A stretch of 64,000 bases of DNA from contig NC_134842.1 of assembly GCF_965363235.1 (NCBI RefSeq), positions 37,365,958 to 37,429,957 on the forward strand. The letters run 5' to 3'. Under the pieces are notes generated by a model, which worked only from the letters and a program-made list of their open reading frames with translations, was not told the origin of the DNA and did not search any database. This document shows, piece by piece, positions 1 to 64,000 of this stretch. Origin of the DNA: Mytilus galloprovincialis. Taxonomy: Eukaryota > Mollusca > Bivalvia > Mytilida > Mytilidae. The position numbers and the translations under genes were made by a program. Numbering within the stretch: the first letter of the stretch is position 1; the number at the start of each line of letters is the position of its first letter.

Positions 1-224
1 ACAGGGGCACTTGAGGATGCATTTGAATTCCTTATGGGTGAAATTTGTGTTTAAAAAGAATAATTATTATTATACTATGCAAAATGTTCATATATACTTA
101 TTGAAGAAATCTTGTTTTGGGATATGTCGAATTCATATTCTAATTCAGGAACCTGTTGTTCAGTAGTGTTGGCATATATATATTATAGCGTTAAATAGTC
201 GAGAATTAATTTACACTCGTCATT

Positions 225-372
225 TTGGGGGCTTTTATAGCTTGCTGTTTGGTACGAGCCAAGGCTGCATGTTGAAGGCCAGTCTTTGACCTTTAACAGT
301 TTACTTTTACAAATTGTGACTTGGATGGAAAGATGTTTTATTGGCACATCTTCTTATATCTATGCATGTATA
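225..372 (+). repeat. SINE-like mussel repeat fragment
   Basis: GGCTTTTATAGCTTGCTGTT and CTTGGATGGAAAGATGTTTT then ATTGGCACATCTTCTTATAT match the pattern of the copies at 29290-29660 and 60295-60560. Confidence 0.6.
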
Positions 373-1022
373 TCCCTATCAATCAGAACTAGTTCAACTT
401 TGTTATAGCAATCTCCTTTATTAAATATGACAATTGTAAATTCATCCTCCCATTTCCTATCCCAATCAAGCAGCTTTAATCAAATTTAGTTAAAAAATGT
501 ATATCCCAAATATGATAAGCCACTGAAATTATTAAACACTTAAATGTCAAACAACCCACTTAGGCTACTCAGACAGCAAGGCCACTTGATAGGTGGGGAA
601 AACCCCAAAGGGAAAGATGAAAGACGATCATTTGATATGCATGTACTTTTGTTGTTTGTTAAAATATTCATACTTTTAAGGCTTCAAAAACTATTTTATA
701 GGAATCATTAGAATTCTGATATACTAAAGTCTTATATCCATATAAAATGAAAAAGAAAGAAAAAACAAAACAGAATTTCATGCACCAAGAGAAACATTCT
801 TCAAAAACAATTTCAAATTCCAATATAAAATTTTTGATATACTAAGGCTTATATCAATATATATATATGTAAAAAAAAAAAGAAGTTTTGTATGAAAGAA
901 TTTCATGCATCAAGAGAAGCATTGTATTCCATTTAACACAAATCAATAAATGACATTTCTCTCTTTTTGTTTATTTAGATGATTTTATATGCTATAATGA
1001 TCTTTTGTAAACAACTGACGGA

Positions 1023-1175
1023 ATACACAATATCACATGAAAGGAATGTCCGCTCTGTAATATAACCCCAATACACAATACAAAATGAAAGGATATCCTC
1101 TTTGTAAAATAACCCCAATACACTATACCACATGAAAAGAATGTTCTCTTTGTAACATAACCCCAATACACAATA
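1023..1175. repeat. 47-48 bp tandem repeat, about 3.5 copies
   Basis: AACCCCAATA recurs at 1064, 1111 and 1159, with CACATGAAAAGAATGTTCTC-like spacers. Confidence 0.75.
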
Positions 1176-3004
1176 ACTAAGCGAAATAAGATAAGTGGAA
1201 TTCTATATGTTTAAAAGTTTAAATTTCTTTTTTATGAAATGATTGGTAATTATAATAATGGTATTATAAGCAAACAATAGTTGTCATTGTGAATTCTAAC
1301 CTTAAATACAAAAATTTAAATCTATTAGAATCATTTCTCCTGCTTTAAAACCCTTTGAAACTCAGACAAAAAATATTCTTGACAAAGGAATTTTAATCCT
1401 GTACAAAAATAATCAATAAAAATATATTGCAATTTAATACATTTAATACATTGTTTATTTGTGGAAATAATATCAAATCATTTGTTTTTGTTGAAAAAAA
1501 AATACAAATGTTAATGATATTGAGAATATTTTTTTTTATTTTAAAACTAATTTAACATTGATATTTGAGACTTATGAATACATATACTTATTGTTAGGTT
1601 ACTTAATCTTTGACTTATACAGGTCACATTACGTTAAATTATTGTCAAGGGGTAATCAATTGAAATACTTAAAAACATTTCAACAGTGCTCTATGTAAGA
1701 TTTAACCGTAAAGGGACACTTTATAGACTTCTTAATTGTAAGGGGTCACTAAATAATGTTTATAGATAAAAAATAAAATGGTTAAAAAAATAATTGTAAT
1801 TTGTCTGGATTGATAGTATTTGGAGGTAGTTAAAATTTTCCTTAAAAACAAAAAGCACAGGACAGGACTATAATAATAATAGCATATGAGTGTACAGAAA
1901 CGACACATGGGACCTCTGTTTTAGGCAAGCTAGGATCCTGTTTCAATAAGTAAATCAATTAGATTTGCAGAGACAACATAAATGCTCCTGTCTGATGCCA
2001 TATTGCCATGAGTAAGTACAACTTTCTTGAAAAGTTAGTCTAGTATGTTATCAAATTAAAAATGTAAAAATTCTTTGAAAAGTATGTCATCCAAAAAAAA
2101 ATGTGAAGGAAAACTGGTTAAATTGAGGATTTTTTGTCATAAAACATCAAATAAACAGTGCTTAAAGGACTATTGGACACGTAAGACAAACAGGACTTAA
2201 GGTGGCAGAAACCAGTTATTTTACAATAAATCTTTAGAATTTCATGGATTTATGATTCCATTTTCTTGAAAATTCATTCAAGCTTATAAACAAATAAAAT
2301 GTATGGTTTCAAGGAACTAAGATGTGTGTGTGTGTGCTTATGTAAATATATAGAAAACCTTTAAATGTGGGTGTCTGTCCAGTATGGAGATTTTAGAATT
2401 TATAAATGCATTGCAAATAAGGCAAAACATGTGATGCTCTGATACCAATATAATGCTCACCTGCAGAATCCTGCTAAAAGCTGACAAGAATTTTAGGCAA
2501 AATTCAAGAGATAAAGGATATTTAGTGAATTAGAGACTTGTCCGAACTTATCCTTACCATTAAAATCTGAAGATATTTTTGTTTACAAAAAAATGAATAT
2601 TTTCCCCACTTTGATTAGATGCCGTCAAGTGAGGAAACCACAATTTTGACATCTGATTGGACCCATGTGTGAAGGAAGTGCCCAACCTGTGTATGCAACT
2701 ACTTACTTGTGTAGTACACTAGCCTAGAATTTACATTCATTTATTTTTTTAGTCCACATGATGCAATTATATACCTCAATGCTTAACTATAACAAAATTT
2801 CTGCGTGGGACACATGTTCTAGTACACCAAAACTGGTACTTGCCACCATCTTCACTAATATAACACTTTTTTCAAGCTAAAGAAGTAACAGACACATCAA
2901 CTAAAATTTAAAACATTTTCTTGATAGATTATTTTTACATTAATATGTATTTTTTATCTTACAAAGAATAAACTTTACAGTTCATGTTAGTATACCCTTA
3001 GTTG

Positions 3005-4045
3005 TAAAAATTGAAACATGAAAATTAATCTGTTTTTAATTAGAATTAGAGTTATCTCCCATTTTGACTCTTGCCATGAATTATGTCCAACAGCATATGC
3101 AACAAAAAAGAAATTCAAGAAGTTGTAAAATACTTTTATTGAACAGCAATACAACTGATATATTTCAATTTTTTTTGGAAGGATTGTTTTTTTACATTAA
3201 ATCTTTCAATGATGTAGCATTCAAGAAATGTGTTAATGTTTATATTTTAAAGATATATTCATCTATAAACAATTGAAACATGAAAAGAATCATTTTTTTT
3301 AATTAGAGAATGCCAGAGTTATCTCCCATTTTGACTCTTTTAATGATGTAGCATTCAAGAAATATGTTAATATTTATATTTTAAAGATATATTAATCTAT
3401 AAACAATTGAAACATGAAAAAGAATCATTTGTTTTTTAATTTAAGAATGCCAGAGTTATCTCCCATTTTGACTCTTTTAATGATGTAGCATTCAAGAAAT
3501 ATGTTAATATTTATATTTTAAAGATATATTCATCTATAAACAATTGAAACATGAAGAGAATAATTTTTTTTTAATTTAAGAATGCCAGAGTTATCTTTCA
3601 TTTTGACTCTTTCAATGATGTAGCATTCAAGAAATATGTTAATATTTATATTTTAAAGATTATATTCATCTATAAACAATTGAAACATGAAGAGAATCAT
3701 TTTTTTAAATTTAAGAATGCCAGAGTTATCTCCCATTTTGACTCTTTTAATGATGTAGCATTCAAGAAATATGTTAATATTTATATTTTAAAGATATATT
3801 CATCTATAAACAATTGAAACATGAAGAGAATACATTTTTTTTAATTTAAGAATGCCAGAGTTATCTCCCATTTTGACTCTTTCAATGATGTAGCATTCAA
3901 GAAATATGTTAATATTTATATTTTAAAGATTATATTCATCTATAAACAATTGAAACATGAAGAGAATCATTTTTTTAAATTTAAGAATGCCAGAGTTATC
4001 TCCCATTTTGACTCTTTCAATGATGTAGCATTCAAGAAATACATG
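3005..4045. repeat. 135-bp tandem array, about seven copies
   Basis: GATGTAGCATTCAAGAAAT recurs at 3211, 3344, 3482, 3617, 3752, 3887 and 4022. Each unit also holds GCCAGAGTTATCTCCCATTT and TAAACAATTGAAACATGAA. The segment TTGTAAAATACTTTTATTGA flanks the array on both sides (3124 and 4087). No gene. Confidence 0.88.
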
Positions 4046-5153
4046 TATGTTTATAATATGTCAAAAAAAAAGGAAGTTCAACAAATTGTAAAATACTTTT
4101 ATTGAACAGCTAAATATATATCAACAACCTGTGCAAATACATATCTTTTTGGGAAAAAAGTTAGACATTTTTTGCACATTTAGATCAACTATTATGTGCC
4201 ATACACATGAATGACATGATACATGTATGATCAGTAAAATTTCTCTTACACTCACCGGATTATATAAATATATTTTAATATGTTCTGAAATTATAAAACA
4301 TGATCATATATATAAGATATAATTAAGAAGCCATGATAACTGCCTAGACAGTCCAACAATCAATTTAAAATTGTGAAATAGATCTATAGAAGTTTAGAAA
4401 GCAGGTAAAAAATAGTGAAACAAAGTTTTCACTTTAACAAATTTGCAATTTCTCAAAAACCAGTCGAAAGAAATATAAAAAAAATATTTCTTGTTCCTTT
4501 GAATATTTCCATGTAAATAATATTAATAGATATGTATGGAGTTAACAGTTTCATTTTTGTCATCATATATCAATCAATCAGCTTCTTCCATCATCAGCAT
4601 ATATAAATGAAGGCTTGATAAACAACAGGAGAAAGCTGAACAATTTAAATTTTGAAGAAGCAAATCTGGACACAGAATATGTTTGATGCATTGATGTGTT
4701 ACATATATATACAATAATCATATGATAAAGTCTTGTCTATACATTATGAACAATTGATTTTTTTTTGTTAAATTTGGAATAAATTTATGACCTAACTTGC
4801 CTAAATTGTCATTCAAGTAAGTTGCCTCTTTTTTTTGACAAACATATTTCATGTCGTATCCTATGAGAGCTAGGCAAAACCAGACTCAAAATTTCAAGCA
4901 TGAGATTCCCAATAAAAATTAAAGAAACAACAACAATGTATATAAAAAACCTTAAAAAAATAGAGTAAAAAACAAAAAAACAACATTTTCAGGTTTCAAC
5001 CCCCCAAAAAAAACAACATAAAATTTTGAATCATCCTGAAAAATTACACTGTTAAACATTATTTCTTGGATAAATATCATCTATGAGCCTCTTGTTTGAT
5101 AAAAAGTAAGAGACATAATCATTATTCATTATTTTTTTTATGTAATGGCAAAG

Positions 5154-5159
5154 TTTATT
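5154..5159 (-). promoter_or_regulatory. Candidate polyadenylation signal AATAAA for the BTB-PHR gene
   Basis: A minus-strand AATAAA lies about 300 bases past the stop codon at 5461. In DNA this AT-rich such hexamers are common, so the call is tentative. Confidence 0.3.
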
Positions 5160-5460
5160 TGTTAGAATTTTGGGACTAAAACGAAAGTTTACTAATTTTT
5201 TATTAAATATGTAAAATGTCATTTTTATTCTTCCTTTTGGTATTGTTTGTTCAAGTGAAAGAGAGAAAAAAAACATCATTTTTAATTAGCAATCATGAAT
5301 GTCTCACAATCTGATAAATTTGAATTGAACACTTTTATCGACGAAATATTGAAAGTGATAAAAAGTCAACAAATCTCATTGAAATATAAATCCTATGTCC
5401 ACCCCTTGTTATAGCTTTGCTTGTAATTTGATCAATTTCTACCATCATGACCATTAACAT

Positions 5461-6517
5461 TTACAACCATGGAGAAAATAAGATGACAGGAATTTGACCA
5501 GTGAACACATTGGTGGAGTTTGTACTTCTATTTGGTGCGGAGATAAACTCAAATGTAACGTTACCACATACTACTTTTTTCCTTCCACGCTCACCATAGA
5601 AACTCTTCGGCCCAATCATTTTCACAACAATTGTATAATACGAGCATGAGAGGATTTTCAATGGTTGATCAAATAAAACAGGGAACAGAAATCTCCCTTC
5701 AACCGTACTTTCAATAGTATCTTCTGTACGATGTACACATGTCAGCTGATTATCACTTTCATCATAGAGTTCTAATCTGATATCGTACGGGGCACCAGTA
5801 AGTCCTGATCGGTACATGCAGACTCCATGCATCAATATTGGAACACTACAACTGAATGAGACAGCATCCTTTTTGCCCTTTTGGACCCAATCACTACTAT
5901 CAACCATCCCTTTAAACCTCTTGCAATGTAAACTTGTTTTCTTACTTCTATATCGTGAAATAAACGGAGTTACTGCACCTGATCTGCTCTGACACAAGTA
6001 CTTGTATAAGTTTAGTTTTTCTTCAGGTGATAATATTTGTTTCTCTGAAACATGATCAGCGAAATATGATAAGGGCATCAACGGAAATCTTACATAGTAC
6101 AAAATGTTACTAAGTACTTCTCGTTGGTTTTGATCGTTTACTTCCATCTTTTTCTTTATACATTGAATTTCTGACCATGATACAACACATTCATAAACAA
6201 GCTTTTCATCGGCATTCAGTGCATCAGAAGCAATGATATCTTGCATACATTTCTCACAGAGATCTTTAACACAGCTCATTTCTAATATTTCTTCACCGTT
6301 CTTCCATATAAACTTCAGACATTCTTCATATAAATCTTTCTCATCAAATGCATGGGATTGTTCTAAAATAAGGCATGCATTGTCAAAACAGATGTTGTCT
6401 TTGAGGAATTGTTTACACACGTCTTCAAGGCTATAAATAGAATATTTCTTTGCCGCATATAACAGTGCCATCACAGAATCACTATCAACAACAGAATCAT
6501 TATCACAATACAGATAG
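5461..6517 (-). CDS. BTB-BACK-PHR gene, coding exon 2
   Basis: The exon starts after TTTCAG with CTATCTGTATTGTGA and holds the end of BTB, the whole BACK domain and the whole PHR domain in one long open frame. The stop codon ends at 5461. Confidence 0.9.
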
Positions 6518-7298
6518 CTGAAATATAGAAATTCAAATTGAAAACTCAAAAATTTGTTCGTACATTAAAGTGTTTGTGAACAATGAACAAAAATGCAAGA
6601 TACATGTATTCATTTGTGATTTTAAGAAATGAAGCATACATATAATGATATCAAAATTGAAAATGTGAGCTTTTGTTTTAGTGAAAACCTTATCTGTCAT
6701 AATCTTTTTAATAAAATAAAAGCATCACAGAATTTTTGATTCAAAATTATACACTAATGCAATACTGCTCAACAATTACAGTTACGATAAATATTTCTTT
6801 GATTAAAGTTGGATCTTTCAGGATGATTACAGTCACGGAAAAAAGTTTTAAAAAAATTGCTAACAGGTTAGGCTTTTGAAATTAGCATCATTTAATACCT
6901 GTGAAAATAAGTCACTTTACTATTTTATTGTTTAGCATAAAAAATGCCTAGATATTCCAATCTGAACTGAGAAGAATATTTGAGTTTTATTTGTTTGTTT
7001 CCCCTACTTACCTTAATAAAAATTGAAATATATCAGGTTCAATATCTGGTACACTAATAACATTAGAGCTCTCTGCTACTGGTCCACAAAACATTGCATA
7101 AAATACTGGTGACCTGCTGATTAACACATATTTATGAGCCACAACCTCTTGACCTTCAGAACCTAGTGTGAAGGTTATATCACAAGCTACTTTATTTTGC
7201 AACATGAAGCTGTTACATGAAGTGACGGTTGATCTGGTTCTCCATATGTTTGAATCCAATAGAGGACACTGCTGCTGGTTTTCTTCATCAACTTCCAT
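5461..7298 (-). CDS. BTB-BACK-PHR domain protein (BTBD1/2/3/6-like), two coding exons
   Basis: The coding exons are 7298-7012 and 6517-5461 and give 447 residues. The intron 7011-6518 starts GTAAGT and ends TTTCAG; the split Ser codon (AG|C) restores the frame into YLYCDND, the classic end of a BTB domain. Residues about 25-135 are the BTB/POZ domain (VACDITFTLG, HKYVLISRSPVFYAMFCG). Residues about 140-240 are a BACK domain. The last 150 or so form a PHR domain (GLTGAPYDIRLELYDE, KMIGPKSFYGERGRKK, FTGQIPVILF). Family members are usually substrate adaptors for Cullin-3 ubiquitin ligases: BTB binds the cullin and dimerises, PHR binds the target. The ATG was chosen because it directly follows an in-frame acceptor (TTTCAG at 7323-7318) and precedes the BTB domain; an upstream non-coding exon is implied. 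Family assignment is firm; the exact paralogue and its substrate are unknown. Confidence 0.9.
7012..7298 (-). CDS. BTB-BACK-PHR gene, coding exon 1
   Basis: This exon carries the start Met and most of the BTB fold, ending ...DIEPDIFQFLL. Its donor is AAG|GTAAGT and it leaves two bases (AG) of a split Ser codon. Confidence 0.88.
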
Positions 7299-7319
7299 GG
7301 TTATATTAATCTTTCTCCT

Positions 7320-9641
7320 GAAATAAAGGTTAAACTTTTTATATTTCTTTTATTTGAAATGCAGCTTATTTGATATGTACGACTGACAAATGCACCTTGA
7401 GTTTACACTGGTACAATTTAAAACCAGATTGCTGCCAAAACCTTAAGTTAAAAAGGAAGGATGTGTTAAAAAGGGCCTGCTGCACTGGGTTGGCTCCCCT
7501 TACATGCCTTATGATACAGGGTCATGATTTTATTTGTAAAATAATTAGAAAATCATTTAAGTCTTAAGCATTTTGTGAAGGTTACCAATTTAATGACAGA
7601 ACTAGGGTGCAGTTAACAAATATCCAATCGGAGGCTTGCAAACAGAAGTTTTGAAATATCAATTTTGTCCTCAATATACAAATGATATAAAACAAAACAA
7701 TCAATTTTACCATAGGTATAGTATTTCAAAATATGGAGATGCAAATATACAACATCAAAATTTATTAGAAGGCCCCTTTTAAGGTTTTTTATGACTATGA
7801 AAGCCATCTTGCACATAAAACCCTCATGGGCATTTTGAAATGTTGGCAGGTATGAATTTCATTCCAACCAAAGTACTAAATAGTCTAACAATACAATGAG
7901 CCATGTCAGCATTACATTAAAACTCCTACTGTGTCCATCTTAATCATGCCTATATTTGTATGTTCTCTTTTCAATTGGGTGTTCTTTCTGAATATGTTCA
8001 AATTCACAATCAATATTTATACTAAAATTTGAAAATGTATAATTATAATACTCAATTAACAAAACAAATTTGCAGCAATACTCTATTTAAAATGACATTT
8101 CATACCTTTAACAATAAGCATGAAAAGTGACAACATCCACATTAATTAATATAAAAGATAATAACCATGATCATGATGATAACAATTACTCTTATAATTT
8201 CATTCTTACATTTTATCTCTTTATAATATTTTCACACCTTTAATACCAATTCTGAATTAAAGTATCTCATAATAGTCATATGAGTCATAATAATTTCAGT
8301 ATTTCAGTATTTTCACAAATAAATAAATTGATCAAAAATATTTTGGCACCAAATGTCACTGAATAAGATATCACATTAAAATATAAAACCAGATTAGCCT
8401 GATGATAGAATGATAGATGAAGTAATAAAGTAAGTATCTAACATAGTAAGATAAAATACACAAGAATGGTGTATATTTAGCATATATAAGATTTACGAGA
8501 GGTTTATCCAGTTAGCCCAGTCTAAATACCATTATAGTCTTCGTTCACCTAAATTAAACCTGGTAAGTCACGGCTTTAAGGGCATACGATACAGTTGTGA
8601 TCCTATATTTAAATTTTGCTGATAATTTGCATATACTAGGCTATTTTTTGCCTGATTAAATCAAATGTGTAATGAAAATTATTAGTCTAAGAACACACCT
8701 GCGAAATAGTGGGCATTTAGTTAGAGCTTGGTTGAAAGTATGTTAATTGCTGTAGGATGAATTATTGTATAAGATTGTAGGTCTGAAGAATTTTAGAAAA
8801 GGTATCAAAAGTCATAGGTACTTTGAGACAGGACAATCATTTCAAGCAATTATTGCAATAGACCAAGGTGCGAGACACAGGCTCTTGTGAGCCTCTAGTT
8901 TTGTTTTCTGTGAAATTCCATGATTTTTGTGTTTCGATCTGTGTACTATGAACATATACGTCTATTATAAATAAAGTGTATTTGCTATTAACTATCATTT
9001 TTTCCAAGTTTCTTCTACACGGCAATCACTGCTAAATTATATAGAGAATGACACTCTCTATATTTTATAGTACAATCATACAATGAAATATCAGCCGCTG
9101 AACACAATATGAAGCTTCCTCGCTAGGCCATGACCTGATGACACTCACTCACCAAAAAAGTTCTTAATGAGGCTCTAGAAACTCAATTACATTTACAAAG
9201 ATTTATATATCATGTCAGAAGAAATCTTTGATGAACTGTGAACATGATGTACTGATGAAATTTGAACAGGAATTTAAACTAAATTAAAAATATTAGACTG
9301 TGCAGGTGAAATAATTATTCTTTTCATGAAATGACTGCATATGTCACTGCATAAGTGTTCTCGCTATCAGCTGATGGAACTGACATGACTACCTGTCATT
9401 ATACCTAAATACTAATCCACTTCTCTTGTTTGTAGTAGGTCTTTGACAGCTGAAACATTGAAATCCGTATTTTTTAGTATCTAAAATTAGTTTTTTTAGA
9501 TTTCCCCCATCTGTTCTGCGTTTGAAATCAAGTGAAAGTGGAACAGTATAGCATGTTGAAAATTGACATTGAACAATTATTTTCTGCGAAAATTGAAATC
9601 ACTTTCATGCCATGAATCTAACTTCATAGCAACACCTGAGT
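7320..9641. other. Divergent 5' region between the BTB-PHR gene and CENP-Q
   Basis: The BTB gene reads left and CENP-Q reads right from here. An upstream non-coding exon of the BTB gene is expected; a donor-like ACAGGTAGTC on the minus strand near 9390 is one candidate. No promoter element could be assigned. Confidence 0.4.
8859..8903 (-). repeat. E1 terminal fragment
   Basis: The text AGACCAAGGTGCGAGACACAGG, split here as AGACCAAGGTGCGAG and ACACAGGCTCTTGTGAGCCT, matches the outer end of minus-strand E1. Nothing else of the element remains. Confidence 0.55.
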
Positions 9642-9834
9642 ATGGCTAAAACTAAAACATCCAAAAGGAAAAATACAGAAGAAGCGAATGACAAGAAAAC
9701 AGCAAAAAAAATAAAAACTAACCAGAATTCTAGCAAAAATAAGTCTTTGCAAACTTCAATACACAAATTTACTGTTCCAGCATCTGAAGTAAAAAGAAAG
9801 AGTCTTATTAGCTCCAAAAAGTTTGAAACATTAG
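9642..9834 (+). CDS. CENPQ: CENP-Q exon 1 (start, basic N-terminus)
   Basis: Begins MAKTKTSKRKNTEEAND, is rich in Lys, Ser and Asn, and ends KKFETL plus one base. The donor is TTAG|GTAATG. The frame would stop seven bases on without splicing. Confidence 0.75.
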
Positions 9835-12800
9835 GTAATGAATAGATTGAGTGACACCCCTGTAACCTTGTTTGGTGATGTTGACCAGTTGATATACACT
9901 TTAATAATAGTCATACATGTGAACCTCCCGACTGGAGTACAATAATCCCGTTTTCAGGGGTCTCCTCCCGTCCTCCTGTTTAGGAGAAAAAACTCCCGTG
10001 TATGAAATATTTCATGAATGAAAATTTTCGGATGCCATATTTGATCATTTCTTACTACAGTACGAGTGTAATTGACACCTGTGTTAAATTTTACCTGTAA
10101 ATCAAAGAAGATGTATAATTATATGGCTTCACTTGACTGCTTGGGTGTCAAACATACTGGTAATTAACGATGTTTACCTCTGGCTAACTGCCGTTGTTTA
10201 AAAAAATCTTTGAGTATTGGAAATAATTGAAATACATTTTTGTTACTTCCCTTTGTTTTATCCTGTTTTCAGTTATTTTGCCTTTAAGGGGGTCGGCGGG
10301 TCTAAATCATTTATATAGGATTTCTCTATATTTTTCTATAAATGAACTTTATCTTATAGTTAATAGAAAAATAAAATAAAAAAGTGGGGTCACTGTTCAT
10401 TTGCGCTCACAATCTGCCTTCGAAAGAAGCATACATTTTTGTAAAGCAGACTACGCGAATGAATTTTATTTTTACAGGACATTCGGTCTGGTAAGCATCC
10501 TAGCTTTACCAGACCGAATGAAATTTTACCAGACCAATTTTTTTTTACATCTAATTGTATATTATCCGACAAAAAACAACAAACATATGACTTTGTTGTG
10601 CCCTACTCCTCCCCGAAATGCAAAAATTAAAACAAAATGATGTAACAAGAGGGGATATTGTTATGAAAGTTGTGCACAATTGCTTGAATGCATTTCAGTG
10701 AAGAGTAATGTCCCATTTTATTGGATTTTGACAATGTTTGTGAACTAAACATAATTTACTAGAGTTTCTGTATAAAATATTATTTCCTGTTTCTTCTTTC
10801 TTTTTCATATATCTTTTGGTTTTCAATTCTTGTGGTTATATTTCATAGCTAAATTTTGTGATCTGCTTGGATGTTTATTCATTTATTGTATTTAAATCGG
10901 CAAACCCGGAATTATCCTTATCCGTTCCCAGAATCTGATCCGGTTTTATTTACATTTCCGGTTGTGCCAATGATGGCATCCATTGTTGTTTTTGACAGTC
11001 AGATATGTTTTTACCCGGATTTACACATTACTGGTTGTCGATGTTCGGCATAAAGCTAGCGGTTGAACAAAATAAACATCGCTGTGGTGAATAATAAAGA
11101 TGAAAATGAATTTGAGATCGTTTGGCAATTTTGCTAGAATGTTCCATGAAAAAAACACCGGACATTCGGACCGGAATTCAACAAAATTTTACCAGACCGA
11201 TCCATTATTCACCGGATTTGTCCGACGGTCCGACGTATTTCGCATAGTCTGGTAAAGGTGGTTTTTTTCTGTTGAAGTAATAGGAGAAATAAAGGTAATA
11301 TCGAAATAAAAAAAAGAAATTTATTACAGAAATCGCTAAAATTTTACAATAATTTAGTTTAAGTACAGCTTATATGGAAATTATATTAAAAAAGATAGGT
11401 CACCGATGAGCTGAAAAAGATATTTCAATTTTAGAGCCAAAAAATGGCATTTTTCCACCAAAGGGAGATAATTTGGAACTTTTTCAATGATGTATACATT
11501 TTGAAAGTCATCTGGGGCCAACACGAATTGATTGTTTTGAATGATTTTTGTACCATATGATAAAGTAACAACTACAAAAGGAAATAAATAAAATTTGTAA
11601 TGAAAAACAAATGTTTGATTTTTTTCTGAATTTTTTATACCCTCGAGCCTCCTTAAAAATGTAAATTGTAAAAAGACTATAAATGATTAATATTTTAATC
11701 AAATAATCATAAAAAGGATGGTAATTAAATGAATATAAATGTTTTGGGACAAATAAAAAAATATAAATTTATAAATTATTTTAGCAATGAATCTAGATTT
11801 CCTTTTAAGGATTAAATTGAAGTTTATATGGTAAATCTGTCTGATAAAAATGTGACTGGAATATACAATATGAATAAAAAACCTAGTTAGTTTACTTCCT
11901 ATTAAAACCTTGGGATTGAGAATTGTAGATGTTAGTATGTTAAAATTTTATTGTTTTAGCTAGAGATAGCAAAACATTTACACTGTTTAAGTCTTTTTAA
12001 GTTTTGTAGAAATATGACTTTCATAATGATTAAAAGCCATGCAGTTCTATTGTTTTTTTTTGGAAAGTTTGCTATAGCTTGCTATAGCTACTTTCCATAG
12101 GCGTCGGCCTCAACTTCCAGTGAGACAGACTATCGCAATGTTCTGCTCCAAAATAATGTAGTACATGTACTAGTGTTTGAATTCTGATTCTTGGATATTT
12201 TGAGTTGCTACTCTTTTGAAAAGATTACAGCTTGAATAAAAAAAGAAATGAATGTTCACCGACAATTCAGATGAATTTAACTTCATTTTGCAAATAAGTA
12301 TCACAAACACTACTTTGCGGATCGGCCATTGGCTGAAGAGAAAATCAAAAGAAATCTACGCGAGACAGCGTTTCATTCATGAATATTTCATGAATGAACA
12401 TTTTCCCGCACTATTTTTTACTATGTATGATATTTACAACTGTTTATTATTGAATAAGTAAAAGCCCGAGAATATCGAAAGAGTCCGGTATGCGAGAACA
12501 AGTTGATATTTGACCAAGTTGTCAGATAATTGACAAGTGATAATGGTTTGATTTATTTAACAATACACAGGTGATAGAATGTAAAAATAATCGATAATTA
12601 TATGGCTTATATCTCGCACCAAGAACATGTAAAGGTAAATACCGGCTTTAATAGAAAAGTGCATTGTTTTTGTCAAAACTGACATCGATCTGAAAGTTTT
12701 GATGCCAAACATCAGGAATATATATATTATTATGTTAGATATACTGCTCCCAGCAAACATCATTTGAAAACTTCTGTTATTTAAATACTAACTGTTTCTT

Positions 12801-15800
12801 ATTCCAATGTGGATATGAGGGCCTTCACTTGTTCAGCATATATATCAAACTGACAACAGACAACAGAAAAAACGTTTTAATGACAATTAGTATCATAGCA
12901 TCCGTATAATTTAAAAGCAACCGAGTCATCATCTACTTCTTAGAATATAATAGTTCAGTGTATCAAGACCGAGATCAAGCTAAAGACAAGTGCTGTAAAA
13001 AATGATTGAATAACATTTGTCCATGTACTAGCAAAATGACTTTCTTAGTGCTTAACAACGCCGTGGCTGATCCAGAACTTTTTATCCTCACACTTTATTC
13101 CTGGGGCAGTATGATTCTTTAAGATTGACCATGTATAATTAACAATGTGTCGTCCTAAGACTGATGCAATGATTACTAGTATATCAAATAAATGGCTTTA
13201 AACAAAAAATTTCAAATAACATTGCCTCAATCATGTGTCAATGGTAATTACACAGCAGCAACTAAAATGTGTTGTAGGATTATAAGCACCTCATATCAAC
13301 ATTGTATGAATCTAGTGTATATAAACTTTTTATTCCTGAGGTCATGCTACTATTGTTATGCCCCACCATATTGAGTTTTATCCTTTTTTTTTCTGAAAGT
13401 ATGTAATATGTCCCTTACTTGTACGTACATCCATACATCCCAAAACTGATTTTTACTTTAGTTTGCCTGAACCAAATTTTATGAAACTTATACACAATGC
13501 TTATAACCACAAAACGCAAGTCAAGCTTGAATTTTGTTGGCATCACTTTTACCATTCTAGATGTAAAGGGGTGAAATTTTCAGTATACCCTATCAAGTAT
13601 ATATACCCTTATATACAAGTTTGACTTGTAGCTTTCTTCGGTTATACATTTATCAGGTGAACATAAAAACGGTCTTTAGATTTAGAAGCATAAACAAGAA
13701 TGTGTCCATAGTACACGCATGCCCCATCTACACTATCATTTTCTATGTTCAGTGGACCGTGAAAATGGAGTAAAAACTGTAATTTGGCATTTAAATTAGA
13801 AAGATTAAATCATAGGGAACATCTATAGTACTAAAATAACGAGTTCCAATTTGTCAGCAGTAATTAATATTACCAATAATTGATAAGTTCCAGGTCGACG
13901 GGTTCAAACAGAAAGATTTTGAAAGCAGAGAAAACTGTGCACCCTATAATCGGCATGACTTATCAGATGACAATCCTCTATAATACTAAAATAACTAGGT
14001 CCAATTTGTCAGCCGTCATGGGATAAAAATGACATATCTAGGAATTCAATTTTATATATATCCAATATAGGACAATAGTGTTGATTAAAAATTACACCAC
14101 TCCAGACCCTTTTGTTTTCCACATAATTTATATTGCCAATAATTACCGAATTCTGGGTCGAATCCGATACCAATACCAATAGTATATTCACTTGTTACCT
14201 ATTACATTATCTGTACGTTTCTCATCTGACAGGCGCACTACCAAACGGTGTATTTCGGATTTTGCTATATATACACGGGTCATAATCACAAGGTTGACAC
14301 TACTAAATTCAATCATTGTCAAATTGTTCCCTATTGTAGTATTTTAAGCAGTAAGACTTTATAAGATGACAATACGAATACTAAAAATCTGGACTTAAAA
14401 TAAGGCGTATAGGTACAGTTTTCAATTTGTTAGCGGGCATGACATAAAACAGCGAATCAAAGAATTCAACTTTATTTGTAACTAAATTAATAAATATAGG
14501 ACAATGCTGTTGATTTAAAAAATACTCAATTCCAGGACCTTTTGTTTTCCAAATAATTAATATTACTAATAATTGACGGATTCAAACAGAAAGATTTTGA
14601 AAGCAGAGAAAACTGTGCATCTTATATTCGGCATGACTTTATCAGATGACAATCCCAATACTAAAATAAGGCTTACCCATCTATAGTTATATACTTTAAT
14701 TCAGTCACGGACCCAAGATATCACGGGTGTGTTCTAGTGTGTACTAAGTTTCAAATTGATTGGACTTCAAATTCATCAAAAATTACCTCGACCAAAAACT
14801 TTAACCTGAATGGGACAGACGGACGAACGGACGCACAGACCAGAAAACATAATGCTCATAAATGGGGCATACAAAGTGAATTTTGGAAATTGCTGGCAAG
14901 ACAATGGTTTAGTTTGAAAAATCAAAACTGTGATTAAATACATGTTTGAAATAATACACGTCTATAACCTACATGACCTATTTGAAATAATACACACATA
15001 CAGTTGCAAACTTTCCAGAGGTGCTATCCAGCACTTTGATTTATTAATTTATGATGTTGCAAATATACATGTAGAGCATATTTCTTTCTTATTTGTCGAT
15101 ACAGTTACCAATGATAAGGAGATGGAGTCATGAATACAAATCTATACAGATAAGATAAATAAATATAATGATTTATTTGCAAGCTGTGAACAATCATTTA
15201 TCAAAAACAAAACAAAACAAGAAACAGATTCTTCTTAATATTTTATTTCATTCAAATAGAAAGGCAATAATGGTACTATAAACATATTACAATTTGATGG
15301 ATTTTGAAGAAAAAACACAATTTCTACATCATACGGTTACATTTACAACAAAATTTATGTCGATAAAAAACCTCCTGATCTGAGTCCTAATCTCCTGACC
15401 AAAATTTCCAAATCTCCTGATCTGAGTTTCACAGTCCTTCACATGTATGAATAGTCCTTATCCAGTTTTGCCAACTTTTCATGAAGCAAATGTATGAGAT
15501 TTGGCAGCCCTGCTTATCGCTTACAACAAGCGCCTGTGTTGTTGCTTTTGTCTTTCACTACTGGATATCTCTTTAGGTTCCTGTAAAATTTTGACATCAT
15601 AAACTCAATTTTACTATAATATAATATATCTGATGCCACAAAAGGGATAATTATTTGACATCAAAAGTTCAAAAGGAACCAATTATTGGGTTAACTGGCA
15701 CATATTTCAAAATAGTGATAAGGTGTATTGTAATTTGTAACCAGAGACTTGAGAGAGTGTAATGCTAAGAATTCAGTGTCAAGAAATTTTATCAAAAACA

Positions 15801-18800
15801 ATTTCAATTAATTAGATATTGAAACGTGCATAAACAAGAATGTGTCCCTATTACACAGATGCCCCACTTGCACTATTATTTTCTATGTTTAGTAGACCGT
15901 GAAATTGGGGTAAAAACTCTAATTTGGTATTAAAATTAGAAAGATCATATCATAGGGAACATGTGTACTGAGTTTAAGTTGATTGGACTTCAACTTCATC
16001 AAAAACTACCTTGACCAAAAGCTTTAACCTGAAGTGGGACGAAAGGACGGACGGATGGACGGATGAACAAACGGACAGACGAATGGACAGATGAACGAAC
16101 AGACCGACATACAGACTAGAAAACGTAGGTGGGGCGGTGGGGCATAAAAAGCTCTTTTCGATATACATCACATGTATGTATGGTCTACATGGTAAGGATA
16201 GGTTTCTAATGACACAATTTAAAAAAAGAGTAATTTCCTTTTTGTTGCCATGTTTGAGGGCTACCTAGTACATGTATGTGAATTCCTTTTTAAAAATTAA
16301 CAACTATATGTCACCACAATGAGCAAAACTTACTGCATAGCAACAAATATGATATATATACAGATGTACAGCAACAAACGACATCCACTAAATTCTTCTT
16401 CTTTAAGTTTCTAGTGCTCCTCCATTAATTGAAGATTATTCACCATGTGTTGACTTTAAAATTTTGTTTTAATTTTCAAGGTAACCAGGAAAATAAACAA
16501 TAAAAAAAACAAAATAATATAATTATATATGTAAATTTCAAAAATAAGATTTAAAACTATATACACTTGATAACACTAATAGTAAAGAGTAGAATATATA
16601 ATATTTGCAGTACAGCATAAGAAAACAATATAAGAATCAGATGAAAAGGGCTTCACTCATCAGATCAATACAAATATAAAACAAAAACATGAAATACACA
16701 AGGTTAAGATCTGGGAATACTTTCTGTTACTGAAATAAAGTTCATAGACAAAACTATCTTTAAAAAAGTACATATTCAGTGTTTCAATAAAGTTCTCCAC
16801 ATTCTTTTCAGTAAAGAAAAAGACATTTACTGGGAAGCAAACCAAGAAATGGAAAGTAATCCATCCGTCAACACAAGATTATATCAGTGAATGTTTAGAA
16901 ACAGGTGTAAGGTAAGTTTAACACCAATATGTCACAGAAAGATCACTGGTTAGTTAAATGCCACTTATTTTAAGATAGTGTAATGTTACTATCATAGTTT
17001 AAACACATTTGTTGAATAGAGTGTATGATTAAACAATTGAACAAAATCCATACAGTATATATATATGTCATATATGTAGTAAGCTATGGTAGGCCTGATG
17101 GCAAATTCGACAAAATGTGACACCATTTATAAAAGAACTTTTATTTAATAATTGTAGACAGCAACCAACAAAATTCACTTGATTATACACTCCTTGCTTG
17201 GGACAGGCACATAAAGAATGCTCCATTCAAATGCAAAAATAAGTTTTTTCTGATCATCTTACCATGATTCTTATAATATTTTTTAGGACTTTATGTTGCT
17301 TATAAGCTCTGTATTTTAAGGTGGTACCTAACACTACAGGGAGATAACTCTGTAAAGTCAGCTAAACGTTTTAATTACGTTGTGTTGTAAAAGGAATATG
17401 AAGCTTCTCAATGATTAAAATTTGTGGTTGGTAAATTGCTATATAACCAGTGTAATTTTTCTGACAAAACGGTTGGTTAAAATTTTTTAAAATTTTTATA
17501 TTTTTGTTAAAGTGTCAAAGTAAATACTTTGACAAAATTTTATGAAAATTAAACGAGCCAAATTAATTTTAGTGAAAGTGTTGGGTACCACCTTAAGCCA
17601 AATTACAGGTTCAATAATGCTCATGTTCATTTGCCTCAATGGCCATGTGACCTATCATTGTAGCCTTGTGCAGCATACTAATCATACAAATTATGCCATA
17701 GATATTTTATGATAGATATACAATTTTTCATGTTTTACTTTAAGAATTATATTGTCCAAAGCAACAAATGAAGGACATGATGTTGATGACTTACAGGATT
17801 TATTGTCTGAAACAGTTAAAGGGTAAGTAAACCTGTAGTTGAAAAACTTTATTGACCCACAACTTGTAACAAATTAGACTTATTCATATAGATCAATGCC
17901 TTTTTTTTTTTTATGAAATATAGATATTAAGTAGATGCCCTATATCTGTCTGTGCATCTCTACTGCCAAGTTCGGATGGATATCTAGAGTAGATGGAATT
18001 GACATGGTCAAATATAACACCTGTTATGATTGGATATAGCTTTCCCGCCATTAACACTCGAGGAACCCTGGGTTGTGGCAGGGTTCCTAGAGATCGACTT
18101 GATATCCCGGATGTTATGACGTCAATCCAATCAAATTTTAATGGAAACATATTCAGAGTAGGGGCCTTGTACTTCCAGTAATCTAGAGACCTTACTCTTC
18201 AAAATTATTTACCGTTCATATGGAACTCTAGTCAGAACTCTAGTTCCATCCGAACTTGGCCTACATGATTTTTAAAAATGTTGACCTTTCAAGAGTTATG
18301 GGACTTCATCAATTAAACTTCATACAACTTTTTAAAAGCCATAGTGCATCAATCTACACATTTTTCTGCATATCATTATTTATGATTACTGTTGTAATTC
18401 CATCTACAATATTCCATTTTATTCTTGAATCAATTTCAATATGCATACATGTACATGGGTGTATGTAGATCTTTTTCATACTGTTCATCATACATGTATA
18501 TGGCAACTTGTTGGGTCCCTATCACAAAATCAAGATTTATTAATTTGACTTCCTTTGTATTGTTGGTCACAACCTTTTTATATTCATACTTCATCCTGAA
18601 TATACTTATGATATTTGCCATTGGCGGTTAAACAACAATAGCCTATTAATCAATCAATCAAATTTCACACTTAACTTTGAATCAGATTTGTCTAAACTTA
18701 ATATTAATTTTCTTTGGAAAAACACTTCCTCTATGCCCTAATTGTCTCCCTTCATTTCTAATTTCCCTTCCTTTAAATTAATACATGGTGTAGATCTAGA

Positions 18801-21800
18801 CATGCTGGGCTAATATTAAATCACTGCTTTCTTTTTTTAGCATTAAAGATCAGTTGAAAAAACTAAGAGCACCAGTGAAGAGTTATGGAGACATCAAGAA
18901 AATTACACAGATAATGGTAAAAACATTTTCGGCTACTGGTAGCATCAAATTGGTTAAAATTTTACTGTGATTTTTCAAAATATCCTTATCGAGATTGGTC
19001 AGAGGTCCCAAATAATTATCTTTATTGTCATATTTGGAAAAAAAATAACATGATGTGTCAAAATCAGCTGATTTTTTTATCGTCGAAAAGAAATTTGGCA
19101 AGAATTTTTTACTGTTACTTGTCATGAAGGTACCCCCATTATTACCATCCAACAAGGTCTCCCACATTTAAGATCTAAATCAAATTCATTACATCAGTAA
19201 ATGTTTGTTTTCACAAGTAAGGGATACCATGTAACTTTTAAAGGAAACAACCATGCTCTGAAACCATGTAGATTGCAAATTACCTAAGAAATTTACATTT
19301 GACAAGAAAATGTCACATTTTGATATCCATGAAGTCTGCCAGGTTTGAATCAATATAGACAACCAATCACACTTGTCAAGTTACACAATTTCTGACAGGT
19401 TACAATATCTTTCAAGCCAAGAAATACACATATCTTATCAGATTAAAAAGTCATACTGTTGACCTTGCAAACCAACCGTCATTTTTACTTTTATAAGATT
19501 GTTATATTTAGGGGTTTCAGTTTCTAAGAAAGGGCAAATGCTATTTGAACCAAATGCTGGTAAAGTGATCTTACAAAAATGGTTCAGAAATATATCTGAT
19601 GCCATACACTAACTAATAATAAGATAGTTGTCTTATTGGCATTCATACCATAGGACCTTCAACAATGAACAAGCCCATACTGTATAGTAAATAAAAGTAG
19701 GCAGTAACATGAAAAAAATTCAAACAAATTCAAAAGAGAACCGATAACCTTAATTTACGATAATAAAATAAACGAGAAATGATTATGACACATTGCCTTT
19801 TATAAACAGAGTTGTTTTACATGACACATGAGCGTCACTGATGAGTCTTATGTAGACGAAACGCTCGTCTGGCGTACTAAATTATAATCCTGGTACCTTT
19901 GATAACTAGTCTAAAAAAATATTGTAGAGAACAGCTGCAGGAGAATCACAGAATGTTGCTAACCATGAAGAAATTCTAGAAGAAGTTGTTAGAGAGGAAG
20001 AAAAGTAAGATTTGATAATTAAAAGCATATGATGAACTGATAAGAGATTGTCAGTTTTTTCCAACAATATACTTTTATTTAAAAACAACAAACATTTATT
20101 AGAAATAGTCATAGAAATTCAGTGTCTAGGCCCAAAACAGAATAAAAACAATCTCATGACAAGAAGTTTTATTGGTGGAGGATAAGCTAGTGCTTGATTT
20201 AAATCAATAATTTTTGGAAAATGTCTTACAAAATATACCACATTATAGGTTACATGCACCTTTTTATACAACCGCAAAAATTTTTGCGTTCATATATTGG
20301 TATCACGTCTCATCGTCGTCATGGTCACCGTTGTCCAAAGACGGATGTTTCCCGGAAAATAACATTAGTATAAGTAAATAGAAATCAATAGAATTTTAAT
20401 GCAACGTTTATAACCACAAAAGGAAGCTTGGGATTAATTTTGGGGGTTATGGTCCCTAAGGTTTAGGAATTAGGGGTTCAAAGGGGCCCAAAACTAGCAT
20501 TTATCTTGTATTAGTACAAAAAGTTATGTATAAATCTTTCAATTGTTCTAAAATTGTACCACAATGTTTAATACAATAAGTCAAAGGTTGGGATATATTT
20601 TGTGGGTTATGGGGCACACAGTCTAGGAAAAAAGGACCAAAAAGGGACCAAAAACAAGCTTTTTTGTAGTTTCAAGACAATAAAGGAGTAAGTTCAGTAA
20701 GACCCCTTTTTGGCTTTTTTTAAAATCTTTCCCATAAAATAATTAATTCAAATAAAATAGACACTTAAGTATTTAAAAAGTGGTCAAAATCTTTCGTCAG
20801 ACGAACCTGAAATTTGAGGCCAAAATCGGTCATTACCGGACCTACTCCTTTCTTTTCCCAGAATGGTTGTTGAATCACCTAAAACCAATGCTTTATGAAA
20901 TCTTCTTTGAAAATTGGGAGTTATCTTTCTTTGTCCAGAATAGTCGTTGAATCAACTTAAATCAATCCTATATATAATATACAATGCAATATTCACTTTA
21001 CTACCAACTGATAAATTCAAGCAGTCTTTACCATTCAGTGATTACAAGCACTTAGATTACCATTCTAGGGTTTACAAATGGAAAAATTGAAGAATTTTTT
21101 AGTTTCTTTTCTCTTAACTTAAGTTTGTCTCAACTAAATTTGATGAAATGTGTATAAAATGCTTATTACCTCTAAACTCAGTTTAAGTTCAATTTTTGGC
21201 AGCTTCACTTTTACAGTTCTTGAGTTATGTCCCTTTATAATGTTATATGCTAGCGGGGGCATCATCTGTGTCTCTTTGGACACATTCTCCATTTTCAGTT
21301 ACTTTTGATTAATATTAATTTTAACCATGACTGTATGACATTTTATATTTTAATATTTTATGATGTATTTAAATGAGAAGCTATTGTTGCAAACTCCATT
21401 AGAAATTTGAATTGAGATCATTTTTGGAATGAGGGAAAGGGGGAGGTGAAACAAAATTGGGGGGGAGGGGGTCCAATTTTCTCATTTCAGATTTCAGAAA
21501 AAAAAAAGAAAATTTCATCAAATATTTTTTTTTGAGAGGATTAATATTCAACAGCATAGTGCATTGCTCAAAAGCAAAAAAAAAATTTAAGTTCATTAGA
21601 CCACATTCATTCTGTGTCAGAAACCTATGCTGTGTCAACTATTTTATCACAATCCAAATTTAGAGCTATATTCAGCTTGAATGTTGTGTCCATACTAGCC
21701 CCAACCATTCAGGGTTTGACCTCTGCGGTCATATAAAGCTGCACCCTGCGGAGCTTCTGGTCATTACCAGTAATACAAATGACCAGAATAAGTATCAAAA

Positions 21801-24554
21801 CACTACCATGAAGGTGATAAGCTGAAGTAATAGGTAGATGTATAAAAAATATCTGCACTTCATTTGTTACAAACGTTTTTTTCTCTTTTGTCTCATAACA
21901 TTAGTAAGTTGGAGCAAAGCAATTGTTTTCTTCGTCATTTATGCCTTATACTGGCAACATCATCTATTTTCATAAAAATAGTGGTCAATTCTGTAGATCT
22001 TGTTTCAGTTGTCAGTTTCATATTACAGTTCCATTTACTGGTCGACAAAATGTTTATTTTTCAGTAATTTCTTATGTGTAATTACATGTATGTCCCCTTG
22101 ATTTACCTGTTATTTGTGCAAATGTTATCCCCCCTGGCATAATTAAAGATTCTTTTATTAATGAATTAATATTACTGTATAATTTTTCTTTAATATGTCT
22201 TTTAAGAATTAGATCAAATGTTTTAAGCAAGTCCATTACTAAGAAAGTGATGTTTGTCTAAATGTTTGAAAATTAAAAAAATATATGCTGATGAATATAT
22301 ATCCATGACGGTGGCAAAAATAGATACTTGATTTAAAAGTGTCACAATATCAATCATGAATTTTATAATTAGTAAATGAGAACTAGCTACTGACATGCAC
22401 ATGGATGCCAGGAGCACTCCAATTGTTGACATTGCAAAAAGTAGAAGTGGTATGATTGACAATTAGACAATAGTCCACCAGAGCTAAAATGAAGCAGATA
22501 TAAGCAATTATAGGTCACTGTACAGCCTTCATCAAAGAGAAAAGCCCTATATTCGTCTACAAAATGAGAAAAGTAAAGGCTTAATTTTTTCAAAACAGTT
22601 TGCGAAAAACAAACATGACAGACATGAACCAACCACAATCAATGAACAATATGTTCTTGACTCAGGACAGTCACATAAAGAATGTGGCAGGGTTAAACAT
22701 GTTTGTGAGCACTCAACAATACCCACACCTAGGACAGTAGTGTTACAGCACACCATAAGAACAAACCTATTAACATGTTTTAGATGCCGCTCATAAATGG
22801 CATGATTAGAAAATAATTTTGTTGTCATTTTTCTCTTACAAACATTGTTTTTTTTCTAACAGTACAGTACAGCAGTATGAAATGGAACTGAACAGATTAC
22901 AGGCAAACAGTAATGAACAGACAGAAGTATGTTAATATATCTAAACTTTTTCATGTTTTTAGTACAGAAAGAGTTTTTTTGATATTTTTTTTAAAACTAA
23001 CATTGAAATAGATGACATAATATATATTCCCTATGCCTTTCATTAATTTATCAACACATTGAATTTACTGGTACTTCATGACAAAATCTATTATATTTAT
23101 TATTATACCCCCGCTTTAAAAAAGGGGGGGTATACTGTTTTACCTCTGTCTGTCCGTCAGTCCGTCAGTCAGTCCGTCCCATGAAACTTTCGTCACATTT
23201 TTCTCAGGAACTACACATCCACCCTTTCTGTAATTTAATATCAACATTTATATATGTCAGCCATACCGTGTGATGCGTTTTCAGATTCATCACTTGACAA
23301 CTTCCTGTTTACCGAACACTTGTATGATTTTACACATGATAGCCAAGTTGAAAATTTTCGTCACATTTTTCTCAGGAACTACAATACAAGGATTTCTGAA
23401 ATTTGGTTTCAGGGTTTATCTAAGTCAGCTATACCGTGTGATGCGTTTTCAGATTGATCACTTGACAACTTCCTGTTTACCGAACACTTGTATGATTTTA
23501 CACATGATAGCCAAGTTGAAAATTTTCGTCACATTTTTCTCAGGAACTACACATCCACCCTTTCTGTAATTTGGTATCAACATTTATATATGTCAGCCAT
23601 ACCGTGTGATGCGTTTTCAGATTCATCACTAGACAACTTCCTGTTTACCGAACACTTGTATGATTTTACACATGACAGCCAAGTTGAAAATTTTCGTCAC
23701 ATTTTTCTCAGGAACTACAATACAAGGATTTCTGAAATTTGGTTTCAGGATTTATATAAGTCAGCTATACCGTGTGATGCGTTTTCAGATTCATCACTTG
23801 ACAACTTCCTGTTTACCGAACACTTGAATATTTTTACACTATTAATATTATCCACTTGCGGCGGGGGTATCATCAGTGAGCAGTAGCTCGCAGTTTCACT
23901 TGTTTAAGCTGTGTCTTAAAAATCATCATATGTATCCTATTAGGTAAATAGGAATATTTTGAATATTTTGAAAAAAGAATCTTATACTAAAAATAGAGGA
24001 CACAAAATTTTGGAAGCCAAAAAAAAAACCAAACATAAATTCATGCTAGAAGATCTTTTTCTAACAAATAACATTTTTTTGTTATTTAGAACCAGAGTAT
24101 TTGTTATAAAGTATAAAGTTGGAGCATTCCTATAAAAAAAGTCTTAAAAAAAACCACTTGTGAGGATAAGGTGTAAATTTCACTCTTTAAATTTATAAGC
24201 GACTATTTTAACACAAACTAACAGAGGAATATTTCTTGTAAAATTTTGCTATTAGAATACTGTAAACCAACTTATTTTCGCGGATACTTAATTTCGAGTT
24301 TGACCCTTCCTAGACCACTTTGCGGCTATTTAATCTCACGATTTTCTGAAGTTAAATAAGGAATGATCCAAGTATTACATATTCGGGATGATTAATATTC
24401 GTGTTATTTTACTACTCGAGAATGTCGCGAAAATAAATCACTTGCGAAAATAAGTTGGTTTACAGTATTAATCTGTAATCGCTCTTTCCAGCTTCATCCA
24501 TTTCTGTGTAACTTCAAAGAAGAACTACACATACCACCAGTATCCTATAGGTAG
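9642..24554 (+). CDS. CENPQ: Centromere protein Q (CENP-Q), multi-exon gene
   Basis: Exons 9642-9834, 16812-16911, 17745-17822, 18841-18916, 19928-20004, 22863-22926 and probably 24492-24550 have AG/GT borders and join without a frame break. The product starts with a Lys-rich, disordered stretch of about 65 residues. Then comes KKWKVIHPSTQDYISECLE, matching the TWQPLSKSTRDHL segment I recall of vertebrate CENP-Q, then IILSKATNEGHDVDDLQDLL and GIKDQLKKLRAPVKSYGDI, the matching coiled-coil start. Exons 5-6 are acidic coiled coil (HEEILEEVVREEEN). CENP-Q pairs with CENP-U in the constitutive centromere network of the inner kinetochore. The model gives 216 residues against 268 in human; the human tail of about 50 residues has no certain counterpart here. 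If exon 7 is not spliced, TAG at 24552 ends the protein. Two tiny upstream ORFs (ATG at 9607 and 9612) precede the start. The assignment is by remembered similarity. Confidence 0.75.
10480..10520. repeat. Short perfect hairpin CATTCGGTCTGGTAA
   Basis: Two 15-base arms, 10480-10494 and 10506-10520, are perfect reverse complements around an 11-base loop. Variants of the motif (CATTCGGACCGG, ACCAGACCGATCC, AGTCTGGTAAAGG) recur at 11160-11257. Confidence 0.6.
13692..14870 (+). mobile_element. E3 element (ATGCCCCAC family), copy in CENP-Q intron 1
   Basis: It starts AAACAAGAATGTGTCCATAG then CATGCCCCAT, and ends GACGGACGAACGGACG ... AAATGGGGCAT. The interior carries two or three diverged internal repeats (CAGAAAGATTTTGAAAGCAG near 13908 and 14587). 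Confidence 0.72.
15832..16150 (+). mobile_element. E3 element, short copy in CENP-Q intron 1
   Basis: It starts AAACAAGAATGTGTCCCTAT then ATGCCCCACTTG. It ends with a GACGGACGGATGG-type run and GGTGGGGCATAAAAA. It has a single internal unit. Confidence 0.8.
16812..16911 (+). CDS. CENPQ: CENP-Q exon 2
   Basis: The acceptor is TCTTTTCAG and the donor AAG|GTAAGT. It encodes VKKKTFTGKQTKKWKVIHP and then STQDYISECLETGV, the Trp-centred segment that best identifies CENP-Q. Confidence 0.78.
17316..17596. mobile_element. TTAA-flanked MITE (piggyBac-like), copy 1
   Basis: It is 281 bp including TTAA at both ends. The ends are TTAAGGTGGTACCTAACACT and AGTGTTGGGTACCACCTTAA, nearly perfect inverted repeats. 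TTAA target use is the hallmark of piggyBac. There is no coding capacity. It lies in CENP-Q intron 2; a second copy of identical length lies at 38349-38629 in the opposite orientation. Confidence 0.85.
17745..17822 (+). CDS. CENPQ: CENP-Q exon 3
   Basis: The acceptor is TTTACTTTAAG and the donor AAAGG|GTAAGT. It encodes RIILSKATNEGHDVDDLQDL and then LSETVK, the start of the coiled coil. Confidence 0.78.
17965..18260. mobile_element. Inverted-repeat element, 296 bp, in CENP-Q intron 3
   Basis: The ends GCCAAGTTCGGATGGA and TCCATCCGAACTTGGC are perfect 16-base inverted repeats. A central hairpin GGAACCCTG / CAGGGTTCC lies near 18063-18089. The target duplication is unclear. It lies 143 bases after CENP-Q exon 3. 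Confidence 0.65.
18841..18916 (+). CDS. CENPQ: CENP-Q exon 4
   Basis: The acceptor is CTTTTTTTAG and the donor ATG|GTAAAA. It encodes GIKDQLKKLRAPVKSYGDIK and then KITQIM, and ends in phase 0. Confidence 0.78.
19620..19740 (-). repeat. SINE-like mussel repeat fragment
   Basis: The text ATTGGCATTCATACCATAGG and ACCTTCAACAATGAACAAGC is the reverse complement of the 3' part of the copy at 60295-60560. Confidence 0.55.
19797..19908. repeat. SINE-like mussel repeat (GAGTCTTATGTAGACGAAAC family)
   Basis: The text GATGAGTCTTATGTAGACGA, AACGCTCGTCTGGCGTACTA and ATCCTGGTACCTTTGATAAC is a repeat I recognise from mussel sequences. It ends about 20 bases before CENP-Q exon 5. Confidence 0.6.
19928..20004 (+). 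CDS. CENPQ: CENP-Q exon 5
   Basis: The acceptor is ATATTGTAG, with a poor pyrimidine tract because a SINE-like repeat ends about 20 bases upstream. The donor is AAAA|GTAAGA. It encodes RTAAGESQNVANHEEILEEV and then VREEE. Confidence 0.68.
20261..21764 (-). mobile_element. E2 element (TATACGACCGC family), minus orientation, with E5-related sequence inside
   Basis: It opens TTTTTATACAACCGC with the perfect palindrome CGCAAAAATTTTTGCG at 20272-20287, and closes with TGCGGTCATATAAAGCTGCA. The part around 20860-21290 matches the E5 element at 58309, including the palindromic GTGTCTCTTTGGACACA start, so it is a mosaic or a nested insertion. It lies in CENP-Q intron 5. Confidence 0.7.
22420..22770 (-). 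repeat. SINE-like mussel repeat copy in CENP-Q intron 5
   Basis: Blocks GCAAAAAGTAGAAGTGGTAT, TAGGTCACTGTACAGCCTTC and GACAGTCACATAAAGAATGT are reverse-complement relatives of the copy at 60295-60560. Confidence 0.6.
22863..22926 (+). CDS. CENPQ: CENP-Q exon 6
   Basis: The acceptor is TTTTTTTCTAACAG and the donor GAA|GTATGT. It encodes NTVQQYEMELNRLQANSNEQ and then TE, a predicted coiled coil, and ends in phase 0. Confidence 0.68.
23104..23904 (+). mobile_element. E4 element (ATACCCCCGC family), with 168-bp tandem units
   Basis: It starts ATACCCCCGCTTTAAAAAAG then GGGGGGTATA, a palindromic start, with CTGTCTGTCCGTCAG next. It ends GGCGGGGGTATCATCAGTGA then GCAGTAGCTCGC. CGTCACATTTTTCTCAGGAA recurs at 23191, 23359, 23527 and 23695, an exact 168-bp period. 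It lies in the CENP-Q intron after exon 6. Confidence 0.82.
24258..24467. mobile_element. TA-flanked MITE, 210 bp
   Basis: It has a perfect terminal inverted repeat of about 22 bases starting CTGTAAACCAACTTATTTTC, with TA at both outer ends. It ends 25 bases before CENP-Q exon 7. Confidence 0.82.
24492..24550 (+). CDS. CENPQ: CENP-Q exon 7 (probable; last exon or penultimate)
   Basis: The acceptor is GCTCTTTCCAG. It encodes LHPFLCNFKEELHIPPVSY, which fits the 'leucine-proline' stretch before the C-terminus of CENP-Q (LSLPELS in human). A donor TATAG|GTAGTG is possible. Read through instead, the frame meets TAG then TGA at 24552-24557, and an AATAAA lies near 24693. The exon starts 25 bases after a TA-flanked MITE. 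Confidence 0.5.
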
Positions 24555-24799
24555 TGAATCATCATCACCAGCAAAGAGGAAGGATTTATGTGCAATAACA
24601 AGCTTTGAAAACATTGTCGTAACAAGATGATCAACAGATTGGTTGATGCAGAACCAAAGATGACTATTTTTTAATGTAATATCAGATGGGAAATAAAAAA
24701 AGAACAATAATAGACATTTCTGTTTTGTCTCAAAAATGACCGGTCTGATTGTGGTTCGACCAAAATATTTCCTTGCAATGTCAGTGTCTATGATATAAT

Positions 24800-24977
24800 T
24801 CGCCGTTTCAGAATCTAATGCATTCTGGGTAATATTTTCAAAACTGTACACCAAAACGTCGTGATTGGTTAAAAACGTCCTAAACAATGGAAATTCAACC
24901 AATGACGTGACGTTATTTTCATTTTGGGGTACAAACAATGAAATTACCCATAGTCCTTTAGATTCTGAAACGGCCAA
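24800..24977. mobile_element. Fold-back MITE, about 178 bp
   Basis: Arms GCCGTTTCAGAATCTAA and TTAGATTCTGAAACGGC pair, with further matches inward (GGGTAAT / ATTACCC). A decayed relative seems present near 32500-32650. Confidence 0.6.
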
Positions 24978-25130
24978 TTGTACAATCACATGAATCAGCA
25001 GCTATAAAAAACAAGTGATACTAGTTGGTCACATGATTTTACCTTTTGTTTATGATATGATCAGATCCTTGTTGCTGATTCTATTTTTGTTTATGGATTA
25101 TAGTGACCTTTTTTTTTGTCTTCATCTTTT

Positions 25131-25429
25131 TATACCCCCGCTAAGAAAAAGGGGTATACTGTTTTACCTCTGTCTGTCCATCCATCAGTCCGTCAGTCCG
25201 TCTGTCCCATGAATAATTTTCATTACATTTTCGTCAGGAACTACAATACAATTCTAAAATTTGGTTTCAGGGTTTATATAAGTCAGCTACAATGTATACC
25301 ATGTGATGTGGTTTCAGATTCATCACGCAACAACTTCCTGATTACCGAACACTTGCATATTTTTCCACTATTAAAATTATCCACTTGTGGCGGGGGTGTC
25401 ATGAGCAGTAGCTAGCAGTTTCACTTGTT
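25131..25429 (+). mobile_element. E4 element, single-unit copy
   Basis: It starts TATACCCCCGCTAAGAAAAA then GGGGTATACTG, and ends GTGGCGGGGGTGTCATGAGC then AGTAGCTAGCAG. It has one internal unit. Confidence 0.82.
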
Positions 25430-25468
25430 GTCATAGTGTTCTCTCTCCGTTTACTTATGGTACCAATA

Positions 25469-27266
25469 ACTAGAGGGTCCAAGGACCCTGTGTCGCTCAC
25501 CTGATATTTTTATTTACAATTATTGCATGATAAATGCAACTGTTGTACTGTTGTTTAGTTTCAGAGATATAATACTAAAAAGTGCATTTGAAACCTATGT
25601 TTTATTTCAGCCATGTGGGCAGGCAGGGTCATCATACACAGTGGTCCCTGGATATCCTAGTGGTGATTTAAACCATGTTTGTTTAAATTCGACAGTTGTT
25701 TCAGGGGAGAATTTTTGTAAAATGTATCTAACAAGAAATGCAAAGTGATGAGAAAGTTGTGAAGTAGTTTTGTTGTTGCGCAACCCCCCTCCCCCCACTT
25801 TGCCAAAAAAAACAAAAAGGTAATAAAAAATTATCATATAAGGGCAATCTATCCTATTAATGATTTCTGCAAAATTCAGTTGATTGTGCAAGGGTTGTAT
25901 AGCCAGCTGAGGTCGTTAAAAACTCTCTTTCTTTTGTTGTTGCAGATAGATCTTGACCTGATAAACAATTTTACCACATGTCAGATTTGCTCTAAATGCT
26001 TTGGTTTTTGAGTGATAAGCCAAAAACTGCATTTTACCCCTATGTTCTATTTTTAACCATGGCGGCCATCTTGGTTGGTTGGCCGGGTCACCGGACACAA
26101 TTTTTAAACTAGATACCCGAATGATGATTGTGGCCAAGTTTGGTTTAATTTGGTCCAGTAGTTTCAGAGGAGAAGATTTTTGTAAAAGATAACTAAGATT
26201 TACGAAAAATTGTTAAAAATTGACTATAAAGGGCAATAACTCCTAAAGGGGTCAACAGACCATTTTGGTCATGTTGACTTATTTGTAAATCTTACTTTGC
26301 TGAACATTATTCCTGTTTACAGTTTATCTCTATCTATAATAATATTCAAGATAATAACCAATAACAGCAAAATTTCCTTAAAATTACCAATTCAGGGGCA
26401 GCAACCTATCAACGAGTTGTCTGATTCATCTGAAAATTGCAGGGCAGATAGATCTTGACCTGATAAACAATTTTACTACATGTCAGATTTGCTCTTAATG
26501 CTTCGGTTTTTGAGTGATAAGCCAAAAACTGCATTTTACCCCTATGTTCTATTTTTAGCCATGGCGGCCATCTTGGTTGGTTGGCCGGATCACCGGACAC
26601 AATTTTTAAACTAGATACCCCAATGATGATTGTGGCCAAGTTTGGTTTAATTTGGTCCAGTAGTTTCAGAGGAGAAGATTTTTGTAAAAGATAATTAAGA
26701 TTTACGAAAAATGGTTAAAAATTGACTATAAAGGGCAATAACTTCTAAAGGGGTCAACAGACCATTTTGGTCATGTTGACTTATTTGTAGATCTTACTTT
26801 GCTGAACATTTTTGCTGTTTACAGTTTATCTCTATCTATAATAATATTCAAGATAATAACCAAAAACAGCAAAATTTTCTCAAAATTACCAATTCAGGGG
26901 CAGCAACCTATCAACGGGTTGTCCAATTCATCTGAAAATTTCAGGGCAGATAGATCTTGACCTGAAAAACAATTTCATCCCGAGTCAGATTTGCTCTAAA
27001 TGCTTTGGTTTTTGAGTTATAAGCCAAAAACTGCATTTTACCCCTATGTTCTATTTTTAGCCATGGCGGCCATCTTGGTTGGTTGGGCGGGTCATTGGAC
27101 ACAATTTTTAAACTAGATACCCTAATAATAATTTTGGCCATGTTTGGTTAAATTTGGCCCAGCAGTTTCAGAGGAGAAGATTTTTGTAAAAGTTAACGAC
27201 AACGGATGCCGGACGCCAAGTGATGAGAAAAGCTCACTTGGGCCTTTGGGCCAGGTGAGCTAAAAA
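25469..27266 (+). mobile_element. E1 element (GCTCACC family), left arm of inverted pair
   Basis: It starts ACTAGAGGGTCCAAGGACCC, a palindrome, then TGTCGCTCACCT. It ends with a TGGGCCTTTGGGCCA-type hairpin and AGGTGAGCTAAAAA, so GCTCACCT and AGGTGAGC form the inner inverted repeat. Inside are roughly 502-bp tandem units (GCAGATAGATCTTGACCTGA near 25943, 26445 and 26947). No gene. Confidence 0.8.
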
Positions 27267-27371
27267 TGGTAAGAATATGATACACAATGATTAGAATTAC
27301 ATGTAAGGATTTTAAACCTAAAAGCAAAATTAATGTTCTGGTACTTCTATGTTGTTGAAAATCTAACTTCA

Positions 27372-29159
27372 TTTTCAGCTCACCTGGCCTAAAAGGCCAA
27401 GTGAGCTTTTCTCATCACTTGGCGTCCGGCGTCCATCGTCGTCCGTCATCATCGTTAACTTTTACAAAAATCTTCTCCTCTGAAACTACTGGGCCAAATT
27501 AAACCAAACTTGGCCACAATCATCATTGGGGTATCTAGTTTAAAAAATGTGTCCGGTGACCCGCCCAACCAACCAAGATGGCCGCCATGGCTAAAAATAG
27601 AACATAGGGGTAAAATGCAGTTTTTGGCTTATAACTCAAAAACCAAAGCATTTAGAGCAAATCTGACATGGGGTAGAATTGTTAAACAGGTGAAGATCTA
27701 TCTGCCCTGAAATTTTCAGATGAATCGGATAATCTGTTGTTGGGTTGCTGCCCCTGAATTAGTAATTTTAAGGAAATTTTGCTGTTTTTGGTTATTATCT
27801 TGAATATTATTATAGATAGAGATAAACAGTAAACAGCAATAATGTTCAGCAAAGTAAGATTTATGAATAAGTCAACATGACTGAAATGGTCAGTTGACCC
27901 CTTTAGGAGTTATTGCCCTTTATAGTCAATTGTTAACCATTTTTCGTAAATCTTAGTAATCTTTTACAAAAATCTTCTCCTCTGAAACTACTTGGCCAAA
28001 TTAATCCAAACTTGGCCACAATCATCTTTTGGGTTAGTAGTTTGAAAAATGTGTCCAGTGACCCGGCCATCAAACCAAGATGGCCACCATGGCTAAAAAT
28101 AGAACATGGGGTAAAATGCAGTTTTTGGCTTATAACTCAAAACCCAAAGCATTTAGAGCAAATCTGACATGGGGTAAAATTGTTTATCAGTTCAAGATCT
28201 ATCTGCCCTGAAATTTTCAGATGAATCGGACAACCCGTTGTTGGGTTGCTGGCCATGAATTAGTAATTTTAAGGAAATTTTGCTGTTTTTGGTTATTATC
28301 TTGAATATTATTATAGATAGAGATAAACTATAAACAGCAATAATGTTCACCAAAGTAAGATTTACAAATAAGTCAACATGACTGAAATGGTCAGTTGACC
28401 CCTTTAGGAGTTATTGCCCTTTATAGTCAATTTTTAACCATTTTTCGTAAATCTTAGTAATCTTTTACAAAAATCTTCTCCTCTGAAACTACTTGGCCAA
28501 ATTAATCCAAACTTGGCCACAATCATCTTTTGGGTTAGTAGTTTGAAAAATGTGTCCGTGACCGGGCCATCCAACCAAGATGGCAGCCATGGCTAAAAAT
28601 AGAACATGGGGTAAAATGCAGTTTTTGGCTTATAACTCAAAAGCATTTAGAGCAAATCTGACATGGTGTAAAATTGTTTATCAGGTTAACATTTATCTGC
28701 TCTGAAATATTTAGATGAATCGGACAACCCGTAGTTGGGTTGCTGACCCTGAATTGTTAGTTTTAAGGAAATTTTGCTGTTTTTAGTCATTATCTTGAAT
28801 ATTATTATTGATAGAGATAAACTGTAAACAACAATAATGTTCAGCAAAGTAAAATTTACAAATAAGTCAACACGACCGAAATGGTCAATTGACCCCCTTA
28901 GGAGTTATTGTTCTTTATAGTCAATTTTTAACAATTTTCATAAAATTTGTAAATTTTTACTAACATTTTCCACTGAAACTAATGGGCCAAGTTCATTATA
29001 GATAGAGATAATTTTAAGCAGCAAGAATGTTCAGTAAAGTAAGATGTACAAACACATCACCATCACCAAATCACAATTTTGTCATGAATCCATCTGCTTC
29101 CTTTAATATTGACATAGACCAAGGTGAGCGACACAGGCTTTTTAGAGCCTCTAGTTTTG
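27372..29159 (-). mobile_element. E1 element, right arm of inverted pair
   Basis: The reverse complement of the E1 plan. It starts at the 3'-end hairpin (AGCTCACCTGGCCTAAAAGG) and ends with AGGTGAGCGACACAGGC and the terminal palindrome. It carries about three tandem units. Confidence 0.8.
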
Positions 29160-29289
29160 TTAGTTATCCTTTAATATTTGGGATATTAAAAAAAGCTGTG
29201 GTTTTGCATTTACTTAATATCAAGACACATCTTGAAAATGCATGAAGAAAAAGTTAAGCAAATCAGGGAAATTGAAGAAAAATCATAAC

Positions 29290-29660
29290 TTTTGGTTTGG
29301 GAATGGTTGAGTGCTCACTAACATGTTTAACCTTCAACATTCTTTATTGGCCTGTCTCAAGTCTAGAGCCTGCTAAGTGGTTGTTGTTGGTTCGTGTCTG
29401 TTATATTTGTTTTTCGTAAATAGTTTTGTTATAAATAAGGCCATAAGTTTTCTAAATTGAATTCTTTCAAATTTTTCATTTTAGTAGATATAAAAAGATG
29501 TGATATAAGTGCCAATTAGATAACTCTCCATCCATGTCACAATTAATAAATGTAAACAATTATATGTCAAAGTACAGTCTTCAACACAGAGCCTTGGCTC
29601 ACACCAAACAGCAAGCTATAAAGGGTCCAAAAAATTACTAGTGTAAAACCATTCAAAAGA
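29290..29660. repeat. SINE-like mussel repeat, mosaic copy
   Basis: A plus-strand part (GTTTAACCTTCAACATTCTT; AATAAGGCCATAAGTTTTCT) is followed by a minus-strand part (GCCTTGGCTCACACCAAACA), so two relatives lie head to head between E1 copies. Confidence 0.55.
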
Positions 29661-29687
29661 GAAAACCAACAGTCTAATCTATATAAA

Positions 29688-32066
29688 ACAAGAGGCTCTC
29701 AAGAGCCTGAATCGCTCACCTTAATTCTTTTGGTTAAATCTCTCATCAATGATTATTTTGGCTTTTCAATTTATTTAAATGTTTTTTGGATCGTCCTATT
29801 TTCTTCAAAAGCCAAAAAAAATAATCATTTTCTCCTATGTTCTATTTTAGCCATAGGAGCTATGTTTCTTGACATACAAGGAAATAAAATATAAAATTTA
29901 TACTAGATATTCTGAAACTCATTTAGCCTAAGTTTGGCTGAAATTGATACAGCAGTTTCAAAGGAGAAGATTTTTTAAAGTAAGTCAACATGATGAACAA
30001 ATTGTGAAAAAAGTCTTTAAAGGGCAATAACTCCTTAAGGGGTCAATTGACAATTTTGGTCAAATTGACTTAATTGAAGATCTTACTTTGCTGAACATTA
30101 TTGCTGTTTACAGTTTATTTCTATCTATAATTATATTCAAGATAATAAACAAAAACAGCAAAATTTCCTTAAAATTATCAATTCAGGGGCAGCAACCCAA
30201 CAACAGGTTGTCTGATTCATCTGAAAATTTCAGGGCAGATAGATCTTGACCTGATAAACAATATTACCCAACGTCAGATTTGCTCTAAATGCTTTGGTTT
30301 TTGAGTTATAAGCCAAAAACTGCATTTGACCCCTATGTTCTATTTTTAGCAATGGCGACCATGTTTGTTGATAGATCATAACTTCGGATACAATTTACAA
30401 ACTAGATACCCTAAGGAACATTCAGTTAAAGTTTGGAAGTATTTGGCCAAGTAGTTTCAAAGGAGAAGATTTTTGTAAAAGATTACTAAGATTTACGAAA
30501 AATGGTTAAAAATTGACTATAAAGGGCAATAACTCCTAAAGGGGTCAACTGACCATTTCCGTCATTTTGACTTATTTGTAAATCTTACTTTGCTGAACAT
30601 TATTGCTGTTTACAGTTTATCTCTATCTATAATAATATTCAAGATAATAACCAAAAACAGCAAAATTTCTTTAAAATTACCAATTCAGGGGCAGTAATCC
30701 AACAACAGATTGTCTGATTCATCTGAAAATTTCAGGGCAGATAGATCTTGACCTGATAAACAATATTATCCATGTCAGATTTGCTCTAAATGCTTTGGTT
30801 TTTGAGTTATAAGCCAAAAACTGCATTTGACCCCTATGTTCTATTTTTAGCAATGGCGACCATGTTTGTTGATAGATCACAACTTCGGATACAATTTACA
30901 AACTAGATACCCTAAGGAACATTCAGTTAAAGTTTGGAAGTATTTGGCCCAGTAGTTTCAGAGGAGAAGATTTTTGTAAAAGATTACTAAGATTTACGAA
31001 AAATGGTTAAAAAATGACTATAAAGGGCAATAACTTCTAAAGGGGTCAACTGACCATTTCCATCATGTTGACTTATTTGTAAATCTTACTTTGCTGAACA
31101 TTATTCCTGTTTACAGTTTATCTCTATCTATAATAATATTCAAGATAATAACCAAAAACAGAAAAATTTCCTTAAAATTATCAATTCAGGGGCAGCAACC
31201 CAACAACAGGTTGTCTGATTCATCTGAAAATTTCAGGGCAGATAGATCTTGACCTGATAAACAATATTACCCCATGTCAGATTTGCTCTAAATGCTTTGG
31301 TTTTTGAGTTATAAGCCAAAAACTGCATTTGACCCCTATGTTCTATTTTTAGCAATGGCGACCATGTTTGTTGATAGATCATAACTTCGGATACAATTTA
31401 CAAACTAGATACCCTAAGGAACATTCAATTAAAGTTTGGAAGTATTTGGCCCAGTAGTTTCAGAGGAGAAGATTTTTGTAAAAGATTACTAAGATTTACG
31501 AAAAATGGTTAAAAATTGACTATAAAGGGCAATAACTTCTAAAGGGGTCAACTGACCATTTCCGTCATGTTGACTTATTTGTAAATCTTACTTTGCTGAA
31601 CATTATTACTGTTTACAGTTTATCTCTATCTATAATAATATTCAAGATAATAACCAAAAACAGCAATATTTCCTTAAAATTACCAATTCAGGGGCAGCAA
31701 CCCAACAACGGGTTGTCTGATTCATCTGAAAATTTCAGGGCAGATAGATCTTGACCTGATAAACAATATTACCCCATGTCAGATTTGCTCTAAATGCTTT
31801 GGTTTTTGAGTTATAAGCCAAAAACTGCATTTGACCCCTATGTTCTATTTTTAGCAATGGCGACCATGTTTGTTGATAGATCAAAACTTCGGATACAATT
31901 TATAAATTAGATACCCTAAGGAACATTCAGTTAAAGTTTGAAAGTATTTGGCCCAGTAGTTTCAGAGGAGAAGATTCTTGAAATAGTTTACGACGACGAC
32001 AGACGACGACGGACGCCAAGTGATGGCATAAGCTCACTTGTCCCTTCGGGACAGGTGAGCTAAAAA
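29688..32066 (+). mobile_element. E1 element, complete copy with about four 502-bp units
   Basis: It starts ACAAGAGGCTCTCAAGAGCC (palindrome) followed by GAATCGCTCACC. It ends with a GACGACGG run, GTCCCTTCGGGAC hairpin and AGGTGAGCTAAAAA. GCAGATAGATC recurs at about 30235, 30737, 31238 and 31740, so the unit is 501-502 bp. Confidence 0.85.
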
Positions 32067-34580
32067 GGAGAAACGAGAAACACTTATGAAACAACAACCA
32101 CTGAACATCAGATTCCTGACATAAAATAGGTGCAAACAGTTGAAGCCGGTTTAAACGTTTTATTTGTATCAAACCTTCACCCTTATCTGAAACAATAGTA
32201 TAAAATCACAACATAGAAAGACACACTATAAAATATCAATTGAAATGGCTTAACTCAATCAAAAGACATTAACACAAGTGAACATACACTGAACCAATAA
32301 ATTTGCCTTTTATTGCTTACTATACAGAATGGGTTTTATCATTGTTGAAGGCTGTACAGTTGCCAATATTTGCTTACATCTACTTAATTTGAAATTTTGT
32401 GGATAGGTGTCTCATTGGTAATTATACCATTATTTATATAGAGGGGTCTTCAAATGTGTATCATGATGATACTGTTTGTAAGTGATAACCAGATGACTGA
32501 TAAATGTTTAGAATCTAATGTTATCTGTGAAGTATTTCATAAATTGTTCACTCAATTGTTGTGATTGGTTAACAAAATCACAAACAATGGATATCCAACC
32601 AATCAAGTACAGTTATTACAAATTACCCACAATCCTGTAAATTCTGAATCAGTGAATCACAAAACAAAATAATTCATCACCAATTTTAGTATACTGAAAC
32701 ATAAGACAATCATGTTGAGTATAATAAAAAGTCAAAGATTTTTCACTTAAATAACAATTTATTGTTTTAAAATATATTCCATCTATATTACACACATCTA
32801 AGAAAGTGAGTACAGGTGTGTTTATAGATCTTTATATATGCTGTCATAGACTTTGTGAGATCTAGTGTAATATATGGTGGCTATAGACAGTATTTTTTTA
32901 TTTTCTAACGTTTTCAAATTTTCTCATGTTTCAAGATCTCAGTCTTCACAATACATTTTAATTATAATATGACAGACATTTCATTTTGTCTTTTAAATTT
33001 AAGTTTAAAAGCAGGTACAGTTCGAGTTTTACTCAAAAATATAATAAGTTTTCTAACAATCCTCTACAACATAGTCCTTAATAATTTTAAACGATTTATA
33101 TAAATAAATCAAAAGTAATTTATTAAATACTAAAAGATTATTATTTTGTTTGCAATTCATTTTACAGTTAAAATAAACTAAACCAAAGCAGTATTACAAA
33201 TAAAGAATAGTTTAAATGGACAAAATGCATTTATTTGAAAAATAATACTACATATATTGCAATTACTTTTCACAAGTACTATAAAACTCTGTAATAAGTA
33301 TTTTCAATAATACATAATTGTTGTTTTTTCAAAAGAATAAATATGGTAAATTTATCTTTTTATTTATCAAATTCATTTTATATATTTTATTTATACATTT
33401 CCGTATCTTAAATAATTTTATTTTCAGTAAAATATCAATACTTATAAACCGACAGTATTATTCAACAACTCATTTCATTCCATGAAAAAAACAAATAATA
33501 TAATAAAAAGAGAAAATTGAACATTAACACAAACCACAATGTACATGCACCAAATACAACCCAGTAACATAAGATATAGATATGAAACAATGAGGAGACA
33601 ACTCTGCTTTAGTCTTCCTAAGTAAAACAGATAAGGTGAACAATCAAACCATTCAAAAACAAGATATCTCGGCCAGTCAATTTATGTCAAAATTTCATTT
33701 TAATCACCTTTTTCTTGTGTACTTGTATTATATATGACCTTTGGCCAGAACTGACAAGACATGTTCAATACAAAACTGTAAATAAAACAGCTTTAAAACT
33801 GTCACATTCAATAACATAGTCTCTCAGAATAACCACAGTTACTTGAATGAAGTTACAATTCAAATTTTTTTCTCTTGATTATTAAATTAGTTTTCCCGTT
33901 TAAATTCCCACAAAAATTTAAATAAAATATTTTGTAATTGTAAAAAAAGTGACCCCTTAACTGGTCACAATGAATCAAGGAAGTTATTTAAAAAATAATA
34001 TCAATATCAACAAAAAAGATCTGCAATATTGAAACGTCTCCCCTGCTTTACTGATTGTGATTGAATGGTATTTGGAACTTTGTGATTGAGGGGTTTATAC
34101 AGGTATTACAAACACATTGATGAACCATGAAAATCTTCAAAGTTATCTACAAATCAACACCACAAGATTGGCATCACTATTTCTAAAATTCGGCTACATG
34201 TTTACAGGTTTTAATTATTGAATTCTGCTTCTTAAATGCAGTGACTTTATTTATGTTTTAGATATCTACTGTATAAGTTAATCATCTAGTCTAACTGCAT
34301 AAACTTGAAATTATATTTTTACAAATACATGCACCTAAAACATTTTAATATATATTTTTTCCTTAAAAAAAAATCATAATCCTATTAGAATGAAAACAAA
34401 ATAAATTTTCATTTGAAATGTCTGATATACAATACAAGTATTTCTATCAACTCTTTTTAATTTCTAACTACACAAGAAATAGACATGCTATGCAACAACT
34501 TGTAAGATACTGTGTTTGTGTATACTGTTTAGTCCATAATGCAATCTTTGAACGTTGTACGTTCTCCCTGAGTAACTCTC
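32067..34580. other. Convergent region between CENP-Q and NIPSNAP
   Basis: Very AT-rich, with SINE fragments near 32330-32440. The CENP-Q tail exon, if it exists, and the NIPSNAP 3' UTR should lie here or just left. I saw no exon I could support. Confidence 0.4.
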
Positions 34581-34645
34581 CTACTGGAGAGGTGAGAATG
34601 GTGTTGGTATCAGGATTCTAGACTGCATATGTCTTATCAATGGCA
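34581..34645 (-). CDS. NIPSNAP: NIPSNAP last coding exon
   Basis: The acceptor is CTATTTCAG. It encodes [20 protein letters not shown], then Q and TAG. Human NIPSNAP1 also ends SPLQ, so the C-terminus is complete. Confidence 0.93.
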
Positions 34646-37600
34646 CTGAAATAGATAATAAATGGTTAGAGAATTGTGTAGGTTTCACAATGCAAAAGAT
34701 TGGTGGTACAGAAATAGATTATAAAAAGGCTTATGAGTTAAGCTACTGTCCCAAGTAAGGAATTGGAAGACAACTTGTATGAGCTTAACCCAAGTCAGGA
34801 GCCTGTAATTCCATTGATTTTCCTATATTTATCAGAACCTCATTATAGTACATACAGTCCTCCCCATAACAAAGTTATTTTCAAATACCATGGATTCATC
34901 TATTTGTGTTGGTTCCAATTATTTTTGCATCTTCTTGGTTTTTTTTAAATCTGTATAATCCCTATACAAAATGTGAAATTCATTGAAAAATTAAATCTGT
35001 GGTTTCCTGTAGGTTAGACTTTGTAAATACAGCTGTTTCTCAAAACACGCCTCTTTTTGGAGGTCTTGAATATTCATAAAAAATTAATTTTGTTCCATCT
35101 CACAGAGACATAACTTGGGAATGTTACCAGTAAATATATATGTGCATATTGTTTACATGGAAATCTGTGGTAACCTTTCATTCCAGGTAGGGGTAGTTAA
35201 GAAAATTAGTGTTAGGTTATCTCTGAGAAGTTCAGGGCATATAAACGTGAAAATATGCCGCACAGCCCTATGTTTTGACCTTTGAAAAAAATTGTGGTGC
35301 ATATGAACTTTCAATTCTAGGATAAGATTTTTTTCAAACTTTATAGTAAAAGTGGTACAGTTTTAGCCGTAAAAGGAGTTCCTATTGGAAATTGCATTGT
35401 CAATATTTACAGAAATGCAACCTGTAGCAAAACAAATCCCCAAACAGTGGTACCCAACATATAATAATGAATCACCAGTAAGATGTTTTCAGCTCTCCCT
35501 TCACACCATTTGCTAGTATGGTCTTGAGAACGATGCTAGTCAGTCGGAAGAGGAAGATAAATGGCTAACCCCTGTTAAGAGAAAGCCATATCTCTTGCAC
35601 GTAAAAGACACCCTTTTAGATTTGAAAAAAGAGAAGGCTAATGGTTCTACAAGGCAGCACTCACACACGCAAAGTGGAATGGGATTAATATAAGTTGCAA
35701 TAGCTTGTTTTGCTATACATCAATATGTTTAAACTAAGGTAACAGTAATATTATATTCATCCATATGTGCACCATTTAGTACCTGTGTAAGCTACACACT
35801 CATCCCAGCCAGGTCTGCCCCATGCTGCTTCCCTCGTCTCTTTACGGGTCTGTAAATCTGTATATCCTACAACAGCAATAAAAGACTACTGAAGAAAGGT
35901 ACACAACTAGACCTCAATTTGTTTTTAAAAGTCTACATTCAGTCACATTTTGACCAATGAAAGAATATTTATCTTTAATTTTAGACTTTTTTTTAGACGG
36001 TCAAATGTTAAAATTGAAAATCAAAATTTGGAGAAGAATTCATGGAGTAACGGTTATTCTTTCACCATAAAGGAAATAATTTCTATCTTAAATCATAAAT
36101 AACTTTCCATATTCCATGAGAGAAAATATACAGTGTCAACTTATGTGTGTATGTCTTTATAGCTAAATAAGGGCTCTTTCATTTCAAATTTCTGGTACCA
36201 AGAGATTAATTTCTGATACGACTACGTGAAATTTTTCATTTATCTTTTGCTATATGTGTCTTTACTTTTGAGCATTTTTTGAGTTTAGTAATATGTGAGT
36301 CATGCATATTTATTTTTATTTATTTGCCGAAAAAGATGTATAAATCCTCTAGGAAAAGTGTACACTGAAAAAATGACTTAGCCCTGTATATTAACTATAT
36401 TCTGTCAATAAAACAATAAGTGCCTTACATGTATTTCATATTTCTAAGAAAACCAGGTGCTCCGCAGGGCGCAGCTTTATACGACCACAGAGGTTGAACC
36501 CTGAACAGTTGGGGCAATTATGGACACAACATACAACCTTGATACAGCCCTGAATTTGGGTTGTGATCAAATTTTTGACATAATATTAGTTTTTGACACC
36601 AAAAAAATATCAAGATCTTACAAATCTATTGTGCAATATTGTGCAATTAAAGACTTCTTCTTCAAACTTTTAAAAGATTTGGAATTTGAGAAATTTGGAA
36701 AAAAAATTGAAAACTACTTCAACCCCCCTTTTTTTGCAATTTGTCAAAAACCTGACATTTCTTTATACATAATTTACAAGTAGTGAAATCTAAACATACC
36801 CAAAGTTGTATGTTAAATGATTTTGAATTACCTCCCTTACACTGCTTTTAAATTGTTTTGTCCATTGACCAGAAAAACCTAGTTTTTCCCATTTTTGTCT
36901 CTTTTGCCCCTAATTCCAAAGCATTTTGAGAAATACTAACCATCCTTTCATGGTATGGAAACTTGTGGTATAATTTCAGAGAGATTCATACACTTAAACA
37001 TAAGTTTTTTTTTGAAAACTACAAAAATGCTTATTTTGGGCCCCCTTTTTGGCCCCCAATTCCTTAACTATTGGGACCATTACCCCCAAAATCAATCCCA
37101 ACCTTCCTTCAGTGGTATTGAACCTTCTGGTTAAATTTTTTAGAGATCCATTCACTAAACAAAAGTTATTGTCCGGAAACTAAATGTGTCTTCGGACGAC
37201 AACGCAGACGACAACATGATACCATTATACAACGCAAAAAAAATTTTTGTGATCTTATAAAAACTATAACAATCTATTCATTCTGTTTTTCTTGCTATTA
37301 GACTTGCTCGAATTAGAAAATGATTTTATAGAAATGACATGTATGAGTAAAATATTCACCAACTGGAAACAAAATATGTGACAATTAACAGTTGATTTCA
37401 CATTCCTAAGAGGTATATTAATGTATTTTTTTAGATTTGGATTAATCATGTACACTATAATACAGTTATTTTTAAAGATGAGAAATTAATAATTATAAAA
37501 AAGTGCTCTAAAAGCTTATGCTTTTTCAATACAGTGCTTTTAATTAGTTGAAATTCCGTGCTATATAATGTGTTTATGTTTAATTGGTCAATAATAACAG

Positions 37601-39619
37601 TGCATTTCATTCTTAATTCTCAATTTTATCAACTTTGATTAGTACATGCCATTTAATTACTGTGGATTCATAATTATTCGTTGGATACCAATTTTCGTAG
37701 ATTTCGTGGTAACCCCAAAACCACAAATTCAAATGTACAACAGATAACAATTTGTGTATAGGAGTTTATGCAGACTTCTGAAAAGCCAAAAAATCAAATA
37801 TCCAAGAAATACAAGTTTTCCTCAATCCACGAAAATTGGTACCCACGAAAATAAATGAATCCACAATAATCAACCTAAAGATTTTTTTGGATTTTCATTT
37901 AACATGCACTGGGACTTAAAATTAGGCAGGTATTGAAAACAGAACAATACTGTACCTGGGGGATGTCACATGCTATAGAGAAAACATACCCCATAGATGA
38001 TGTACAACATATTGTTCTCCTAGATGTGAGAAGAAACCACCGACAGGTTCGTTATTTGTCTTCCGGTTTTCTATACCACGGGCCCTATGCAACAAATCAA
38101 AATCTTATCTAAAGCATTCTTAATAGTTGTAATTGGTTTTAAGTCCTAATGAACCAGTCATATCGACAAGAGGTTTCGGCCTGAAAACTAATAGTTCTTT
38201 TCAGCATGCACTAGAAAATTTTAAGAAGTTTTCAATCTTCTAACCAGTACTGCACTGTGAACTAGGCATATGATATTCTGTTCAAGCCATGAGGTAAAAC
38301 TGAAAATAACATGCAAAAGCATAATAAAAATCAGGCTCTAAGCAACTCTTAAGGTGGTACCTAACACTTTCACTAAAATTAATTTGGCTCGTTTAATTTT
38401 ATTTAAATTTTGACAAAGTATTTACTTTGACCCTTTAACAAAAATATAAAAATTTCAAAAATTTTGAACAAACCGTTTTGTCAGAAAAAATACACTGGTT
38501 ATATAGCAGTTTGACAAACACCAATTTTGATCATGAAGAAGCTTAATATTCCCTATACAACACAATGTAATTAAAACGTTTAGCTGACTTTACAGAGTTA
38601 TCTCTCTGTAGTGTTAGGTACCACCTTAAAAAGCACAAATGATCAGATAGTTTCTGTAGCATGAATCATCTGCTCCTAAATACAATGACTATTTCAGAAA
38701 AAAATGTATTGACATGTTTAAATGTTCACATCGAACGTCTTTGACAGATTTTTATACTTTTCAATACATTTCTTTCTATTTAAATTAGATATTAGTAATG
38801 AGAGGGGAAATCACTTTAATTCAAACAACTGCACATTTCAAGACTATTTTTAAAAGCATTTGCATTTTCATACATATTAACAGCAACTCATAATGTTAAA
38901 TATAAGCAATTCACACTGAAATGAATTAGTATTGCATTATTAAATTCACATAAGCATTAGTATTTATATCGTTTATATCTGAACATCTTACACTGTTTAT
39001 CTTAAAGATTCTCTGCCATAATTTGCTGTTTCAGAAATTCTAACGATTATGGGTCATTTCAATTATTGTACATTTTCATGTTTATACCTTTTCTAAATAT
39101 ATCTAAACCAAGATTAAACAAAGTGAAATATTTATACTAAATCCCTTGAAAAACTACCAAAGATGGAAGTGACAAAGTTTCCAAGAAATTTAAGCTTCAA
39201 TTAAAGCAATACTGTATAAGATGTTCAAATACAAATAAAAGCAATTATTTCTTAATTGCTACATAAAAGACTTTAAAAATATTTCTGCTTAGGAAATTAT
39301 TATAAGCAAAAGCTTCTTATCAGTGTAGCCAATGTGAAGAAATGGATTTTTGTTAATATAAAGGATGAAAAAGATACATTCAATTTATGAAATTAAAATA
39401 CATTGTGTATTACATGAATAAATACAAATACAATATCAATTTCAGATTGGAATTTCAAATAACAAAAAATGCCATGCAGAAATAATTTACATAAAACTCA
39501 AATTTTACGCAAGTCATATATTAATTGACACAAACATGTACATAAACAAAATGTCAATAAAATGCAACAAATATTTTTTTCTTAGTAAGACAAAAATGTG
39601 TATAAAATATTTTAAAAAG

Positions 39620-39658
<39 letters not shown>

Positions 39659-42600
39659 TCTTTTTTATTGACATTTTGCTTGAAACAAGTATGAATATCA
39701 AAAGCAAAATGCAAAAAAACAAAACTTACACACGTATAATATCAAAACATATTAGTAAACATGAATCATGCCAGCCAATTTCTGACAGGGAATTTTCTTT
39801 TATCCTTAAGGTAGATCATAAGTAAATGTTTTTTGAGACAGAAATTTCTTATAATTTGCCAAAATGAAGATTTTACTATGCTTTTTTAAAAAAAATATAA
39901 AAGGTATGGGTCACCGTGCTATTTTTCAAGCTATGATTCGTTGAAAATTGCCTTAATTTGGTTAGTTTGTTCATGAAAAAACACATAAGAGTGCATATGA
40001 GATAGAATTTTGAAATAAATAGTGAGAAGATAGGTTTCATAATATGTTTTAAGAAAATAAAAAGAAAACATGGTGTCACCAAACTTGTTTTCCTGCCACA
40101 AGTAAAAATAAAAAATTTCCCTATTAGCCCAGTATAAATTTTGTACTAAAATAGTTATCTCCCCTTAAATAGCTCATTTGAAAAAAATGATTTTAAAAAA
40201 ATCCAAAAAGGTTGATATTTGTTAAAATATTTTGAATAATACAATAAATTAACAAGTTTTTTGTTATATAAATAAACAGTCTAACTATTAAATTGTAAAT
40301 CTGTTTCCATATTTGCTGATACAATCCAAGATGGCAGTATACCATGTATCTACCTTAATAATTGTTTTTTCCACAGAGATTTTGGGTACAGTCTTATATT
40401 TAAACTATTTCATGACTGGTTTTGAAGAAGAAATACTATAGCGCAAAGTGAAAAGTTTCAAAATATTATAATGGTGCACCTATTCAGTGTTCACAATTAA
40501 CTTTGCAGCGGCAGTTAATTTTGTATGATTCAATAGGCCTGTAGAAGAAGTTATTTAAGGCCTTTTAAAAAATTTACAAGCTCAGCCTGGTGGGCCAGCA
40601 GCAAAGAGTGACCCCTTAACGTTTTGGTGGTTTTTTTTCTGGTGAAAGAACAAACTTGAAAAGTCCCTTCACAATGCAATAACAATATAATTGCTTTAAA
40701 TTTTGAATTTTAAAAGTCAAATATAGATATGTTTTCTAAAATAAATTTGAAAAAGACAATTTCAATACTGAATTTTACAGCAGCAATCAAATTTTACATA
40801 TATATTGTTATTACATTTGAGGTTCTGAAATTGGCTGAAATATTTATTCATATTATGAGGGTGAAGCTTGCAGAGGTGGACTGAGTTAAGTCCACTCACA
40901 ACTTACCCCAAACATGGTGGACCGTATATAGGTCACCTATCTGTGAAAATACACCCAGTACAGGTTCCTCTCCCTGTCCTCTGGACTGTATACCTCTAGC
41001 CCTTTAAATTGGGATTAAAAATTAGAAGAAAAAATATAAAATCTGCATTGCACCATCTTTGTTCACACAAGGAAAAAAGGTTTATACCTTTTAAAACATC
41101 ATCTCAAAACACCATTATGCTGTTATAACAAGGCATAACAATTGATTGTGTTGCCTTGGTTCCCCTGTTAGACACAGCTTTTTCGCTGGACTTGTTTTTT
41201 TACACATGCTGAATGAAAAAAAATAAACATAAGTACCATGAAAATGGAGCCCAATAGCTATCTTACTGAAAGAAACTGTACGAGGGTCTGAATAGGGTAT
41301 CTCATTTCTGTATTCTTTAGTTTTGTAGATTATTTTTCTCTAATCTTTATATTTTAACTCCCCATTATTCTCGAATATATTTTTGGGGGCCATTTTTCAA
41401 AAGTATAGACAACTTTGGAATTTGAGCACTTTCCTGTACATTTCCTACTACACAAAATGCTTATGACATTACATAACAGTCAAAGTAAAAAGAAGTACAG
41501 AATAGTAATGACATAATGACGAAATTTATGTCAATTGACTTTGGAGTGACTTATCCATAAAAAAAAACCTGGAGATTGGTGTGTTGGTTGATTATTTTCT
41601 TTTTTGTAAACGCAATCTAACCCTTTAATGAAATATAACCTGTTATCTAAAAAATAGAAGAAAAGTATGCTGTATCACTGTATTTCTGAAATTGCTCAGT
41701 TTATGTTCAATAATAGCCTTGGTCCACCTGTAGAGAGAAAAATTGTCTGCTTAAGGATGTACTTAGGTTAGGTTTTGGAATTTGTGTCAAATGTTCGGAC
41801 TCCTTGGTGTTTTTCCATACAATACAATGTAAAATATTTTGACCCATTACAACCATTTATTTTTTCATACAAGACTTATTAGCTCATGAAATGTCATTTA
41901 CTAAAATTTTAGAAGATTCTTGATTTTCTTTCTTTTGTTTTGAGACCCAATAATACCAATGCAAATATAAGGTAAAAGTCTGAGTCGGCCTTTTCCCGCC
42001 ATATTTTAAATCTCAAATATCTCGAAAAGGAGGTCCATGACCTATCAATATTTTTAGCTTATCTTTATCCTTAATTGATGCTCTACCAGCTTATAGTATC
42101 AATTCTAACTTCTTAATTTATTAATTTTCACCTAACCTCACCTAAGTACATCCTTAAAGAGTAAATGTCTTTTTATACAGTATCACCTGCAATAATATTC
42201 AAATAATTCTTCGGTTTAAATTCTTCTTTTTTACTTGCTAATGTGGTTATATACTTCTTTGTTTGCCTGGAGAAAAAAATCAAATACTAGAAATTCTCCT
42301 TTCATTATTGAAGTTATCTGAAAATCAAGTTGTAAACATGTGGTGAATAAAATAAAACATGGTCCAGTATATTATCAGTTCAGCATCCAATTTCATTGAA
42401 ATAAAATTATACAGATATAAGAAGATGTGGTATGAGTGCTAATGAGACTTATCTGCTTAATAAATTGCACTTGCTTGTCTTGAAATATGTATAATCCATT
42501 GTAAAATTGTAAAATAATAAATACAATGTTCCATGATATAAATAACTGCACAATTTTTGTATATTGTCTACAGTTTTTAAATTATCTGAAATGTATATTG

Positions 42601-45267
42601 CCCTGTAATTGACTGGTTATCTAACAATCTGCATTTGTATAACAGTTGATTGGCTAAAACTTAAAAGTTGGAACAATGTGGAAGATTTCTCATATTTTGG
42701 TAAAAAAAAATCTTTTGAATTATGAATTAATGACAACTGTGAATTGTTTCTAACGGAACAAAAAAGTAACAAAATCTGAACAGATAATGCTCACCAAGAT
42801 CCCCTGTAAGATACATAGTTTTCACTTAATCTTACTTTTAATTCATTAAATATTCAGTTTAAACATTGCCATTGTAATGGCAATCAAATCTTTATTATAT
42901 TTCTTGACCATACATGTACTTTCAAATAGGCTAAACAAAATGTGTACCTGCACCTACTTGCATAAACGTCCTTTAATTGACCATCAGCTTCATGTTGATA
43001 TACCTCTCCTAAGTAAGGAGCCTTGTCTTTATTTTTCTCTTAATGTTTTTTCCTTAGTGTTGACAACAGATATCCGATTGTGTCTGTTAATTTTTATCGA
43101 CTTTATTAAAGTTTGTCCTATTGTTTAAACTCAGGTCTTGTATTGAAGATTGCAAGTCTTTCATTATATGTGTTATATTGCTGTCTTGTCTTTCATTATA
43201 TGTGTTATATTGCTGTCTCGTTGATGTTTACTATCATCTCCTTTTAATCCACTTTTAATTTTTTTTTCCAGAGACTTGTTTCTCTATATATAAGATAATA
43301 ATATCTGAACTACTTACCAACAATTTGCCCATTCTATCATTGTGCCAGCCTGAAATACAAAATATATATATATATCATTCATTTTTAAAACAAAATGTAG
43401 CTATAGAATATAAGAAAATGCACTGGGTCTGCTGAAATGTTTCTTGTTTCATGGCTGATAGACATTTTCTGAAATGAAAACTTCTTTATTTCACACGAGT
43501 TAATAAATTTCTTTGCTGGGCCCAAAATAAACCAAAAAACAAACATATTTGATGAAATGTTGTTTAATTTCTGAATTCTGAAATGAGAAAAAAATGACAC
43601 ACCCAATTTCTTTTTATACCCTCTTCCCCCCTTTTTAAAAAAATAATATTTCCCTATATATGGTCATAATCTCAATTCAAATTTCCAATGGAGTTTGCAA
43701 CCCTTATTAGTCATTTAATTCCATCATAAAAGTCTTTAAAAGATATATGAAATCAGTGTAAGGGAGGTAATCCAACATTGCACACCATTGTACAATCTTG
43801 TTTTTGGATTACCTCCCATACACTGCTTTTAAATTGTACATCAACCAGGAAACCCTAATTTTTGCCCTTAATTCCTAAACAGTTTGGGCCATAACCATTC
43901 AAAGCCAATCTAACCCATCCTTTTGAGGTATGGAAACTTGTGTGATCAAATTTCTGTAAACCAAATTTTTTAGCTGATAAGTGATAGACAGATCAGAAAA
44001 CATAAGGTTCCTAATACATGTAATAAAGAAGACGGGACATAAAAACATAAGGCTCCTAATACATGTAATAAAGAAGACGGGACATAAAAACATAAGGCTC
44101 CTCACACATGTAATAAAGAAGACGGGACATAAAAACATAAGGCTCCTAATACATGTAATAAAGAAGACGGGACATAAAAACATAAGGCTCCTAATACATG
44201 TAATAAAGAAGACGGGACATAAAAACATAAGGCTCCTAATACATGTAATAAAGAAGACGGGACATAAAAACATAAGGCTCCTAATACATGTAATAAAGAA
44301 GACGGGACATAAAAACATAAGGCTCCTATTACATGTAATAAAGAAGACGGGACATAAAAACATAAGGCTCCTAATACATGTAATAAAGAAGACAGGACAT
44401 AAAAACATAAGGCTCCTATTACTTGTTATAAAGTAGACAGGACATAAAAACATAAGGCTCCTAATACATGTTATAAAGAAGACAGGACATAAAAACATAA
44501 GGCTCCTCACACATGTAATAAAGAAGACGGGACATAAAAACATAAGGCTCCTAATACATGTAATAAAGAAGACAGGACATAAAAACATAAGGCTCCTAAT
44601 ACATGTAATAAAGAAGACGGGACATAAAAACATAAGGCTCCTAATACATGTAATAAAGAAGACGGGACATAAAAACATAAGGCTCCTAATACATGTAATA
44701 AAGAAGACAGGACATAAAAACATAAGGCTCCTAATACATGTAATAAAGAAGACGGGACATAAAAACATAAGGCTCCTATTACATGTAATAAAGAAGACGG
44801 GACATAAAAACATAAGGCTCCTAATACATGTAATAAAGAAGACAGGACATAAAACATAAGCAACATGACCTAGTACTAAAGCAGGAACTGTTTACCCTTC
44901 CAAAGCACTTTTTTCTCTCCAATTTTTGGTGGTATGCATTTTTTTCTATATATGGACTGTGTCTTTTTCATATTTTTTTCTATAGGCTTTAATGATGACT
45001 GTTCTCTTTTGACTCCTGATTTTGACTTGCCAATTCCTTAACTTCTTATGGTTTTTTAAAAGACATATAACTATGGTGATTCAATGAAAATAACTTTTGC
45101 TGGTGTTGAAAATTTAAATTTGAAACTTGATGATTTCTGGTGATTTAATAAATAAGATGTACTCATAAATACATAACAGCTGAAATAAAAATATGAACAG
45201 ACAAACTGGTTAAAGATAATGTGGTCTGTTAATAATGCTTGATCTTATTCTATAATCCTTTATCAAT

Positions 45268-45300
<33 letters not shown>

Positions 45301-48300
45301 ACTTTATTTTAAGAGGGTTACACAGTTAGCTATATAACTAATCTTCCCTGAGGCCCTCATCATGAGAAATCAAACAAAATGCAAACATATACATTGCATA
45401 CATTAGTATAAAAAGTCAAGTATGATAATAATGTTTAATACAACTTGATAAAATGTGATGAAAAAAAAAAAAAATAAAAAAAATAAACATGATGACATGA
45501 TCAGTTTTTAATATTATTGATATAGCTAGGTTGATTTCAATAAATGATCTGTTATTTTGTATTTGAAAGAATTAACATTTGTAATATTTCTTAACGGTAT
45601 TGGCAAATTATTCCACAAGAATGGTCCAGAATACATAAAAGATTTTTTGAACAATTCTGTTTTTGGTTTAGGGAGTATGAGGTTTCCTTGAACAGCATTT
45701 CTCAAGGGGTATGGATTTCTGTCTGAAACATAATGAAACTTGTTAGTAAGATATGATGGGGCATCATTTTTAATGCACTTAAATGTCATCACTAACTTAT
45801 GATATTTATTCATACCTTTAATGTATAACTTCTCATTTCATAAATGTTTTTACCATTTCTTGGTTCAAGTTTTGGCCAAAAACTAAATGCTAACAAGATC
45901 TGATTCTTTCTGGATCGTAACATTTTATTTCTAGCTAATCTGTATTCTATAAAGTCCTGAAAAAAAGAAAGGTAAAATGTTTGTAAATAATCGTAATATA
46001 TCAAATTGTAAAAAATGTAGACCACCAAAGGAGTCTATGATATAAATATTAGTAGGATTTATGATTAACAAAAATGTTGTATGTGACTATGTAAGTTCGA
46101 GTAAGATAAAACTGAGGCCTTTTCTTAAAGAGTGTGAAATTTTCATTTATTGTCATGTCAGTGAAGATTTCATATCTTATTTTGTTGAATAAATATAACA
46201 AGCAAAATCACAATAAACCCTATAGTTATAAATAAATTACATCTACTCTTTTCCCAACATAATAATGAAGGAAGCATACAGCCTATATAGCTAGCTATCT
46301 GTCCTGACAGTTTTAAGTTTTTTTTTCAATACTCTTATAGTTTTACTTACTTAAATTGAGAAAGGAATAAATAGGCAACAAAGAGGCTCAAAATAGAAGT
46401 CTTGTCTTGAAAAAGAGAAACAAGTATACATGATACAGATATCTACTCTAAAAACCTTGATAGCTTCTTGGAATCACAATTATTCATATCATCTAAATTT
46501 TTGTTGTAGATTTCAATATATGTATCAATTATTATTTTTTTTACTCAACTACATTTTGATATAAAATTACATTTCTAATCTCAAACATATTCTTTTATTA
46601 TTTTTGTTATAATTTCATTTAAGAATTCCAAGACAATAAACTAACCTGATCTGTTCTGTAAATTTCTGTAGCATTGTTTAACACAGGATAACCACCTTTA
46701 TATTCCCATATGTGTACTGAAATATATATGTTAATAATTACATTAGATGTATGTTTCATTATAATACGTTATTCTGATTGGCTAACTAGCAATCTCGTGA
46801 TATTCCTTAATCAATTGCATTACACAATACAACTTTTCATTCATGATGACACAGGGCTTTCCATTGAAGCCGGTAGCCGGCGGAAATCCGCCGCTTACGG
46901 TGGCTTCAAGTGCCGGCTACTTCACTGACAAAAATATAAATTAAAAAAGAAAAAAATATCTTTTTCAAATGTTTACAGGCAGCTGAGAGACGTATATTGT
47001 CGCAAAGTCGCGGTCACGATAAACAAGGATGAAAGTCAGTGTTTACCTTGGGCTAAATATAGTTCACATGAATTCAGGTCACTGATTGGTTGTCTATTTA
47101 AAGTCAGATCATGCATCTTTTCTTTTCAAAGATAACAAGAGAGACGTTCCGGTGGCCATTGAAGGATAACAATAAAGACGTTCCGATGGTCATTAACTCT
47201 CTGGCGGCTTTTTTTGGCTTTTAAAACGTGAAGACAATCAGATAGGATGACAATCTTATGTTATGGAATAATATTAGTCAAATTAAAGAAAGTGTAGTAG
47301 ATCATATTGTTCAGAATCTGGAAAACAAGTATCTTTCAAAGCCCACGTGGTGTTCAGAGAATCAAGGTCAAAAACGAAAGTAGAATATTGTCGACTCGAC
47401 CTCAAATAAATAACATTTCCAAATGATTTATTTATCCGACTTATTGAACAGTTTACAAAAAAAAGAGAAAATCAGAGGATATATCAATTTTCTGTCAATG
47501 CTTGAGAAATAATTGTATGATTTAAATACGCGTAACAGTCTTTAGAGAGAAAAGGGGGGTTATTTGTTTACAAATGCAAGTAGTTAGGCAAAATAAATCG
47601 ATCAAGATATCTAACAAACCGGATGATTATTTAAATAAAACTCCTTTAAAAGTAAATGAATTTTAAGCATAAGGTAATGAAAATAAAAAACTAACTTAAA
47701 AAAAAAATGAAATTTCTTTGAGTTTTTTTTTTTTCTTTCTTTAATTTCATACATAAACAAGAATGTGTCCACAGTACACGGATGCCCCACTCACACTATC
47801 ATTTTCTATGTTTAAAGGACTGTGAAATTGGAATAAATTCTCTAATTTGGCATTAAAATTAGAATGATCTTATCAAAGGGAACATGTATACTAAGTTTCA
47901 AGTTGATTGGACTTCTACTTTATCAAAAACTACCTTGACCAAAAACTTTAACCTGAAATTTGCACTATCATTTTCTATGTTCAGTGAACCGTAAAATTGG
48001 GGTCAAAACTCTAATTTGGCATTTAAATTAGAAAGATCATATCATAGGGCACATGTATACTATGTTTCAAGTTGATTGGACTTCAACTTCATCAAAAACT
48101 ACCTTGACCAAAAACTTTAACCTGAAGCCAAAAACTTTAACCTGAAATTTGCACTATCATTTTCTATGTTCAGTGAACCGTAAAATTGGGGTCAAAACTC
48201 TAATTTGGCATTTAAATTAGAAAGATCATATCATAGGGCACATGTATACTAAGTTTCAAGTTGATTGGACTTCAACTTCATCAAAAACTACCTTGACCAA

Positions 48301-51300
48301 AAACTTTAACCTGAAATTTGCACTATCATTTTCTATGTTCAGTGAACCGTAAAATTGGGGTCAAAACTCTAATTTGGCATTTAAATTAGAAAGATCATAT
48401 CATAGGGCACATGTATACTAAGTTTCAAGTTGATTGGACTTCAACTTCATCAAAAACTACCTTGACCAAAAACTTTAACCTGAAGCCAAAAACTTTAACC
48501 TGAAATTTGCACTATCATTTTCTATGTTCAGTGAACCGTAAAATTGGGGTCAAAACTCTAATTGTGCATTTAAATTAGAAAGATCCTATCATAGGGCACA
48601 TGTATACTAAGTTTCAAGTTGATTGGACTTCAACTTCATCAAAAACTACCTTGACCAAAAACTTTAACCTGAAGCGGGACAGACGGACGAACGGACGAAC
48701 GGACGAACGAACAGACGGACGAACGAACAGACGGACGAACGGACGCACAGACCAGAAAACATAATGCCCCTCTACTATCGTAGGTGGGGCATAAAAATGG
48801 TCATTTGAAAGATTAAATTAGGTGCCAGGAGATTGAGAATGCAGGATTTTGCTCTATTTATGCCAGAGCTTCTGGGGGCCTTGAGCGCCCCCCCCCCAAA
48901 CCCCCTGCCAGAAGGCACCAAGCTTACAGCTTGGTGGGCGTCCGGCTTCGCCGAACGCATGTTATAGCCGCCTATAATTTTAATTGAGCCTTCTACTTCA
49001 ATTTCAATGGAAAGCCCTGATGACACGAGGTCCCACAATAAAGTGCACAGGTAAATGAAATAAAAACTTGATAAAAGGCGTGTTTTCATGATCCTATAGG
49101 TAAAAATGTAATTATAAGTATTGAATGCTTTTTTTTGTAACTTTATAGGGTTGTAAAAGCGTTGACCGTGCGCACATTTTTAGTATGAAGCGCTTCCGCG
49201 CTTCATACAAAATGTACTTCGGTCAACGCTTTTACACCCCAATAAATTTACAAAAAAGAGCATTCAATTCTTAAATAATAACTGAAGATTTATTCAAGGT
49301 TCAACTGTCTAAGGGCAAAATAATGCATGTTCAGCAACAAAAAGAAACTAAATATCTGGTAAACTAACAATTCTGAAATAGGATGATCTATTTAATGTTT
49401 TATCCATGGCCTACTGTTCAGATAATGATTGATAACACCAATAAGTTTTATTGTGCTTCTATTTCATTTTAAAATTACAGTATTTGAATCTATAAAAACA
49501 TCATTGACCTTTTACAAATGAAGGATTGAACAATTTTTCAAAGTATAATACAAATTTTTACTCATCTATCATCTAATTTTCTTTGAGGCTCAGACACCAC
49601 TCTGTACAATCCCTATCACTGAATTATAACGTACATACAAAATTAAAATGCTGTGGTATGATTGCCTATGAGACAACTATGCAACTGAGTCCAACATGAC
49701 ATAGATGTAAGGTCACCTTACAAACTTCAATTATGAGCAAAGCCCATATTGTAAAGTAAGCTATATATAAGGCCCTGATACAAAAAATGTAAAACAATTC
49801 AAAAGAGAAAACCAACAGCCTGATTACGTACTTGCTTCATCCTGATCTCCTATTTCCACTGTAAAACTGGCCACTAAATTTGCACCTGTTTTCTTTTCAT
49901 GCATCAGACCTTGAAACCTTGAGCTGAAATAAAAACACCATTGATAATATACACACACACAAAAATAATAGTAATATGATTAACAGTGTATAATAAAATG
50001 ATGGCTAATAAAAACATTTGCACCTTACAAGTTTTAAATCAATACATGTACATCAAAACTATAAACCTTCAGGAAACTTGTATAAAACTCTCTCAGTTAT
50101 TCTCATTCCAGTAAAATGTTTTAGCCTCGAAAGAATTAAGTTCAAGGTTTTGTTCCAATGTAGGAAAATGTATAACTATCAGAAAATATTAGTCAAAACG
50201 TCCTTCTGTCTTATAAATATGATCAACAACATTATCTTCAATACTTAAATTACTTTTCAGTATTTACAACAGATGTTAAACTGTATATTAATGATACCAA
50301 AATAATGTATAGAAACTGAAAAGTGTTTAAACCATGAAAGAGTTCAAATTGGCTGGTGATGAATGGCAAGGAAATTAATTTCTCACAGACCATTTGAACC
50401 AAGTGATCTAGAAATAAAGATGATGACGACAATCGCTGTTTTATGTCCAATGGCCAATTACTGTGGATTCCTTTATTTTCGTGGGTATCATTTTTTGTGG
50501 ATTCAGGAAATCTTACACTTATGTGGATATTTAACTTCATGGTTTTGCTGTCGTCTGCATACAAGCATATAGAAGATTTGTCATTTATTGAACATTTAAA
50601 TTCGTCGTTCATCTGTACCCACAAAATCAACGAAAATTGGTATCCAATGAAAAACTAAGAATCCACAGTAAAGGCATATTCAGAATGAAAACATATTGAT
50701 GAAATATGAATATAAACTTTACTTTAAATGAGACAAACACACAAGCTGGATCTGTAACATGCAAGTTCATAAAGTAACATTCCTTGTTCTTACTCTTAAA
50801 TACTTAGGGAAGAAGCCACAAATACCAACTTTTATAAATCTTAAGTTGATTCAGAAGTGGATAGATCCTCCTCCTGCATTGAAGTGAGACCGACAAAAAA
50901 ATACAATGTCTTTTAAATAAAGATCTCTCCTCCCTGTAAACAAACTTCCATATGGTTCTGAGATGCTATTTTAAAAGCAGATTTTGAGGTAGGAGCCGTA
51001 TTTCAGTCATCAGAAGCAATTGAGTTTTTCAAGTACTGTTCTTCATTGAAGTAAAAAACATATATTGTACATATGATAAATTTCAGAAAAACCATAAAAT
51101 AAAAAACAAACAAATTCATAGGCAATAAATTCCTCATTTGGGCAAATAATTTTCACAAGAAATAAGTAAATATAAAGTAGATTACAGAAGCATGCTCTTT
51201 AAAAAAAAAAACTGGTCAGATCAAGCACTAAATCTACTGTGATCAGGAATCAGGTATTTTTTTGTTATTCAATTCTTGAGATAAATATGCTGAATGTTGC

Positions 51301-52496
51301 CAAATTTTTTAAACTAGTGACCAACAAAGTTTAAGTGGAAACTGTGGGTTAAATACATCTACTGAGGAATATATATATACTGACATAGATATAGTGTTCC
51401 CAGATATATCCAAGAACTAAGAGAAGACGAAGATGTATGTAACCCCGACTGCCACATGAAAACAATGGCAAAGATGGTGAATAAAAAGGTTATGCCTTAA
51501 AGTAGGTCAGAGATGAGACTACTCCTCCCCTGATCTTTATACAATTATTTTCTATTGTAATTGATATAAAATGCTTTTTTGTGATGACATTCATTTAAAC
51601 ATCTTTAATATGAAATGTAATTTGAATAGAAAAGAAAAATAATGGATTATCCGATGAGCATGATCAGATACTTTGTGCTTATTCATATCTGCAAAACAAT
51701 GATCCTGAAAAACAACTTCTATCAATTAATTACAAGCTATATTACTTACAACTGATTTAAGTAATCTTCCATAAACTCAGGTTTCACAGCATGAACTACA
51801 TAGAAAAGAAATCTCAAAATACTACATGGTTATAAACAAAAGGGGTAAAAAAACATTTTGAGAAGACCCCAAATCACAATGTGTCAAGATTTGCATTGAG
51901 GCTTCTAACAAAAGTGTCATACTTCTGAAAATGCAAAAGATATATGAAAGAATATTTGTGCAAAAGCTTTAAAAACCAAATTATTTTCTAATTAGTATTT
52001 TTACTATTTTATATTTATAAGGGCTGTTTCAAGTAAATAAGCAATTGGTATTTAGCAAGGAAGCTTAAGGCATGGCGGAGCATAAAAGTAATTATAACAT
52101 TTCTTAAGCATTATAAAAACACTTTAGATGTCTTTTTAGTTTTTTTTTGTGTTTGTTGTGTTTCTGTTTCATTGAGGTATATCCCTTCTCTTTTTCAGAA
52201 ATGAATAATTTACAGCAGAGGTTATTTTGAAGCCTTGTGTTCTTATAGTATGAATCATAAATTAAGATGATATTCATTGAAAAAAAACTAATTACATGTA
52301 CTTACACTGTATTTCATACACTGTTTCCTTGGACGAAAGAAGACTAGAATGTGATTCTTTAGTAGGATTTAATGTTCGTACTCTGAGTAAATTTTTGAAG
52401 AATCCTCCATTTTTAGATGTCTGCTGTTCTTCTTGTTGTGGTTGTACTTCAGCAGCATCTTTATTAGAAAGCAGTGTCTGGGATGTGCTTAAAGAT
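34581..52496 (-). CDS. NIPSNAP: NIPSNAP family mitochondrial protein (NIPSNAP1/2-like), nine exons seen
   Basis: Exons are 52496-52306, 51795-51750, 49923-49832, 46716-46646, 45956-45816, 43349-43318, 41001-40907, 35866-35783 and 34645-34581. All have AG/GT borders and compatible phases, giving 271 residues plus a missing first exon. The segments follow human NIPSNAP1 in order as I remember it: [114 protein letters not shown] and the terminal SPLQ. NIPSNAP proteins are mitochondrial, have two dimeric alpha-beta-barrel domains, and in mammals recruit autophagy proteins to damaged mitochondria. The seen N-terminus ([11 protein letters not shown]) looks like part of a targeting sequence. The first exon must end with two bases of a split codon; I could not place it. 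The introns hold a hAT-like element, a minisatellite, MITEs and a LINE. Confidence 0.92.
35783..35866 (-). CDS. NIPSNAP: NIPSNAP exon, 84 bp
   Basis: The acceptor is GCTGTTGTAG and the donor ACAG|GTACTA. It encodes [20 protein letters not shown] and then DECVAYT. Confidence 0.92.
36451..37264 (+). mobile_element. E2 element, complete copy
   Basis: It starts ACCAGGTGCTCCGCAGGGCG then CAGCTTTATACGACCACAGA, and ends with a CAAAAAAAATTTTTG-type palindrome and GATCTTATAAAAAC. It lies in the NIPSNAP intron before the 84-bp exon. Confidence 0.75.
37658..37868. mobile_element. TA-flanked MITE of the CTGTGGATTC family, copy 1
   Basis: The ends are TACTGTGGATTCATAATTAT and ATAAATGAATCCACAATA, with an inner inverted pair CCAATTTTCG / CGAAAATTGG. 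A related copy lies at 50459-50670. Confidence 0.78.
38349..38629. mobile_element. TTAA-flanked MITE (piggyBac-like), copy 2, opposite orientation
   Basis: It is 281 bp with TTAA at each end, and its internal sequence is the reverse complement of the copy at 17316-17596 with scattered differences. It lies in a NIPSNAP intron. Confidence 0.85.
39624..39655. repeat. (TA)n microsatellite
   Basis: About 16 TA units without interruption, in a NIPSNAP intron. Confidence 0.95.
39806..40358. mobile_element. TTAA-flanked MITE candidate, third family, 553 bp
   Basis: The ends are TTAAGGTAGATCATAAGTA and TACCATGTATCTACCTTAA: the first 11 bases match perfectly as an inverted repeat and the next few partly. 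It holds no gene. The TTAAGG start is shared with the other two TTAA families here. Confidence 0.6.
40907..41001 (-). CDS. NIPSNAP: NIPSNAP exon, 95 bp
   Basis: The acceptor is CAATTTAAAG and the donor TGGG|GTAAGT. It encodes [20 protein letters not shown] and then [12 protein letters not shown]. Confidence 0.9.
41751..42157. mobile_element. TTAA-flanked MITE, second family, 407 bp
   Basis: The ends are TTAAGGATGTACTTAGGTTA and CACCTAAGTACATCCTTAA, giving an inverted repeat of about 18 bases including TTAA. It is AT-rich, non-coding, and sits in a NIPSNAP intron. Confidence 0.78.
43318..43349 (-). CDS. NIPSNAP: NIPSNAP micro-exon, 32 bp
   Basis: The acceptor is TGTATTTCAG and the donor TTG|GTAAGT. 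It encodes [10 protein letters not shown] plus two bases of a Trp codon, matching PGTMIEWGNNW. Confidence 0.88.
43996..44862. repeat. 45-bp minisatellite, about 19 copies
   Basis: The array lies at 43996-44862. The unit is AAAAACATAAGGCTCCTAAT / ACATGTAATAAAGAAGACGG / GACAT. Copies differ at only a few sites (CTAAT, CTATT or CTCAC; GACGGGAC or GACAGGAC). As 45 is divisible by three, long open frames appear on both strands, but they are a by-product. It lies in the NIPSNAP intron between the 141-bp and 32-bp exons. Confidence 0.9.
43996..44862. repeat. 45-bp minisatellite array (ordered coordinates)
   Basis: This is the same array as the preceding entry, given with start before end. Several substitutions recur in more than one unit (for example GACAGGAC near 44391, 44436, 44571 and 44706), which suggests spread by local duplication. 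Confidence 0.9.
45268..45813 (-). mobile_element. 5'-truncated non-LTR retrotransposon (LINE, CR1/L2-like) 3' end
   Basis: The minus-strand frame 45813-45526 (95 codons) reads [36 protein letters not shown] and [10 protein letters not shown]. This is the C-terminal region seen in CR1/L2/Jockey-type reverse transcriptase proteins. About 230 bases of 3' UTR follow, with AATAAAG, then a (TTG)n tail at 45299-45268. The 5' end of the LINE lies within a few bases of the NIPSNAP splice donor at 45815. Confidence 0.75.
45816..45956 (-). CDS. NIPSNAP: NIPSNAP exon, 141 bp
   Basis: The acceptor is CTTTTTTTCAG and the donor AAG|GTATGA. It encodes [40 protein letters not shown] and MRSYTLK, the most conserved block of the family. 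A LINE 3' end abuts the donor site. Confidence 0.93.
46646..46716 (-). CDS. NIPSNAP: NIPSNAP exon, 71 bp
   Basis: The acceptor is TATATTTCAG and the donor CAG|GTTAGT. It encodes [20 protein letters not shown] and then RTDQ, the conserved HLW..GGYP block. A hAT-like element begins 136 bases upstream of it. Confidence 0.9.
46845..46852. repeat. Target-site duplication, left, of the hAT-like element
   Basis: GATGACAC, identical to the copy at 49019-49026. Confidence 0.8.
46853..49018. mobile_element. Non-autonomous hAT-like DNA transposon, 2166 bp
   Basis: Terminal inverted repeats are AGGGCTTTCCATTGAAG and TTCAATGGAAAGCCCT. Perfect 8-bp target duplications GATGACAC flank it at 46845-46852 and 49019-49026. 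An 8-bp duplication with ends close to CAGGG is typical of hAT elements. No transposase frame is seen. An E3 element (47755-48797) has inserted inside. GC-rich segments next to both ends (GCCGGTAGCCGGCGG; GGCTTCGCCGAACGC) stand out from the AT-rich surroundings. The element lies in a NIPSNAP intron. Confidence 0.8.
47755..48797 (+). mobile_element. E3 element nested inside the hAT-like transposon
   Basis: It starts AAACAAGAATGTGTCCACAG and GATGCCCCACTC. It ends with a long ACGGACGAACGG run, the CTACTATCGTAG hairpin and GTGGGGCATAAAAA. Inside, TTGCACTATCATTTTCTATG recurs four times, spaced about 170-190 bases, the longer spacing due to a duplicated GCCAAAAACTTTAACCTGAA. Confidence 0.85.
49019..49026. 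repeat. Target-site duplication, right, of the hAT-like element
   Basis: GATGACAC, identical to the copy at 46845-46852. Confidence 0.8.
49114..49275. mobile_element. Fold-back MITE, about 160 bp
   Basis: Arms TATTGAATGCTTTTTTTTGT and TACAAAAAAGAGCATTCAAT pair over about 65 bases (also GTAAAAGCGTTGACCG / CGGTCAACGCTTTTAC), with a GAAGCGCTTCCGCGCTTC centre. It lies between the hAT-like element and a NIPSNAP exon. Confidence 0.75.
49640..49830 (-). repeat. SINE-like mussel repeat fragment next to a NIPSNAP exon
   Basis: TGTGGTATGATTGCCTATGA and AACAATTCAAAAGAGAAAAC match the reverse complement of the 60295 family. It ends at the donor site of the 92-bp exon. Confidence 0.55.
49832..49923 (-). 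CDS. NIPSNAP: NIPSNAP exon, 92 bp
   Basis: The acceptor is TTTATTTCAG and the donor AA|GTACGT. It encodes [20 protein letters not shown] and then [11 protein letters not shown]. Confidence 0.85.
50459..50670. mobile_element. TA-flanked MITE of the CTGTGGATTC family, copy 2
   Basis: The ends are TACTGTGGATTCCTTTATTT and AAACTAAGAATCCACAGTA. It has the same inner pairing (TTTTCGTGGG ... AACGAAAATTGG) and nearly the same length as the copy at 37658. Confidence 0.78.
51750..51795 (-). CDS. NIPSNAP: NIPSNAP micro-exon, 46 bp
   Basis: The acceptor is TCTATGTAG and the donor CAGTT|GTAAGT. It encodes [15 protein letters not shown], aligned to FHNVKPECLDAYNSL of human NIPSNAP1. Confidence 0.88.
52306..52496 (-). 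CDS. NIPSNAP: NIPSNAP exon (first one seen; targeting region and N-terminal domain start)
   Basis: The acceptor is TTATTTTTAG and the donor CAGT|GTAAGT. It encodes [19 protein letters not shown], a Gln/Glu-rich linker, [20 protein letters not shown] and YEIQ. It begins in phase 2, so an upstream exon with the start codon is required. Confidence 0.88.
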
Positions 52497-53713
52497 CTAA
52501 AAATAAGAAATTTCACAAATTAATACAATTTCAAGGTCAAATGGCAAAATAAAATAGCTACTACATGTATATAACTAAATTGAAAACCAAATACTCTTGC
52601 AAATCACTAAAAAAGAATATACAATATCTTGCTTGCACTATCACATATTAAGTGAACCTTGAAATGTTGATCAAAACCTTTATTTCCCATTTCAATATTC
52701 AGTTAACCCTTTAAATTGGTCAAAACCCTTATTTTGCTTAAAGGGAAAATTCGCAAATTATTTTTTTTCATATTTTCAAAATATTAAAGGATTATTCGTA
52801 TAGATGAGTGAGTTAATCGATTTTTAAATCAGACTAACAATTCTCGAAACAAATCGCCATCTTGACCCGATTTCGATACTATGAACCATGTGACATCTCA
52901 TTACAAAAAAGTTCTAGTTCATGGCATGACATGTCCGTTAATTAATCAGTGTAAAAATGACTTCTCAAGATTATGGATATTCTGAGTAATGGAAAAAAGC
53001 CTACATTGTTTCCCCGATCCAGTGAAAAAGAAAGAATTGTGCCAGACTTGGATCTACAACCTAAACTTACAAGAAGCAAGCTTTACAAGTACCAAGAACA
53101 AGGTTGTGTGTGAGGACCATTTTGAAACATCTTGTTTCGAAGGAAATATGATGGTAATTATAACTTTTTTCTTGGTACATGTAGTTATATCTAAAGTTAT
53201 TGTATAGATAGTTATTGCTTCTCTGTTGTAATTTTATCTCTGGTAGAGATTTACAACCATGCCTTATTTATTTGTATAGCTTTTTTGCCGGTTCATGTTC
53301 AAGTGGATTAGTATAGAATAATTCCGACTTAGATTATTAAAATAAGAAGTATGAAAAGCAGACAATTTCATAAAATCAAGTATTGCTAAGATTGATTAGA
53401 ATATTTAAAAATTCTTTATGAAATGGTAAACAAAATTTTAATCTCATGTTACAACAAATTACCCTTAACCAGAATTTAACCTGATCTTAATTCATAGTAA
53501 AATACAGCTAAAGAAAGTACACAAAATTTTATTTTGAATACTGTCTTTTTGGGCATGACAACCTTCTGTTCAAATTTCATAAAATTCTGAAAATTTTGAA
53601 ACAGAATTTAACCACACCCTATGTTAAACATTGAAAAACTGATACTGATCATTCTGATTGAATCTAGGATCTTGCTTTTGCAACATATATATATATAATG
53701 TGCCTTGTAAATG
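52497..53713. other. Upstream of the first seen NIPSNAP exon; holds the THAP remnant
   Basis: Apart from the THAP remnant I see no coding signal. The NIPSNAP start exon was not recognised here or farther right. Confidence 0.4.
52929..53151 (+). pseudogene. Degraded THAP-domain first exon
   Basis: The frame from 52989 reads LHCFPDPVKKKELCQTWIYN, then VVCEDHFETSCF: the Pro, Trp, C-x2-H and Phe positions of a C2CH THAP zinc finger, which binds DNA. A donor ATG|GTAATT follows at 53151, where THAP first exons often end. The N-terminal Cys pair is not in this frame. Just upstream, in another frame, ATG at 52956 reads MTSQDYGYSE, resembling a THAP N-terminus but with a Tyr where Cys is expected, and it stops. 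So the exon looks decayed. THAP domains occur in host transcription factors and in P-element-type DNA transposons; which source applies here is not visible. It lies antisense to and upstream of the first seen NIPSNAP exon. Confidence 0.55.
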
Positions 53714-54187
53714 AGAACCAGATGCTCCTAGCAGGGTGCAGCTTTATACGACCGCAGAGGTTGAACCCTGAATGCTGGGACTAGTATGGAAACAACATTC
53801 AAGCTGGATACAGCTCTGAATTTGGATTGTGATTAAATAGTTGACACAGCATAGGTTTCTGACACAGAAGGAATGTGGTCTAATGAAATTAAAAAGTTTT
53901 ATTTGCTTTTGAGCAATTCACTATGCTCTTGAATATTAATCCTCTAAAAAAAAAAGCATTTGAAGAAATTTTCTTTTTAATTTCTGAAATCTGAAATGAG
54001 AAAAATTAAATCCCCCCTTATTTTTTCACCCCCCCCCCCCTTTTCCCTTATTCCAAAATGATCTCAATTCAATTTCTAATGGCGTTTGCAACAATAACTA
54101 CTCATTTAATTACATCATAACATATTAAAATATAAAATGTCATACAGTCATGGTTAAAATTAATATTAATTAATAGTAACTTCTAAA
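53714..54187 (+). mobile_element. E2 element, 5' part only
   Basis: It starts ACCAGATGCTCCTAGCAGGG then GCAGCTTTATACGACCGCAG. It loses the E2 3' end and runs directly into the start of E1 at 54188. Confidence 0.65.
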
Positions 54188-56162
54188 AACAAGAGGCTCT
54201 CAAGAGCCTGAATCGCTCACCTGAATTTTTTTGGTTTAATCTCATATCAATGATTATTTTGGCTTTTCAATTTATTTAAATGTTCTTTGAATCGTCCTAT
54301 TTTCTTCAAAAGCAAAAAAAAAATCATTTTCTCCTATGTTCTATTTTAGCCATAGGAGCTATGTTTCTTGACATACAAGGAAATGAAATATAAAATTTAC
54401 ACTAGATACTCTGAAACTCTAAAACTCATTTAGCCTAAGTTTGGCTGAAATTGATACAGCAGTTTCAAAGGAGAAGATTTTTTAAAGTAAGTCAACATGA
54501 TGAACAAATTGTGAAAAAAAGTCTTTAAAGGGCAATAACTCCTTAAGAGGTCAATTGACAATTTTGGTCAAATTGACTTATTTGTAGATCTTACTTTGCT
54601 TAACATTTTTGCTATTAACAGTTTATCTGTATCTATAATAATATTCAAGATAATGACCAAAAACTGCAAAATTTCCTTAAAATTACCAATTAAGTGGCAG
54701 CAACCCAACAATGGTTTGTTTGATTCATCTTAAAATTTCAGGGCTGATAGATCTTGACCTAATGAACTTTTTAACCCCTGTCAGATTTGCTCTAAATGCT
54801 TTCGTTTTTGAGATATAAGCCAAAAACTGCATTTGACCCCTATGTTCTATTTTAAGTAACGGTGGCCATGTTTTTTGACGGATCAAAAATCGAAGCACAC
54901 ACTTTGTGCAGGATAATCTAAGGAACAATCATGCTAAGTTTCATCCAAATCCATTCAGCAGTTTCAGAGGAGAAGATTTTTTAAAGTTAGCAAATATGAT
55001 GAACAAATTGTGAAAAATTGTCATTAAAGGACAATAACCCCTTAAGGGGTCAATTGACAATTTTGGTCATATTAACTTATTTGTAGATCTTACTTTGCTG
55101 ATCATTTTTGCTGTTTACAGTTTATCTTTATCTATAATAATATTCAAGATAATGACCAACCAGGTGCTCCGCAGGGCGCAGCTTTATACGACCGCAGAGG
55201 TCGAACCCTGAACAGTTGGGGCAAGTATGGACAAAACATTCAAGCATGATACAGCTCTGAATTTGGATTGTGATCAAATTTTTGACATTACATGGTTTTT
55301 TTTTACACAAAACAAATGCCAAGATTTTACAAATCAATTAAAGATTTCTTCTTCAAACTTTTTAAATCTAAAATTAAATAGTTGACACAGCATAGGTTTC
55401 TGACACAGAATGAATGTGGTCTAATGAACTTAAAAGGTTTTTTTTGCCTTTGAGCAAATCACTATGCTGTTGAATATTAATCCTCTCAAAAAAATGTTTG
55501 AAGAAATTTTCTTTTTATTTATGAAATCTGAAATGAGAAAAATTTACCCCCCCCCTTTTTTTTCACATCCCCGTTTCCCTTTTTCAAAACTGATATCAAT
55601 TCAAATTTCTAATGGAGTTTGCAACAATAACTACTCATTTAAATACATCATAAAATATTAAGATGTAAAAAAACTGCTTGTTATCACTGAATGGTAAAGA
55701 TTATTTAAATTTATCAGTTGGTAGTAAAAAGTGTATATACATTGTATATTGTATATAACAAAGATTTAAGTTGATTCTGGACAAAGAAAGATAACTCCAA
55801 ATAAAAAAAATTCTTGCTATTGCACAAATAGGATATTTCTTGCTTACTATTCTGGACAAAGAAAGATAACTCTAATTAAAAAAAAATTTGCTATTTCACA
55901 ATATTGTGCAATTAAATATTTCTTGCCATTGCACAATACTGTGCAATTGAAAAGACTTGCTATTGCACAATACTTAATATAATAATTTTAGATCCTGATT
56001 TGGACCAACTTGAAAACTGGGCCCATAATCAAAAATCTAAGTACATGTTTAGATTCAGCATATCAAAGAGGCCCAAGAATTCAATTTTTGTTAAAATCAA
56101 ACTTAGTTTAATTTTGGACCCTTTGGACTTTAATGTAGAATTTGAAATTTGAAAACAGGACC

Positions 56163-56798
56163 AACAAGAATGTGTCCAAAGTACACGGATGCCCCACTCA
56201 CACTATCATTTTCCATGTTCAATGGAGCATGAAATTGGATAAAAAATATAATTAGGCATTAAAATTAGAAAGATAATATCATAGGGAACATGTGTACTAA
56301 GTTTCAAGTTGATTGGACTTCAACTTCATCAAAAACTACCTTGACCAAAAACTTTAACCTGAAACATGCACTTTCATTTTCTATGTTCAGTGGACCGTGA
56401 AATTGGGGTCAAAAGTTTAATTTGGCTTTAAAATTAGAAAGATCATATTATAAGGAACATGTGTACTAAGTTTCAAGTTGATTGGACTTCAACTTCATCA
56501 AAAACTACCTTGACCAAAAACTTTAACCTGAAAAACTTTAACCTGAAACATGCACTTTCATTTTCTATGTTCAGTGGACCGTGAAATTGGGGTCAAAAGT
56601 TTAATTTGGCTTTAAAATTAGAAAGATCATATCATAGGGAACATGTGTACCAAGTTTGAAGTCGATTGGACTTCAACTTCATCAAAAACTACCTCGACCA
56701 AAAACTTTAACCTGAAGCGGGACAGACGGACGAACGAACGGACGAACGAACGGACGCACAGACCAGAAAACATAATGCCCCTATGTGGGGCATAAAAA
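56163..56798 (+). mobile_element. E3 element nested in E2
   Basis: It starts ACAAGAATGTGTCCAAAGTA then GATGCCCCACTC, and ends GACGAACGAACGGACG ... TATGTGGGGCATAAAAA. It has about three internal units with ACTTTAACCTGAAACATGC. Confidence 0.82.
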
Positions 56799-57796
56799 TG
56801 AAGAATCTACATACACAGTTAGATTTGGCATATCAAAGAACCCCAAGGATTCAATTTTTGATGAAATCAAACAAAGTTTAATTTTGGACCCTTTGGACCT
56901 TAATGTAGACCAATTTGAAAACTGGACCAAAAAAACTTCAATAATCAAGAATCTAAGTACATTTTTAGATTCAACATATCAAAGAACCCAACCGATTCAT
57001 TTTTTGTCAAAATCAAACTAAGTTTAATTTTGGACCCTTTGGACCTTAATGTAGACCAATTTGAAAACGGGACCAAAAGTTGAGAATCTACATATACAGT
57101 TAGATTCGGCATATCAAAGAACCCCAATTATTCAATTTTGATGAAATCAAACAAAGTTTAATTTTGGACCCTTTGGGCCCCTTTTTCCTAAACTGTTGGG
57201 ACCAAAACTCCCAAAATCAATACCAACCTTCCTTTTATGGTCTTAAGCCTTGTGTTTAAATTTCATAGATTTGTATTTACTTATACTAACATTATAGTGC
57301 GAAAACCAAGAAAAATGCTTATTTGGGTCCCTTTTTGGCCCCTAATTCCTAATCTGTTGGGTCCTAAACTCCCAAAATAAATACCAACCTTCCTTTTGTG
57401 GTCATAAACATTGTGTTTAAATTTCATAGATTTCCATTTACTTAACCTAAGGTTATTGTGCAAAAACCAAGAAAAATGCTTATTTGGGCCCTTTATTGGC
57501 CCCTTATTCCTAAACTATTGAAACCAAAACTCCCAAAATCAATCCCAATCTTTCTTTTGTGGTCATAAACCTTGTGTCAAAATTTCATAGATTTCTATTA
57601 ACTTAAACTAAAGTTATGGTGCGAAAACCAAGAAAATGCTTATTTGGGCCCTTTTTGGCCCCTTATTCCTAAAATGTTGGGACCAAAACTCCCAAAATCA
57701 ATACCAACCTTCCTTTTATGGTCATAAACCTTGTGTTAAAATTTCATAGATTTCTATTCACTTTTACTAAAGTTAGAGTGCGAAAACTAAAAGTAT

Positions 57797-57806
57797 TCGG
57801 ACGACG

Positions 57807-57840
<34 letters not shown>
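57797..57840. repeat. (GAC)n microsatellite at the 3' end of the nested E2
   Basis: A near-perfect run of GAC triplets just before the E2 3' terminus. Confidence 0.9.
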
Positions 57841-57841
<1 letters not shown>

Positions 57842-58308
57842 AGACGCCAACGTGATAGCAATATACGACGAAAATTTTTTCAAAATTTGCGGTCGTATAA
57901 AAACTGCAAAATTTCCTTAAAATTACCAATTAAGTGGCAGCAACCCAACAATGGTTTGTTTGATTCATCTGAAAATTTCAGGGCTGATAGATCTTGACCT
58001 AATGAACATTTTTACCCCCATGTCAGATTTGCTCTAAATGCTTTCGTTTTTGAGATATAAGCCAAAAACTGCATTTGACCCCTATGTTCTATTTTAAGTT
58101 ACGGCGGCCATGTTTTTTGACGGTTCAAAAATCGAAGCACACACTTTGTGCAGGATACTCTAAGGAACAATCATGCTAAGTTTCATTCAAATCCATTCAG
58201 TAGTTTCAGAGGAGAAGATGTTTGAAAAATTGTTAACGACGACGACGACGGACGCCAAGTGATGAGAAAAGCTCACATGGCCTTTTAGGCCAGGTGAGCT
58301 AAAAATGG

Positions 58309-58625
58309 GGAATGTGTCCAAAGGATACAGATGATGCCCACGCTAGCATATAACGTTATGAAGGGACATAACTGAAGAACTGTAAAAGTGAAGCTGCCAA
58401 AAATTAAGAGGTAATAAGCATTATATACAAATGTACACATTTCATTAAATTTAGTTGAGACAAGCTTAAGATGAGAGAACAGAAACTAAAAAATTCTTCA
58501 ATTTTTCCGTTTATAAAGGGGCATAACCCTAGAATGGTAATCAAAGTGCTTGTCATCACTGAATGGTAAAGACTGCTTTAATTCATCAGCTGGTAGTCAA
58601 GTGAATATTGCATTGTATATTGAAA
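58309..58625 (+). mobile_element. E5 element, 5' part
   Basis: It starts GAATGTGTCCAAAGGATACA then GATGATGCCCACGCTAGC, sharing its first ten bases with E3. The rest matches the reverse complement of 20860-21290. Its continuation appears at 59250-59346 after the intervening MITE. Confidence 0.6.
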
Positions 58626-58782
58626 GAAAAGAGGTTCACCAAAGGGAAAAGAGAATAATACTAGACCAATAGTGCTAGAAATAGAAACAATGAGTAACTA
58701 AACTATTAAACACTGCAATAAAATTAATAATCAACAATATCATATTTTAATATATCAATCAAATATAACTCTGCCACATATA

Positions 58783-59245
58783 GGTGTAATACCACCAAAT
58801 CATGGTACGTCACATCCGGTTGCATACGAAAGTAGGCCTAAAAAAATATTCCCTTGAATTTGACAGTTGTAGAAAATTAACCCTGCATTTCAATGCACTT
58901 AAATTTTTCAGAGTCGTAAATATGTATGTTGGATGTCTGAAAGCATCATTCTTTTTTTATTTGATGGTCTTATAAAATATTTTGGAACGTTAAGGTTACA
59001 TAGTTACCAAAGCAGGTAACCAGTAAATAACAGTGTAAAAATTGGGTTGTTTACTTCCGGCGGTGGTTACTTTCTTATATGCAATGAAATGTAGTGTGAA
59101 ATTTTCACTGTATCACCGGAAAGGATTGAACTTTACACATGCAAAGTATTTCTTTGGTTGAAATAAAGGTAAATACTGTACAATTTTTTTGAAAGTGCCA
59201 ATTTAACAAAGACTAATAGGGACAAATCAATGGTGGTATTACACC
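58783..59245. mobile_element. TA-flanked MITE, 463 bp, GGTGTAATACCACCA ends
   Basis: Perfect 15-base inverted repeats GGTGTAATACCACCA / TGGTGGTATTACACC, with TA on both outer sides (58781-58782, 59246-59247). It has inserted into, or next to, an E5 copy whose pieces flank it (58309-58625 and 59250-59346). Confidence 0.75.
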
Positions 59246-59249
59246 TAGG

Positions 59250-59346
59250 CCTATATACAAAATGTAGCATTGATTTAAGTTGATTCAACTACTTTTCTGG
59301 ACAAAGAAAGATAACTCCAATTTTCAAAGATTTCATAAAGCATTGG
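59250..59346 (+). mobile_element. E5 element, continuation after the MITE
   Basis: TTGATTTAAGTTGATTCAAC and GGACAAAGAAAGATAACTCC match, in reverse complement, the segment near 20890-20965 that follows the 58309-58625 part in the uninterrupted copy. Confidence 0.5.
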
Positions 59347-60294
59347 TTTAACAGGTCGAGAACTCTAGATTTTCTGACGTCAGAATATATTTGCATAGTA
59401 ATTTCCAAAACACAAGGCCAATGTGGCCTTGAAAAACTGACCAATCGACTCAATGAACTACAATGCATTGTGGGCTACTACGAGTAAACTACTACTTAAA
59501 ACACGTGGAATTAGTGGGAAAACAGTCAATTAATATATTGTCTGGGACTCTCATTACCAAAGTTTTTATTCTGCAAATATATTTAATGTAAAATATATAA
59601 CGTAATCTTCAATTTGCATGCTCAGATTAAAAAAATATTGTTTATTGGCTTCACGATTCGACTTTCTTTTTCGCTTTGCAAAAGTAGTTGAACCGGTTTT
59701 GTGCATCGTTATAAATTGAACCTGCATTAATTTCACGACATGACACAGTGAAATATCCAATGAAGTGACCACTGTCCAGTAAGAAAATCATTTGAGCTCT
59801 TTTAAACCTGTATAATGTCATTGCAAAATCATTTCCGCCTAGAAAAACACGAAACTTTCATTGAAACACTTCTTTCTGTACTGAATGTGTATTTTTTTTT
59901 TATCAGGACCTGAACTAATAGTAAGAACATCAAAATATTCAGTATGCTAAAAAGAAGTGTTATGAAAGCGGCAGGGGCGGGTCCAGCCATTTTAAAAAGG
60001 GAGGTCCTAACCCTGGACAAAAGGGGTGGGGTTCCAACTACATGTCCCCATCCAAATGCACTGATCATCCGAAAAAGGGTGTCCATCCCCCGGATTCCCA
60101 GCCCCCCCGGATCCGCCACTGAGCGGGTACGGTATATAGCTCAATACATTTTTTATAGTTTAAATTCATCCATCGATAATATCCGTTTGTTGCTAATTTT
60201 ATCACAAAATATACCTCATTTTTAAACAAAAAACGGCCCAATTAGATATATAAAAGGACAAGAAATCTATCCCATAAAAAAAAAATATATTGTA

Positions 60295-60560
60295 TAGGAG
60301 CCTGTATTTCAGTGGTTGTCGTTTGTTTATGTGTTACATATTTGTTTTTCATTCATTTTTTTTTATATAATTAAGGCCGTTAGTTTTCTCGGTTTTACAT
60401 TGTCATATCGGGGACTTTTATAGCTGACTATGCGGTATGGGCTTTGCTCATTGTTGAAGGCCGTACGGTGATCTATAAATGTTAAATTCTGTGTCATTTT
60501 GGTCTCTTGTGGACAGCTGTCTCATTGGCAATCATACCACATCTTCTTTTTAATTATAGA
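60295..60560 (+). repeat. SINE-like mussel repeat, nearly complete
   Basis: TAGGAGCCTGTATTTCAGTG, AAGGCCGTTAGTTTTCTCGG, GGACTTTTATAGCTGACTAT, GGCCGTACGGTGATCTATAA and ATTGGCAATCATACCACATC appear in order. Confidence 0.65.
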
Positions 60561-60621
60561 TCCAACGCTGCAATTTTCACAAAACATATCAAATTTTCCA
60601 CCTTGTCGCACATACATATTG

Positions 60622-60862
60622 ATAAAATCATTACAGCTTATTTCTTATGCATGTGGAGCAAAACTTTGGTTAGCTTGCTTGCTTGTTTGTATATTGTACA
60701 AAATATAAAATATACAAGTTAAACAACATGTATGCCTATATATATTGTTTAAAGATTTCAATCTTATTTTCAAAGCTTGTATAAACAACTATACAAACAA
60801 AGCAAGCAAGCCAACCAAAGTTTTACTTTGAAGGTTTAAGAAATCAGCTGTAATGATTTTAT
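60622..60862. repeat. Fold-back repeat
   Basis: Arms 60622-60705 and 60780-60862 are inverted copies. Matching blocks include AAAATCATTACAGCT and AAAACTTTGGTTAGCTTGCT. The spacer is about 75 bases and no gene was seen. Confidence 0.6.
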
Positions 60863-61609
60863 TCAGTTTGGCAAATGTCCGACCCCTTTAAAAAACGAAC
60901 AAACTGAAACTACAGTTGCTGACTTCACTACCTTAAAAAAAAAGGGAACAGTTTGGAAGTCCCATATACTGAAATGTGACCAACAAAAATACTTATAAAT
61001 TTTGTTAACACTGCCATGTATGTAAATATTTCTTCCCCTTTTTTACGAACACAAAATTCAAGGATCCCACATTTGCCTTTAATTATCTATAAGAACATTG
61101 CTGTACTCTTGAATATCTGTTATCGACGGCTTACTTTACACCAGTAAGTTTGTCTCATGGGTAATTGTGTTTTTTCGCTGTTGTTTCGTTGCTTCTGGTG
61201 GACAAATACATGAAATCTCTGTGCCATCATCAAACATGTTAATGGCTATATATCGGGTAATTCAAACCCTTTTTCTTCACATAGAAACAACTCTTCGTTA
61301 ATCTGAGCATGGAAGTAATACTTTATATCACGAACTATAAATGAGGATACACAAAATGAAAAACTAAGCGGAATTGTGAATCCCGCATTGCACGAAAAAA
61401 TGTGTTGTATCATCAGTAAATAACACGTGTTCTTGGTTGATTGTAAACACGTAGTAGTCCATCATGCATTGGGACTCATTTAGTGGATTGGTCAAAAACC
61501 TAGGTAAAAATAAATTGCGTCAATGTAAATAAACAATTACATGTGCGAGAACATAAGTATGCTAATTTATGCATTTCCATATAAGGTAGTGGTCACGGCA
61601 CCACATAAA

Positions 61610-61747
61610 TGTTGTGTAAAGTAGATAAAATGCGTTGTGTATAGATCGTGTTTATTCTAACGTCTAGCCATTGCTATAAGTAACGTCATAATTACATAAG
61701 TCAAGTAGCAACGTTAACATGTATATATTCGCGCTAAATTCCCGACA
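61610..61747 (-). repeat. Candidate LTR of the BEL/Pao element
   Basis: Read on the minus strand, the segment starts TGTCGGGAATTTAGCGCG, ends TTTACACAACA and has a candidate AATAAA inside. Directly beyond it (61603-61591) lies TGGTGCCGTGACC, the primer-binding motif typical of BEL/Pao elements. No second LTR copy is in the window to confirm the borders. Confidence 0.45.
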
Positions 61748-64000
61748 TTCTCGGGGCCGGCAAAAGTTAAAATATGAAATTATTAATTACTTTAAATGTC
61801 AATCGAATAGATATTTCTGAAAATTAAATAATTAAAATGTCTTTCTAAAACAAATTCAAATAATTCACTTATTAAATTCACTTTTAACGAAGTCTTTCAC
61901 TTTTAACGAATTCTATCACTTTTGGGTAGTCCATTTATTGATGTTCTCTCGAGCTCGGACAGATGCCTCTCGTTTTGGTAGAACTCTTGTCAATCTCTCT
62001 GTTGAAGAATCATCGTTGTTGTCATCTAAGTTGTTAATGTTTGTTCGGATTTCGAGCGGGTACAGTTTTACTATAGGACGCGAAGTACGTCCTGCACTAG
62101 TTCGTATTATAGCTGCTCGTGTAAAACCATCGTTTCCGGTGATCAATTCATCAACAACGGCAATGTTCCATCGGTTTTTCGGTAATTTATCATCTTGGAC
62201 TTGCACTACATCTCCAACTTGTATAGTTTGTAAGTTGTTTCCTGTTTGGCGATGAAACTCTCTAAGAGTCGTTATGTACTCGGATTTCCACCGGTTCCAA
62301 AAATGCTCCATTAAACTTGACTGTTTATTCAAATGTTTATGCAGTTCTTGTTTTCCACTATTCACGGCAATGTATTCAATATTCGGTTGTGGATACGGCG
62401 TTAAAGTTATTCTTCTTCCGTACAGCAAGTGTGACGGAGTTAACGGCTCCTCGTCCTCAATATCCGGTGATACGTAGGTCAATGGTCTATCATTAATGAT
62501 CGCTTCTATTTCTGTCAGAATTGTTTGAAGTGTATCCATGGTAACGTAAGATCTGCCTAATGTTTTCTTCAAACAAGTTTTTGTAATTCCTATAAAGCGT
62601 TCCCACCATCCACCATACCAGGGCGCTCCTTTTGGTATGAATCTCCAAGTTGTTCCATATGTTGACAACGTATCATTTAGCGATGGTGATTGGGTTAATT
62701 TCTTTAATGTTTCCGAGGCGGCTAAATATGTCGAGGCGTTATCCGATATCATGGTGTGTGGTCTAGATTTACGACTAGCGAATCTTCTAAAGGCTTGTAA
62801 AAATGATTTTTCTGATAAGTCCGGTACAACTTCCAGGTGTACGGCTCTCGTTGAAGCACAAGTAAATAGGCATATAAAAACCTTGTGTTCAGTATCATGT
62901 GTATCTCTAATGTACAGCGCTCCGGTAAAGTCTACGCCGGTAATTGTAAAAGGCGGTGCTTCAAGTAATCGAACTTTTGGCAGTGGCGGAGGATCGGGTG
63001 CTGTATATGGTTTACTGTTGATTTTTCGACAAATTACGCAATTTCGCAAAATTCCTCTTACGTATTGGCGAATTCGGGGTATCCAGTAAGTTTGTCGTAT
63101 CTGAGTCACTGTTGATAAAACTCCTGAGTGTTTCATGTACTTGTGTATATCAAGAACAACTAATTTCGTAAAATGATGACTTCTAGGTAATAAATAAGGA
63201 AATTTCGTATTTTCACAAACAGGTGCGTTATGAATTCTCCCTCCACAGCAAATTGCGTGTAAAGTATTTCGTCTGGTTTTGAAGTGGAACTGCAATATCT
63301 GGAACAATCAATGCATTAATGTTTACAATCTCACCTTTGTCAGTTTGTAGTTGAACGGTTGCTGTATCCAAATGGCGTATATTCTTCTCCTTGTCTCCAA
63401 AGGCTGACAGTTCAATTGTGTCCCTTCCGCTTGGTCTTATCTGTAATTTGTCTGCTATGCTCTGAGTGATGAATGAACGTTGGGCACCTTCGTCAAATAA
63501 AATACTAGCTTCTGTGATCTGTTTCCCGTATGATATTGGTGCGATAGCGGTTTTCAATAAAACGCTTGTGTGTTGTGAGGTATACATTACTGCAGTTTCT
63601 GGTTCTTCTGTTTTTACCAAGCTTACAACGGTTGATTTTTCCTTGCTGTCCTGTCCTTTTCCATCTGTAGCTTGTTCCCCGCAAATACTGGTGTGATGTT
63701 TCTTGTTACATTTCTTACATCGGTTACGCGATTTACACTCGGCAACACCGTGGTTTCCTAGACAGTTGAAACATTTTTTCTTTTGCTTTACGATGTTCAG
63801 TCTTTCATTCACGTCAGAAATTATCGTGCAATCTCCCGGAAAATGTATACCAGTGCAGTAGATGCATGGACGTTTTTTGTCATTGAAACGTGGATTGTTT
63901 GTATTGAAATTTCGCTGAGTTTTATTGCGAGCTTCGGTCAGAAATGTAGCGGTAGTATGTAAACCTTCGCGGTCGGTAAATTGTCCCGCTTCAAGAATTC
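61610..64000 (-). mobile_element. BEL/Pao LTR retroelement fossil, running off the window
   Basis: Minus-strand parts recognised are a gag nucleocapsid with zinc knuckles, an aspartic protease region, and an integrase with an HHCC-like zinc-binding region, a catalytic core and a C-terminal DUF5641-like region, which together mark the BEL/Pao family. A TG...CA-bounded candidate LTR lies at 61610-61747. The copy is incomplete in this window and appears broken, with at least one break. Long stretches still read open, so it looks fairly young. Confidence 0.85.

Follow-up and report, generated by a model that had tools for sequence, protein, structure and literature searches.

Satellite-bearing E1 elements of Mytilus galloprovincialis as probable derivatives of an autonomous Helentron, and three further families with the same architecture

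Bivalve genomes hold many short, satellite-bearing elements of the HINE and pearl kinds. For HINE/DINE-1 elements, the sections of PMC4067079 at hand describe subterminal inverted repeats of 11-15 bp, an inverted repeat by the 5' one, a 3' stem-loop, a microsatellite and central tandem repeats, together with insertion at T-rich or TT sites without target modification. They are presented there as deletion derivatives of autonomous Helentrons with an endonuclease, mite HINEs likewise, and OTU-type proteases are reported in some of the autonomous elements (PMC4067079, same sections). Oyster Helitrons were judged probably inactive and no autonomous one was detected, according to the available part of PMC7992393. 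In the portions at hand of PMC4067079, PMC7492417, PMC8268682, PMC7992393, PMC10294476, PMC11136912 and PMC12818792, no bivalve HINE is tied to an autonomous Helentron; this statement covers open papers, and such elements may be catalogued in Repbase or in subscription papers.

Here we analyse five repeat families, E1 to E5, in a stretch of 64,000 nucleotides of the M. galloprovincialis genome (NC_134842.1, positions 37,365,958 to 37,429,957; hereafter the window). E1-E4, and weakly E5, are very probably separate non-autonomous Helentron families, E1 being derived by internal deletion from one autonomous Helentron lineage, group C. The families E1-E4 are ordinary in kind (HINE/pearl), and what is new is the link of E1 to an autonomous Helentron. 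The copies located in the window are the following:

8866..8898, + strand: lone E1 3' end, outside the part treated in a preliminary description of the window
13695..14870, - strand: interrupted E3 copy, 5' end placed by eye
15835..16148, - strand: E3 copy with a single unit, 5' end placed by eye
20265..21760, + strand: E2 copy, containing an E5-like stretch at 20976-21298
21257..21290, + strand: E5 3' end with subterminal repeat GGGGGCAT and palindrome TGTGTC..GACACA
23104..23902, + strand: E4 copy with 168-bp units
25131..25427, + strand: E4 copy with a single unit, 3' end placed by eye
25470..27261, - strand: E1 copy of the AGGGTCCTTGGACCCT 3' palindrome subtype, with 502-bp units
27377..29154, + strand: E1 copy, 3' end matching that of the Helentron at 28/33 bases
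29689..32061, - strand: E1 copy carrying multiple 502-bp units; its 3' end matches that of the Helentron at 25/33 bases
36453..37259, - strand: short E2 copy
47758..48792, - strand: pearl-like E3 copy with ATGCCCCAC repeats, GTCC microsatellite and ~170-bp units
53718..53755, - strand: 3' end of an outer E2 copy
54190..58300, - strand: E1 copy inside an E2/E5 copy, split by the E2 copy at 55160-57899
55160..57899, - strand: E2 copy lying within E1; it contains tandem units and, in turn, an E3 copy
56165..56793, - strand: E3 copy inside the preceding E2 copy, 5' end placed by eye

The palindromes, inverted repeats, hairpins, microsatellite runs and tandem units quoted in the preliminary description are all present in the window sequence, including the GACGGACG/GAC runs. 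The common plan that it ascribed to the families agrees even better among E1-E4 once E1-E3 are flipped, E4 having been described in its forward orientation and E1, E2 and E3 in reverse. In the corrected orientation the order from 5' to 3' is a T-run, a subterminal repeat that forms a hairpin with a nearby complementary copy, a GTC/GTCC microsatellite, tandem units, a second subterminal repeat, the 3' palindrome and a terminal CTNG directly followed by TT, which is the order published for DINE-1 and Cg_HINE elements (PMC4067079, PMC7492417). The TAAAAA that was taken for the end of E1-E3 is real and represents the 5' T-run read backwards; the "5' palindromes" of E1 and E4 exist as well, the former being the 3' palindrome and the latter the hairpin of the 5' subterminal repeat. 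A 3' palindrome is present in E1-E5, that of E4 being GAGC-AGTA-GCTC. Subterminal repeats measure 8 bp in E1, 12 bp in E2, 9 bp in E3 and 10 bp in E4 and are unrelated among the four families. Tandem units in the window are of 168 bp in E4, 169/189 bp in E3, and 146 and 161 bp in E2, and the 502-bp unit of E1 appears as self-alignment offsets of ~502.

Nine end sequences were folded as single-stranded DNA and compared with shuffles. The 5' hairpins, namely E1 AGCTCACCTGGCCCGAAGGGCCAAGTGAGCT, E2 TATACGACCGC..GTCGTATA, E3 ATGCCCCACC..GGGGCAT and E4 TATACCCCCGC..GGGGGTATA, folded far better than shuffles (z of -5.0, -5.1, -5.4 and -4.5, correspondingly). For the 3' palindromes, z was -1.2 in E1, -0.6 in E2, +0.5 in E3, -2.5 in E4 and -2.6 in E5, so those of E4 and E5 folded better than most shuffles and those of E1-E3 not clearly so. 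Among nine distinct E1 5' hairpins from 13 copies, two of 13 stem pairs were changed on both sides with pairing kept, two other pairs were broken in one sequence each, and position 8-24 (the 14th) never pairs. Two pairs were likewise changed on both sides with pairing kept in the E1 3' palindrome (five distinct palindromes from 20 ends).

Exact copies of AGGCTCTCAAGAGCCT stand at 29693 and 54194 of the window, and allowing up to two mismatches gave six matches on both strands (shuffled mean 0.03). The genome searched comprised 1.385 Gb in 331 contigs with a GC content of ~32%. Exact end patterns, variants being left out, were found there on both strands 2286+2303 = 4589 times for E1, 1839+1873 = 3712 times for E2, 2041+1972 = 4013 times for E3 and 766+735 = 1501 times for E4, with zero matches to the reversed-pattern control in each family. 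The exact E5 pattern gave 1+1 matches only, and an abundance of E5 in exact form is therefore without support. Rfam scanning of the window at gathering scores returned no match.

The PF14214 profile had 138 matches in the genome, 28 of which cover profile positions 70-191 and all lie behind one common non-coding and N-terminal coding stretch. These 28 constitute group C, and in 17 of them the open frame is at least 2482 codons long. Group C encodes a Rep domain (PF14214) and a PIF1 helicase match, the frame having been read without its central part. Its C-terminal stretch carries AESRL, GDFN and SDH, which we take to be endonuclease motifs; Pfam endonuclease scores are under the curated cut-off (22.7 vs 27.4 bits; 19 vs 24.5). 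A Herpes_teg_N match near the N-terminus is presumably OTU-like.

Downstream of the group C gene at C1:86686890, the sequence AGGTGAGCGACACAGGGTCCTTGGACCCTCTAG, followed by TT, is the 3' end of the window E1 copy 25470-27261. This 3' end was identical over 36 bases in all five group C copies read (L077, L079-L082), and pairwise homology stops there, save that the copies on C1 and C13 resemble each other in their E1 flank as well. The 5' end, identical in all four copies read (L078, L091, L092, L093), is composed of the E1 5' hairpin, the GTCC microsatellite and two to three 502-bp units, the left flanks being different. Both ends were read in two copies, giving lengths of ~16.8 kb on C1 and ~19.1 kb on C2. 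Furthermore, over their first 1.8 kb the C10 and C1:132 copies share 98.6% identity, with homology setting in within the T-run ahead of the hairpin, and the stretch between the units and the gene (L078:2160-5000) is common to six further copies, with 40 of 5692 candidates scored. E4 was also considered as a group C terminus, its 5' end lying 4.8 kb upstream of Rep in L072, and was rejected: this E4 piece is joined to the 3' end of an E3, and the Helentron itself begins 9.3 kb upstream.

The last 33 bases of the five Helentron ends are those of the window E1 copy 25470 (33/33), which agrees with the Helentron at 54/60 over the last 60 bp. Twenty E1 3' ends were compared in total; among the 15 that are non-Helentron, one was identical over 33 bases and 14 matched the Helentron at 25-29 of 33 and 30-37 of 60 bases, a level below the published 80% subfamily rule, and eight of these 14 were retrieved via the other palindrome, so that the counts are no subtype frequencies. 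In whole-copy alignments, three window E1 copies showed ~84-89% identity to the first 1.3-1.6 kb of the parent; in the copy 27377..29154 it was the first 1563 bp that aligned, at 87%, with the Helentron 5' end on C2. BLAST aligned only the copy 25470 also to the last 61 bp of the Helentron (88-90%) and gave no 3' match to it for the copies 27377 and 29689. Since E1 keeps the first 1.3-1.6 kb of the parent and, in the copy 25470, its last 61 bp, we read it as an internal-deletion derivative. The exact 3' link to the Helentron holds for one E1 subtype only, that of the 25470 copy. It is a different E1 subtype that has the palindrome with 4589 occurrences, and in view of their related but different palindrome the other E1 copies may belong to a sister Helentron. 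Judged from the sequence of the ends, the group C Helentron probably moves E1.

As to the origin of the satellite, the units could have arisen in, or been captured by, a HINE, the Helentron having gained them later by recombination with E1. Published HINEs bearing unrelated units on related flanks (PMC7492417, in its accessible sections) are in line with such a course of events; the presence of two to three units at the same place in all four group C 5' ends argues against it, and we consider it unlikely. The 502-bp units are instead read here as part of the group C Helentron. A wider version of this reading seems to us quite unlikely: in it the parent Helentron carries and disperses the satellite units, so that what would be listed as a scattered 502-bp tandem repeat is in structure the 5' terminus of an autonomous rolling-circle transposon with apparently recent activity, and the unrelated E2-E4 may also use its enzyme by virtue of their end geometry.

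Partners of the remaining families were sought in 5 kb downstream of one gene each in groups A, A2, B and H, besides group C, and in 3.5 kb upstream of eight genes, one of them of group C, the ends of most groups lying beyond. None of these stretches revealed a coding element bounded on both sides by E2, E3 or E4 termini, nor a partner for E5; a coding element with matching termini, to be looked for according to the preliminary description, was thus found for E1 and not for E2-E5. The E3, E4 and E5-like pieces encountered in them were regarded as insertions, among them the E3 pieces that precede the L069 and L071 genes, and E3 was rejected as an end of groups A or B. E5 was rejected as an end of group A2, the E5-like element being inside A2 copies with homology running past it; this element has ~157-bp units, and its 3' end was present in three of the four stretches examined. 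No 3' end could be fixed for group H, for which copies were too few. It speaks against our preferred reading that E1 is the one family with a partner and that the placement of E2-E5 rests on architecture.

The preliminary description suggested that one mobilising enzyme serves several families. A single Helentron enzyme would then recognise a common geometry of 5' hairpin, 3' palindrome and CTNG followed by TT, and the plan and these ends are indeed common to E1-E4, CTNG being in part fixed by the search pattern. The same proposal could draw on the 5' half of E4 joined to an E3 3' end at L072:176-712, and on the single 5' end found across E1 subtypes with differing palindromes. However, the E4/E3 fusion is just as well explained by nested insertion plus deletion, the subterminal repeats of E1, E2, E3 and E4 are wholly different, and only those of E1 occur on the group C ends that were read. 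Moreover, group A appears to end in AAGGTGGAAAGACCTTCAATTGTTCTCTGAACAATTGG followed by TTTTT, that is, in another palindrome and then GG; three of five other group A copies stop aligning 18-40 bases past this point and two continue through a second unit. Given the unrelated subterminal repeats and the apparently different end of group A, the proposal of one enzyme is left unsupported, and we regard it as decidedly improbable.

Target sites bear on the class of the elements. TT directly followed 61 of 64 E1-E4 3' ends against a background of 12.3%: 20/20 in E1 (five being Helentron ends), 5/6 in E2, 7/7 in E3 and 29/31 in E4. The search patterns for these 3' ends partly fix CTNG and do not fix TT, and the loci L066 and L067, both counted, have an identical flank. 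The single E5 3' end, at 21257..21290, is followed by AT, not TT. Joined flanks had a spanning match, and hence a candidate empty site, in 10 of the 40 copies for which the two ends and their flanks were available; among the 40 pairings, J9 (an artefact combining an outer 3' with an inner 5' end) and J27 (a simple-repeat self-match) were set aside. The occupied site was longer than the empty one by about one T in J6, J8 (E2), J28, J36 and J38 (E4), J8 having 42 spanning matches. The difference was one base in J18, two in J24 and none in J4, all three being weak matches, and eight bases in J3 (E1). The three paired copies of E3 had no spanning match. For the E2 copy 55160..57899 there were 42 junction-spanning matches to uninterrupted E1 units, and an uninterrupted site related to the E1 insertion 54190..58300 is located near 21296.

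Target duplications were assessed by permutation of left versus right flanks for k of 2-8, with 28 comparisons in all. The flanks of 26 E4 copies contained no clear duplication of 2-8 bp (lowest p 0.031, at k 6, letters), and at informative nested E2/E4 sites there was no fixed-length target duplication. In eight E1/Helentron copies an exact repeat at k 5 was seen in 3/8 (p 0.056; letters p 0.024; among the 28 comparisons). Four E1/Helentron ends (L002, L077 and L079 twice) lie in a T5 run of another E1 unit and kept only three T's on the right, which speaks against the 5-bp hint; the flanks of L077 and L079:967 are alike and these ends are maybe not independent. A fixed-length duplication, named in the preliminary description as evidence against its Helentron/HINE interpretation, was accordingly absent in E2/E4 and left a weak 5-bp hint in E1. 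For E1-E4 that interpretation is supported by the architecture, by the preference for TT and by the fact that no fixed duplication stands out clearly, and their place with HINEs, to which bivalve pearl elements have been assigned, is well supported.

Mobilisation by a DDE transposase, as cut-and-paste MITEs or foldback elements, is extremely unlikely for these families: the inverted repeats close to either end, the 5-bp hint seen with E1 and the former description of pearl as a MITE, later re-categorised (PMC7492417, sections at hand), would suit such elements, whereas the ends are asymmetric, the E1 termini sit on a Rep/helicase element, and neither the 26 E4 copies nor the informative nested E2/E4 sites show a fixed duplication. 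It is scarcely credible that E1 copies merely adjoin group C genes by accident, in spite of E1 being very common and of the first 5' end read being within another E1 copy, since the ends are identical in every copy read (5' 4/4, 3' 5/5) with mostly differing flanks, C10 and C1:132 become homologous at the T-run that precedes the hairpin, and the sequence behind the E1 units is kept in six more copies.

With E1-E4 taken as non-autonomous Helentron families, the Helentron protein would nick at T-rich sites and peel or copy one strand from the 5' hairpin end; copying would stop at the 3' palindrome, and insertion would adjoin TT without fixed duplication. E1 would supply the ends only, in cis, and E2, E3 and E4 would presumably be served by other Helentrons whose ends match theirs.

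E1 thus stands as a satellite-bearing bivalve HINE tied to a coding Helentron, of which the 502-bp units are a part. The link of E1 makes both the mover of such elements and the origin of their satellites directly testable.

In comparison with HINE/DINE-1 elements as characterised in the sections at hand of PMC4067079, the families share the subterminal inverted repeats, the inverted repeat by the 5' one, the 3' stem-loop, the microsatellite, the central tandem repeats and the T-rich/TT insertion (in E2 and E4 without a target duplication), and E1 also the relation to an autonomous Helentron. They differ in the subterminal repeats of 8 bp in E1 and 9 bp in E3, as against 11-15 bp, and in the 502-bp units of E1. 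Pearl and the Mytilus MgE elements have ~160-bp core repeats in short arrays in the descriptions available, and E3 is the nearest to them in plan, by description alone. The Cg_HINE elements of Crassostrea gigas, in the accessible sections of PMC7492417, have the same left flank (subterminal repeat, complementary repeat, GTCY/GTCC microsatellite), the same right flank (subterminal repeat and palindrome) and TT sites; the ~170-bp units of E3 and E4 resemble the 160-180 bp units cited for oyster in the source as available. Autonomous Helentrons (PMC4067079, sections at hand) share with group C the Rep, the helicase and the C-terminal endonuclease, group C apparently being distinguished from the published ones, as far as their available descriptions go, by a length of 17-19 kb and by satellite units inside its 5' end. 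Whereas no autonomous Helentron could be related to the Cg_HINEs in those sections of PMC7492417, E1 has one, its units included.

Within the tandem 502-bp unit of the non-autonomous Helentron family E1, the T5 run (GCTGTTTTTGGTTATTATC) appears to be a hot spot for insertions, as it is adjoined by 6 of the 26 3' ends of E1, E2 (another such family) or Helentrons in the sequence read. These six ends were located in the window and in four stretches elsewhere in the same genome (L-numbers):

L002, one 3' end
L008, one 3' end
L077, one 3' end
L079, two 3' ends
window 55160, one 3' end

Comparison of the E1 3' ends of L001-L008, L077-L085 and the window revealed subtypes sharing the 5' end and the units and carrying unlike 3' palindromes (AGGCTCTTGAGAGCCT, AGGGTCCTTGGACCCT and AGGCTCTTTAGAGCCT). 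Subtypes unmatched by group C, the autonomous Helentron lineage with the E1 5' end and units, may have their match in a sister Helentron.

Upstream of a Helentron gene, at L072:176-712, the 3' end of family E3 was joined to the 5' half of family E4. A complete E4 was present in another group C copy (L042), its left flank, CATAAT, being similar to that of the fusion. The fused element may be read either as the product of chimeric transposition or as a nested insertion accompanied by deletion.

The group C Helentron copy C2 was surrounded by a 47-bp minisatellite (L091:1-112; L080 from 943), which seems to have arisen from the junction of an exon and an intron in a gene that we take to be TFIIB-like; the exon part of this source reads as 27 protein letters. 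After the apparent 3' end of a Helentron of the second group, A, was a unit of approximately 880 bp (L083:1076-1990), which formed tandem arrays elsewhere in the genome too, and a 29-30 bp tandem repeat occupied L077:2222-2840 within the 3' non-coding part of a group C Helentron. Other repeats of the window were as follows, the identities being those of self-alignment:

3202-4041, 135-bp unit, 6 copies
43997-44860, 45-bp unit, 19 copies
49111-49276, long inverted repeat of about 166 bp, 84% identical to its own reverse complement
60622-60862, long inverted repeat of about 240 bp, 75% identical to its own reverse complement

Among the genome matches to PF14214, the profile that marked Helentron Rep genes, L009 and L010 scored 215 and 199 bits, respectively, whereas every other match scored at most 128 bits; these two may represent a different, more typical Helitron lineage.
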